Assembly (NCBI GenBank): GCA_032622095.1
Contig: CP136062.1
Location: forward strand, 135,322,960-135,386,959
Direction: 5' to 3'
Length of the DNA stretch: 64,000 nt
From: Siphonodentalium dalli
Taxonomy: Eukaryota > Mollusca > Scaphopoda > Gadilida > Siphonodentaliidae
Made by a program: the position numbers and the translations under genes. Shown here in pieces: positions 1 to 64,000 of this stretch. Under the pieces are notes generated by a model. That model searched no databases. It had not been told where the DNA came from and was given only the letters and a program-made list of their open reading frames with translations. Numbering within the stretch: position 1 is the first letter of the stretch; each line of letters opens with the position of its first letter.

Positions 1-37
1 CACATTTTCTGCTTACAATACAATTTGTTTTAGGTAG

Positions 38-142
38 ATAATCTTCTTAGAATTGCCTCATTTTGAGTCGATAATGTTCTGAAAATGAGAGCGTGTTATT
101 ATCACATATCGACTCATAATGAGGCGATTCTAAGCAGATTAT
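38..142. repeat. Imperfect inverted repeat (36-bp arms)
   Basis: Bases 38-73 and 107-142 are reverse complements at about 33 of 36 positions, around a 33-bp spacer. Both arms contain a TTAGAAT.GCCTCAT core and end with GAGTCGATA or its complement. It looks like a small foldback or the remnant of a MITE; no target duplication is visible. Confidence 0.75.
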
Positions 143-547
143 GTCCGGGAAATGTCACAAATAAGGCAACTCACGACGTTAACATGTGTTTTCACTGTGG
201 CTCGCGTCATAAAACGGATAACGGATATGAGTCATTATCTGCTTATTTCAGAATCAAATAATCACATTATGTACCTATTTTACATTACCGGTCGATTATG
301 TGCGTATTTGCGCGAGGATGTGTTGATTCAGTAATGGATCGTTTCACAACTTTCACATCCTGGCGCTCGAAAGATTGCTGGACCCAGACCGTCAGCTGGA
401 CATTGTCGGCGGTGAAATTCGCAAGGAAATGCGTTGATGCCATCACTCAGGCGGAGCGTAAGGACAATGTAGTCAGTGTATCACTGTCAAGTGAAAGGGA
501 CTAATCTTTATTTTGTTCCAGTACATTTATCATATATAGGTCATGGA
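143..547. other. No gene recognised
   Basis: A 68-codon open frame at 298-504 (+) is relatively GC-rich for the window, but it matches no family I recognise and has no visible splice context. I treat it as uninterpreted sequence. Confidence 0.4.
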
Positions 548-760
548 CACATCTACTCAATTTGAACCAGTTGCTTCGAAACAACCTACTCCAGCTGAGC
601 GTGTTGCTCCGAAACAATCTCATCAAGCTTCGCATGTTGCTCCGAAACAATATACTCAACCTGAGCATGTTGCTCAGAAACAATCTACTCAAGGTGAGCA
701 TTTGCTCCGAAATCATCTACTCAAGCCGAGCATGTTGCTCCGAAAAAATCGGCAAAATCA
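548..760 (+). repeat. 33-bp tandem array, about six units
   Basis: Units start at 571, 604, 637, 670, 702 and 735, with a partial unit before 571. Each has the core TTGCTCCGAAACAAT followed by CTCAA and GAGCATG. Because 33 is divisible by three, the array stays open in several frames and gives an 11-residue repeat (HVAPKQ-type) from 543. The unit at 670 is 32 bp, which breaks the frame. A coding exon with an 11-residue repeat is possible, but a non-coding minisatellite is more likely. Confidence 0.8.
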
Positions 761-1382
761 CTCAAAACATTTTGAACCTCAGATATATACAGATTGCTAT
801 TCGATTTATAGAAAGTTCAGCACGGTGTTCGAATAAATAAGTTCGACTTTGAAAGGCTCAAAACATTATTTGTGTGCTAAAGCTACCATTGGATGAGAGA
901 CTACATGCTCTGTCGCCCACCCAATCGTTAACTTGATAATACATTGATAAAGGCTTACACCAGATTCATAAAATATTATCAACATCTCGTCCATGCCAAA
1001 TCATATATTAGAAGCAACTTTCCCTATTTAGATGTGAAGATTTATTATTTGCTATTGATTATTAGCTCAACCTGTATTTTATGCTAATTTTATGTAATTT
1101 AGAGTATAATGTTTGTACACTGGTCATTGCATGACTATATATTCCTGACGCCAAGTGGAAACGTTTCCTCTATAGGGATATTTTACTTGCACACAGTTCA
1201 TTGATTTATTATCAACCCGTGTCTGCTTTATATACACAGTTGCTTCATTATAATATGTTTTCACAATCTGGTTCTGTCCTCTCGACATGGCATAGCGGCT
1301 GAAGCAAAGCCAATTTATCTAAGTCCAACAAAAGCTTTTACTCAGGCCAAATTTGTCGAACTGACCCCATATTCGAACTTCA
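761..1382. other. No gene or clear repeat seen
   Basis: AT-rich sequence with no long open frame. The final bases TTCA (1379-1382) look like a mutated TTAA target site of the element that follows. Confidence 0.5.
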
Positions 1383-1763
1383 CCCTTTACCCAACAAACC
1401 GGCCAAAACCGGCCAAATAAAGCTTCAACGGCCTAAAATATCTTCGGTCTGTCTCAATAGAACCATACAAATATGGATATCATTGGAATCGGCTCCTTGA
1501 CCACATTTTGATAGTTACAGTTATGCCCTGTGCCAATGCATTCTCTTATATATGCGAGTCGACCATAGGTCGCCTCGCATATATAAGAGAATGCATTGGC
1601 CTAAAAAAATCTTTTTTTACCATTTTTTCTTACATTCTTTAACAATTTTATAATTTTTAATGTGTTAAACCAATGCATTCTCTTATATATGCGAGGCGAC
1701 CTATGGTCGACTCGCATATATAAGATAATGCATTGGCACAGGCCCGTTCTGTTGGGTAAAGGG
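1383..1763 (+). mobile_element. Four-hairpin TTAA MITE, copy 1
   Basis: The ends are CCCTTTACCCAACA and its complement (TGTTGGGTAAAGGG). The right flank is TTAA (1764-1767) and the left is TTCA. Inside are two 67-bp near-perfect palindromes, 1533-1599 and 1670-1736, each starting CCAATGCATTCTCTTATATA and ending with the complement. The second is the reverse complement of the first. Two CCGGCCAAAA units lie near the left end. TTAA duplications and CCC ends are typical of piggyBac-type elements. No coding capacity is seen, so it would depend on another element's transposase. Confidence 0.85.
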
Positions 1764-2037
1764 TTAACCTACTATACGTTTTCGTGTGATTAAACAACAC
1801 GACGTTTTAAGTCGATCGAACGAAGAATACTAACGGAAACTAATAACATTGACGGACGGTTAGACTGAATACATTACGGGCGAATAAATGTCGGACCTCC
1901 TTTATTCGAATTGAAGAAAGAGATTTCTCTTTTTAGTAGACAATTTGAACCACATGTTCGGCGCCATTTTGTTAGTAGACCATATTAAATTTTGTAGTTT
2001 ATGGCATAAGTTAGTATAATAAAAGTTCAAACAATAC

Positions 2038-2340
2038 GTGCCCACAGTGGCTCAGTGGGTGTGGTGCTTGGTGCATTAACATTAGGCCTACTTAAGCCGT
2101 TCCGCGATGCAGTAGCCGGTTCTAATCCCCGGGTGCGCGGATTTGTGTTCGATGCAAAGCGAAGGTAACCTGATTCGATTATCTGATTCGTATAACTCGG
2201 CAACATTATTAGTATATTTCGATGGGCAGTGGAGTGATTTGCCAGCGAAAGTAGCACTCTGTGTGGTCTTTACCCCACCTGTAAACTGATAATGTCGTGA
2301 TGTGGCCTAGCTACTGACACGACGGTAAACTCCAATTAAC
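2038..2340 (+). mobile_element. tRNA-derived SINE, copy 1
   Basis: An A-box-like TGGCTCAGTGGGT (2048-2060) and a B-box-like GGTTCTAATCC (2118-2128) indicate a tRNA-derived pol III head. The middle (GAAGGTAACCTGATTCG) and the tail from 2281 (GTAAACTGATAATGTCGTGA, then GGTAAACTCC) match the element at 61318-61622. The shared head, body and tail in two loci support a SINE rather than a tRNA gene. Confidence 0.75.
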
Positions 2341-2344
2341 CGAA

Positions 2345-5020
2345 ATATAATAAAGCTTCAAACAATATGCGGCGCTTCAGTCCCCATGTCGTAAATTCGC
2401 GATCAGTTGTCTTGAGTCTATCATTGGCTGTTACCCGCGTAGGAGGGGAATATAATCCTAGGGTAATTTACGAGAATAACGCGATGTGACCGAAGGCTAA
2501 TAAACATAGGCCCACGGGTGTAGCTGAAATGGCCAACGTAAATGGATTTCCACGAAAGAGCCAGCGCTACCATTACACTACTCTACGACGCGTCCTTCCA
2601 TTTCCCAAGCACTTAGGAGAAACTATAGACACTCTCGCCTTTATTTGATTCCATTAAGGAACAATGAGACAAATTGGTAGGAAATGCCATCAATAACAGC
2701 GCGGTAATAATGGTGGCCAAATTACCGACAAATGAAGCCTTAAAACTTCTCTTCCGCAAAGCTGTTGTGCTTAATGAGACTGGGAAGAATCTTGGCATCC
2801 CGTGGACTATTTGACAAAATCAATCTCGCGGTGTCATCCATTATTTTATCAGTTTTGATATCTTGTCGGCATTAATAGTCCTGTAGGGTTTTGCTATTAA
2901 TAAGCCTCGTATTATTTAAACCTCAGAAGATTGGGTCACTTTCTCGACTTTATGAACTCGATTATTTTCTTTTAGCGCAATCTTCTTGTGATAATGGACT
3001 TAAGGGTCTCCGGGGATGGGATCGAATTAGAATCAACCCCTCGGAACAACGGCCCTAATTTGGCTTTGAGCTCTCCTCTATTACACACGACAGTTGTTCG
3101 CGTTTTCGTGTATGTCAAATCACCTCTGTGTATAGGAATCATAATAAATCGTCTGAGCTCATTTGGGAGAAAATCAAAGACCACCGACAGGCCACATAAC
3201 AGATTACTGGACATTATTTCAGGCGATCTATTGTCTTACTTTCTAGATCATTGTTATCTCCGCTCTGTCAATGTCCATATCACACGATTCATATTAGTTC
3301 AATAGACAGAACACAATGCGCATCTTAATCGAGAATCTTTATCGAATGGGTTGTCGATGGCGCAAGGATAAATTTCGCGAGAGAAATGTAACTATGAGCC
3401 GTCCGCAACGAGTTCGATGAAATATTCGAGATTTTGATACAAGTTGTGTTTTGTATTTATTCTACACCGTTGTGTCAGATATGTTCACTCCATGACTGGC
3501 ACCTTAATTGATAATATAGCTGCCTATATTGTTATTTAAATATGATGAATAACCAGTAATGATCGTTTCATCACCCGAAGCGGATCGAAACCATAACGTA
3601 CGTCATCTTTCATGGCGACATCGTCCACAAGAATATTTACGGCTTTTATTCAAAAATATATATTCAGTGGCTGACATTCCGTTGAATACATGTGCCTCGC
3701 GTCAATGGGTGTGGAATAATATTCTTTCCTCTTTGTCGATATCCATATCACACGATTCAAGTTAGTTGCTGTGGGTGGGATTTTTTTTCTTTATACATAT
3801 TCACACTATGATATATCAAGATTCTCAGCAATGTAAAACGTTTAAATGTTTAAGTCACACGATATTAGAATTCGCGTACTGTAATTCTCAATGAGTCACG
3901 GGTGCATATACTTTCTTGTGGTGGCTACTTATGTCAGTTTGTCTGTGCGCAGCATAAATAGAAATAACCCGGGGTTACAACCGGGGAAATTCATCCACAG
4001 AAATGACTCATATAAACACATAGGCTCATTGTCTGATCCGATCCATCAATTTTTGTTCCATCCTATATTGTAACTGTATATATTATGAAATTAAGTGCAA
4101 TAAATACTGAACTATTGAACTAAAAAAAATACTAACTATTAATTTGTATGCCATTCGAATGCCCTTACACCTATAATTTACATATACGTGTGTTCCAGTG
4201 TTATAGTACTGACACCTGACCATCTATCCTGTTATAATCATGTGATGTTATTTGGTTCGGATTCTAAGACATACCACCATAACAATGAGACCATATGAGT
4301 ATTATAATTATGCATGTATAAATAATTACATCCACTTCATTCTCTATAGTGTAATTCCCGTTGAGTTTATCAAAGCTAATGTAATTAAATCTGATAATTA
4401 CCTTAGGTCGAGATTTTAGCAGTGCATCGAAAGCGACCCAAAAACTTGGCAAAAGTACTAGCGCGCAATAATATGTGTAGTCCGTTGCATAGTAACCAGC
4501 GACGCTACTTTCTTCGCAGTACACTTTTTTTTTGACAAACGACATTAAAGCCGACCAAAGAATAGCAAATAGACATCCAACTAGATATAATGTCGCTATG
4601 AATTAAACCTTTCCAAGCTGTTTACAAAGCCTAAATGTTGTCGTATTTGCAACGTATTGTAACGAAATGCATTGCTAAACTCACACAACTATTTGTCTTC
4701 GTTTCAATCTTTCATTTATAATTCAATCAAACCTTCAAAGCCTAGAACTAGTTGTATTGTACAATATATGACTACGCCCCATCCCAGTGTACCCTCTCCA
4801 CCTCAATCTACCACATCATAGTCTAGATAATGCATGATACTGGTATACATTTTCCCACCACTATAGGCATTTTGTGAGACCGTCACAAGTGGTACCGTAC
4901 ATTATATATTCTGTGTACAGGTTTACATTTTTGCATTTGTCTTATAAATTAGTAGAATTTATACTAAATTATAGAATGAAATCTTGAATTACTCTTACAA
5001 CAATTCCCAAACATTGTACC
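2345..5020. other. Gene-free interval, mostly unique sequence
   Basis: No open frame with recognisable protein content. About 2380-3420 is complex and free of obvious repeats, so it is a candidate for conserved non-coding DNA. A retroposon-like 3' end lies at about 4010-4130, where a short AT-rich tail runs into a poly-A stretch. Nothing else could be identified. Confidence 0.45.
3266..3767 (+). repeat. Two-copy 34-bp direct repeat
   Basis: Bases 3266-3299 and 3734-3767 share 30 of 34 positions, including CCATATCACACGATTCA. The copies are 468 bp apart, and the sequence around them is not similar. Confidence 0.75.
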
Positions 5021-5024
5021 CAGT

Positions 5025-5730
5025 CCCCGTGAGTAAACCGCAGCATGTTTTTACCTATATACGTCTCAGTCTATACAAACCGTTACGTGATATATGAGAT
5101 TTCACCATGCAAGACCGCCCTACAAGTTTCCGTCAAAAAAATGGAGCATTTTTCCTCACCACGTATCAGTGTAGCGATAAGTGTTACGAAGCGTTACTGG
5201 TACATATTTTCTGAGATTCCAGAGACCGTTTGTAGACCAGTATTACAAGTGTTACATCTTGCATATATAAAGCCCCCATAAGAAAACCGCAGCATGTATA
5301 TTTTTAAAACTCATATGGCATGATATGTAACAAAGTGTTACGAAGCGTTACGTGATTTCTGAGATCCATAGAGACCGCTCGTAGATTGGTGTTAGGAATG
5401 TTGCAAATGATATAAAGTCCATGTGAGAACACCGGCAGCATATTTTTTTTAACTCGTCTCAGTGTATCGATATGTCAGAAATTGTTACGAAGGTTTACGT
5501 GATTTATGAGATTCCACAGAGACCGATCGCAGAATGGTGTTCAAATTATTGTTCAGTAGAAACGCTACAAAGTCCCCGTGAGAAAACAGCAGAATTTTAT
5601 TCACCTCGTCGCAGCGTAGCAACATGTTTATTATTAGACTTTAATTAACAAATGAAATAAAGCGTTACCGAGCGTTTTGTGATTCCTGAGATTCCACAGA
5701 AACTGCTCATATAATAAATTGACATAATAT
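5025..5730 (+). repeat. Degenerate tandem repeats of about 140-250 bp
   Basis: Recurring blocks contain CCCGTGAGAAAACCGCAGCA, then CTCGTCTCAGTGTA, then GTTACGAAGCGTTACGTGAT and GAGATTCCACAGAGACCG. The CGCAGCAT-type block recurs near 5040, 5290, 5425 and 5588, so the spacing is irregular. It reads as an old satellite or microdomain repeat with no protein-coding sense. Confidence 0.65.
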
Positions 5731-6541
5731 TCATGTATGGATACAAGGTTTTGAATAATCACTTGAAATGTTACCAAATATGTTAGTTTTGAAAAATAAA
5801 TCATCTTAAAATTCCTCAAATACCATGATGGTTTATTCTTCTGAAAACTGTTTTTTTCGGTAAAATCACAAATGATAGGTCATATGTCATTGTGTGCGAA
5901 AAATCTAAATCGAAAAAGATTTGGCTCAAATTCCTCAATGCCGGCAGATATGAGAATTCCTGTAAGAGAATGTTCACTAAACTTATTGTTGTCCCCTGCT
6001 CATATAGTGTCATAACGACGACCGCAGATACCATGACTATTGAGCCCTATTTGTATAGACACGGTTTATGATATAATATAATACCGGGTGAATATGACTA
6101 TTGTTGTTAAACGTGGTTAAAATGAGGACGATTTTAAATAATAATATAAGGTCGCCGACCACGTGTCCCCCGAAAAGGTGGCTTTTTTTGGCTTAACTAA
6201 AAGTAAAGTTATCATCGGGAAACCAAAATAATCGGCAAATTCAACGTCAACAAGGACCATAACTCCGGCAAAAATTGGCGGAGCGAACCCATAAAAAACA
6301 AATTCGGGGGACATAAAATATATGTACACAGCCGAACAGCTAGTGCACATTTAAAGACATATTTTGGACTTATTTCCGTGAATAAACCCGATAATAACTT
6401 TTTCAAATACTATCTCTAATGAAAGAATGTTAATGAACGAAAATTTCAACCACATCGACTGTGCCATTCCAGAGAACACAACGTTTGAACTCCGCACAAA
6501 GGTAAATGTTTACTACTTATTCGGGACAAAATATTAAGTGA
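5731..6541. other. No gene seen
   Basis: AT-rich sequence with only short open frames. Nothing recognisable on either strand. Confidence 0.45.
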
Positions 6542-6545
6542 TTAA

Positions 6546-7039
6546 AGACACGGTTGGCCTTGGCGGTGGGTATCCTGTGAAAATATATCCACCCGTCAAA
6601 AACCGCCACAAACAGAACGAACATCAAAATGTAGACAGACTGTGTACGTATACAAATAAGAAATATCGCATAAACAGTATGTTATGGTCTTATGTTTGAC
6701 CATTGTTATGTAAACAAAAGCATAAAAAGTTACTTTTCTGGTGTTTGTTTATATTATGATGGTAAACATAAAGAGCGTTCTTTGTTAGTGAATACCTGAT
6801 ATGGAACTAATAAAGAGCGTTTCTGCCATTTGTGTGTGATTAGCCAGTAGCATTGTGCTGTCTTCTGTAACACAATCAGGCTCTTGCTTAGGTAAAATAT
6901 AGTAGGTCTTTATGATAACATGCTGTTTATGCGATGGTCATGGCATATATGAACGGAACTGTGTGCGTTTTAATGTTTTTCTGTTTACGGTGGTTGGAAC
7001 AAATATGAATATTTTCGACAATTAAGGCCGCACGTGCCT
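6546..7039. mobile_element. TTAA-flanked palindromic element, family A copy 1
   Basis: TTAA occurs at 6542-6545 and 7040-7043. The ends (AAGACACGGTTGGCCTT and the complement of AAGGCCGCACGTGCCTT) are imperfect inverted repeats. The arms continue inward through CCGCCACAAACAGAA and its counterpart, then through GCATAAACAG. Related copies lie at 26719-27317 and 50180-50692. No coding capacity is seen. Confidence 0.65.
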
Positions 7040-7043
7040 TTAA

Positions 7044-7434
7044 CCCTTTACCCAACAGAACGCCCAGAAACGCCCAAATGAAGCTTCAACAGCCTAAATT
7101 ATCTTGGGTCTGTCTCAATAAAACCATACAAATATGGATATCATTGGAACCGGCTCATTGACCACATTGTGATAGTTACAGGTATGCCCTGTGCCAATGC
7201 ATTCTCTTATATATGCGAGTCGACCATAGGTCGCCTCGCATATATAAGAGAATGCATTGGCCTAAAAAAATGTTTTTTTTAACACTTTTTACCATTTTTC
7301 TTACATTCTTTAACAATTTTATAATTGTTAATGTGTTAAGCCAATGCATTCTCTTATATATGCGAGGCGACCTATGGTCGACTCGCATATATAAGAGAAT
7401 GCATTGGCACAGGGCCGTTCTGTTGGGTAAAGGG
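7044..7434 (+). mobile_element. Four-hairpin TTAA MITE, copy 2
   Basis: Flanked by TTAA at 7040-7043 and 7435-7438. The terminal inverted repeat CCCTTTACCCAACAGAACG is perfect on the right except for one base. Palindromes are at 7194-7260 and 7341-7407, both 67 bp. The left TTAA is also the right boundary of the family A element at 6546-7039, so the two elements share one target site. Confidence 0.9.
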
Positions 7435-7560
7435 TTAAACATTCTGGAATGATACCATCGATATCGTTTTCACGTGGTTCGTTTATAACAATGGCGCTGT
7501 TTTCTGCCTATTTGTATAACCTTTATGAATATAACTAATTATTGTTCCACGTCACTTTAA

Positions 7561-7795
7561 CCCTTTAATTATGGGAGCTGCGCTGGTGCATCATTACATA
7601 TCCTGTGCCATAGCATTCTCTTAGGGAGCCTCGCATATTTTGAAGAATTCACTGGCTTACAATGTCAAGGTAAATATGGTAGGCCAATGTATTATCTTAC
7701 ATATGCGATGCGCCATATAGGAGACTCGCATGTATAAGAGAATGCATTGGCACAGGGTTTTCCCAAAATTTCAGGAAGCTCCGGTCATGTAAGGA
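7561..7795 (+). mobile_element. Diverged four-hairpin element
   Basis: TTAA at 7557-7560 and 7796-7799 flank ends CCCTTTAATTATGGGAGCT and its diverged complement. Inside are decayed versions of the palindromes: GCATTCTCTTAGGGAGCCTC with its partner, then a better copy ending GTATAAGAGAATGCATTGGC. It is an older or separate subfamily with the same core. Confidence 0.65.
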
Positions 7796-7799
7796 TTAA

Positions 7800-9039
7800 T
7801 ATTCCAAATTGGGATCGATGTACTATTTTTACATTGTGTTGCCCATTATCTCCATGCTCCAAGTATAGTTAAGTCCCATTAGCAGGACTTATCGCTGTCC
7901 TCACCTACAAAAGAAATGTAGAAATGTAACTTTGAGACTTCTGGGGTGCTATTCACCGGCTGGGTTTATAATATAGTCCAGGTGGTTTTACGAGGCGACA
8001 CTCAATGCGAAGCTATCGGTGGACATATCGATGGGAAGACATCGCCGCGCCATATAGGATTATCCAATCAAGGTGATTGGCGTCAATCATAGATTGACCA
8101 CCGGTCACATAAACATGCTGCGTGTAACAGTACACGTTTGTACACATTTCAACAATGAGCAACCGAGGAAAAGGACGTGGGGCAAAATATACCACCGACG
8201 ACATGAGGGGGTCTACAAAAAAATCCGTATATAGGGCCGGGGTGGGTGGGTGGTCCTGGGGCCGAAACAATCGTGCTTGTAATTTTTTTTCCAAAATGGT
8301 TTTTTTTCAAACAATTTACAAGTACTGACCATGTAATGTTGTTTGTAAGCATGTTGGTATCATGTTTGTTTGCATATGGCTATATAGACAGCTATAGTGA
8401 CTATTTAGCCTCAGATTTAGCAACATTCTGGATTTCACAGGATCCGGTCCGACTTCTCAGTGGAAAACCGTAATTTAGTAAAAAAAATTAATGTATTACC
8501 CAGTTGTATTACCCGAATAATAGTAATAAAATAAAAAAAAACTGTATCACAAATACTACATGGTGAATACTCAATGATGACTAGATATCATTGACCCGAT
8601 TGTTGCATAACATGAAATTGAAAAGGGTATCTCATAAATTTCTAATGTCTGAAATACTGTCTTGTTCTGGCATGCAATTAAATTCATTCCTTCTGGTTAT
8701 TTCTCATCTTTTTAATGATTGCAAGTAATGTTAATTTGCAGCACTTATCCAAATAAAACTGAATTGGTTATGATGAATGGCCGTTACTGTTTATTGTTCA
8801 GACAATCCCGACTGAAGGTGACGCTATTCTCCTTGAATTTACGAACATCATCTTGAAGCTTAAATACTGCTCAACAGGACTAAACTACAATACTAATTGT
8901 ATACTGTTATCGCTTACAAATAGATGAACTGAAATAATGTGATGCATTCAGATGCTTTGAGAAATGACATTCTTCAATGTCTTCAAAGTTCAAACTAAAA
9001 TCAAGAATAAAATCGGACTGACACTATACTGCAGACTCT
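7800..9039. other. No gene seen
   Basis: Sequence without a recognisable frame or repeat, except short homopolymers near 8282-8310 and 8480-8545. Confidence 0.4.
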
Positions 9040-9505
9040 ATAGTGCATACATATACATACAAATGGTTGAGTTATAATAATGCAAAATATGTTTACGGAT
9101 GGAACCAAGTTGGTAGCTCTGGTATGCATCTACAGGCAAAACCTGTGATATGCAGTAATATCTGCATACATCATTCCCGTATCATTCAGGTCTATCACCA
9201 TACAAAACCACTTCAAAATTCGACAACCGACACTTCAACTTATATGGCAAAAACTTTGTACGGATTGAATTTCATAAACAGGGCCCATGGATAACTCTGG
9301 TAGGCATTGGTACTCACAATCCGTGATATTATGCATATTCGTTCCCCATTTCTGGTCCGTCACATGTCATAGAGCATCAAAATATGACAACCGACTCTTG
9401 AGTTATGATGCAAAATGTTTGTACGGACGGACGCACGGACGGCTCGAGACGTCAACTATATACCCGCCGACTAATATCGGGGGTATAATAACCATATATC
9501 TATGT
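9040..9505 (+). repeat. Two tandem units of about 200 bp with a GGACGG / GGGGGTATAAT end
   Basis: Two similar units (TGGTATGCAT or TGGTAGGCATTGGTACTCAC, then CCTGTGATAT, TTCCC, CAACCGAC, GCAAAA, TTTGTACGGA) are followed by a GGACGGACGC run. The sequence ends in a hairpin, TATACCCGCCG with ATCGGGGGTATAATAA. The same end structure occurs at 59380-59458, so this is a dispersed repeat family. No open frame. Confidence 0.65.
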
Positions 9506-11315
9506 GTATACCTAACCAAAACAATTCCCCTCCTCAACCACCCCGGTGGATAAGACTAAAGAATTCTTTGATCATGCACAAATAATTGTAGAACCCCTGA
9601 CCTGTTTACCACTATTTACACTGGCCAGTGTTCTCTGTCAGACTAAACACGATCGATATATTAAGGCTATAATGCGGTCTAGGGCAATTTGTGACATACA
9701 GTGTACCTACACAATGCTTTATTATTGTTAGATACTGGAAACACCAGGAAATACCTGGAAATACAGTTTATTTTTCGTTTTTCTGACCTGTGCTTTACCG
9801 ATTAAGGATGTTATTGCTTGAGTCTTAATTTTACACACTTTGCACCAAAAAAGGATAGTGGAATGGGATTGAAAGGCAGTTAACACAGTTATTGAAGAAC
9901 GGTTAAAAAACTCTGAAATTTTGATAAAAAACATGAGAGGAACATTTGGAGGAACAAATTTGCACAAATGGGGTGGTGGGTCCCTCGGGGTCGGAAATAA
10001 ACTTTTTGGGCCCTATATGTGCAATTGTTTTCCACACCCCCCCCCCCCCCCACTGCCGACGAGCGTAACACTTTTTGGGCACTGTGGAGAGAAGAATCAA
10101 AATATTAAAGAACAAAGAAACCGGCACCATTCACCAGCGCCGGAAAAATGATGCATGGAAAGAAATTTCTTTGGAAATAGCAGGGAAATATCCAAACAGA
10201 ACCAAAACACAAACAAAATTCTTCTGAGACGTTATCTTCTTGGCTCTTCATTTTCACACACTGCTAATTAAAAAACCTCATTAATATAATTGAAACTCAT
10301 TCTGCAGATATATAAACGCAAGCATGAGTCTCCACACAATTATACCCAAATATTATACCGCTAGCCGATTGTGGCCGGTGAGTGTTCATGAATTAGTCGT
10401 AAGACGGCGTCAATTGACAGGTGACAAATCTGATAGATTGGATCAATCACACCATCGACAGCGTGTGTCGTTTGCGCTAAAGCAAAGATACCTTTGCGTT
10501 CAGCCGCTACCATATAAACTACCTGGTTTATAAAATAGTCTCGCTTGGTGAATAGCATCCCTGTAGGTTACAATTCATTCTGCATTATTCTGAGAAACTG
10601 AACTGTCCATATTCATTTGAACATTGTCTAGATCAAGCCAGAATGAATTGTAACTGACAAACACTTCAATAAAAAAATGTTAGATTTAAATAAGAAAATA
10701 CACATGCCGGCAGCGTTCAGACGTCGCGAAGCAAGGGGACTGAACTCTGTTTTTGCAGCTTGCATTATCTCAGTTACTGTGTTGGGGTAATAATTTCCTA
10801 GAGACAGAAACTGTTTTGGTCAATATGGACTGGTGACTCAAATTGTCATAATATACACAATCTTCTAAAAGCACAATGGAGAGAGAACATATATTCGAAT
10901 AAACATTGATGTTTTCATTTACATGCACATATAAGAGATATAAACGCTCTTTGTGTTTCCATATTAGGAATAGATTAACAAGGAACGCTCTTCAATGTTT
11001 TTCGCAATTCTATTACTGAATAAGTCTCCCTGACATATACTTTCCGTTTGAAAGTATTTAGTGCCTGTATCGATCTATCTTTAATCCGCAACCGGGTCAG
11101 GTTGAAATAAATGGGAAGATACATTAACCCTCCTAGAAGCGATATTTTTGTATACAAACAATGACGTCATAGCGACCACGTGTATATCGGCTGCTGGTAG
11201 GCCAGCTGTCGTATATATATAGCCCTGACAAAAAAAAACACCATATTTTTATATTGCGCATGTGAGCATGCTTAAGTTCACAATGATTTGCAATATTTAA
11301 ATGTATTCAGGGGGG
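9506..11315. other. Gene-free; homopolymer tracts
   Basis: No convincing gene. It contains a long C run near 10036-10050 and a G run near 11311-11322, both places where assemblies often misjudge length. A CACGTG site lies at about 11179, next to a TATATATA stretch, with nothing to show it is functional. Confidence 0.4.
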
Positions 11316-11480
11316 GGGGGGGCTCTTTCAAAAGAGGGTTTATTGACGTTGTTCACACTTTCAGTTCAAGACTAATCCCTCCTCGTTAATCTGTAAATGT
11401 TGGATTTCAATCCGTCCGCTCATATATCTCAACAAGGGTTATCGGATGTTGCTGAAATTTGGTATGCAGGCTTGACACCA
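11316..11480 (+). repeat. 165-bp dispersed repeat, single copy
   Basis: Begins CTTTCAAAAGAGGGTTTATT and passes through TCCGTCCGCTCATATATCTC to GAAATTTGGTATG. It matches the two tandem units at 13230-13510. Confidence 0.75.
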
Positions 11481-13229
11481 GGGGCCTATACTATATAATA
11501 CAATTTTTGTAATATCAGCGTTAATTTGTGATTTACTAATTTTGTAATACATATTTTGTGTTATATAGTATTCGACTGTATTTCTATCAGTGTATTTCTT
11601 TCATTGTAGATTGAAACTCAACATATGCCCAAAACTCTTTATATGCAAAATACATTGACATGTAATGACTTATAAGATATTTTTGGCGAACCATCTATAT
11701 ACCGGGATTCACTTGACCGGAAAATCTTTGCATTTGGTGGAGAAAAGGGGGGCCTGAAAGTTTCATCTGTTCGTGTTTTCATAGTACTCGAACGCTACAG
11801 CTTTGTAATATGTAAAAATCGCAATACGGAATGATAAAGTACTGGCTAAGCGGGTTCTATAGTACAGAAATAATACCATTTTTGTGAAAATTCATTATTA
11901 GATTACAAATGCACAGGCTACATTATTTATTTTTCACGACGATTATCCATGCAGAAAATGGTGAGTGCGATTAGCTGGGTACATGTTCTTTGTAATGCGG
12001 TCACCCATGTCAGCGGCCTAGATTTTAATTATGAATGGAATTAAAGAGTTACAGTTGTCGGGCTTGGGCTCAAAACGTATATATATATAAACGATCTTTG
12101 TGCGAAGGTACACGGATACGCGGTGAATCGGGGGTGGTGGCATTTCGTGTTGAAACATTTACTGATAATTTCAGGCTAAGTTGCGTTAAGAATCAGTGGA
12201 CCCCAAATATTTACCATGACATTATGTAACATATTTGAACCGCATGGCATTTGTGTGCTCAAGACGTTTGCGTTCACCTTGTGGTCTAAACAATTTAATT
12301 TGGCCAACAGTGTCGCACAGAATGTTCCATGAGTGAATTTTTTTTTTAAATCGGGGTCCCGGCCCGATCCTTAACTTACCAATGTAGTAGTGCGTGTTGG
12401 TTATAACCAAATGTTTACCTAAATTCAGCCGCTTAGTTGGGTATAAATGGAAGGTACTGATCATTAGGTATAGTTTAAGCAGATGGTGCTGTATATATAT
12501 GTTTTTAAATCGAGGTTGGGTGTCCCCGGAGACCCTGGACGAGGGAGTGTTGGTCCACATTGGAATTTCCAAATGAACACCCATCCTTTACACATGTCGA
12601 AAATACCAAGTCCGAGAACAGCCATCGCACCCCCCATCATGGGTTGAATTTTTCCGGCTGCATGTTACCTCAAACTTTTCAACTATTAAGGTCTAGATGT
12701 TCCCACTAATATTTCAGCCAGACATAGCTAGCTAGACAAATTAGGTTCCATCCTTGGTAATATTGCTATATAAAGTTGATGTGGCCACTTGAACGGCAAC
12801 CGATGTGTGTGTTTGCCGACCTTTTTCGACAAACCGTTAATAAACATGTAACATAAAACATCTGAAAATGGTAAGTATTCCACACGATACTGAAAAAAAT
12901 ACTTTTCATCGTGCGCAATTGTGGTCAAAATAACCCAAGTATCGGAAACTAGTCACACATAATGTACCTTTATTCATCAACTAAATCACTCACCAACTGA
13001 CACAAATAGGTGCCATATATTTAGAGTAATTTCCCTTGACAAAATCACAAATGTTTAGATGTGCGTTCAACGAATGGTGGTCGATAGTACTCGATTTGCC
13101 GTCTTTTTGTGATTTACAAGAAATCGCGTTCGCTGTTAGATTAACGTTACAGTGGTCCATAGTACTCGACACCTTCTGTACGGCTCAAATAAGCCTGCTA
13201 TTACACAAATTGTATTCTATAGTATAGGC
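11481..13229. other. No gene seen
   Basis: The 120-codon open frame on the minus strand at 12222-12584 has no recognisable domain and spans low-complexity A/T runs. Nothing supports a gene here. Confidence 0.4.
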
Positions 13230-13510
13230 CCCTGGATGGCTTTCAAAAGAGGGTTCATTGACGTTCACATTTTCCGTTCAAGAGTTATCCCTCTTTGTTT
13301 ATCTGAAAATGTCCGATTTCCGTCCATCCGCTCATATATCTCAGCCATCGCATGTGTTATTGGATTCAGTTGAAGTTTGGTATGGCTGTTTGGCATCGGG
13401 GGGCTTTCAAAAAAGGGTTCAGTTATGTTTTTTGCTTTTTCTCTTCAAGAGTTATCCCTCTTTGTTCATCTGAAAAAGTTGAATTTTTGTCCATCCGCTC
13501 ATATATCTTT
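13230..13510 (+). repeat. 165-bp repeat, two tandem units
   Basis: Each unit holds GGGCTTTCAAAAAAGGGTTC, TTCAAGAGTTATCCCTCTTT and GTCCATCCGCTCATATATCT. The first unit ends GAAGTTTGGTATGGCTGTTT, as in the single copy at 11316. Confidence 0.8.
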
Positions 13511-14033
13511 TTAACTTTGGTTTTCATCCTGCTTTGTTTTAATTGGCACCATGATGGTGTATCCCAGCACACGGTGTGCAACTTCTCGTGTCTCACTGTA
13601 TTCATGTTCCCGGTGACCAAAATATGTTGCCAAAGACACGAAATACTAATATTCATACTTTATACACCTAGATATATACGTTCCACATAGAAGTATCTTT
13701 ATTTATACCATCTATAAGGACAAGACTAACAATTAAGGAATGCTCTTTGCTATTCCACCCATAACGGAATTTGGACGAAAAGGGGGTATGTTCAATGCTA
13801 AAGTGAACACATTTCTATATAGCTTATATAGGCACTTCGAGACTATATTCGGGCGCTTTGTATATCTCGGCGGAATATATATATCAGAGTTATGGAGGCA
13901 CGGACTCAGTATGAGTGTTCATTGCTTCATATTTGCTTAACTCAGTGAGCGTGAACAAATTCTCATTTCTTATCGAAATGGTACATGATGTCCCTCGAAC
14001 CAAATCAAGCTTGAAAACCGGTCCCGATTTTCA

Positions 14034-14122
14034 TCCATTCCGGGGTTTGAACCCGCGCCAACCTCGTCTAGCCCAGACTGTGATAATCTTATCCACGACC
14101 TAACCACCTCGGCTACGGGGAC
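14034..14122 (-). mobile_element. tRNA-like (Ser/Leu-type) SINE head
   Basis: On the minus strand the sequence starts GTCCCCGTAGCCGAGGTGGT (A-box-like) and ends with GCGGGTTCAAACCCC (B box, 14042-14056). The length is close to a class II tRNA. The acceptor arms pair poorly and the T stem has a mismatch, so it is not an intact tRNA gene. A second B-box-like GGGTTCGACCC (minus) near 14180 suggests a dimeric or rearranged SINE. Confidence 0.55.
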
Positions 14123-14342
14123 ATCCTTAAAAGGAAGCCCTTTCACCGAGAGTTAGATAGCGTATCAGTCTGAACATGGGTCGAACCCACTACCTTCGAA
14201 ATTCTTGATCCGCCATTCTGGAAACATGTCAATGCACTTCCTCCGAAATTGCATCTGTGACCATACGATTACTGGTACTGGCGTATATATATGTCAGAGG
14301 TATGGAGGCACGGACTAAGTATGAGTGTTCATTGCTTCATAT

Positions 14343-14690
14343 AAGGATTAACTGTCATGTGGACTGTTTTTTATGGAGATGTAACCATGAGGTAAGTGGT
14401 CATAACTTGTGTGTAAAACCCGAAGTTATGTCCACTTACCTCACGGTTACATCTCCATAAACAACATCTTCATATTGAAACCCGATGATGTATTAAGACA
14501 ATCCTGCGCGAGTCCAAATGCGCCCAAAACATTGCGCGTTCGTCTTTCCAAACCCAATGACGTTTCGATGGTGTTATGAGCTTGGTGTTATAAGGCGTTG
14601 CGCATTCACCGATAAATAACTGCAACTAGCCACGTTGGCGCCGACCAATCAGAATGCTGGATTTAGTGATGACAACACTTAGTATGTAAA
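14343..14690. mobile_element. 350-bp insertion inside the 115-bp repeat, with a hairpin
   Basis: The repeat reads continuously as GCTTCATATTTGCTTAACTC at about 13925. Here it is broken after GCTTCATAT and resumes at ATATTTGCTTAACTC, about 350 bp later. A short ATAT appears on both sides. The insert contains a strong palindrome at 14375-14459 (TATGGAGATGTAACCATGAG, with the complement ending TACATCTCCATA). Ends typical of a known superfamily were not recognised. Confidence 0.65.
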
Positions 14691-15537
14691 TATATTTGCT
14701 TAACTCAGTGGGCGTGAACAAATTCACATTTCTTATCGAAATGGCCATATGTCGATCGGAATCGTATATCGAGATGTCCCTCAACGTTCAGATTAACAGG
14801 TTATCTTTAAATATGTTGATACGGGGCGTATACTCAAGCTACTTACTGACTAGTGACTATACCTATATGAGTATATGGGACTGGTATGCATATAACATTT
14901 CTTTGATACATTTGCTTGAAAACTAAAACATTACTCGACAACGACAATTTGTATTTTCGCATTGCGGCTAATCTGCAATCCGTACATTACTTTGTACAGA
15001 CTTTCAAATAATGGAAATCTGGTTATCTTATTCTACGACTCGGAGACTATAGAAGCCAACAACAACATTTGAGTACAGTATCCTTTTAAGAGATTTGTAT
15101 ATATTTGTCAGATTTATATGGAGGCACACACTCAGTATGAGTGTTCATTGCTTCAATGTGTTTGTTTCGGTAAGCGTGAAGAAACTCTCTTTTCTTATTG
15201 AAATGGCTATGTATCGATCGGAATTATTGTTACATTATTTAATTTGTTGGTGCCCTTGGGATTTCTCATTTCCACTCAAAAAGATTTAGTTTAAAATTTA
15301 TATTTTAATTCGACTCATAATGCTCAGGTCTCCAATATCATGTGTGCGTTCCGAGGATCAAGATAGGTCGATAAATACGTGGCATATGCCAACTAAATAT
15401 GGTTTATTGGAGTTATAGGGTGCGATTACTTCATAAATAGGTTCCTTTTTCTAGGGCGAACGTGTCATACAGATATTTCAGTCGTTTGATTAGACGTGTA
15501 CTGATATGGTAATAATACCGAGTGAACTGCTAATAAT

Positions 15538-15918
15538 TAAAGTGATGTGAATCACTCCAGTGGGTTAATCAAATATAAATTGAGAATAATCTTGCTCAAT
15601 GTAGTTATTTTTTACGAATATTTATCCAAATTGACAACACACCGTAATTCTTATTGTATTAATTAAATGCAATGAGTCTCGATGGCGAAATCATTTGTGT
15701 TAGTTTATCGGCGATAGTTACGTCCCGAATCGAGATGTAAATATTTAAAATAGAGCGTATAGTTCAGAGGATGTTTTATATGGAGTGGTAACGTCGATTT
15801 CTTTAAAATTTTCGGCGATGTTACATGTAGTAGAATGCTACATTCCCAATGTTGGCATGGTGCCTGAGTACTAACTTATCAATTTCACGCACCCGAACAT
15901 GTCCATAATATGTCTTTA
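15538..15918 (+). repeat. 370-bp dispersed repeat, copy 1
   Basis: Runs from AGTGATGTGAATCACTCC through TACGTCCCGAATCGAGATGT to TCCATAATATGTCTTTA. It aligns along its length with 25857-26222 at roughly 80-85 percent identity by eye, in the same orientation. No coding frame. A short piece of the left end also occurs near 63616. Confidence 0.8.
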
Positions 15919-16078
15919 TTTATTGTCTGTCTTTTCGGCACGTCGCATGTCTTTTAACAGAATTCGCAGATAATTTTGGTGTGCTTATCAATCTAATTTC
16001 ACCCTCAAAAATGGGGTGATCGATCGATAGGTTTAATTTGAGAATTTTATCTATATTTCTAATATCGTGAAGCCACGC

Positions 16079-16401
16079 CCTGTCACCTAACGACCACGCG
16101 TACACTCACTATTTCATCGTCGTGGAGTATTCGCTCCTCAAATACAATGCTCGGACGCACCGGAGGCTCACTTCATTATCTTTTATTTGCTATAATTCCT
16201 ACACTTTCATCTTTTGCACTGCATTGCTGTATATATATTCGAAGTTTACCCCCCCCCCATCCCAACTAAGATCATATTGCCAGTCCTGCTACCTAACTAC
16301 TACGTGTACCCTTCCTATTTCATCATCGGTGTGTGTTCTCTCCACAAATATAATACTCACGCACACCGGAGGGTCGTTTCCTTTCTTTGTATTTCCTACA
16401 A
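16079..16401 (+). repeat. Imperfect tandem duplication of about 210 bp
   Basis: 16079-16202 and 16289-16401 share ACCTAAC.AC.ACG.GTAC, CTATTTCATC.TCG and CGCACCGGAGG or its variant, ending in ATTCCTAC / TTTCCTAC. The first unit ends in a poly-C stretch at about 16248. Confidence 0.7.
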
Positions 16402-18815
16402 GACGCGGATGTTCTATTTTCCGGCAAGAGCTCAAATTATCCTAACTGTGATGCAATGACCAATGGCAATGTTGCGGTCCGGAAATGGAACAATTTACCG
16501 GAATCGGTAGGTGTTCCGGATCGTCTCTCCGTTAACGTCCGTAAGGATTCGTATACAGAAGCCGCGTTTTAATGCCTCGACAAACCGGAAGCGCTCTCCA
16601 CAATTAATCCACGAATTTCCTCCGGGAAGATGAATTAGTTCGTGTCGCTAATTCGACCGACCACAAACCAATTAATTTCAGAGGAATACATAGAACGACT
16701 ATCTAGCCCCAAGCATTGTTATGGGTGGAATGATCACAACGCAATATTCTAGCCCTGCCTATATAATTGATATAAAATAATTAATGTTAAAGATGTGTTC
16801 ATGGTTCCCGGCCGATATTAGTACGAAACCCGAGTTGTATATTGTATATATTCTGGTGTATAAAATGTCATATTTTGAAATAATTGCAATATGAAAGACA
16901 CTATAGCTTGTTTGATATTTAATTTTATGTTCATTAATTTAATTTAGTTCTGATGACCTGGAGGGAAAGCAATTTAATCAAAGTCTTCAATAACAAAATG
17001 ACAATATTTTTATATGAGTAAGTCAAACATGTCTCAATTTTGTTTTAGCGGTTTCTTCTAAAGAGAAAATAAGTTGGAACGGTGAATAGAATTGTGCTAT
17101 TTTCTCTCAAACACCAGAACGTTGCTAATTTCCTCGTATCGGTGTTACAATAAGCTCTATATATAACACAGTTGCCTCGGAAACTGGTACGTTGAACAGT
17201 ACAACGACACGACGAACATCCTAATGTCGAACAATCATGCAGTAGTAACAATGTCAGTTTTCAATCAGCTAGTCATCCGTGTCTCAGAATGACATCACAC
17301 CAAAACCTAAGCGCTAGTCATAGGTCACTTAGAAGAACATCACACACAAACTTAAGCTCTATAATACCTTGAGTTACCGGTAACGCATACATGCACATGT
17401 ATATATTGATTGATTGTTTATTTGTACAGTATTTACAAACATAATGCGTTTACAGTTAAGAAATATACATGATTATATTGTGCAGGAGTGGCATGGTCAA
17501 ATAGGCGTATATATATAGATGTTGAAATCGTATTCTGGTGTTTGGGTGTACCGTACTGTACCGCACTGTGCCGACAGTATAATAACACTCCACCTCGATG
17601 TACAGTACTACGAACACGCATACAAATTTATACTTCCGTTTATCCACAGTGGTTGTCAGGACACTGACTCATTTTGCGCTAACGTAGAGTGCATGAGTAA
17701 AAATGTCCCACAAATAATCATGATTCGAACCAGGTCAGCTACAAAAACCCGAGGGCAGGTGCTTTAATTTTATGCTGCGTTTGGATTGGAATGACTACGT
17801 TCTAACCGCGCGCTTGACGTTTTACGATAACCATCATTTTCTATAAAATTAATCCGAATTTAACGAGAGGGCAGTTTATGCCATAGTGCTCGTGCCAGAC
17901 TCAGTACAAAATGATCACAAACAAAACTGCCGTGTGGAAGGCAAATGCTCGAGTGGGCTCTTAATCTCGAGAGCAAAATAAAACAACAGTAAAACGAGAT
18001 GAATCGATGGAGATTTGTCCATGGTTAGAGATTAATCGACGATTACACGTGACAGCTCATTATTACACAAGTCGATATCATATTTCAACTGACATTATTA
18101 CCTTCATTCTCAGAAGAGTTTCGACTCATCCCTGTTACAGCCCTAATTATGTTGGCGACTTTAGGTGAGCATTTGATTAAATTTAATTGATCATTTCTGG
18201 GTGACAATGACTGCTAGCGGTCGATTAATTGGACTCTCATTGTATTGAATTGCGCGTTAAATATGGCCTACACGCACAATCATTCGGATAGATGTGAGAT
18301 AAATTGGAGAAATGATGAACTCGAAGAATAACTTGATGTCCTAATCTTTTGTAATTATTATTTTTTTTCTTTTCAGATTGCAGCGCGCGTCGTGGAGCGG
18401 CGCAAATTTCTCCACGACTCCATCTTCACCAGTGATGAATCACGTATTCTTCTTAAAGCAACATGTTATTTACAAGGGTCGGTACTTTAAAACGTCTATA
18501 TTTGTACTTTACAAGACAGTAACATTTTAAATCCCGTATGTACATGTACATGCATGGTACTCGCATTTCTTTAAACATGCAATTTACAGCTATATAGAAG
18601 TTGCATACAGTACTGACTCATGGTCTCAAAGAAACGTTGTAAAATGTAATAATAATCACACCTTTTCTCAAAATTCCTGAGGTCGATAATGCTTATACTT
18701 ATACTTATTATATATACCGGCTTTATATATCATCACAATGGATAATTATGTAAGCAATTCATAATTTTCAAACCTCAAATTAAACATATAATAATAATGC
18801 CCCACCCGAAAATTG
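16402..18815. other. Gene-free, low-repeat interval
   Basis: An open frame ending at 16572 contains WNNLPESV, which resembles the C-terminal tail of many non-LTR retrotransposon ORFs, but nothing else supports it. Between about 17780 and 18420 the sequence is complex and carries several TTAATTG/TAATTGA homeodomain-type cores. It is a candidate for regulatory DNA, which this sequence alone cannot prove. Confidence 0.4.
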
Positions 18816-18819
18816 GGTT

Positions 18820-19586
18820 TACATATGTATTATATTTTCATAAACTTGTTATGTCAAAATATAAATCTTAACCCACTCCCAGAAGACCGAACGTGTTATC
18901 CTACTCTCAAGATTTATCCTACTTTCAGCACTGGCGTCATGACGTCAATTTTTGCGTCATTTGATATCATTGCTCGTTATTATAACAGAAATGGTTGGTG
19001 ATGTTGTAGCTTTAAGAACATATTAGGTCTAACCGTGTGTTTCTTTGTCTGAATCGTAACAAACTGGTATAGAAAATATAATAAACACAACAGTCAACTG
19101 TTCACGTTCGCATATACTAATAAAACAAGACTATGTCCACGATCCAATCTTTATAATTAACTATACCAGTATATATATAGACAATAGTTAACTATTCTGA
19201 GTAGAGTACGGTTTTTATCCTTGAGTGAAATGCGGAGGATTATTTTTACGAGGCGCTAGCCGAGTGAAAATAATCCTTGCATCTCACGAGAGGAGAAAAC
19301 CTTACGCTACTCAGAACAGTTGACTGTTGTGTTTATTATATTCTCTATACCAGTTTGTTACGACCCAGTCCACAATCAAACATACGGCTGGACCTAATTA
19401 ATACGTTCTTAAAACTACACCATCAACAGCCATTGATGTTAAAATAACGTGCAATGATACCGAATGACGCACAAATTGACGTATCTATAGGATAACATCT
19501 TGAGAGTAGGATAACATGTTCGGTATTCTGGGAATGGGGATATGATTGAAATTTTGACGTAAAACTGATGAAAATATAACAAATGA
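18820..19586. repeat. Nested foldback: long inverted repeat around a second hairpin
   Basis: The arms 18820-19103 and 19314-19586 are inverted copies (280 bp; for example GTTATCCTACTCTCAAGAT with its complement, and ACACAACAGTCAACTGTTC with its complement). The spacer holds another imperfect palindrome at about 19196-19313 (CTGAGTAGAGTACGGTTTTT, partner ending ACGCTACTCAG). No open frame. The form is that of a foldback transposon. Confidence 0.8.
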
Positions 19587-20519
19587 CAGTCATGATACCG
19601 ATACATATTAAAGTGTTATTGACATCTCTATTTAACAATGGTGTGCATGGTTTTACGATACTGGTACGCGTACCCTTGTCATATCGTATGCTCTTATTTC
19701 CTAAATTTTAAAAGCACCAAGCATATACGTCTCTTGTGCTCCTTTTAATATATTTGACTTCTAAATTGTCCATGTGGCGCTTCGGAATGTGTACCTTGGT
19801 TTATTACACACCTTCGTCCATGTTACCGAACACAGGTTTACCCCTATACTTATTATTTGGTGTTCCCAGTCTGGATACCTATATCTTATATTATACAACA
19901 GAAGACGATCGATGAACATGAGTTCACATATATACTGATAAGTTTGCTTGGCAAGTTTTGAGGCAATTCGTCGTACATGGCTTATTGTGTGATGGCATAT
20001 GGACGACAAACTACGTATAGTAAATGCATGTGCAGCACCGTTTGCCACACGAGTACTGTTATATATTTATTCCGTAACTAAAGCTGTCAGATATCTACAA
20101 AATACAATATGACGCACCAGAGATGTGGGCAAACCTCCGCGGTGCAAAGTTGAAACATGACCACAATGAGCGAACATCCATTAATTGGTACTCAATAACG
20201 TTTCAGTAGAAAAAAACATCGTTGTACAAAATATTTGAAGGCAACATCAGCGACCCTTTGCATACCTTTGCAAGCTCTCGTGGTGTTTAACTCTGTCTGT
20301 ACTAAATTCTCCCATTATTTATAAAAGTATGCATTGGTGTGCCATTTCAGAAATTGCTCTATTTTCAGGTCCCTGGTCCACAAATGACTCTCAGTTCACA
20401 CCGTTCATGTTTAAATTCGTATTTTCGAAAGCATACTTCCCTCTCGGGTATGAAAAAAAAATCCACTCACGTTATATATCTGTTATATTTTGAAATATTA
20501 ACGATAACACACCAACATT
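19587..20519. other. No gene seen
   Basis: Short open frames only. A fragment near 20285-20345 resembles the family C element ends (CTGTACTAAATTCTCCCA). Confidence 0.4.
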
Positions 20520-21265
20520 GTCTGCACCGCTATACTGTCCTTCGGCTAAACATGGGTTGAATACAGTCTTTAGTTAATCAGCGTGCCATGTTTTATATCC
20601 ATATTGTCTATATGTTGTCGACAATCTACATCTAATGGAAACACTCAATATGACACTGGGGTAAAACTTTCATTGCACTAGTTTGTGTCAGTACATACTG
20701 TCCCTCATTGTTGATGTCTACACCGTTACTGCTACAACGTTGGCTTACTATTATACAACTCAAGGCCAGTAATCCAGTTCAAAACATTTTCTCTTTTCCC
20801 ATGCACCATTCCACTATATGGCAAGAACAAGAAAAGAAAGCTATTCAACAACTGAATTATGTTTTTCGGAGCTTTGAGGAGTAAACAAATATTAGTATGT
20901 TTATTTAGCGTCCGCGTCGTTACGGAATTATCATGGGTTGTGTTGACATATTAGATGTATCATTATTATCTGTGTATAACTCACAACTATAGTCTCAAAA
21001 TTCACCCGAAAGGCGGTGTGTATCTTTGTAAACAATTGACCCGTTTCAGAAAAATACTCAATGATGTCTGCTCCGTTGCGTAACGGAGCAGACAATATTT
21101 AAATCAGCCATTTATTGTGACTGCCAAGTTTTTTTTTATGAACATAAGTCAGTTGTTAATATAAATCATAAATATAGATCACGCATCTCCACGATTTCCA
21201 TAGAATAGCAACTACATGTAATACCATTATGACTGCGCCGTTACGTTGTTGTCTGCACCGTTACA
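20520..21265 (+). repeat. Recurring GTCTGCACCGTTAC motif and a perfect hairpin
   Basis: The motif or close variants occur at about 20520, 20716, 21066, 21082 (complement), 21231 and 21251. The pair at 21065-21094 forms a hairpin with 13-bp perfect arms (TGTCTGCTCCGTT) and a 4-base loop. The function is unknown; it may be a decayed tandem repeat. Confidence 0.55.
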
Positions 21266-21874
21266 AAATATTACTTATAACAGTATCTGAAAAATTGGTT
21301 TTCAATATTCATTCTTCGACATACACGACCAGAAGTGGTTGACTACTGGTTATACAATGTTAAGATACAATCAGTATGTGACTTTATATTGTGGGGATTT
21401 GCTGTAATTTGATGTAATTCTAGTCAATTTCAGGGAATATCCCATACATATAATAATTTTACCACTAGAAAAATCGCAGTATATATATATAGATGCCATA
21501 TGTCCATAATATATCCCTCTTATTTACAGATGCTGTCCACAATTTATTTTAATTCAGTTGCAGAACCACAACCATCATAGTTTCTCCAATATCTTGAATC
21601 ATAGCCGTAAAGGAGCAGACATTCAACTTCAGGGGTATTACTATTTGACATGCCATCGAACCCGACTGGGACACAAATTTGACATTTTTTTTCTGAAATG
21701 GCCCTGGGGTATTCTTCATTTGGAGGGGTGTTCAGGTAATAAAAGCAGATGCCAGACAGATAAAAACAGATCATAAAATAGCAGATGATTCATATGCATT
21801 GCTTATTATAGTCAGACATTGACTCCAAGCTGTAGTCAGGTAGTCTGAAGACGAGGATGGGGAAGAAGATATGC

Positions 21875-21911
21875 TCAGATAATAAGGTCGTTTGTTGAAC
21901 TTATTATCTGA
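21875..21911. repeat. Hairpin TCAGATAATAAG, family C type
   Basis: Perfect 12-bp arms at 21875-21886 and 21900-21911 with a 13-base loop. The same hairpin marks the family C elements near 24588, 27629, 47508 and 49259. Confidence 0.75.
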
Positions 21912-22189
21912 ACATTTCCTTGGGGAAATTACACCTTTCCACAGCTATCAATCAAATACTTATTATCAGCTATGTTCGACCAATCAGCGACTGGGCCGGG
22001 TCTTTGGCTGCATACAAAGTCAGATGCCATTATTTCTTCACCCTCATTTGGATATCCATGCATACATTCAGTGTTATATTGGGAAAATTCAAACAACATT
22101 GTTTTTTTCTTCAAATCATAATGTACTGAAATATCTATTTGCGCCATAATGTTGGAAATTTATCCATGGTTATAACAATTATTTTCATT

Positions 22190-22745
22190 GTGCATGACAC
22201 TTGTCATATTTTTCACAATTGAAGGCGAAAAGAATGTCTGTTCGCGATTTTTCTCCAAGACCCCTGGACGGTGGAACAAATTCAACCAAATTTGGTGTGG
22301 TAACTCGGGGTTCCCTGACGGATGTTATACCGGCGTTTTTTTTATTTATTTTTTATTTTGTTTGTTTAAATTCAATTTTATTTATTTGTTTTTGTTAAAT
22401 ATTAAATTGAGTTGAGAAAAATAATTTAAAACTAATATTTCAAATTTAAATTGAGTCAGCAGTTCAGTCTAAAACAATACAATAATTAAATTAAATTGTA
22501 TTTAAAAATTGTGTAATCAAAATTAAAATTTAAAATTTAAATGTTAAATTGAGCAAGGAGTTCATATAAAACATTCAGAAATTAAATGTAAGCAATGCGC
22601 ACCGATGAGACTATTTCAGCTAGTTATAAAATAAGGGCAAGCGTGGCTTATTGCCAGCGCATGGGCGTACTATCGCTGTGGCCTCTGTGGAAAGCTCCAT
22701 CAATTGAATCATTGACTAAATATCAATAAATCCATCCATCAACAA
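22190..22745 (+). other. AT-rich tract and retroposon-like tail
   Basis: 22335-22560 is almost pure A/T with AAATTAAATT-type runs, following a CCTGGACGGTGGAACAAATT block. 22625-22740 ends in ATAAATCCATCCATC, the kind of short tandem tail left by LINE or SINE retroposition. No coding sense. Confidence 0.45.
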
Positions 22746-24540
22746 GAACAAACAGCATGAACCGTATACGACAGTGTTGCGCGCTCTGGGGCTGGCGACG
22801 GAAAATATATATAGTCTCCCAATTTGCCTCTTTGTTTTTGTGTCTATTTTCGTTAGTGCAACGAAGTTGGACAAGAATTTAACTTATATAAACAAAGCAA
22901 TCATTTTGAATTTCCTGGTGTTGGTGTCATGCGCGGCTTTTCGTATACGCCTGAATCAATGTAAAGACGAGCGGTCATTTTGTTGGCGCGATGCCAAGTG
23001 ATATGTAACTAATTTGCACGCGCCGCCCGGGAAGCACGCGCCTATTCATCGCTAGTGAGAGATAAGGAAATATGTAATGGTTTTTTAATGATATAATACG
23101 AATTGCATGAAAATGTGCATGGCAATTTTGCCAGCAGTTATTTGTTAGTGAAATTTTGCGAAATCTCTCGAACGAACACGAACTTAAATGAAGTTCAGTC
23201 GTATTTCCGTGAGTAATATAAGAAGAGCATACATCGGCGTGTGGTCTTATATGACTCGAATAGGTTCGGGATAGCTCGCCGGGATATACGAAGCCTATCT
23301 CAGCAGGGAGAATGAATTTTGCGGAGAAGCGGTTGCGAACCCCCGGAGAAGTCATAATTCAATCGGAAGACGATCGCTCATTTAGTCTATACTCAGTGTG
23401 CCATTAAAGCGAAGATCAGCAGCGAACCCGATCAAAGGAGACCAACGCACGAAATCCGCCTATAATCTTAAAAGGCGACCAATTGATTAATAAATCAGCT
23501 CGCTTAGACGGTAAACGCATCCCGCCGGTTTACGAACCTTTGATGGTCTCGATTCATTATATGAAGAGACAAAAGTGAAATCTTTCTGATGAGTAAAGTG
23601 ACGTATTTGTATTATTCATTGATCTTGCATTGGGCTAGATAATGAACTAGGCGAGAATAAAATAGCGTTAATAGTCTCCGGGGGGCTTCGGAAAATTTCT
23701 TAGGAAACCCCCCTTGACAACCCTGATGGAACTGTTGACGTCTTATCCCGATCGGTCTGTCTCTATGCCACGCCATAATGGCGCAGGTCTTTAGGGGATT
23801 GCTTGATAGTTTTCCAAAGGAGATAAAGACCAATTAATTTTCTCATTTACGACAAATAACTAACAACGTGTCCGCGGATTAGGCCCGTGTAATTAGACGA
23901 CCTATAACACGGCTCACCACGGCCGCCGTTTTCTGCCGATCTTAGTCACGTGTCCCATTATTACCTCCCTTTTGTTCGCGTCTGCTCGTCTTTTATCGTC
24001 TGCTCTGGTAAAGATCTTGACGTCATTAATCTTGAGAGTGCTTTTGAATTCCATAATGTGGAATTAACAATGTAAGGTATCATTTGTTTGTTAAAGTAAG
24101 CGTCGTTGATGCTTTCAAATCTTCTTAATGTAGTTGATTGAATGGCTTCGAACCTCTTCATAACAACACTCTTGGTTTATCAATGATCATTGATAGCATA
24201 TGTCTTTTTTATTATAGAAGGATTTAGGTAAAGCTCGTGATATTCTATACGTGCACGCCGCGATCTAGTATAAAGAAAGATGGTAAGCTGATTCAATCCC
24301 AAGTACGGGTTTTAGAATGGCTCATTTCAACCTCAAAATTATGCATGGTAATTTGTGAGGATGATAAGACAGATCGATAAATACACGAAATAACTACATG
24401 CAGGCTTGATATATTCTAGAAATAAACTTCCAAGGTCAAATTCATTTTCTAGATTCTTTCTCTTTTTTTTGCACAGTCTAAATGAAGTCCGCATAAATGT
24501 ACTCCACGTATTTACACATGCATCGACTTCCTTTGATCAC
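22746..24540. other. Gene-free, higher-complexity interval
   Basis: A 126-codon open frame on the minus strand at 22975-23355 has no recognisable domain. 23360-23600 is repeat-free and less AT-rich than its surroundings. No conserved element can be claimed without comparison. Confidence 0.35.
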
Positions 24541-24544
24541 CGAG

Positions 24545-24790
24545 CCGCGATGCAAATGGCGAGTAGTTATACGATAGGACATGTTCACATAATAAGTTCA
24601 ACAGACCATATTGATCTCACTATCTAAACATTTCCCGCCAATGAATATGAATTCTTCTGCACTTGTATTATCATTTCATCTCGCTGTCTTCTGCTCATAT
24701 GTCATTAACATCCCTCCAAATGAATAATATACCATTCCAATGTACACTTTCATAACTTAGTGGGATAATCCATTTTGGTATAGAATGGGG
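24545..24790. mobile_element. Family C MITE (CCCTTTCTATAC ends), copy 1
   Basis: Contains GAGTAGTTA, the GTTCACATAATAAGTTCAAC arm of the family hairpin, CCCTCCAAATGAATAATATA, and the right end AATCCATTTTGGTATAGAAT then GGGG, followed by TTAA at 24791-24794. The left end is decayed. Confidence 0.6.
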
Positions 24791-24961
24791 TTAATATGCG
24801 CCCATGCAAGACAATATTGCAGATACCAGTTACTCTTATGCAGTTTAATTCCATTTATTGGAACACTCATCGTCATAGAGTGACATACAGAGTGAGAAAA
24901 TTGATTCAAATAAACTAAATAGGATATTGCATGGCGCGTTGTTGGTATACATTTACATATA

Positions 24962-25112
24962 CAGTAATGTCCTAAATAATCGACTCCTTAACCACAGCAG
25001 AATTAATGAGAGCTTTCCGATGAATGGCAACAAGCCATATTTCCGACTAAATCCTGAAAAGTTACCCATAATTCTGCTGTGGTTAAGGAGTTGATTATTT
25101 AGGGCATTACTG
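24962..25112. mobile_element. TA-flanked palindromic MITE, deleted copy 1
   Basis: TA dinucleotides flank the ends CAGTAATGTCC and GGGCATTACTG. The right arm is full length; the left arm lacks the segment between CAGCAGAATTA and GAGAGCTTTCC that the copy at 54383-54595 keeps. The TA target and CAGT end are typical of Tc1/mariner-type elements. No transposase. Confidence 0.85.
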
Positions 25113-25333
25113 TAGGTATAGAGTATTTGAACATAAGGTATGTACATGAATGTTTATATAATTTGGATATGAGTATGAAAACAGATAGTCATTGAATGTG
25201 TTGTTAGTTTGAAATGGTGGAGGGTCAGATCAAAAACAGATAGTGTTGGGTGTAATGAATGCAACAAAGTCCCACTCAAATGGCGTGAAACTATAGCTGA
25301 AACATTCGTGTTCTACACTGTTCGCACTATTAA

Positions 25334-25735
25334 CCCTTTACTCAACAGAAGGGCCCTGTGCCAATGCATTCTCTTATATATGCAAGTCGACCATAGGTCG
25401 CCTCGCATATATAAGAGAATGCATTGGCTTAACACATTAAAAATTATAAAATTGTTAAAGAATGTAAGAAAAAATGGTAAAAAGTGTTAAAAAAAGATTT
25501 TTTTTAGGCCAATGCATTCTCTTATATATGCGAGGCGACCTATGGTCGACTCGCATATATAAGAGAATGCATTGGCACAGGGCATAACTGTAACTATCAC
25601 AATGTGGTCAAGGGGCCGGTTCCAATGATATCCATATTTGTATGGTTTTATTGAGACAGACCCAAGATAATTTAGGCTGTTGAAGCTTTATTTGGCCGGT
25701 TTTGGCCGGTTTTGGCCGGTTTGTTGGGTAAAGGG
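25334..25735 (-). mobile_element. Four-hairpin TTAA MITE, copy 3 (inverted)
   Basis: TTAA at 25330-25333 and 25736-25739 flank CCCTTTACTCAACAGAA and its complement-type end GTTGGGTAAAGGG. Palindromes are at 25361-25427 and 25509-25575. It is in the opposite orientation to copies 1 and 2: its long arm, with three TTTTGGCCGG units, is on the right. Confidence 0.9.
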
Positions 25736-25856
25736 TTAAGCTGGAGACGGTTTGTTTTCCGTGCAAAGGGTATGGATATATATACTCTTATTCGTGCATC
25801 TACTTGCAAGTTTGTGTACCAGGTTGAGTTGTTTCTGCTTGCGTTGGTGCGGTTTT

Positions 25857-26222
25857 AGTTAAAGTGATGTGAAACACTCCGCTAGGGTGATCAAATAGAA
25901 ATTTAGAATAATCTTGCTCAAAGTAATCATTTGTTACGAATATTAATCCAAATTGACGATACACACCGTCATTCTTATATATTAATTAAATGCAATGACT
26001 CTCGATGACGAAATTATTTGTGTTGTCGCCGATAGTTGCGTCCCGAATCGAGATGTAAATATTTACAATTTGGCGTAGTTCAGACGATGTTTTCTATGGA
26101 GTGGTATGGTCGATTTCTTTGAAATTTTCAGCGATGTTAGTAGAATGCTACATTCCCCAGGTTGGCCTGAGCACTAACTTATCAGATTCACACACTCGAC
26201 AAAGTCCATAATATGTCTTTAG
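25857..26222 (+). repeat. 370-bp dispersed repeat, copy 2
   Basis: Aligns with 15538-15918 from AGTGATGTGAAACACTCC through GTCCCGAATCGAGATGTAAA to TCCATAATATGTCTTTA. Small indels separate the copies. It lies directly after the element ending at 25735. Confidence 0.8.
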
Positions 26223-26617
26223 ACTAACGCCCTGCGTGGGCGGTCTTTCCAACAGATCTGCCAATAAAAATTGAAACGCCGTGATATGTTCTATATGTTC
26301 TGTAACAGCAATACATCCCGATAAAATTCATCAAAAGCCGTGTGAAGAGGACGTGACGTGGTTTCACCCCTCCCTTCCAAACTTTGGCCAAAATTTTCAA
26401 CAGTTGGAAATTTCATACCTGACATGACGTTAGTTGGAAATTTCCGATCAAAAGAAGGTTGAATATGTTCCAACCCAGGGCTGCGAATGCAATTTCACGA
26501 CTATGATATTTCGGTGTGTTTTAAGCGGCGCGGGTGGAATTACCAACACCAATGTGGACATCCCTCTCCGACAGACACCAATTATTTTGAAAATGCATGG
26601 TCAAATACATGAACATA
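26223..26617. other. No gene; dispersed GGAAATTTCC motif
   Basis: Contains two copies of GTTGGAAATTTC about 40 bp apart. The motif recurs at 29200-29330, 29795, 32240 and 60520-60640, so it belongs to a dispersed, poorly defined repeat. Confidence 0.4.
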
Positions 26618-27474
26618 TCAAGATTAAATACGACATTTGACAGTTGAATGCCTCATAGTTTTGTTCGATTTTGTTACATCACGGTACTGTTCAGGCGGTC
26701 AAAATATAAATGGGTTAAAGGTACCGATGTCCTTCGCGATGGGTATTGCTGTTTTTTTTTAAAGTTACATCTGTTAAAACCGCCATAAACAGAAAGATTA
26801 TTAAAATATAGGCACATTTTGTTCTTATATGTATACCAATCATATACAAATATCGCATAAATCGCATGTTATTTTCAAAATCGTACGCCTTGTTATTAAA
26901 TACAATAATACCTTGTAAATATATATGATACAGTATAATGCGTATATTGTGCGATATATATGCAAAACACTCAACACCAGGGAGACCATAATAATGAACT
27001 TTATAGTTAAAATTAACACCATATTGTTTGCAACATACCGATATAGCGCTCGCTATATAATCCTCGCGACTCAACATTTCGGTGTTGAATTGCTCCTGTG
27101 AATCACTCTCCCACTCTCGGTGTTGAGTGTTTTACTTATCGCACACTCTTTAGGTGTTGTATATAAACAAATACTCGGATCACACAAAGTGTGTTTTTGT
27201 GGGTAATATCGCATTCATGCTATCATTATACTATACTATTAGTATATTCTTGAGGAAATTCATAATTGGTAACTTTAATTTCTAAATTATAACCTACAAC
27301 CGAGGTCATCTGTACCTTTAACCCTTTCTGTACAAAATGGTTTCTCCCACGCAGTTATAACGAATATATTGGAAGGGTTTCTAAGATTAAATAATGCACT
27401 AAACAGTTAAAGCCTCATTGTTTTGCTTGATTTTGTTATATCACGGTACTGCTCAGGGGGTCGAAATATAAATA
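26618..27474 (+). repeat. Direct repeats of about 92 bp bracketing a TTAA element
   Basis: 26618-26710 and 27383-27474 match (AAGATTAAATA, then ACAGTT.AA.GCCTCAT and TCACGGTACTG.TCAGG and AAATATAAAT). Between them lies the family A element at 26719-27317 plus one family C end. This is either a duplication or two copies of one repeat. Confidence 0.7.
26719..27317. mobile_element. TTAA-flanked element, family A copy 2
   Basis: TTAA at 26715-26718 and 27318-27321. The ends AGGTACCGATGTCC and GGTCATCTGTACCT are inverted. The interior shares CACTCAACACC, GGTGTTGAAT, GAGTGTTTTACTTATCGC and CACACAAAGTGTGTTTT with 50350-50600. No coding capacity is seen. Confidence 0.8.
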
Positions 27475-27715
27475 ACCCTTTCTATACTAAATGGATTCTC
27501 CCATGCAGTCATAAAGTATACACTGGAAGGGTATATTATTCATTTTGAGGGATGTTCATGCAGGAAATATGAGAAGACGACAGACAATATGAAGTGTAGC
27601 AGGGGTCCTATTAATTTGTGTGATTTTTTCAGATAATAAGTTCCACAAACAACCTAGTGTCGTGTGTTGAACTTATAATCTGAACATTTCCTAATGAATA
27701 ACTACTCGTCAATGT
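27322..27715. mobile_element. Family C MITE fragments
   Basis: One C-type end (CCCTTTCTGTACAAAATGG) starts directly after the TTAA at 27318-27321. A second (CCCTTTCTATACTAAATGGA) starts at 27476 and leads to the hairpin TCAGATAATAAG at 27629 and the opposite end region GAATAACTACTCGTCAATG. The two ends suggest one element was inserted beside or into another. Confidence 0.6.
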
Positions 27716-29040
27716 ATGTTCTTGTCTGTAGTATATAAAACATTAATATGAGAGATACTCGTATGTGGACTTTATGTGGGATAGAAAGGCGTATTTAAGG
27801 CGTGATTGTGCTTAAGTTTCCAAATATCGTCGAGAAAATGGCAGTGGTACTGATTAAAACCTGACATCTCAGCTATTATGTTAACACTAAGAACTGACCA
27901 TATACCAAAATGAAGTTCTCAGTGGTGTAACGACAATCGATTAGTAATGGCAGAAGTTGGCTCCTGGAAGTCTGAGATTTGGCATTGGTACGATTTCACC
28001 AATAATATAATGTCTTCTGTGGAGTAATGTTCACATACTTCAATTCCATTTTAACAAATTCAAGAAAACCGGACCGGATTGTTCATTTAATTGGTGACCA
28101 AAGTGGATAGTTTTATCTTGAAAAGTTGGCGCGCAACTTTGACCCTTCACCTGTGACAATTACAGAAAGCAAACTGGATAAAGAATAGCAGATGCCGTAA
28201 CAGTCCAAGTCGACTTTAGATATATCAAGATCGTCACTATTCGTCCTCGTCGTTGTCGTCGTCAATATTATCACCGTCGTCGCTGCCATAATCACCATCA
28301 TCGTCGTTGTTGGTATTAATACTGTGATTTCAGGGACATTATACAGTTGTCGCCCGCTGTCGATGTGCAGCTCCGATGGAGACATTCCGTTCTCGAGCGG
28401 GTGACAAATCTCGATGTCTCCCGAGAAAAAGGGCAACAACTGTTTTGTTATCCGATTATACCACAGGAAAAAATCCTTGCCATCCACACGCACGATGTTG
28501 CACTGAGTCACGAGTGCTATTTTTCCCGATTATGTATATTTTCAGTAACTACTTATCGTCCTATAGGATTTCTGTTCCATAAACGATAGTCAAGCCGTTA
28601 AGCGTTTGATAATCAGTGTTAATTTACGATCATTTTGGTGGTAAAATCGTCAATATCGGTCCATGCAATGTAAACCAATAAGCCATAATGTATGTTATCG
28701 CCTTCTGCAATGTGGCATATTCAATATTCGCGACAAACGTATGCATTACGTTGTCCACCAGCAAACATTTATAACCAACCAACCTCAAGGGATCCACTCT
28801 TTCAATCTTGCACCATAATGTCGACATGAATCACCGAGATGTTTCGAAGTAAAAAAGGACATGATAACGCTTGTCCGATAAAAGTATCAACTTAAAAGTT
28901 CGAATATTAGTTTTCACTAAATATATGCAAATTAGCAAACACTGGTGTGCTTTGCGAATCCGTGGGGTATATAAGATCTATGATTTTAGTACATCGTAGT
29001 TTTGTCAAATAGATGAGTTACTGCAGTGTGTGTTTGGAGA
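27716..29040. other. Gene-free; GTC-rich microsatellite and an ambiguous exon-like segment
   Basis: 28226-28322 is a degenerate CGT/CAT trinucleotide tract. On the plus strand it is followed by a pyrimidine-rich ..GATTTCAG ending at 28332, and then by open sequence to about 28590. The minus strand is also open here (132 codons, 28113-28511). Neither translation matches a family I know. I do not call a gene. Confidence 0.35.
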
Positions 29041-29825
29041 TATTCTTGCAATGTAACATCAGGCGGGCGACAAAAACAATGTCTCCCGGCTCAGCGGGCG
29101 ACAGTGTGATTTGTCGCCCGGCTCAGGACATGGGTCGAAAATAGGGACTCTTTGCCTTCGTGGGCCGTGTGGGGGGGGGGAACCTCAGAGTTTCCAACTG
29201 CACTCCTTGAACATGCAGACCCAAGTCTTCAAGTCGGGGAATTTCTATCTGCACCCCTTTGGTTGACATTTTCCAACCGGTATATACCTCAGACTTCACA
29301 ACTGTTGGAAATTTCCAGACTGCACCCCATAATAACCATTTTAGTTCGAAAAAGTTCACAGAAAATAAGAACAAAATGGGCCTACATGCAGTTGGTAAAT
29401 ACTGGTGTGAAAATCAAGTTATTGGAATAATTTGAACACAATTCCAAATGCTGTAGTGCCAGGCACGGCCCTAATTCTGGACAACAGTGTTGAACATTTT
29501 CACCAAATTGAGACCAAATCAGATGTCGTTACTTCCATGTAATACGGATCGTTGCCGTGGACTGAGCATGTCGTGGACGCACTCTTAAGGGTGTGTGAAG
29601 TCTTGCGTCACGGATGACTGTGATCACAACATGATCACTGGTATAGTACTCTGATAATGGGCAATTCACTACGAGTTCTGTCTGATTAGGACAGGTAAAA
29701 AAAAATAATCCACTATCTGCAGACCAAAGCTATCTATGTCGCACAACTAGAACGTGCCTATATATGGTATCCTTGGGGTGGGGTGGGGGGGGTCCACATG
29801 TGAATTTCCAGCTGCACACACCTCA
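29041..29825. other. No gene; GGAAATTTCC-type dispersed repeats
   Basis: Several GGAAATTTCCA/CTGCACCCC blocks at about 29186-29330 and 29795-29820, with G runs at 29170 and 29785. A short internal GCGGGCGACA/TGTCGCCCG symmetry lies near 29063-29120. Confidence 0.4.
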
Positions 29826-30786
29826 CCCCCTATACGTGGCATCGCCAAACCCGAGGGTATCGCCAAACCCGAGAAAATGGGAAAGTCATTTTCACGTATA
29901 AGATATGGGGATATGTTTGTTTCTCATCGTAAAAAAAGACAACGAACAACGTATGTGTATGTCCACATGAAGCAGAAGTATTTATCCACCCGCTGTCAAT
30001 CAGTTTTCACAGATCAAACCATTTAATATTTTTTGGCGAATTTTTTCAATAGTGTTTTTGCTTTTGCTCACTCAAATTTTCGAGAACATCCACCAACTAG
30101 TATAGTTCCTGGACTTCCACGTTGCCAAAAACTAATGCCGGTATATAGTTGAATCTGTCAATGAAGCATAGGATTGAACAGAATTTAAAAATTCAGTGTC
30201 GTTCTCAATATGCGTGCGATATGGAGGGACCACTGTCGGCCCAGAAGGATGTTAACGTCGCAGACGAAGATGTCACCAAACGCCGATCTTCTGTGCAGTA
30301 AATATGCGTAGTACTTAAGTTCTGATGAGTTTTCGAGTGTTTTTATGTGTATCTGAGACTGATCAATTGGACTGCGAATGCCATCTGAAATATGAATCCA
30401 TTTATTATTACCAATAGCAGTAAGTATGTTGTATATATAGTATGTATATACCCACATGGTAAATCGATAACCTACGGACCATTCTGGGTTCCTACATGTA
30501 ACTGTTAATTGCTTTATGTCGTTACTTTCAATGGTGTATTGGCAATCGAATTGTGTATACGTTACACCACTTATATTCGAATGCCAGCCACTCCGGCCCC
30601 GATGCACCAAAACCCCACCCATGCAACCAACGCGCAATTACGAACGAATACCACAGTCTGACGCACCAACCAACACCAACGTACGTCCATGCAGCGAAAT
30701 ACACGAGGGAAAAGCAACATGCACACACCATATACCCCACCACAACAAACCAAACCCACAACACGCACCCATCCCCATGTGCCACG

Positions 30787-30839
<53 letters not shown>

Positions 30840-32047
30840 TGTGTACTAATATTTAGACTGTGCCATACGGAACACGTCCGGCGATAGGAGAATAAACGCT
30901 GAGTCTGATTTTGTTTATACATGCATGGTGTTGTAGCTTGGTACGCTGACTACATGTGCTACATAGACACAATAAAGAGGTGACAGGCCACAGATAAGAA
31001 GGCACACAAGTGTGCCACACATAATACATTGTGATCATATGTGTACGGATGTTTAGGGTTAAAATAGAATCGTTACAATATTATCTGATGACTCTTAAAT
31101 AAGCCAGAATTGTATAATTTGTAGCTATACGATATATGTATATTCGATAAGATGATTCGGTTTCATTGTCGCGTAACGGTCTACTCGAATTGGAACGAGT
31201 CATAAAGTCTGTAAATTAAACATGGTTATAACAAATCGTTGATACGTCGTAGCGTTTCGTCCTGCATGTGTGGTCTATATACAAACTCCAAGCATGTTAA
31301 TACTAAACGAATATCCGGTTAGCTGCATGCATACGAACGACAGCATTCACGTGCATGTGGTCAAGGCATCGCGTTATCATTCATTCACCTTTGTGATATC
31401 GCAAATCTGAATGCTGAGATGGATGTTCAATTAATTTCAATTGAAATACATTCGTAATATATATGTACACAATATTTCGAATATGTTATGGATTCATATT
31501 TCAGATGACATTCGCAGTCCAATTGATCAGTCTCAGATTCACATAAAAACACTCGAAAACTCATCAGAACTCCTTAAATACTACGCATATTTACTGCACA
31601 GAAGATCGGCGACGTTAACATCTTTCTGGGCCGACAGTGGTCCCTCCATATCGCACGCATATTGAGAACGACACTGAATTTTTAAATTCTGTTCAATCCT
31701 ATGCTTCATTGACAGATTCAACTATATACCGGCATTTGTTTTTGGCAGCGTGGAAGTCCAGGAACTATACTATAGTGGGTGGATGTTCTCGAAAATTTGA
31801 GTGAGCAAAAGCAAAAACACTATTGAAAAAATTCGCCAAACAATATTAAATGGTTTGATCTGGGAAAACTGATTGACAGCGGGTGGACAAATACTCCTGC
31901 TTCACATGGACATACACACACGTTGTTCGTTGTCTGTTTTACGATGAGAAACAAACATATCCCCATCATATATATACGTGAAATTGACTTTCCCATTTTC
32001 TCGGGTTTGGCGATACCCTCGGGTTTGGCGATACCACGTACACGGGG
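29826..32047. repeat. Large inverted repeat, arms about 570 bp, loop 1.1 kb
   Basis: 29826-30401 and 31488-32047 are inverted copies through their full length, for example ATCGCCAAACCCGAG (twice in each arm), GTTTGTTTCTCATCGT and ATTGATCAGTCTCAGAT (right arm) with its complement. The left arm has 22 extra bases at about 30258-30280. Parts of both arms are open (WIHISDDIRSPID-type in the right arm) but match no known family. The loop carries a (TA)n tract and an A/C-rich strand. The form suggests a foldback element or inverted duplication. Confidence 0.85.
30789..30836. repeat. (TA)n microsatellite
   Basis: About 24 uninterrupted TA units, preceded by roughly 200 bp in which the plus strand is strongly A+C rich (about 30580-30785). 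Both lie in the loop of the large inverted repeat. Confidence 0.95.
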
Positions 32048-33344
32048 GTGCACCTCCTTGAATCAGACCAGTACCACGAAGCTTGTATAATTCCAGTTGC
32101 ACACCTTCCATTGATCCATTTAGCTTTTGCTGCATCGGGGCAGGACCAGAACCATGGTCGGCCCGGTGTGAGAATTTTGAAATATGAACATGAACATCGC
32201 AAAATCATAGCATCTAGATTGGACTCAATCTTTCCAAGTGATGGAAATTTCCAACCTGACACCCCCTCTAATATCGACGAACTGTACACGAGCATTGGCC
32301 ATTGATAAAGAAACACGACGCGATATTTCAGAAAGCGTTGACTCCGTATCAAAAACTGTGTCACCCTGCGATTCCTTGCTTCTGGTTGCGAACAGATTGT
32401 CTGATTTCGTATTCAGATATATACAAAGTGGTCCCACATCTTTACTCGACCATGTACCATCTGACCACCTTCGCGAACCATCTGATGCCATGAGATAGTT
32501 TAATAGATATGTAGGTTGAACTGACAAAGAATAAGCAGATACCCCGAGTAATGATTAATCATATCATTGCCTGTCGCAAGGCCTCGGTGTTGACATGAAT
32601 TTTAACGGATGTGATTTTTGCTCACACGAAATATTACCGTTTTCTTTCTGTGTGCATTTCTGTATCTACCCGTTTACACGTGTGTGTATGTAGAATTGTA
32701 CACAGATCTACACCAATGTAAACACACCCTAAGATTAAGAATATTTACCTCCTTTGTGGGGATTCACAACAACCCGTATCTCCTCGTCCTTGCATATATC
32801 ATATCATGTATTTCCGCAAAGCTCGTTCGGCACGTTCTCGCTATATTCACAACACAATAATTGTTTCGTGAATATGTTCGTTGAATTAAAGTCCATGTTA
32901 AGTAATAAGGACGATATTATGAATTTATACCGCATTAGTTTTTACATTCGCGCACTACTATTTTTCCATCAGTATCTAAAACGCTATCTCTTTCGGCCAT
33001 GACACTACATCCAACAACAACAGGAACAACGACGACGACGACAAACATTAGTGCTACCCAAACTGGTTTAAAAGATAAATTTCCTGTTTAATACAAGCGA
33101 TGAGATACGCCATCTCAAATTTGAAACCGATGGGTGTGCGAACAATAGTACTGTGCGAGTGTATATATGGGCACGGTAGCCCAAATCGAGGATGTAGCTA
33201 GCCCAAGTTCCATTCGACGTAAACCAGCTTGTGATATATATTTGTCCCCTCAATCATTTTAAGCCTTCTTTGGCATCGTTGTTCCTCTTGGGTCATAACA
33301 ATTAAGCCGTATCCCGATGTTCTAAATTGTTCGACAACAGGAAA
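32048..33344. other. No gene seen
   Basis: Short overlapping open frames on both strands at 32225-32527 have no recognisable content. A CAACGACGACGACGAC run is at about 33027. Confidence 0.4.
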
Positions 33345-34405
33345 CAATTATTTCGTATTTGCCCGCAAAAAGTGGCGTCGCTAAATATAGAAAAGAGGAG
33401 TTGCAAGGGTAATAAAATTATCGTAACCCTTTGCAAAATTGATATTGTTCTGGAAAAAATGTCGTCGCTATACAGAGAAGACAGGTTTTACAAGGGTAAT
33501 AACAATATCTTATCCCACTCGTAAAATTTATATTACCCTGCAAAAAATGTCGTCGCTATATAAAGAACATAGGTTTTACAAGGGTAATAACAATCTCGTA
33601 TCCCCCTTATAAAATTGATATTACCCGGCAAAATATGTCGTAGCTATTTTGGGAAAACAGATTTTACCAGTTTAATAACAAACTCGTACCCCTTTGTAAA
33701 ATTGATATTTCCCTTCAAAAAATGGCGCCGTATAGAGAATGCAGGTTTTACAAGGGTAATAACAATCTCGTTACCCCTTGTAAAATTGATATTACCATGC
33801 AAAAATTTCGTCGATATATAGAGAAGATAGGTTTTACAAGGTTAATAACAATCTCGTACCCCCCCCCCTTGTAAAATTGATATCACCACGCATAAATTTC
33901 GTCGCTATATAGAGAAGACAGGTTTTACATGGGTAATATAAATCTTGTATCCCCTTGTAAAATTGATATTACCGTGGGGAAAAATGTCGCTTTATAGAAA
34001 AGACAGGTTTTCCAAGGGTAATAACAATCTGTTATCCCCCTTGTAAAATTTATATTACCATGCAACAAATGTCGTCGCTATACAGAGAAATAACAATCTC
34101 GTATCCCCCCTTGTAAAATTGATATTACCCTGCAAAAATATGTCGCTATATAGAGAAGACATGTTTTACAAGGTAATATAACAATTGGGTATCCACATTG
34201 TAAAACTGATATTACCCTGCAAAAAATGTCGTCCCTATATAGAGACGACCTGTTTTAAAAGGGTAATAACAATCTGGTATCCCCCTTGTAAAATTGATAT
34301 TACCCTGCAAGAAGTGTCGTCCTAAATAGAGAAGACAGGTTTTAAATGGGTAATAACAATATCGTATCCCCCTAGTAAAATTGATATTACTCTTCAAAAA
34401 GTTTG
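33345..34405 (+). repeat. 88-bp satellite, about 12 units, each able to form a hairpin
   Basis: The marker GTCGTCGCTATATAGAGAAG or variants recurs near 33369, 33460, 33548, 33635, 33722, 33806, 33898, 33985, 34069, 34140, 34227 and 34314. Most units contain TTTTACAAGGG and, about 15 bases on, CCCTTGTAAAA, with GGTAATA and TATTACC outside or overlapping. Some units are shortened. The short open frames over it are by-products of the repetition. Confidence 0.9.
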
Positions 34406-36843
34406 AAAGCCGAAAGTACATTCCTGGTGTGTTTGGTTATTGTGATACGCTTGCCTCATTTACTTAGGTTGCACGGTTCATTTAACACTACTATTCTAAG
34501 GTACACTGCTCTAGTTTATACCCACTAACAGATAGTTTCCAAAAGTAAACGAGACCAGTAAGTATTTATCGAAAAATAATGAAAACAGCTATATATTCCC
34601 TTCACCGTACAAGCAGTCTTACAAAATATAGTTACTTTTCTTGGCTCGTTTCCGCGCTATATATATGTGGGAATATCTTGTTAATAGAGACCGGGGGTAA
34701 ATACATTTCATGGCTTGTTGATGGGTGACACGGTGTGGTATGCCCCCATGTAGTGTGAGATTTTCCGTCAATTTAAAATCGACTTTATCTTATAAATCAA
34801 TACAGAACGAAATATTTATCTCAATGTTCTATGGTTCATTTTGGGGGAAAAGTCACGCACTGAATTCTGTTTCTAACTATATCCGTTTCTTTATTCCCCA
34901 CATACAGCCGAACATTTTGATATATAACATAATTATAACGACAGGCTAATGTCCCAGTCCATATACTCTTAAACTTTTTTTTCAGGATTCAAAATCCTGT
35001 TTTCACTGGTTTTATATGTAACCGAAAATCCCAATTCTCTATTAAAACCTCAATTCCCCCCTCGAAATCCCCATAACCACGACACTTGACAGAATATGTA
35101 TAGATTAATCATGTCGAAAGCATAATTATAGCTGTATAAATAAAGATAGGTACATGTATTGCTATATAATTGCATCCATTAGCGACGTATACATTCCGTT
35201 TTTTTCTGTGGATTCCTGAATTCTCTCACGTATTTCACCAAAAAGGGTGATTTTTACCCCAAAATTAACGTTAGAACATTAAGATAGAACACGAAGCACG
35301 TACAACTTGTGATCATGATCATAGTCTATACAGTTATGGTGACTTTCCAACAACAAATAACGTGAACTGTTATACCTACAGCTCAATTCCAGTTTTCACT
35401 GATATTACATGTATATACGAAAAAAGTGGTTTCCACAAAACATCTCACTTTTCACAGATTTTTTGTTTCTGGCTAATTCAGTGTTCATATTCCCCATATC
35501 AGTGCGATCATTTTGATATATTATGCGTCTTGTTGGTCGGCGAAATGATTCAACTAAAAAAAATAAGGATCCATAGAGGTCACTTCACGAGATCAAATTA
35601 ATTCGTATTGTTTTGAAATTATGCAAACGTGAAAATATATGTCACATACTATTATCTCTTTGAATTGTCAACTCGTGTGGCGTTCCGAATACATATCAGA
35701 CGCTTAATTAAACCCGATATAGAACGGTATATAGGGAAGATGTATCGACGAATATATCCCTACAAATGTCACAGGCTGGTTTACATCGAAGGAAACTTGG
35801 ACAAGGAAGTGTAGCTATATGTGGGGGGGGGGTCTCCATATTTCATACTGTATGCATATATTTTGTACGTATATATGCCCACAGCATGCCCTTTTTTCTT
35901 TCTGGTATCTGCGGAAATTATATATCCGTAATCTACTAACTCTTAAAGATAAAATTATTTCATTTCATAATTCAACAGTTCGAAAAATAAAACTTCGGTT
36001 TATTATAAGCTAATCAGATCTAATGTCACAACGACAGTAACGCGTCACCATACTACATTTCAAATGCCCGTGAATATCTCCATTTTCGCGACAGAAAGAT
36101 TAAAACATTGCATTTCAATATTCCGAAACGATGAGGTGCAAAGGTTTCCCAAATTTAGTTCACATCCGATTCCAAGAAATATTTATTTTAGATTTATTTT
36201 AAAAAGTCAGCCGAATTTAACGCGTATGTACACGGCAGAAGGCTTAGCCGTTCTACCATGTTGCCAATGAAATCAACACGGGTTGTATAGATTCTCATCC
36301 GACTCATCCTTCGTGAAATTGACATGTGTTATTTCTATCGATGTTTCCTTGTAAATTTCGCCTGAATGATACTTTATTTTAGAAAAAAAATTGGAAGAGC
36401 GCTCCACTGAAACACTTTTCTCCGACCGCGGTCGGCAGCGGTCGCATCCTGATTGTAGCCCGAGTGCCGGATTGCAAAAACAAACTATACATCCGGTGAC
36501 ATCGCGAAAGCACCATGTACAAATGCAGTTGTTTACATAATAGCGTTGCCATGTACAGTTGACAAAATACAATTACAAAATAGACTCAATGCTGTAGCAT
36601 GTTTGGCCAACTTCTAAAGAATTGAATTGAATTTCTTCCTTGAACGAAAATAGCATCCAGTTCTATCTAAAATAAACATTGAAGAAGGCGCCCCATTCGT
36701 GAATTTAAAAATGTTGATGAAAAAAAAAGTGGTTTAAAAAAACTAACAACAATTTTGTTCATGTAGGTCGATAGACAGTTTGACAGGAAATATAAAAAAC
36801 ACTGCATTATCTAGACCATGATCCCAACTAGGGTATGTGCTCA
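34406..36843. other. Gene-free; one diverged repeat pair
   Basis: 34830-34945 and 35440-35550 are related (TTCAT..TTCCCCA.AT and ATTTTGATATAT). A perfect 14-bp palindrome CCGACCGCGGTCGG lies at 36422-36435 in otherwise AT-rich DNA. A 99-codon cysteine-containing minus-strand frame at 36273-36572 was not recognised. Confidence 0.4.
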
Positions 36844-37157
36844 GTCTACCACCTGAAATCATGACTGTCTGCGAGAAAATAAATAAAACATTTTTCATTG
36901 CAAATTTTTGTTTTTTGGCAGCCATTTGCAGCGCTAATTTATTTTTGCAGGCATTTTGTCGAAAAAACGATATGGTGCCATAATATGAATAGAAAAAACC
37001 ACATAAAGTGCATCTGTGCCATAGCTAACTACATGCGAAGTAAAATCTCTGTAGTTCCACCTGTAAAACTCATGCAATTATCTTGCAAAAATTAATCATA
37101 CAGGTGTTTGAACGCAAATTATTTTCTCGCAGACAGTCCTGATTTCAGAAGGTAGAT
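36844..37157. mobile_element. 314-bp MITE with about 40-bp terminal inverted repeats
   Basis: 36844-36883 and 37119-37157 are inverted (CTGAAATCA.GACTGTCTGC then GAGAAAATAA). The interior is AT-rich and non-coding. The superfamily is unclear because the exact ends and target duplication are uncertain. Confidence 0.75.
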
Positions 37158-38044
37158 CCATCGGTAGATCTATCGGCCCACGTGAAAAATGGCTGTTTTT
37201 ATTTTTTTAAAGGATAATGATTTTTCCCTTCAAATGATTGTTTGAAATTGATAAAAAAAAAACAATTTTGGAAAAATCATGAATGGGCGCCTCGTATATA
37301 GAAGCTACGAAAAAGACCTCGTGTTTCGTCAGCATTCATGAAACAATAAATAGTGTTAGTTAATAATGCATTCCATCTATGATATATATGAATAGAAAAC
37401 GTTTGTCTCACGCCTGTTGAGAACATTAAGTCAGCTGGAAAACTACTATGAGTTTTTGACAGATTATATAAGGATTTTATACCGATAGGGTGTGTATTTT
37501 CGAGCTATTTTGCTCGTTTCTCCACTTTACTTATGCATAATGTTTGCGGTTATAATGTCCGTTAAATCCGCTATTGATTTACGATATAGTGGGTGTTCGG
37601 GTTAGAGTGTACTATAGATTAGGGACAGATGTGATGAAATGTGTTCGATGTAAATATAAAAAAGCAAATTTATATAATTTGCTCCCTTTTCATGACTGGT
37701 TCAACAGAAGAACACAATTTCTTAGAAATGACTACAGTGTATATAGCAATGGTATATATAAATGTATCCATCGACTATATTTATAGACTTCTGAACTCGA
37801 AATACAGAGTTTACATGTAAACAGGGGTGAATGTGGACTGCGATGTGTGTGTGTGAAACAGGACAAGTTTATCAGATTTTAATTCATTGATCAATGACAG
37901 TGAGCAATATGGCTAAATGTCAGAATTACACTTTTTTCCATCGTGCCCAAAACTACATACATTATAGGCACATCCACTAAATGTTTACCATCTCAAAGTA
38001 TGGTTGTTCGAAGCATGACAGCTACTTTCCACACAAATCATTAG
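37158..38044. other. No gene seen
   Basis: AT-rich sequence with no recognisable content. It may hold decayed upstream parts of the retrotransposon that follows. Confidence 0.4.
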
Positions 38045-39290
38045 GTGGTCAAAACTTCAATGCTATTCGAACTGGAACAATGCATAATAACCGGAAACAT
38101 CCACATTTGGCTGAATAGCTATCTCTCTAACAGATCACATCGTGATTTAGTGGGTAACCCCTTGTCTGATTACCATAGTATAGCGACAGGAGTTCCACAG
38201 GGATCGATACTTGGACCGTTCTTATTTCTGACATATATAAATTACTTGGCAACGACCAAACATTCTTGTACTCGTATGTACGCAGATCATAGTGTTTTGT
38301 TTTCACTATCCCGCCATCACTCGATGACAGTTCGCGGGAACGCTACGAAGATCTAGATAGAGTATATATATTGTTGGTCGAAACAATGGTTTGTCACATG
38401 AAATGCAGATAAAACAAAATCAATGGTGTTTTCACTCACTCCGTCGTAGGTTTATTTGGATCTTGAAATACTTGATGATCGCGATATAGAGCAAGTAGAC
38501 TGCCATAAACATCTTGGAATCTCTATACAATCAAATCTTCATTGGAACTCACATATCAAATATCAAGTAGACTGTCACAACTAAGGAGAATAAAGTTTCT
38601 TGTAACCTTGAAATAATGTTCCAAACTTATGTACTCCCAATACTGCCCCCATTGCCTTCTCTGGAATCTCGACGGCCTCTATATCGACCCAGTCCGGTAG
38701 AATATAGTAAGTGTGCTGACACGTTCTGTGTCAGACGAGAGAGTCTTAAGTAGACTCGGTTGGCCTCCCCATAACGAAAGACGAAACCTTCATAAAATGC
38801 ATACCCGGAACAAAATATAAACTAATCATGTCCCTAAATATACATCACAAACTTACTACCGCAATATGTCGGTAACGCATCTTGTTACCCCATCCGAAAC
38901 CCTTTGCGATATATACATAAACTACTTCACCAATACGGCCCACTTCAAATCGGGTTTCATCCTATTCATGACCGCACTGAATGGAATAAATCATGCAAAA
39001 TCACTACCGACAACAAAACAACTTAACGACACCTCATCAGAGCCAACCAAAGACGAAATCATAAGTAACATGTATAGAACTTTCTGCAAAAAAAACCAAT
39101 GACTGTAAAACCCCACTATACTACAACGGGGGCCAGTGGAGACTAAACAGATTGCATTGTAGACTCAGAAATAACTGCAGTGATCTAAACTTTGATAAAA
39201 TATATTCAACACAACTTCAATCTATATATCACAGACCAAACAGAGAATATAAGCCAGTCAAGCAATTTATCGGGTTCAATAGTGCTGGTT
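38045..39290 (+). pseudogene. Non-LTR retrotransposon reverse transcriptase, decayed
   Basis: The frame at 38045-38356 contains WLNSYLSNRSH, GVPQGSILGPFLF (about 38189-38230) and YADH (38279-38290), in the order of palm motifs in LINE reverse transcriptases of the CR1/Jockey/L2 kind. The catalytic YADD has become YADH, and a stop follows. Later fragments in other frames resemble the thumb (NADKTKSMVFS near 38404; VDCHKHLGISIQ near 38500) and the tail (LGWPPHNERR near 38755). Frameshifts and stops show an inactive 5'-truncated copy. The endonuclease domain was not found. Confidence 0.85.
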
Positions 39291-40188
39291 GTTGATACGT
39301 TCACACATGCACTGGGACATTTGCCTGCCAATTTGGCACGCAATTCGCCATAGATGGCCATGTGTCTGTCAGGATATGAAGGGCACTATTATAATATCTA
39401 CATATCCAAGAGTTTAATACATGTGGAGTGAGAGCTATCTGATACTTTAAAGCCACATAGCGGGTTTCGCTCCAAAAATACACCTAATAATATTCGCTTT
39501 TGAGTTTTTCCCGGTATCAAGATATGTCGATAAATACTTGAACTACCTTTCTACGGACATTATCTTATCCCAGAAAGACGCATTGAAGTCATAAAAAATA
39601 CCACTTTGAACACGGTGTTTGGGTTCCAAACAAACAACTATACAGTCATGTGCACGGCATGGAACAGAAAAGAGCTCCCCGTGTTAGTCTATTTCTAATA
39701 TGGCAGAAATAAAGAGCGTAAGTTTCACTTCTGATAGAAAATTTGAAAACAACAGGAAAATGGCTGATGAAGCCGGTATTTCAATATTTCGTGTATTTAT
39801 CGACCTATCTTATACCTCCTTCCAAATTGCGTAAACAAAATTTGGAAACTGGAATGATCCATGTCCGTTTAAGTTGTTATACAACTGAAATTGACCCGAA
39901 ATTAGCCTTCAAATATCGGACAAGAATCAATCGTGCAACCACTCATCGCATAACACGTCGCTCCTAACGTAAGTGTTATAACAATGGAAGACATATATTC
40001 TTTCATTACTCAATATATCATTAAAAAGTGGGCAATAGATATAGCTATCTATGAAGAATTTCATGGAAATTTGACAGGCAATTTTGCCAGTTCTGTGAAC
40101 TTAATCCAACTTAAAGGCACTCTTGTTCATTTAGGTCCTAAAACATAGTAATTGTCCCTATTATCCCCAATATAGGGTACAATAGAGC
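39291..40188. other. No gene seen
   Basis: Unremarkable sequence between the dead LINE and the foldback element. A TATGGCAGAAATAAAGAGCG block resembles part of 6800-6830. Confidence 0.4.
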
Positions 40189-40194
40189 GTCACG

Positions 40195-40750
40195 TATGGG
40201 CGGCCATTCGGTCGGAAATTACATGAAATAAAAGTTATTGGTGGTTTGTGAAAACAATAGTCTCTATTTTCAAACCAATATACTCCATTTCCAAACCAAT
40301 AATCGTTCTTGGATTCAATAAGAGACAGTTCCGTTTTAATAGATATAGATTCATAATCAATGTTGACCGATGCAAAATTAATGTTCTATTTTAATTTAAT
40401 AGTATTCATTGTTCAACTAATATCTAACAACACACAATTAGTAAGATTCGCGCATATTCAATAAACGTACATTCCGTTTCAATAGCCATATTTTCTTAAT
40501 CAATAAAGATATTTCAAACCAATAGACGATTTCCCAGGATCAATGATTATCGTTATAAAACTAATAGACCTTATTGTCATTCTTATATTTAAAAGATATA
40601 AATTATCACCAATGCACAATAATTAATAACGTTCGTATTCGAATCAATATCTAATAGCGGAATCAATTATTTCCAGTGAAACCAATGACTAAAAATGCAG
40701 AATTAATGGACGAGTCTACAGAATTAATAGCTTCCGTTTACAAACCAATG
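40195..40750 (+). repeat. Left terminal repeat, 21-bp subrepeats
   Basis: After about 55 unique bases, a CAAT or TAAT core recurs mostly every 21 bp: 40255, 40276, 40297, 40316, 40337, 40358, 40379, then 40397, 40418, 40459, 40480, 40501, 40520, 40541, 40562, later 40683, 40704, 40725, 40746. Units resemble CCGTTTCAAACCAATAGA. A few steps are 17-19 bp or are disturbed. Confidence 0.85.
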
Positions 40751-40759
40751 AACGCTAGG

Positions 40760-41080
40760 GGCGCCACCAATCTTGCTGGAGCACCTAACCGCAAAATCCG
40801 TGACGTCAACATGGGATATCCCCGCTGCCAAAAAAAAAAGCATGTTCTCGAACATTTTCGCGTCAGAAAGTGACCCTGAACATGAAAACTGCGATGATAT
40901 ACGGACTGTGGACTATATCATGTACCTGTAGCAGATACCGAAGATGCATTTGAGAGCTTGTTTTTAATATTGACCCAGAATGCCGACGAAGATCTGAAGA
41001 AGATAGTCGCGAGGCCAGCGAGACAGAACTTAGGTGCCAGCAATCAATTCAGTTCTGTGAATCAATCATTGAATCATTGA
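40760..41080 (+). pseudogene. Possible decayed coding fragment inside the foldback element
   Basis: Three successive frames have protein-like composition: one ends at 40873, one runs from about 40834 to 40930, and one from 40928 to 41080 includes DEDLKKIVARPARQN. The shifts coincide with a ten-A run near 40830 and a point near 40930. No family was recognised. It could be a remnant of the element's own gene or chance openness. Confidence 0.35.
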
Positions 41081-41719
41081 ATACAACCAGACAACTATCA
41101 ATTTATCAATGGCATTCATTGTTGACGACGATAGTCATAATAACTGATTGTTATTCAACTTATTCTACAAATGAGGAATCTATATATAATTCTAAAAAAA
41201 ACATTCTAAGAAAACCTAAGATAATCGTTCGATCTACTGCGTAGTGCGTACTAGCACTGTACATTGCGACAACTTCTTTTGAAAACAACCATTGAGTGGA
41301 ACCGCTTCGAACAGTCAGATGTTGATTCAGGCGATCGGTAATACTGAATATCTGAAGGATTTATTAAATATGGATTCTATTTTCTAGACGTTTCATACGA
41401 GCGTCTTGGAATAGGATTCTGAACATTGCGTGAGTATTGATCAAGTAAACCTGACAGTGCGAAGAGCACTTCAGAACTCAATCATAAGCCAACTAGAACA
41501 GAGGTCATGTCAACTTACAGGTTGCATTATACATGCATATATTGTGACCACATAAATGATATATACAACTGCAGTGACTTCTTCATTATTTCAGTATTCG
41601 ATACCATAACCATGGTCGTTCCATAGTAATCCATACCATAATTTTTTGTTTTACCTACCGGTACGGTACCGGATTGTTTGGTTACTTTTTTTTATTTCGT
41701 ACTTTGTAGAAAATCATTT

Positions 41720-41905
41720 ATTTGTTTCCATATGGTGTGACATACATTTGTTTCCATATGGTGTGACATACATGTAGTAACATGGTACGAAATGACCATT
41801 TGATTTCCTACATGGTACGAAACGACCAAACAATAAGGTACGAAACTACCAAAAATATGGTACGAAACTACCAAAAATATGGTACGAAATGACTTAAGAC
41901 GATAC
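41720..41905. repeat. Short tandem arrays (25-bp and 22-bp units)
   Basis: TTTGTTTCCATATGGTGTGA is repeated twice from 41720. Several GGTACGAAA(C/T)(T/G)ACCAAAAATAT-type units then run to about 41905. Related GGTACGAAA pieces recur near 42650-42710 (complement) and 43410-43445. This explains the 112-codon minus-strand frame over them. Confidence 0.8.
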
Positions 41906-42782
41906 AAAACGTTCTGCACCCACTTATATCTCATCGGCAAGGGGAACAACCAGACAGTGACCCTGCAGACTAGCAGCGCCAACATCGTTGGTTTGATATT
42001 AGGCCCTATATCACCCTGAGGTAACCTCATATCACAACCAGCCTGACGTCGAAGGCTGATATATGAGGCTACTGAGGGCTGAAACCAGGCCTATAATATC
42101 AAACCAACCAAGTAATACCCTACATGTATCTATTAATTACGGTAGTTCGCCTCTTAGTTACAGTGTAATATTGACAACTCTTTCTAATGAGTGACATCAC
42201 AAAAAATTGGTATCTATGCCTATTCTAACAGTGAAATAGAATTGCACCATGTCAAAGCCATACCGTGTGTTACTCAGATCGTGATGTCATAAAATCATAC
42301 ATGTATTACTCTTAATTAGTGATGTCGTAAAATGATATTACTCGATTTAGGGCAAATTGAAGTGATATTCACCTATATAAATGGAGTTTGATAACAAGCC
42401 ATACCGTGCAAAAATGTCATATCTAATTAATAATTTTCGAACAAATTTTGGACCGATATACCTGTACCCTGTAGCCATCTGTAGGAAACTTCCTTCCAAA
42501 GGGGTGCTGTCGGAACATACATGTATCAAGGTGGACCCCCTCCCCAATGGGAGACTCGTATCCATGCCCATTGGAAATAAATGATAATGTGCAATGGATG
42601 AATAGGTTGCTGGCATTTCATACCATGGAAGTTTGACATAGAGATGTTTCGCACCAGGGTTCTGGACATTTCATACCAGTTCCTGTATCATTTCGACAAT
42701 TCGTACCTTTGAGTATACCGGTATTATTTAAAAGAAAATGACATTAAAGGTACTCAGTCCGATTCGATGGTTCCCATATCAT

Positions 42783-42812
42783 CATATTTCAACAACAACA
42801 ACAACAACAACA
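42783..42812 (+). repeat. (CAA)n microsatellite
   Basis: About eight CAA units in the interior of the foldback element. Confidence 0.9.
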
Positions 42813-43774
42813 CCATTTTTTGAAATGCCACTTCGTTTACCAGAATCGATTAATGCCCCAAAAATAATGCTAACCAGTCAAATATAGTATACAATTGCCC
42901 AAAACCTGTTATTTATCAATATTTTGTTCAATTTTGAAATTTTGCGGGTTTGTCAAATATCTGACACAACAAAAGCCACTTGCTTTTTGAGTTATCCATC
43001 TTCATCCGTCCTCTTTCGACTTTTTATTGGGCCACTGAAAAATTATCGATGGTGAAAAATAATAGATTTCAAAAATCGATATATGATCACTCTCAACTTT
43101 GGTGGGTGGGTTCCTCAACTCAAATCAAATATGTTTTATCCCGAAGCCAAGGAAATAGTAATATTCAAGCGTTAATTCGGATTATGCATCTTTAACTTTG
43201 TCGCGACAATTTCAATTTGTTCATTTTGTTTCCCAAAAAAAAAGAAAGAAATATGTTAACATGTAAATGTCGGGTTGTCATCATCACGAACGTTAAATCA
43301 TGATCATGTTCGCTTTCGTTAAGTTAACACGATTAAAATAATTTTTCACATACAGTCATGTACGAATGACCATTCATCATTTTTGGGAATCAACGAAACA
43401 TACCAATATATGGTGTGAAATGACCAAAAACATGGTACGAAACAATTAAATGTGTCATTCAAATCAAGGTTACAAACTGGCCATAGTAGGAAAAGTCGTT
43501 TGAGCCATCCAACAGACCTGGGTGAATCGCCAGGCGATCGGTCTTCCACAGTAAGGATGCATCTGGGAAGAGGGGGGTCAATCTAATTAACTCTTATCTA
43601 TAACCAATACTTAAAAACAATAACAATTTATTCTGATTTCTTTTGAAACACACATAATAATTATTTACTGAGAATATTCAATATAAACATGTACAAATTC
43701 TCAAACAAAGGGAATTTCAATGTTCAAGAAATTTAGAGTCCCCTCTTACTATGGGAGGCCCTTTTCACATTTAT

Positions 43775-43980
43775 TATTTATTTGCGCTCAAGCACAAATA
43801 TTAAGCGCAAATATTTGCGCTTAAGCATAAATCATTTGGGCTTAAGCGAATGTCATTTGCGCTTAAGCACAAATATGTGTCTATCAATTTGTTTGCGCTT
43901 AAGCGAAAATGATTTTCGCTTAAGTGTAAATGATTTGCGCTTAAGTGTAAATGATTTGCGCTTAAGCGAAAATACCTAAC
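43775..43980. repeat. 21-bp palindromic-core array
   Basis: Units ATTTGCGCTTAAGTGTAAATG and variants, each containing a GCGCTTAAGCGC-like self-complementary core. The last units are spaced exactly 21 bp. A further two or three units occur at 44985-45045, on the other side of the nested MITE. The LRLS-repeat frame over the array is a by-product. Confidence 0.85.
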
Positions 43981-44099
43981 ACTCCTTTACTTCCCTCTGA
44001 TTGTGAATGATGGAGTCCATCTCATAGTATATTATTATGGGCCCATAGTAGTAGCCCATACAGACTCGAAAGTTGAAAAGTCAAAAGCATCTCTGGCTC

Positions 44100-44437
44100 T
44101 GGTGTCCCAAAAATTGGTGCCTTATTCCCAGAGCTCTAGTATATTTTATTAAAGGGACATCTCCTGCACAAATATATACCATTGCCATGGTCATAGAAGG
44201 GGAATTAGGGGTTACTGGGGGCTTGCTTCCCTCGTGGTGTACATGTACTTATTGAATAGAAATAGGGGGAAAACATATTTTCATATTATCAGCATCCCTG
44301 TCCCTAAGAATTTGTGTCTCCATCCCAGAGATCTATTACATTTTATAAAAGAGACATATCCTGTACAGATATATACCATTTCCATGGTAATAAAAGGTAC
44401 CGGTATCTATGGATCACTGGGGATTGCTTCCCTCATA
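44100..44437 (+). repeat. Imperfect tandem duplication, 197-bp period
   Basis: 44100-44235 and 44297-44437 share CCCAGAG.TCTA, ATATATACCATT.CCATGGT and GGGG.TTGCTTCCCTC. It lies just left of the nested hAT-type MITE. Confidence 0.75.
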
Positions 44438-44462
44438 TGATGGGCCTATATAGACTTGAGTG

Positions 44463-44910
44463 CAAGCCTGCAAATAGCGTGTCTGTCATTTGCAGAATGA
44501 GGTCCCCAGAGGGTGGATTTAGTGACGCTACACCGCATAGTGGGCTAGCATCACTAAATTTACCCTCTGGGGACCTCATTCTGCTTAGGGCCCTCAACTG
44601 CTATGGCAGTCCTAGGATCAGATTGAAGTTCCCCAGTTGAAGTTGGTGATGTTCACCCATTTTGGAGCCTCGATTATGGATTTTATCTTCTGCAAATTAG
44701 GGGATATAGAAACTTCCCATATGGGAAAACGTAACTAAAAACAATGTTAATTTGATACCATAGTTACTTCCCAGAAGATGAGGCCTAAGCAGAATGAGGT
44801 CCCCAGAGGGTGAATTTAGTTATGCTAGCCCGCTATGCAGGGTAGCATAACTAAATTCACCCTCTGTGGACCTCAATCTGCAAATGACAGACACGCTATT
44901 TGCAGGCTTG
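44463..44910. mobile_element. hAT-type MITE, copy 1
   Basis: An 8-bp duplication CTTGAGTG flanks it exactly (44455-44462 and 44911-44918). The ends CAAGCCTGCAAATAGCGTGT and complement are nearly perfect for over 40 bp. The interior contains hairpins of the type GAATGAGGTCCCCAGAGGGT with its complement. Eight-base duplications and CA..TG ends are typical of the hAT superfamily. It is nested in the 6.1-kb element, so it inserted later. Confidence 0.9.
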
Positions 44911-45824
44911 CTTGAGTGATGTGTTAGGCCTATATATGCAATTTAAAATTAATTCAGGGAGATCAATGCATTAATTTCTATTTCCACTTAAGCGCAAATG
45001 ATTTGTGATTAAACGTAAAATATTTGCACTTAAGCGCAAAAATTCATAAGTAATTGTATGTCATAATTTGCAAAGTTCTGTCAAATTGTTGTTAAAATAT
45101 GATTAGATTCATAACGGTGATATTTGGTTAAATTTCATACCGAGTTATGTATAATCGAATTATTGAGGGATCGGGAGGGACTTGGATCATACGAATGACA
45201 TATATTCATTGCTCCAATTATCTCTTAACATGAGCAATACAAAATGAAGTCACACTTCCGAACCAGTTCCATACAGCAGAACCTGATCTAGAAGATATTA
45301 GCGAAAAAACGTCAAATTCCCTCTTTCAGCTGTCATTTTGACGACCATCTTGGGCGGGAGAGTTCCAATTTTACCCTAAAAATGTGGCATTATATCTCTC
45401 AGAGTCATACGTACTGGGTATGCCTAATTTTAAATCGTATATTTCATGGTAAGATTACTTGCGACATTTAGTAAATTATATAACCACGAAACACTCTTTA
45501 AATTTGGAAATTCCAGCGTGGCTCCATATCTAATACTAATACGTATGTAAATATGTACATATGTCCGCATATGTGCAAAGTTTCATGCTTTAGTCAGACA
45601 AATTAATAATTGTCTTGAAATTTTTATTTAATTTACTCCACTGTGTTATAATGGACCATAGTGAATATTTATCGTCGTTTTATTTGCACCGAGTGAACTA
45701 CTGCAAATCGTCACACCGACAATACATTGGGAATTCCCATGTTTATTTATATATTTCTGACGTCACATGAATACAGTTTCTTCAAACATCGCCATCAGAG
45801 ACCCCTATCGTTCTTTCACGTTTT

Positions 45825-46337
45825 AATAATTGATTTCGAATTCCTAATCATTGGTTTGACCGGAAATAGTAGATTGCGCAATTAGATATTGAATTGAAAG
45901 AACGTGAATTAATTTTGCATTGGTGATAATTTATATCTTTTAAATATAAGAATGACAATAAGGTATATTAGTTTTATAACGATAATCATTGCTTGTGAAA
46001 ATTCGTCTATTGGTTTGAAATATCTTTATTGATTAAGAAAATATGGCTATTGAAACGGAGTGTACGTTTATTGAATATGCGCGAATCTTACTAATTGTGT
46101 GTTGTTAGATATTAGTTGAACAATGAATACTATTAAATTAAAATAGAACATTAATTTTGCATCGGTCAACATTGATTATGAATCTATATCTATTAAAACG
46201 GAACTGTCTCTTATTGAATCCAAGAACGATTATTGGTTTGGAAATGGGGTATATTGGTTTGAAAATAGAGACTATTGTTTTCACTAACCACTATTAACTT
46301 TTATTTCATGTAATTTCCGACCGAATGGCCGCCCATA
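45825..46337 (-). repeat. Right terminal repeat of the foldback element
   Basis: Reverse complement of 40195 to about 40720, with the same 21-bp phased CAAT cores and scattered substitutions. The outermost 200 bp are the most similar. Confidence 0.88.
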
Positions 46338-46549
46338 GTCACGTCTAGGTAGGAGTTACTAGTGACAGCCATTATTAAATAAAGAAAGACCAATATTTTA
46401 AAGGATCGAAAAGTTGAACAGCCACATGTACTCATGTAGCCGTTTCCCATGGACTTAAAATTAAAGTTAGAAACGCACAGAAAGAACTGAAAATCTCTTC
46501 CTATTCACCCCATGTACGATGCAGTGTGGGCTTTTTTTATTTCTCTCAA

Positions 46550-47101
46550 CAGACCTGTGTCTGTCATTTGCAGAATGGGGTTCCCAGAGGGTGAATTTAG
46601 TGACGCTATCCCTCACGGCGGGTTAGCGTCATCAAATTCACCCTCTGGGGAGACCTCATTCTTCTTATGCCTCAACTGCTATGTCTGTCATTTGCAGAAT
46701 GAGGTTCCCAGAGGGTGAATTTAGTGATGCTATCCCCCACGGCGGGCTAGCGTCACCAAATTCACCCTCTGTTGGGACCCCATTCTGCTTAGGCCTCAAC
46801 TGCTATGGGAGACCTGCATGGGATCATATTGAAGTTTCCCAGTTGAAGTTGGTGATGTTCACCCATTAGTCACCTCGATTATGCAAATTAGGGGATGCAA
46901 AAACTTTCCAGAAGGGAAAAAGTAACTAAAATCAATGTTAATTTGAGACTTGAGATACTTCTCAGAATATGAGACCTAAGCAGAATGAGGTCCCCAGAGG
47001 GTGAGTTTGGTCATGTTAGTCCCCTGTGTGGGATAACATTACTAAATTCAACCTCTGGGAACCTCATTCTGAAAATTACAGACACACTATTTACAGACTT
47101 G
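46550..47101. mobile_element. hAT-type MITE, copy 2 with internal duplication
   Basis: TCTCTCAA occurs at 46542-46549 and 47102-47109. The ends are CAGACCTGTGTCTGTCATTT and the complement of CAGACACACTATTTACAGAC. The GTCTGTCATTTGCAGAATG hairpin segment is present twice (46558-46680 and 46681-46800), which makes it about 100 bp longer than copy 1. Confidence 0.88.
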
Positions 47102-47109
47102 TCTCTCAA

Positions 47110-47456
47110 ATTTCAATTCAGACATTAACCCTTTGTTGTTTTCACCCTCACGACTCAGCCACACATAATGTATACAAAAACCCTTGTTCTTCGTAGGGAA
47201 AACGTGTGAACAATGTAAATCTCAGTTGAAGTTTTATTAAGAATGTTCAATCATATATGTATATATATATATATATCACCAATATAAATAAATATTCAAC
47301 ATAATATATTTTCACAATTAGGTTGACAATTATGAACAGCGTCATGCTGAATACGCCTGACTAGAATTTGGCCAAATGGCTGTTACAAAAGCAATCAAGA
47401 AATGCTTCTCTGGTATATTCATCTGGTCCAAATGAGGATAAAGATGTTAACCCTTT
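47110..47456. other. No gene; short (TA)n
   Basis: A TATATATATATATAT run is at about 47255-47272. Nothing else recognised. Confidence 0.45.
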
Positions 47457-47460
47457 TATT

Positions 47461-48044
47461 TGCTGAACACTCATCGATATGATGAGTAGTTCCCTTAGGA
47501 AATGTGCAGATAATGGAACTTATTATCTTAACATTTCCCACCAACGAATACGAATCCTTCCGCATGTATGTCGTCTGCTTATATTTTATCTTAACGCACG
47601 AACAACAGTATAAAGTTATCGCATTGTTTCGAGGTTGACATGAGGAATTGTCAACCCGAGGAAGTCAATATTCACCGAGACCGTAGGTCGAGGTGAATAT
47701 TGACTTCCAGGGGCTGACAATTCCTCGTGTCAACCAAGAAACAATGCGATAACTGTTTTATTATACGAAACGCGCTTTGATTGGACAAGACGTTGTGACG
47801 TTGAACGTCGCTGGAAAAATCCTATCTATTTTCAGGTATGATAATAAGTTATGTTAACCCCTGAAGTATCTGACGTCACTCAGAACTGGTATTAACCTCT
47901 TGTTTGATTAATGAGGTGAACATCATTAGATATCTCGATTTTTTTTCGTTACGTTTTAGCATCATAGGAATTGGGAGAGAAATTTATGATAAACATTTTA
48001 ATGTATTCTTTAATTACTGAATGAGATAATCCATTTATAAATGG
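47461..48044. mobile_element. Family C element with a nested palindrome
   Basis: TTAA at 47457-47460 and 48045-48048 bracket CCCTTTTATTTGCTGAACAC and a right end ATAATCCATTTATAAATGG. The family hairpin is near 47508. A separate 160-bp palindrome (47605-47764; GTTATCGCATTGTTTC, GACATGAGGAATTGTC, AAGTCAATATTCACC and complements) sits inside and is probably another MITE. Confidence 0.65.
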
Positions 48045-48048
48045 TTAA

Positions 48049-48599
48049 GGTTAATGTTGCGATCACGCAACCACACAACCGATGTGTATACCTTCAGATC
48101 ACACCAAGTTAATTCTAACTCGAATTATGAAATACTAACTGAGCACATACTTGAGCAACTAATCATGTTACATATAATACTATGATTGCATGGCTTCTGG
48201 TCGGTTTGTTACGGAATAGGTACATGTAGAACGATGTTTCTAAAATAAAGAGTGATGTTTTTCACAATTTGTTTCATTTTCTGTTACAAATACTGATAAA
48301 TTTGAAAAGATAGTGATAAAAACTAACATTATCCAACCCAAGACAATCAAAATTTCCAAAGTCAAATTTCGCCTAATTAGGCAACTATGAGATGGAGATG
48401 GCTACACACAAGCTTCAATCTTATCATGGATCGGTCGCGGAAATTCTTTTAAAAATATCTTAATTATTTCAACGGAAATAAATTTCAAAATAATTAAAGA
48501 TTTACTCATGGTTAAATTTTACATAACCTGTTTGTTTTTTTATTCAGACGCTAAGGTATGAAATATTACATTTGGAATAAGAAGTGTAACACGACGACA
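48049..48599. other. No gene seen
   Basis: AT-rich sequence with no recognised content. Confidence 0.4.
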
Positions 48600-49130
48600 T
48601 TATCTTGTTTTTATTACATGATCTTACCATTATTCCATTCAATAAACCTATTCTATAAATTGTGATATGCAACGTTTCGTTACATAAAAGGAAATTATGC
48701 CAGGTGACATTTGACTTCCGGTTTGTTGTCTGTTTACATTCCGTTCGCTACGTCTCAAATTATTATGGCCTCCGATAATTTTTCTAACAAACTGCAATGA
48801 ATGAAGAATTTGAAAAGTTATTTAATTAATTATACGCCATTAAATACGCCATAGAGTCCTTATTTATCTGGTACTATATCTTTACGCGGGCAAACAACGC
48901 ATAGTTACGTGAAACGGCATCGCATGCATTATATAAACCGATGTTAGTTTCACGTCCCATTTAATGATTTAAGTATGTTTTTCGAGGTTTTGGATCATGT
49001 AATAAATAAAATTTATAACTCGTCCCAAGATTATAGCGGACTTTACAAAACTCGTCCACTATATTCCGCTATAAACTAGGGACTCGTTGTATAGATCCTC
49101 TATATATTGAATGTTGTATCCATTTATTTC
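48600..49130 (-). repeat. Family D repeat, copy 1
   Basis: Inverted relative to 57575-58049. Shared blocks include ATTCCATTCAATAAACC, GTGACATTTGACTTCCGGTT, GTTACGTGAAAC, TTTTGGATCATGTAATAAAT, and GGGACTCGTTGTA followed by TATATATTG-type ends. It holds the empty site for the element at 58050. Confidence 0.75.
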
Positions 49131-49209
49131 ATAGAGTTTCAATGTTTAGAGGGACAGCAAGAACTAGTTCTGTGAAGTTCTCAATGACAAATTGCTTGTG
49201 TATGTTTAA

Positions 49210-49463
49210 GTCGTTCTATACTAAATACTCATGGACGAGTAGTTACCTTAGGAATTGTTCAGATAATAAGTTCATCAAACGACCATTGAAATTATTATCT
49301 GAACGTTTCCCACTAATTAATATGAACCCTTCAGCACTTGTATTAGCTTTTTGTTTGACTGTCGTCTGCTAAGTTATCCCGAACGTCCCTCCAGATGAAC
49401 AATTGACCAATCCAATGAATACGCTTGTAACTCAGTGGGAGAATCCATTCAGTATAGAAAGGG
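49210..49463. mobile_element. Family C MITE, well-preserved copy
   Basis: Ends GTCGTTCTATACTAAAT and the complement of CCCTTTCTATACTGAATGG. TTAA is at 49206-49209. The interior holds GACGAGTAGTTACCTTAGG, the hairpin TCAGATAATAAG (49260) and CCCTCCAGATGAAC. The right target site is mutated (TGAT). Confidence 0.7.
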
Positions 49464-50179
49464 TGATGTATAGCTTGATGTGAGCATGATGTCGCATTTG
49501 GTTTTCAGTATGTTGTTTTCAGTGGAACAAAGCAAAACGTGATTCTAAATTATATGCTGTTGTTGCTGCTGCTGTTGTTGTTTTTATTGTTGTTGTCTAG
49601 ATCTCTAAATACATCGTAAGAACGCTAGTCAGTGCCTATATCGGGTAATGTAAACACAATCGTTCTCACTAGATATTTTCGGCGACAGAATAAATGACAA
49701 ACGCTGCGTCTTTTGAAAGCAAAATTGTACAGCGTATATATGTCTCGATCTCATTATTTCAAGACATCAAATCATACAAAGGGTAATTGCTAGTATGCGT
49801 GGTGTCAAATCTGATGGCCATCTTTAACTGGAATCAATGTATAATTGTAAGTTTGCATTCTCAGATTGTAGAATATGTGAACTAAAATAATGAAGTTCTC
49901 TATTTTACGAGTGGCGTCATCAATCGATTACTTTTAGCAAAATAGGATCATCAATTGCACTATGTGCAACTAAAACAGTATAACCAAAAAGCAAAGTCAA
50001 AAATATACATGTAGCAGTCACGAGTGAACAAACATGATGAAAACTTACGACAAGCTTGTAGATCTTATCAGGAAAATCGAAAACAACAAATGTTCACATA
50101 AAAAAATTCATGAGAAGTCTATGAGGTGGCACAATGATATATAACCAAAAATGATCTGTGTTATTGTAGATTGTAATAC
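49464..50179. other. No gene; TTG/CTG microsatellite
   Basis: TGTTGTTGCTGCTGCTGTTG-type tract at about 49557-49600. No recognised frame. Confidence 0.45.
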
Positions 50180-50692
50180 GCTATAAGCGTTGGTCGTCGG
50201 TATCACATCCGTTAAAATCGCCATAAACAGAAAGAGTATTGTATTATAGACAAAACTGACATGGTATTGCCATGTTAGTACTCTGTGTTATGTAAACAAA
50301 CGCCATGGTAGGCAAATTAACAGTACGTAAAGAGTATGCTATAATCAAAACACTCAACACCGCTACTTGAACTTCGGTTAGAAATGGCCACCAAATTGTT
50401 TACAACATACCCGTCAAAAGCGCTCGTTAATCTTCGCCACCCAAGATTCCGGTGTTGAATGGTCCCTTGAATCACTCTCATAAAAAATCGCCACGGTGTA
50501 GAGTGTTTTGCTTATCGCTCACTATTTACGTGCTCTATATAAACAAACGCTCGGCTCACACAAAGTGTGTTTTGTGGATAATATTGCACTCATACTATCA
50601 TTATACTATTCTCTTAGTACACTCTTGAGGAAATTTCATAATTTGGTAACTTTTAATTATAAATTATAAATTAACGAAGGCCATACGTGCCT
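50180..50692. mobile_element. Family A element, copy 3
   Basis: Matches 26733-27317 from CATC.GTTAAAA.CGCCATAA through CACTCAACACC, GGTGTTGAATGGTCCC and CACACAAAGTGTGTTTT to ACGTGCCTTTAA. The left end is not resolved. It is followed by TTAA (50693-50696). Confidence 0.7.
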
Positions 50693-50696
50693 TTAA

Positions 50697-52502
50697 CGCG
50701 TTCTGCCAAATTGAATATACACTCTTAATATCGTTGTTTGATAAAATTTATCTATCTGTATTCTACATGTTGCTTTTTCCTTATATCCTTTTATTTTGTT
50801 TGATTTCATGTATGCCATACCTGTATATTTTATATGGTTGAGCATTACAAATCTATATCTAGCTACTATTATTTACTGAAAAAGATAGTAAAAATTGAAA
50901 AATCTGTTACATATGGAGATGTTCTTAATAAACGTACATGCTCACAAAGTTGCTTGAAAACTTCTGCATTACAATTTTATAACGTGCATTTGCCATAAAC
51001 ATTGCTGAGAAAATCGGATGCACACGAGCGTAACTGAATTATAGAATTACAAATCACTGATTGGTATGTTATCTTGATCATCTTCGGATTAAATTGTGCT
51101 TCTTTGAAACGTGGGATTAATTCTGTCGATCGCTGTGCTTCGATGATGGAGATGTTTCTAAGCGGATAAAGTTCACGTCTGTCTGGTCACAACTTTTATC
51201 GGATGCGTTCAATAAACTACTTGTCTTTCGCGCTCAATTAAACTGTGCATTTAATGTCCACGGGAATAACATCCCTTTGACCGACTTGCATACGTTATAC
51301 TTTTTGTGACCATACGTTAATCGTGCCAAGAAAATTAAATTCTTGATTACATTAGCAATTACAATTGGTGAATTCGTAAAAGAGATGGGACTGTCCGATT
51401 CAGTTCAATATTCTATATAATATTCACCATGCACCGGGAATCCGGGAACACTATCCGAGATAGATTCCACATACAACTACGTGACTTTATATGTGAACGA
51501 GTAGCATGATGCGAAATAAATACGTTTTATTATTTATCACATATAGTTTCTAACCGGGGATATTCGTTGATACGAGAGAGCATTTATTGGGATTTCCTTA
51601 CCGTTCCCATTTTAATGTAATGCTTTAACATAAATTATACCTGTATAGGATAGGAAATATTTTTTATTTTCAAACCACACAAAACAAAACTCATCGAAAA
51701 CAAGAACACTTCTGAACGTCCAATTGAATATTTCATAGTTCTGGACTTAAACAAATGGAACAATGAGTATTATAAATGGCGTCGAGCCTTACTACTCCAG
51801 ACACCAGAAGTCCCAACGTTTGAAATAAATCCGGTGATATTCGTGGTCGGAAAAGTGCAATTGCAAATATTTCAAGAGGTTTATGATATTTTAAAGCTAC
51901 ACATGGCATGTTTAAAGCTACACGTAGCTCTCTTATTTTAACGTTTGATAATTTTGAAGGCTGTGACAAACCCACCATGTCGTATGATTATTAACTATGT
52001 GACCACATCGTACAAGTGCGAGACTTGCAACCACTTGTTACCCAATTTCGTGCTAAAATTTGAAGTTGAACATTGAGAATATTCGCAAGTGAACAGATCG
52101 GACAATAGAGCACTCTCACCTATTCTGAGGGCAGAGTGCGATTAGATCGAGCACATAATTTGACTTCCTTTAGAAGTTATCTGTTTGAACTGATGCATGG
52201 CGCTTCAATAAGACCTTAAAAGCCTCGCCATCTGTATAGAGCAGAACGCCCGTATAATTTCTTCTATTGTTCGAATCAATTTGATCTCTCATACAGCCCA
52301 CTTAATTGACTTGTAATGAGCATGCACAATATACCACCCTCCGACTTGATACCTGATACGAGTTTGGAAATCACGTGTCATTTACTAATTGACAGCTTAA
52401 TTCCCATTGTCCCAATCAGCTTGCCCTATTTCGCCGCGCGGAAGATTAACAGTCACGCGATATTCTTGGTATGAAGTTACTCCGATGGAAATACTTGGCG
52501 CA
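50697..52502. other. Gene-free flank downstream of Hmx
   Basis: This is the 3' side of the Hmx exon on the minus strand. It lacks clear MITEs from about 51000 on, unlike most of the window. The untranslated region of Hmx probably lies in its right part. No other gene is seen. Confidence 0.5.
51526..51531 (-). terminator. Candidate poly(A) signal for Hmx
   Basis: AATAAA on the minus strand, about 970 bp after the Hmx stop codon. In AT-rich DNA such hexamers occur by chance, so this is only a possibility. Confidence 0.2.
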
Positions 52503-53213
<711 letters not shown>

Positions 53214-54310
53214 TCATGATAAGATTACACATAACAATCTAACATCGCAAACTTAATGACAATTTTAAAGACAGCAGTTGGTTATTTTAAACGCAAAATT
53301 TATGCTCGTTTTTTTTACATCCAGGCCCGGTTCCGTGGAAAATATGTCGATAAATAAGTTATAGGTTATTTAGGTTATATAATTTGGGCAACTTCATTCG
53401 GCATCGAACAATAAAAAGCATGTCTTAATTGTTAGTCTTTCCCCAATACGGCAAAAAATAAAGCGCTTTTGTCCCACTTGTGAAAGGCCTTTTCGATGAA
53501 CTCAGGACTAAACTAATAGGCCGAACAAGATAATTTCTCGTTCGTTGCAATGTGATGTGTGAGACATGGGTCGAACTGTATGTGCCAGGTAGTACCACCA
53601 ATCTTTCAAGCAGGGACGTGGCTAGAGGGCCTTCATTTGGGGAGGTGGGTCTGATTTGAAATTTACAATTGAGCCCCCCCCCCCCCCGAAAATTCAATTC
53701 TGAGAAATTCCACACTCGCCCCCCCCCCCCCCCCCAGTTGTGCATCAACCTTTCCCAGTTTTTGGAAAGTTTCGATTTAACACCCGTGGGGTTTTTGCCA
53801 TTTCAGTCCATAAATAAACCGAAAGTAGGAGAATGTTTTACCTTGGCCACCCCCTGTTGCCACGTCCATGGGTACAATCTGTTGTGAAGCAAGGAATTTT
53901 GGTCTAAGTTGTTGACACCTATCGGCAATTATCACCTGCAGAAATGGGGGCCATTTTATACGTCCATAATTGACTGAAGCGGTGCTGTCATCGTGTGTCA
54001 TTATTTTTGGATTGATTTCGATACATTTGCTGGTGGGTTCGTGTCAGGTACCCGTATTATGTACCCGTATAATTTGAGTCTATATAATCGGACAGCTGTG
54101 TACCGCGTGGTGGACTAATGGCAGACATCATGGCGATCGTTTCGTATAACCGGTTTTAATTAAAACACTTTCCCCCTAATCGCCCCACGATTGTTGGAAT
54201 ATGATCCTGACCAGCGGATGTCGGCAGCCCACCCATTCACGCCATCGCGATCAATACTTATATTGCGTTTTCTAAAATCACAACAATCACGCATAATATG
54301 GGATCCATTA
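53214..54310. other. Hmx intron/upstream DNA; long C runs
   Basis: Two C runs at 53678-53690 and 53710-53726 lie in a region resembling the GGAAATTT/CCCCCC dispersed repeat. 53900-54310 is complex and repeat-free, with a TTTTAATTAAAA palindrome at about 54153; it is a candidate intronic regulatory element. No other exon was recognised on the minus strand. Confidence 0.4.
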
Positions 54311-54382
54311 TGTACATTTAGCCAGTTGCTTTGTGGCGCGTTAGTCTGGCGCACTCGCTAAATACGCATCTCTTGCCATCTA

Positions 54383-54595
54383 CAGTAATGCCCAAAGTAA
54401 TTGACCACTTAACTACAGCAGAATTATGGGTAATTTTTCAGGATTTAGTCGGAAATATGGCTTGTTGCCATTCATTGGAAAGCTCTCGGCGAGAGCTTTC
54501 CGATGAATGGCAACAGGCCATATTTCCGACTAAATCCTGAAAAATTACCCATAATTCTGCTGTGGTTAAGTGGTCAATTACTTTGGGCATTACTG
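54383..54595. mobile_element. TA-flanked palindromic MITE, complete copy
   Basis: TA at 54381-54382 and 54596-54597, ends CAGTAATGCCCAAAGTAATT and complement. The whole 213 bp is an almost perfect palindrome centred on GAAAGCTCTCGGCGAGAGCT. Non-coding Tc1/mariner-like MITE; it serves as the reference for copies at 24962 and 61633. Confidence 0.92.
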
Positions 54596-54665
54596 TATTT
54601 GATCATCAGAAGGTGAAAAAAGTGAGAATGTTTAATATGAGGCATAAACTTAATCAATAGTTTAA

Positions 54666-54913
54666 AGGGGTACTGTACACTAAATCTGGCCACTTATGTG
54701 ACATTTCCTTTTATACTCAGCAGAATATATGCAACAAATTAATGAATTTTGAGCCATGGATTAGTACATGGATGTTGTTTGCATTGTTCATAGATCACAC
54801 AAGTGTATTTTTGCACTAATCCATGGCTCAAATTCATTCATTTGCTGCATATATTCTGTTGAGTATAAAGGAGATGGTCTAATAAATGGCCATATTTAGT
54901 GTGCAGTACCCCT
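54666..54913. mobile_element. TTAA-flanked palindromic MITE (AGGGGTACTG ends)
   Basis: TTAA at 54662-54665 and 54914-54917. Ends AGGGGTACTGTACACTAAAT and the near-complement of GTGTGCAGTACCCCT. Arms continue inward (AGCAGAATATATGCA, GAGCCATGGATTAGT) around a central spacer. Non-coding, with a piggyBac-type target. Confidence 0.88.
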
Positions 54914-54917
54914 TTAA

Positions 54918-55410
54918 GGTCTAATTCTGAGTCACATTGTTTCATGATTTCGTTTTAATTTTGAGATGAATAGCTACACACAATTATACACATGCACAGT
55001 TGTTCTTGTGTTTAATAGGTGGTCCACCATGTACCATTTCGGATTTAAACGGATGAGCACCTTGCATGTAAATAGAAACATTGCATGGATGTTCTTGATC
55101 TGCTTTCCCTCTCAGTTCGGGAAGAATATTCATCCACATCACCACACAATCCAAATATCACTCATGTGGGTGGTTGCAGCAAATTATACTATTGTGTTCC
55201 TCTGTGTAACGGTGTGTTTGTTTATTTGCACATCTGCACTTGTTTTCGTTCGTTATTTTCTTGTTGTGCCTCAATGCTTATATGGGATTGCCTGTTGCCT
55301 GGACCCGGTGCTCTGTATTGTCAAAAAACACAAATTAACCCTGTTAAAAATACTCTCAATGTTCTTAGCCTTTTCGTTGTGTAACCGGAGCCTACCTACG
55401 GGATGTCTGA
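54918..55410. other. No gene accepted
   Basis: A 151-codon plus-strand frame at 54966-55421 encodes a hydrophobic, Cys/Val-rich sequence with two possible membrane stretches, but it has no recognised family and overlaps the 45-bp repeat. It is probably chance. Confidence 0.4.
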
Positions 55411-55523
55411 TGTACATTTAGCCACTCGTTTTGTGACGCATGAGTTTGGCACACAGCCTCCGATTATCGTTTTGCTAATTGACTGTTACCCTAAACTGTT
55501 CCTAAAGGCAGGGGTAAACGCAG

Positions 55524-55569
55524 ACAATTATCGCCAAGTGGCTGCCTCAATGGCTGTTGAGATAATTGT
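55524..55569. promoter_or_regulatory. Candidate homeodomain-site cluster upstream of the Hmx exon
   Basis: CAATTATC and its complement GATAATTG flank a CAAGTG core (55535-55540), with further CTAATTGA and GGTAATTAAAA nearby. CAAGTG is the core reported for Hmx/NK-type proteins and TAATTG for many homeodomains. Arrangement alone does not show function. Confidence 0.25.
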
Positions 55570-56286
55570 AGGGTAATTAAAATATGACCCACGGACTGCT
55601 CGCTGGTATCACTCGGTTATTCATTATGCTGGTTGGGTTATACCTGATAAAACGAACATAATAAAAATAAAGGATGTAACAATAACCGAGTGGCAAGCTA
55701 ACATATCAGTTTTCGTCACCACTTTTCAGAAAATATGGCGACTACGGTCTCTAGTTATTAAACAACAGATCTTATTTGACTGGCAAGATTCACTCGAACA
55801 GTGTTACAGCATTGTACTTTTACAAGAAAATGAACCATAGTTCATACACTGAATCTACTAAAATGCTGATATCTACTCTTAAATTGTACATGGGAAGCAA
55901 CCAATGACACGGGTGTACAACTTCCAGAAAAGGGGCACCATTTCAGTCAGAGGTATTGGCATATATGAAAAAACGTAAACATTTTGATAACCATACCACA
56001 TTTTTTAATGCATTTCTCAGGTCCAAGCTGACATTAAGCTACTATATAAATGGTATATTTTTCTCTCAGGCCATAATAATAATTGTGACAATGCTGTTTT
56101 CGGTTAAGATCTCAGGTATTTATTGCCATTGCAGTTTGAAAAGGCACTCTGAGTCGCTCCGCACCCTGTGGAGGGCAGGGGTGTGTCCACATCTTCCCCC
56201 CGCTCCGGCGCCACTGCATGAATTCAGTTTGACCAAATCCTTACTTTTGAAGAAAAAACAATCTTTGTGGTTTTCCTTCTACCAGT

Positions 56287-57217
56287 CCAAAAGTTTATGT
56301 TCACTTTTATTAGTAATCACAATAACCAAACCCATGGATGCAACATTTTAAGAGTATAATTCATGGTAGATTATGTTACAAATTCCAAATGTGAAATTTA
56401 TAGAAGTTTTTAAAATCTATTTTTTCGAACCCAAATTCAACAAACACAAAGATCATATCTAAGAAAAAGATATGGGTATGTGTACTGAACACTGTGAAGA
56501 ATGATGAACAATAAAGATATACTCACATTTCTTCAGTTTTATTAAGATTTTTGGCTTGGAAGCAGTTGTTTACAAAATAATAATGGTAGCTTTCATTGCT
56601 CAGAAAATCTATTTGGGAAATGAAATTGATGGGTCAAGTTAATGTTCACTCAAGCCAGCTGGGATTATGACCAGCGGGTGCTGACCTATAAGAATATTAT
56701 ATCCTGATCCAGGCTGATTGGTGACCTAGTTGCTGGGCTATGTGGTACCCCCAGATTGGGGATTACACAGTTCTTTTGTCAAGATATTCACAACACACCA
56801 CTGCATGTCCACATATATTAACACTTAACTGTCACCTCACTACAAGGGAAGTCAGGCAAGTTACTCAATTATTTGTAAACAATTGGTTCTTAGTAATTTT
56901 ATCAAAGAATGCTTGATAAATATGAATATTATTTTATTGTTCATCATTTTTCACAGTGTTCAGTACACATTGCCATATTTTTTTCTTTGATATGGACTTT
57001 GTGTTTATTGATTTTGGGTTCGAAAAAAATTATTTTAAAAACCTCTATAAATTTCACATTTAGTATTTCTAACATATTCCACGATGACGAATACGTTTCA
57101 CGTAACTATCCCGCGTAATGAAATAGACCCAGATAAAATAAAGGCTATTTGGTGTACTCTTAAAATGTTTCATTCATGGGTTTGGTTACTGTGATTACTA
57201 ATAAAAGTGAACATAAA
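56287..57217. repeat. Inverted repeat of about 240-bp arms, right arm interrupted
   Basis: 56287-56516 and 56924-57217 are inverted (GTTTATGTTCACTTTTATTA, AACCAAACCCATG, GAACAATAAA and complements). The right arm contains a foreign 70-bp stretch, 57087-57156, identical to 57761-57830. The loop is about 400 bp and unrecognised. Confidence 0.8.
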
Positions 57218-57574
57218 CCTTTATTTTGACTCCATCAATTTTGGGGAAAATTGGGTTAGCAAAGTCCTTAAGACACTTAAGCACACAATCGAGTAACATA
57301 CATATGATTACTCATATTTGAGCACTATCGCACACTATACACTAAGACTATAGTAATCATTGTTAATATCTATACTGTATGTCTTCACAATTGAGATGAA
57401 TAATGGACATCTCGATCAACATGAAGACTGAAATCCCAACAAGTCGCCCATGTCGAAAATCATGCAATTATATATAGATCCTGTCGTCGATCTGGAGGTT
57501 CTCGAATTTGTCCCATTTCTTTACAAGGGTCGGCTTAAACTTAGTTTCAAACAATTCGTTTGGCCAGTGTATGG

Positions 57575-58049
57575 TGCACACAGTGGTCCAATATATAGAG
57601 GATCTACAACGAATATCCAGTTTATAGCGGAGTTTACAAAACCTAATTTACTTGACGAGTTTTGGAAATTGTAAACTGGGGACTCGTTGTAGATTTTATT
57701 TATTACATGATCCAAAACCTCGACAAAACATACTTAATTAAATAATGGGACGCGAAACTAACGAATACGTTTCACGTAACTATCCCGCGTAATGAAATAG
57801 ACCCAGATAAAATAAAGGCTATTTGGTGTATTTAATGGCGTATATAGTTAATGTCATAACTTTTCAAACTCTTCATTCATTATAGTGTGTTGGAAAAATA
57901 TTGGAAGTATTTTGAGACGTAGTGTAATGTAAACATACGACAAACCGGAAGTCAAAGGTCACCTGGCACTATTTCCTGTTATTAAACGAACGTTTAATAT
58001 CAAAATTTATAGAATGGGTTTATTGAATGGAATAAGGGTAATATCATTT
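57575..58049 (+). repeat. Family D repeat, copy 2
   Basis: Inverted relative to 48600-49130. It includes the 70-bp block 57761-57830 and continues on the far side of the inserted element at about 58427. Confidence 0.75.
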
Positions 58050-58422
58050 GTGACCCGCCATATCAAATCCAGTCGGAAGTCGGGATTTTTTTACCCGTGC
58101 CAATGCATTCTCTTATATATGCGAGTCGACCATAGGTCGCCTCGCATATATAAGAGAATGCATTGGCCTAACAATTTTTTATCATTTTTTTAAAATAAAT
58201 GTTTCTGACAAATTTTAGGACATAAAATAGAAATGTATGGGTGAAATTATAAAATTGTTAAAGAATACAAGAAAAAATTATTAAAATTGTAAAAATTTGT
58301 TAGGCCAATGCATTCTCTTATATATGCGAGGCGACCTATGGTCGACTCGCATATATAAGAGAATGCATTGGCACAGGGTAAAAAAATCCCGACTTCCGAC
58401 TGGATTTGATATGGCGGGTCAC
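58050..58422 (+). mobile_element. Four-hairpin element with different ends (ATTT target)
   Basis: ATTT at 58046-58049 and 58423-58426. The ends are GTGACCCGCCATATCAAATC and complement, continuing for about 45 bp, unlike the CCCTTTACCCAAC ends of the other copies. Inside are the same two palindromes, 58100-58166 and 58305-58371, starting CCAATGCATTCTCTTATATA. The uninterrupted family D copy near 48640 shows the pre-insertion site. Confidence 0.9.
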
Positions 58423-58761
58423 ATTTAATAAAATCAAATACACCATGTTGTATTGTATTATGTACTCCATTCCACTCTATGAATATAATAATTGCTTGGT
58501 CGCAGAATACGTACAAATATAATATTATTATATTAACTCGGGTTGGACATTTTTATTTTTTGAAACACGGTTTGAAACACGATCGGGAAATATCATGTCC
58601 CTCTCCCCAACTGACGTGGATATGATTCGGAGCTTCAAATGAACCATGTTCGTTTAATATGTTGTATACATGTATAGATATATCTCTTCCGTGAACGTTT
58701 TGTGTAGATTCGGGGGTGTCAAATAATAACTAGAGGTGTGACTGTCCCAATGGGACTAAGG

Positions 58762-59455
58762 ATACCCCCGTGTTTTAAAAATACTAAGATGGTTCACATG
58801 TCAGTAAACATTTAGTTAAAATAATAAAATAACAGTTCCCATTGCAGGTGCACAACCCTAACCCTAATCTCAAACATATTGACCGAAAAATGTAAGAATA
58901 AAAGCTCGGACAAAATTATGCATGTTGCAAAAATGTTTTAAGTCGAAAAAGGGGAATAACTCCACAAAAAAAGTCGGACAGACATCATAATCGCAGGTGC
59001 ACAGGTTCCCATGGTACTAAATATCAGTGCCAAGATTAAAAAACATTGACCTAAAAATGTAGGAATAAAAGCTCGGACAAAATTATGCATGTTGCAAAAA
59101 TGTTTTAAGTCGAAAAAGGGGGATAACTCCACCAAAAAATGTCGGACAGACGTCATTATCGCAGGTGCACAGGTTCCCATGGTAAAAGAAAATTGACCTA
59201 TAAATGTAGGAATAAAAGCTCGGACAAAATTATACATGTTTGCAAAAAAATTCTAAGTAAAAAAAGGGGGGATAACTCCACAAAAAAACGTCCGACAGAC
59301 ATCATAATTGCAGGTGCACAGGTTCCCATGGTGGTTGATGTCTGTGCCAAGTTTCACGGAAATTGATAAAAAAAAAAAGGACGGACGGACGACGGACGGA
59401 CGGACAAGCTGACTCCAGTATACCCCCCCCCCCCCTAACTTCGTTGCGGGGGTAT
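58762..59455 (+). repeat. Tandem 146-168-bp units with ATACCCCCG ends
   Basis: Three units carry GCAGGTGCACAGGTTCCCAT, TAGGAATAAAAGCTCGGACA and GGGGATAACTCCAC (markers at 58891, 59059 and 59205). A GGACGGACGGAC run and a poly-C hairpin end GCGGGGGTATAAT follow. The left end ATACCCCCG mirrors the right. The end structure matches 9470-9495. Confidence 0.8.
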
Positions 59456-61317
59456 AATTATATGTCATAGAAACCAGTCAACTGGCGCTTCTGTTTAGCT
59501 AGGAAATTATTATTTTTATATATTAAATATTTTCTATGAACCAGGACAGTTTATGTGGCTATATTTAGAACATTGCTACATTTGTATTGACAATTTATCT
59601 TTCAAATCACTTTTATGTGAACTATTAGTAACACCAGATGTTTCCCTGGTGTGTGTCTTTTTTTTGGTTCTTTTTTTTGTGTGTGTTTTTGTGTGAACGT
59701 CAGTGCTAGAGTGATAAGTACAAGTATAAAAAGTACATATAAACGAGTTTCCTATAACTTCTGTTGTTGTAGAACGTGGTGCCAGGAAGATATATCCCAT
59801 CTTTAAGCGTATAATATATAGCGATGGAGAACATGTTACAAAATCTCACGGATATTATCAGCTAAACTCTCTTGACGTTCCTTGTGATTGTGGCGATTAA
59901 AGTGGGCCTGGTACGTCTTCGTCTCATCTGGAGGGTAAGTGTGATAGAGAATAAGAACTGCTAGTCGTGCGGCTTCTTTACATTAGTCCTGTGCCCCTTA
60001 TGGCGATATAAAAAGGATTTTCTTTGACGGGCATCAAAGCAATGCTATAAGCGTTCCAGAAGCCTTTCTAAATCGTCGTCAATAACTGGCGGGGAATTTA
60101 TTAAAAAGAAACTCAAAATTAAAAGTGTTTTATCCTAAGTGGAGTCGCGATTTTTTTCTTCAAGACACGTATCAGTTTACTGTTCGATTTATTCTAACGC
60201 GTGGGTAATAACTGAGTGAAATCTCAAAATATGTCGTGTATAACGTCATTATTATACAACACATAGGAACATGACTAAAATTTATGTCTTTTGTTGGGAT
60301 CTACAACTTATAGAATTTTAAACTGCACCGCTTCAGTATCACTGCCTTCATTTGGAATTTCCCAACTGACTCAAAAACATTTCTAGCTGGTTAGAAATAT
60401 TCAACATCTCCATAATTATGGTTGTAAAATATGTAGCTGCATGGCCATTTCAGTCTAAAAATGTTTGACTTAAAGTACGAACATATTTTAAACTTGGTCT
60501 ATAAACAACACCTTTTACACTTTTAGATATTAGTTGGAAACTGGAACATCACAAATATCAAACAAGTTCTGTCTGATATTTCCAATTTCCGTTGATTCCG
60601 ACTTAAAATTTCCAACTGTTGAAATTGTAAAGCACTGATGGTGTTTAGACGCCCATAAATCACACCACGCCCCTGCATGTTAACGCGCTTGATACCATCG
60701 CGATAAGGAATAAAGTCCATCCTGACCAGAAAAATAGTTGTTGCAGTCTTATTGGGGTTTGTATCAATCTTCAGAGGGGGTTAGTTTTGAAGTTCACATT
60801 GGGCCAAATAACTAATTGATATTTTGTGCATGTGAAAAGTGACATTACAGAGCCACAACATGTTCAGGCATCCATATAAACCAATACTATTCCGATTATG
60901 TAACATTCCAAAAAGCTCGATTGTTTATATTATTGGGTCATCATATATATAATCAAATTGGTATATTTACAAAAATGCAGTTGTGTATATGTTATAATCA
61001 TTAGCATTGCATAGTTTCAGAATAGCAATCATGTTTAGAGAAATTATGATCGCCGAAATCGATGTCCATTTATGCCGACTTTCTATGTCACGGTAAGACT
61101 TATTCAATTCATACCATCTAGAATAATATTCAATTTGAAACAATATAGCGAAAGTTCAATGTTGCTCAAATGCTTCTATATATATACACCGGAATTTCCT
61201 GCATAATATATCGACCTACATATACCTGCTATCAAATTACGTATTCATAGTTGTTGATGTTCAAATGAGCCACATATGTTTAACAATCGTTCGCTGTGCG
61301 GCACTGCTAGTACATCT
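59456..61317. other. No gene seen
   Basis: A T/GT-rich tract lies at about 59655-59700, and GGAAATTTCC-type blocks at 60345-60375 and 60530-60625. No minus-strand exon resembling an Hmx N-terminus was found here. Confidence 0.4.
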
Positions 61318-61622
61318 GGAGGGGCGGTGACTCGGTTGGTATAAGATACATGAGGCATTGGGTAACTATAAGCTGTCCAGCGATAGCCAAGCTGGTTCAA
61401 TCCCAGATAATGGCGGATTTGTGATCCATGATCAGAGAAGGTTACCAGATTCGTGTTTTCGGGCAAATTTATCAATTTCTTACCCGGGTCGGTGGTTTCT
61501 ACACGCAGTTTAGGGATTTCTCGATGCAATCAATTTCTGAGTTGTCTTCCCCAAACCCGTAAAACTGATAACGTCGTGATATGGCACAGCGAAATAAACG
61601 CCGCTAAACTCCGCTAATAATA
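61318..61622 (+). mobile_element. tRNA-derived SINE, copy 2
   Basis: A-box-like GGTGACTCGGTTGGTA (61326-61341) and B box GGTTCAATCCC (61394-61404), then GAAGGTTACCAGATTCG, and a tail AAAACTGATAACGTCGTGAT with GCTAAACTCCGCTAATAA. Same family as 2038-2340, in the same orientation. Confidence 0.8.
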
Positions 61623-61632
61623 TGATAAACTA

Positions 61633-61788
61633 CAGTAATGCCCCAAATAATCGACTCTTTAACCACAGCAGAATTATGGGTACATTTTCAGGATTTAGTC
61701 GGAAATATGGCTTGTTGCATTCATCGGAAAGCTCTCATTGAGAGCTTTCCGATGAATGGCAACAAGCCGATTATTTAGGGCATTACTG
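61633..61788. mobile_element. TA-flanked palindromic MITE, deleted copy 2
   Basis: TA-flanked ends CAGTAATGCCCCAAATAATC and complement. The left arm is complete. The right arm lacks about 75 bp between CAACAAGCC and GATTATTTAGG. It starts within 11 bp of the end of the SINE. Confidence 0.88.
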
Positions 61789-61790
61789 TA

Positions 61791-62572
61791 CCTCTGGATT
61801 GCATGCTCGGTATCTCAGTGAACTCGGGGTCTATATATGCCAAAGAAACATGCAATGCCATCGGTCACCGTGGAAACTAGAGAAGTTAAATACAGATTGA
61901 TTCGCGTAAACATTTAAGTGCTGATTGGTGTCGGTGATGAACCTACCAACAAAGTCATTAGCGCTGATTGATAGTTAATAACGAATCTAAGAAAACGTTT
62001 GTCCCTATCTCATAAACTGATTGTCGTCCGTGGGTGACGGGTAGTTAGACAGACAAACACGCGATTGCATATGGTATTAACTGGCGAAGAACGAGATACA
62101 TAAACACACTGGCAAATGAGGCAATATGGCCTGCAAATTGCCATGCAATCGGTCGGAAGTGACTTTCTCTTGCACACTTTTTTGTACTGAAAGATTTCTG
62201 AGTTACAAAATTTAGGACTTCTGTATAGTTACATGCAAGATGCGAGCAGCGAGTACACGTTTTATTATTGCCAGATCATCGAAGGCTAAATGTCAGATGT
62301 GAACGATAAACGAATTATACTATTATTTATTAAAAAACAGACATTTATATACCAATGTTTAAAGTTAACAAGACAAAACCTAGATAAATTAAAATTATTA
62401 TTACATGTATAGTTATATTACTTTTCAACGGGGACGGCAGGTAGACAACCTTCTTGGTTATGCTGTCCCCGATAGCTCATTGAATGTTATACTATTACAC
62501 TGTGTATATAATTGTATATATCATATGAATGAGTTATGAATAAATAATCATAGTCATAGTCATAGAACTCAT
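61791..62572. other. Gene-free; probable LINE 3' end
   Basis: 62430-62566 ends in GAGTTATGAATAAATAATCA followed by CATAGTCATAGTCATAG, a typical short-repeat tail of a non-LTR element. The rest is unrecognised. Confidence 0.45.
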
Positions 62573-62828
62573 TTACTGAATTGTAAATATAATATATTGC
62601 TCACATAGTGTATGTAATGGGTGGTGAACATGCTTTCTATAATCACTTTATTACTGAATTGTAAATATAATATATTGCTCACATAGTGTATGTAATGGGT
62701 GGTGAACATGCTTTCTATAATCACTTTATCGTTCGTATTATATTGAACCATATGCATACGTGTGTATTTGTGTCCCATGCATTATATACAGCGTATAAAC
62801 ATCTGATACAGCGTATAAACATCTGATA
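62573..62828 (+). repeat. Recent tandem duplications (78 bp and 20 bp)
   Basis: 62573-62650 is repeated at 62651-62728 with essentially no differences. Then ACAGCGTATAAACATCTGAT is repeated exactly at 62789-62808 and 62809-62828. The high identity means recent origin, or a short-read assembly artefact. Confidence 0.92.
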
Positions 62829-64000
62829 ATATATATTCACCGGGGATCGGAACACAAGTTAACGAACTTAGTAATCGTTCCTCTCCCCATCAACACTGAT
62901 GTTGATGCTGATGTGGAGATGGTTAAGAAATTTATCAAAATGGGTGAGATGTTGTTGCGCTGTAAATTTGGAAAAAGGATAAGAAAGATAAGTTTTATTG
63001 ATTCCAATTTTTTAATTTAATTAATGTTGTTGGTCGTCAGGTATTATTCGCTGATACACGGGTATACCTGTATTACAGCAGCGCAGGAACCGTGTACGGC
63101 TCTAATAAGTTTATCATCCCTCCAGTCTATATTTATTTTAATTTAAAAAAATGTTCTGCTATGTGATTGATCATTTCTATGGAAGATATTCAGAATTTCG
63201 CAAATTGCACGAAGATACACGTAGTACAAAATTAGTTCCACCACTAATCGATGTTCGTACAGCATATATTATCTCTATATTTGTTTATTTTATCGTATAT
63301 CGATTTTCTCAGTATCATATATTTTATTTATGTAAGCACGTGACAGCGTTTGCTTGAAATAAATAATGTAGCAGCGGTAGTGGTATATAGTTTAGAAGTA
63401 GTAGTATATATATAAAATAGCCGCAGAATGGTACATGGCCATGCATGATATCGAAGTTATATATCGCAAAATCAATTCAAATAGTGTATTATCTCCGTTG
63501 ATTACTTTCGGAACTGGTGGTTTCTACAAATATGACTAATTACATAATATGTAAACAACATCTGACACAGAAAATATGGCTCTGAAATAATAGTTGATAC
63601 ATGTATGTACATTGAAAGTGATGTGAACCACTCCACTGATGAGTTCCGAATGTAATACCAAAAAATCATGCCAAAAGTTATGTTCATAAATTTGATGTCC
63701 AAATAGTAAAAACACAGGGTCAGTGTTATAAGCGACTTACATGCAGTGATTATTATTGGCGCAATCATTGTCACAATGTTTATGCCAAATACTGCTCCCG
63801 AATACAGCAGTACATATTTACATTTGTACTTATAGTTCAACCGTTGTGTTCTCTCAACTGGTGCATGCAGTCAATGCGGTTGGAATATTCTACAATTTTA
63901 GTTCATTGCTGCATTCTTCCAATGGGGATTGTGTTTGGATATTAACTGATTGAATTGTATTCAATGGAATAAGTCCAATGGCCTAACAACATGTATGACA
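62829..64000. other. No gene seen
   Basis: AT-rich sequence. An AGTGATGTGAACCACTCCAC fragment near 63616 matches the left end of the 370-bp repeat. The 112-codon minus-strand frame at 63502-63840 is hydrophobic and was not recognised. Confidence 0.4.

Follow-up and report, generated by a model that had tools for sequence, protein, structure and literature searches.

MITEs are classed by their ends, and what lies inside them is usually taken as filler. Palindromes set in inverted order are known from bacteria, where two of them make up the repeated mobile unit of the REP/BIME system, which is moved by a Y1 transposase and is not known to have TIRs or target duplications. The piggyBac and piggyBat transposons target TTAA. 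A clear precedent is provided by the CMITEs of the coral Acropora, in which Wang et al. (2010) distinguished six families with different ends and with TTAA targets, the target being characteristic of the group (PMC2872659). These elements are about 100 bp long, and their 75-base internal region is more conserved between families than the ends are (PMC2872659). A CMITE inserted in another element, CMITE-IN, has given a new mobile composite, and the authors suggested that the internal region plays a part in transposition and that the group may be served by a variety of piggyBac-like transposases; the role of the MITE inside was thus raised in 2010 and left open there (PMC2872659).

Two further systems are relevant. 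The piggyBac and piggyBat transposases bind palindromes in the ends of their elements through paired C-terminal domains (PMC11707139). In Anopheles gambiae, three groups of related MITE-like clusters share their TIRs and have different insides (PMC3212995). Here we analyze a window of 64 kb (the whole stretch of DNA under study, to which all copy counts refer) in which one core is present in five elements, E1 to E5.

Results

A core of two long palindromes

Each core consists of two 69-bp near-palindromes that are inverted copies of one unit, GCCAATGCATTCTCTTATATATGCGAG(T)CGACC-ATA-GGTCG(C)CTCGC..., made of a 33-bp arm, a 3-bp loop and a second 33-bp arm. Since palindrome 2 is an inverted copy of palindrome 1, the same arm sequence occurs four times per core. 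A preliminary description of this DNA had given the palindrome length as 67 bp, which is corrected here; it had also reported that each element holds two near-palindromes that are reverse complements of one another, with the arm present four times, and this we confirmed in E1 to E4. The four elements it listed lie where it placed them (Table 1), and the core in E5 raises its total to five. The two arms mismatch at their 28th base (T/G), and the loop, ATA, is asymmetric; these features are kept in 9 of the 9 palindromes compared, the partly deleted first palindrome of E5 being left out. The asymmetric unit runs in the same direction relative to both ends, as terminal repeats do. As single strands, E4 (as RNA) and the E2 core (as DNA) are predicted to fold into one long hairpin and not into separate small ones, the E4 RNA at -258.8 kcal/mol (z -36; none of 100 shuffles folded equally well). 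When the window was searched with a profile of the five cores, only those five copies scored above threshold, with a sub-threshold match of 38 bp at 20318-20355 (E = 0.13), and none of the five copies is free-standing.

Table 1. Core-bearing elements and their palindromes (positions within the 64-kb window)
Feature	Position	Strand	Remarks
E1 element	1383..1763	+	CCCTTTACCCAAC ends; flanks TTCA (1379-1382) and TTAA (1764-1767)
E1 palindrome 1	1532..1600	+	69 bp
E1 palindrome 2	1669..1737	-	inverted copy of palindrome 1, 2 changes
E2 element	7044..7434	+	CCCTTTACCCAAC ends; TTAA on both sides
E2 palindrome 1	7193..7261	+	
E2 palindrome 2	7340..7408	-	exact inverted copy of palindrome 1
E3 element	25334..25735	-	E1/E2 family, reversed; TTAA on both sides
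E3 low-coordinate palindrome	25360..25428	+	one change
E3 high-coordinate palindrome	25508..25576	-	inverted copy
E4 element	58050..58422	.	GTGACCCGCC ends; ATTT at 58046-58049 and 58423-58426
E4 palindrome 1	58099..58167	+	
E4 palindrome 2	58304..58372	-	exact inverted copy
E5 decayed carrier	7561..7795	+	ends CCCTTTAATTATGGGAGCT / TCCTTACATGACCGGAGCT; TTAA at 7557-7560 and 7796-7799
E5 core	7602..7757	+	first palindrome partly deleted; second at 7683-7751, 10/69 differences from E2

The core lies within three types of ends

In E1 to E3 the core adjoins the right end on its inner side, and on the left a stretch of 130-140 bp lies between the core and the 13-bp end. The terminal sequence CCCTTTACCCAAC is exact at five of the six ends of these elements, and the sixth (25334) has one mismatch that falls outside the CC[C/T]T motif, so this motif is present at all six. 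With up to two mismatches allowed, CCCTTTACCCAAC gave 7 matches in the window against 1.23 expected, a number reached by none of 100 shuffles; six of the matches are the E1-E3 ends and the other is an unrelated site at 58599. By their targets and their matching CC[C/T]T TIRs, E1 to E3 are candidate piggyBac-type (TTAA) MITEs. Three elements sharing one end type and TTAA targets had been claimed, and the end type was found at all six ends, while TTAA is present at five of the six flanks and is replaced by TTCA to the left of E1. All three spacers are oriented alike with respect to the long flank, which rules out an inversion of the spacer between copies. Another inverted-repeat element of the window, at 54666-54913, has TTAA flanks and AGGGGTACTG ends and is without the core.

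E4, present as a single copy, is symmetric, with a 47-bp outer end followed by a palindrome on either side, and its two arms (the outer 47 bp, the palindrome and a few bases beyond) are identical over 126 alignment columns save for one missing T. With at most one mismatch, GTGACCCGCC occurs at both E4 ends and nowhere else in the window; a pair of such matches is not in itself rare, being found in 13 of 100 shuffles, yet the match between the two ends of E4 extends over 47 bp. A TTAA-flanked E4 is ruled out, the flanks being ATTT on both sides, and its ends start with GTGACC in place of a CC[C/T]T motif. The fourth element was therefore correctly described as having different ends and a 4-bp ATTT duplication. 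Because these ends and this target misfit TTAA targeting, a single transposase for all the carriers is hard to support, and E4 would need a different transposase than the TTAA carriers.

E5 is likewise a single copy, and TTAA stands on both of its sides. One of its ends reads CCCTTT and the other TCCTTA, and their end-to-end score was matched by 17 of 500 shuffles, which is only moderate support for TIRs. Both ends contain GGAGCT at an equal distance from the TTAA, a motif absent from the E1-E3 ends; this, and tips unalike beyond CCCTTTA, argue against E5 being merely a decayed member of the E1-E3 group. There are thus three end types in total, two of them with TTAA targets, and the tips of E1-E3, E4 and E5 are unalike apart from the CCCTTTA common to E1-E3 and E5.

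The core has common, sharp edges

The module runs from CCCTGTGCC to GGCACAGGG (CCCTGTGCC...GGCACAGGG), with CCCTGTGCC as the edge motif at all five independent junctions (E1-E3 and E5 contribute two each, the symmetric E4 one). All five fall at CCCT|GTGCC, and the sequence outside is unrelated from one junction to another (ATG, CGG, TTTA, TAT and AAA). Three edges deviate by a single base: the left edge of E5 lacks a C, that of E4 lacks a T, and in the right edge of E1 a C has become a G. Such common sharp edges look like the ends of a mobile unit, and the CCCT edge agrees with the CC[C/T]T motif that the coral work gives for the ends of piggyBac (PMC2872659). The sequences that flank the core itself show no target duplication in E1-E3 or E5 (TATG/CCGT in E2, ATAT/TTTT in E5), and E4 is uninformative on this point because its arms are symmetric.

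The palindromes are more conserved than the spacer

Comparison of E4 with the other well-kept elements set the palindromes apart from the spacer between them. The differences were 2/138 in the palindromes and 13/68 in the spacer against E1 (Fisher p = 1e-5), 0/138 and 15/71 plus indels against E2 (p = 3e-8), and 1/138 and 15/72 against E3 (p = 4e-7); these three tests count substitutions outside indels, are not independent of one another and hinge on how an AT-rich spacer is aligned. The E4 spacer also has a 64-column stretch missing from E2, plus smaller indels. Going from the palindrome into the spacer, E4 and E1-E3 cease to be alike after no more than about 5 bp, and this, taken with the divergent spacer, means that the conserved thing is the palindrome and not the whole core. 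Accordingly, the earlier claim that the core is better conserved than its surroundings holds for the palindromes and fails for the core as a whole, whose spacer has diverged. As in the CMITEs, the inside is more conserved than the ends across end types, E2 and E4 having unalike tips around identical palindromes. This pattern suggests that the palindromes themselves may be kept because they help the elements to spread.

Within E1-E3, a comparison of three copies, 3 of 138 palindrome columns are variable against 16 of 130 in the left flank (p = 0.0014), or 9 of 106 once the short GGCC repeats of the flank are left out (p = 0.034). The difference between the palindromes (3/138) and the spacer (4/67) was not significant in these copies (p = 0.22). 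Only one of the 26 columns of the outer 13-bp ends varies. When ends, tips and palindromes were pooled against flank and spacer, we obtained p = 0.0026 with the 13 right-tip columns (2 of them variable) left out, p = 0.008 with them included (6/183 against 20/197), and p = 0.098 with the right tip in and the short repeats of the flank out. Between end types the contrast is therefore strong; within E1-E3 it is only moderate, and the lower variation of the palindromes there does not hold up under every choice of columns. All these tests rest on four well-kept elements. In the decayed E5, the two palindromes differ from E2 at 10/50 and 10/69 positions and the alignable spacer at 10/26, so that the palindromes together remain less diverged (20/119 against 10/26, pooled p = 0.03). 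The changes in one arm of its second palindrome are unmatched in the other arm, which is what one would expect of an old copy that is under no structural constraint where it sits.

A second family with the same plan lacks the contrast

Twenty long hairpins were detected when the window was scanned for them, against none in any of three dinucleotide shuffles. Eight of them lie in E1-E4, five in a second family, one in a TA run, two in tandem arrays and four elsewhere. The second family, whose sequence is unrelated to the core, follows the same plan of hairpins in inverted order at 44463-44910 and 46550-47101, with exact 8-bp target duplications (CTTGAGTG and TCTCTCAA, respectively). In the copy at 46550-47101 the first hairpin is doubled in tandem (124-bp unit), and the left end matches the right end poorly. 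An 8-bp target duplication is the hAT rule, and by this length the family looks like a hAT-type one; no autonomous copy of it was seen in the window. Its hairpins are as diverged as the rest of the elements (30/186 against 38/245, p = 0.89), which rules out a general conservation of hairpins in this genome. The plan thus recurs in unrelated elements, and strong conservation is special to the core.

Other palindromic sequences of the window include a near-perfect one of 217 bp at 54381-54597, to which an inverted-repeat sequence at 24960-25114 and a short hairpin at 61718-61758 are related by eye. A single 141-bp hairpin at 47614-47754 has a centre, ACCGTAGGTCG, close to that of the core palindrome, ACCATAGGTCG, a likeness that is likely due to chance.

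Genomic context and searches

A homeodomain was found in the minus-strand ORF 52503-53210 (Pfam E = 3e-22), whose product we take to resemble an Hmx protein; the window would thus lie at a developmental gene, and its DNA is most likely animal. No transposase domain was found by Pfam in any of the 59 stop-to-stop frames of at least 90 aa in the window, the weak matches under the cut-off being Homeobox_KN, MMM1 and DUF2583. A partial fragment at 38045-38356 (plus strand) has a weak reverse-transcriptase match below the curated cut-off (Pfam E = 1e-5), and a tandem array with an 88-bp unit, in about 8 copies in its best part, occupies 33365-34400. A tRNA scan of the window gave none. Exact searches of viral contigs with patterns of 20-25 bases from the palindrome, the E1-E3 flank and tip, the E4 tip and the second family gave no match, and neither did searches of prokaryotic genome contigs with the palindrome patterns; absence from such contigs says little about animals. 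The internal sequence of the CMITEs, used as the printed 60-mer, had a best match of 12 bp and none in the core, whose sequence is thus not that of the CMITEs.

Discussion

The ends of the carriers differ, and the palindromes, the edges and the orientation of the core are held in common, which fits a discrete module selected as a cis-acting site. We therefore propose, with a probability that we put at about 0.45, that the core is a palindromic, MITE-like module whose palindromes would be selected in cis for mobility, and that it is carried in larger non-autonomous elements. The module CCCTGTGCC...GGCACAGGG would have the build of a small MITE, including sharp ends of its own, and its two inverted 69-bp palindromes would be retained for their action in cis. 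We infer that a protein binds them; they would be putative sites most likely of a dimeric transposase, or else of a host factor, and for the TTAA carriers dimer binding is a reasonable guess by analogy with palindrome recognition by piggyBac and piggyBat (PMC11707139). The outer ends of each carrier would set the cleavage site and the target, with two TTAA types and one 4-bp (ATTT) type. The module may have entered its carriers by nested insertion, as in the coral CMITE-IN, or by an exchange of ends during gap repair.

That the module is portable is supported by the sharp edges that it has in common in three types of element, the tips of which differ apart from the CCCTTTA of two of them, and selection is likewise supported by conservation of the palindrome that stops within about 5 bp of it on the spacer side. 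Against this reading stand the lack of an inner-edge duplication in E1-E3 and E5, of a free-standing copy and of a transposase domain in the window, and the weak internal support from E1-E3 (p = 0.22 for palindromes against spacer, and up to 0.098 when pooled). The much smaller size of the piggyBac and piggyBat palindromes, the ends and ATTT target of E4 and the presence of E4 and E5 as one copy each also speak against it. Two suggestions of the preliminary description, that the core had moved between unrelated elements and that it is itself selected, both find support and are compatible with each other. A bolder version, that the portable palindrome pair works with the ends of more than one transposase superfamily, on TTAA and on unrelated 4-bp targets, seems unlikely to us; if true, one cis-acting DNA module would serve unrelated cut-and-paste systems.

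A separate MITE might also have landed independently in three carriers and have been only a passenger since then, its palindromic TIRs having been selected only while it moved alone, with core subfamilies of different spacers now sitting in different carriers. The sharp common edges and a CCCT tip that matches the piggyBac terminal motif would be expected of such a history, for which CMITE-IN is a precedent (PMC2872659), as would TIRs conserved around a free spacer between E4 and E1-E3; MITEs of other sequence with four hairpins and exact 8-bp duplications do stand alone in the same window. However, E1-E3 and E5 show no target duplication at the inner edge, the 64 kb hold no free copy, and a passenger would be expected to vary as fast as the flank, a rate that the E1-E3 palindromes do not reach (3/138 against 16/130 in three copies). 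Passive nesting thus explains the edges and the contrast between E4 and E1-E3, but not the lower palindrome variation within those three copies, and we consider it doubtful. Recent spread of the elements, with the differences between their parts due to sampling noise or to a badly aligning, changeable spacer, would agree with the few copies, the non-significant difference between palindromes and spacer within E1-E3 and the AT-richness and several indels of the spacer; it is very improbable in view of the E4 comparisons, which use substitutions outside indels and gave p values from 1e-5 to 3e-8.

The palindromes could instead be homogenized, whatever the carrier, by gene conversion, in which cruciforms are extruded, cut and repaired from other copies. 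The coincidence of conservation with the palindrome edges on the spacer side and the great stability of the core as a folded single strand suit this mechanism. But the T/G mismatch and the loop asymmetry persist in all nine palindromes, the decayed second one of E5 included, so the arms have not been evened out inside the hairpins, and the 44463/46550 hairpins, diverged like their surroundings, indicate that hairpins in this genome are not homogenized generally. Genome-wide conversion is made less likely by both observations, and we judge it quite improbable. The least probable of the explanations, to a degree that makes us set it nearly aside, is that the palindromes are kept as a source of dsRNA or small RNA useful to the host or the element. 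The E4 RNA does form one long and exceptionally stable hairpin, but any long inverted repeat folds alike, no Rfam family reached its gathering score in the window, and the unmatched arm changes of the second E5 palindrome mean that pairing was not maintained in that copy. For the replication signal or dsRNA source suggested previously, we obtained no positive evidence beyond this expected folding.

Should an internal palindrome be selected and be combinable with different ends, the unit of MITE evolution would be something other than the TIR family, and some MITEs may owe their success to an internal part. With its defined edges, a conserved sequence known exactly and carriers that differ in end type, the present case is a directly testable version of the question raised by the coral study.

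Among known systems, the REP/BIME units resemble the core in having a pair of palindromes in inverted order, an analogy only, as these units are bacterial. The MITE-like repeats of Anopheles gambiae are similarly palindromic or palindromic-ended, but they are the opposite case, since here the inside is common and the ends differ (PMC3212995). With piggyBac and piggyBat the elements share a short terminal tip and a palindromic subterminal part; however, the palindromes of those transposons, of 19 bp and about 14 bp, are far shorter than 69 bp, and they are autonomous transposons with a known transposase, whereas E1-E5 are non-autonomous (PMC11707139). Among the listed titles and abstracts of the open-licence literature, Repbase apart, the coral CMITEs are the only case that we recognized as having this pattern, and other printed cases are possible. 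CMITEs resemble E1-E5 in being short and non-autonomous and in having an inside conserved across end types, and E1-E3 in their TTAA targets and CCCTTT-type ends (PMC2872659), and by this precedent the phenomenon is already known in kind. Unlike them, the elements described here have another core sequence, two 69-bp palindromes and one carrier with non-TTAA ends, and the CMITEs are not known to have a long inverted palindrome pair (PMC2872659). What is new at this locus is thus the double long palindrome and its presence in one carrier with non-TTAA ends.
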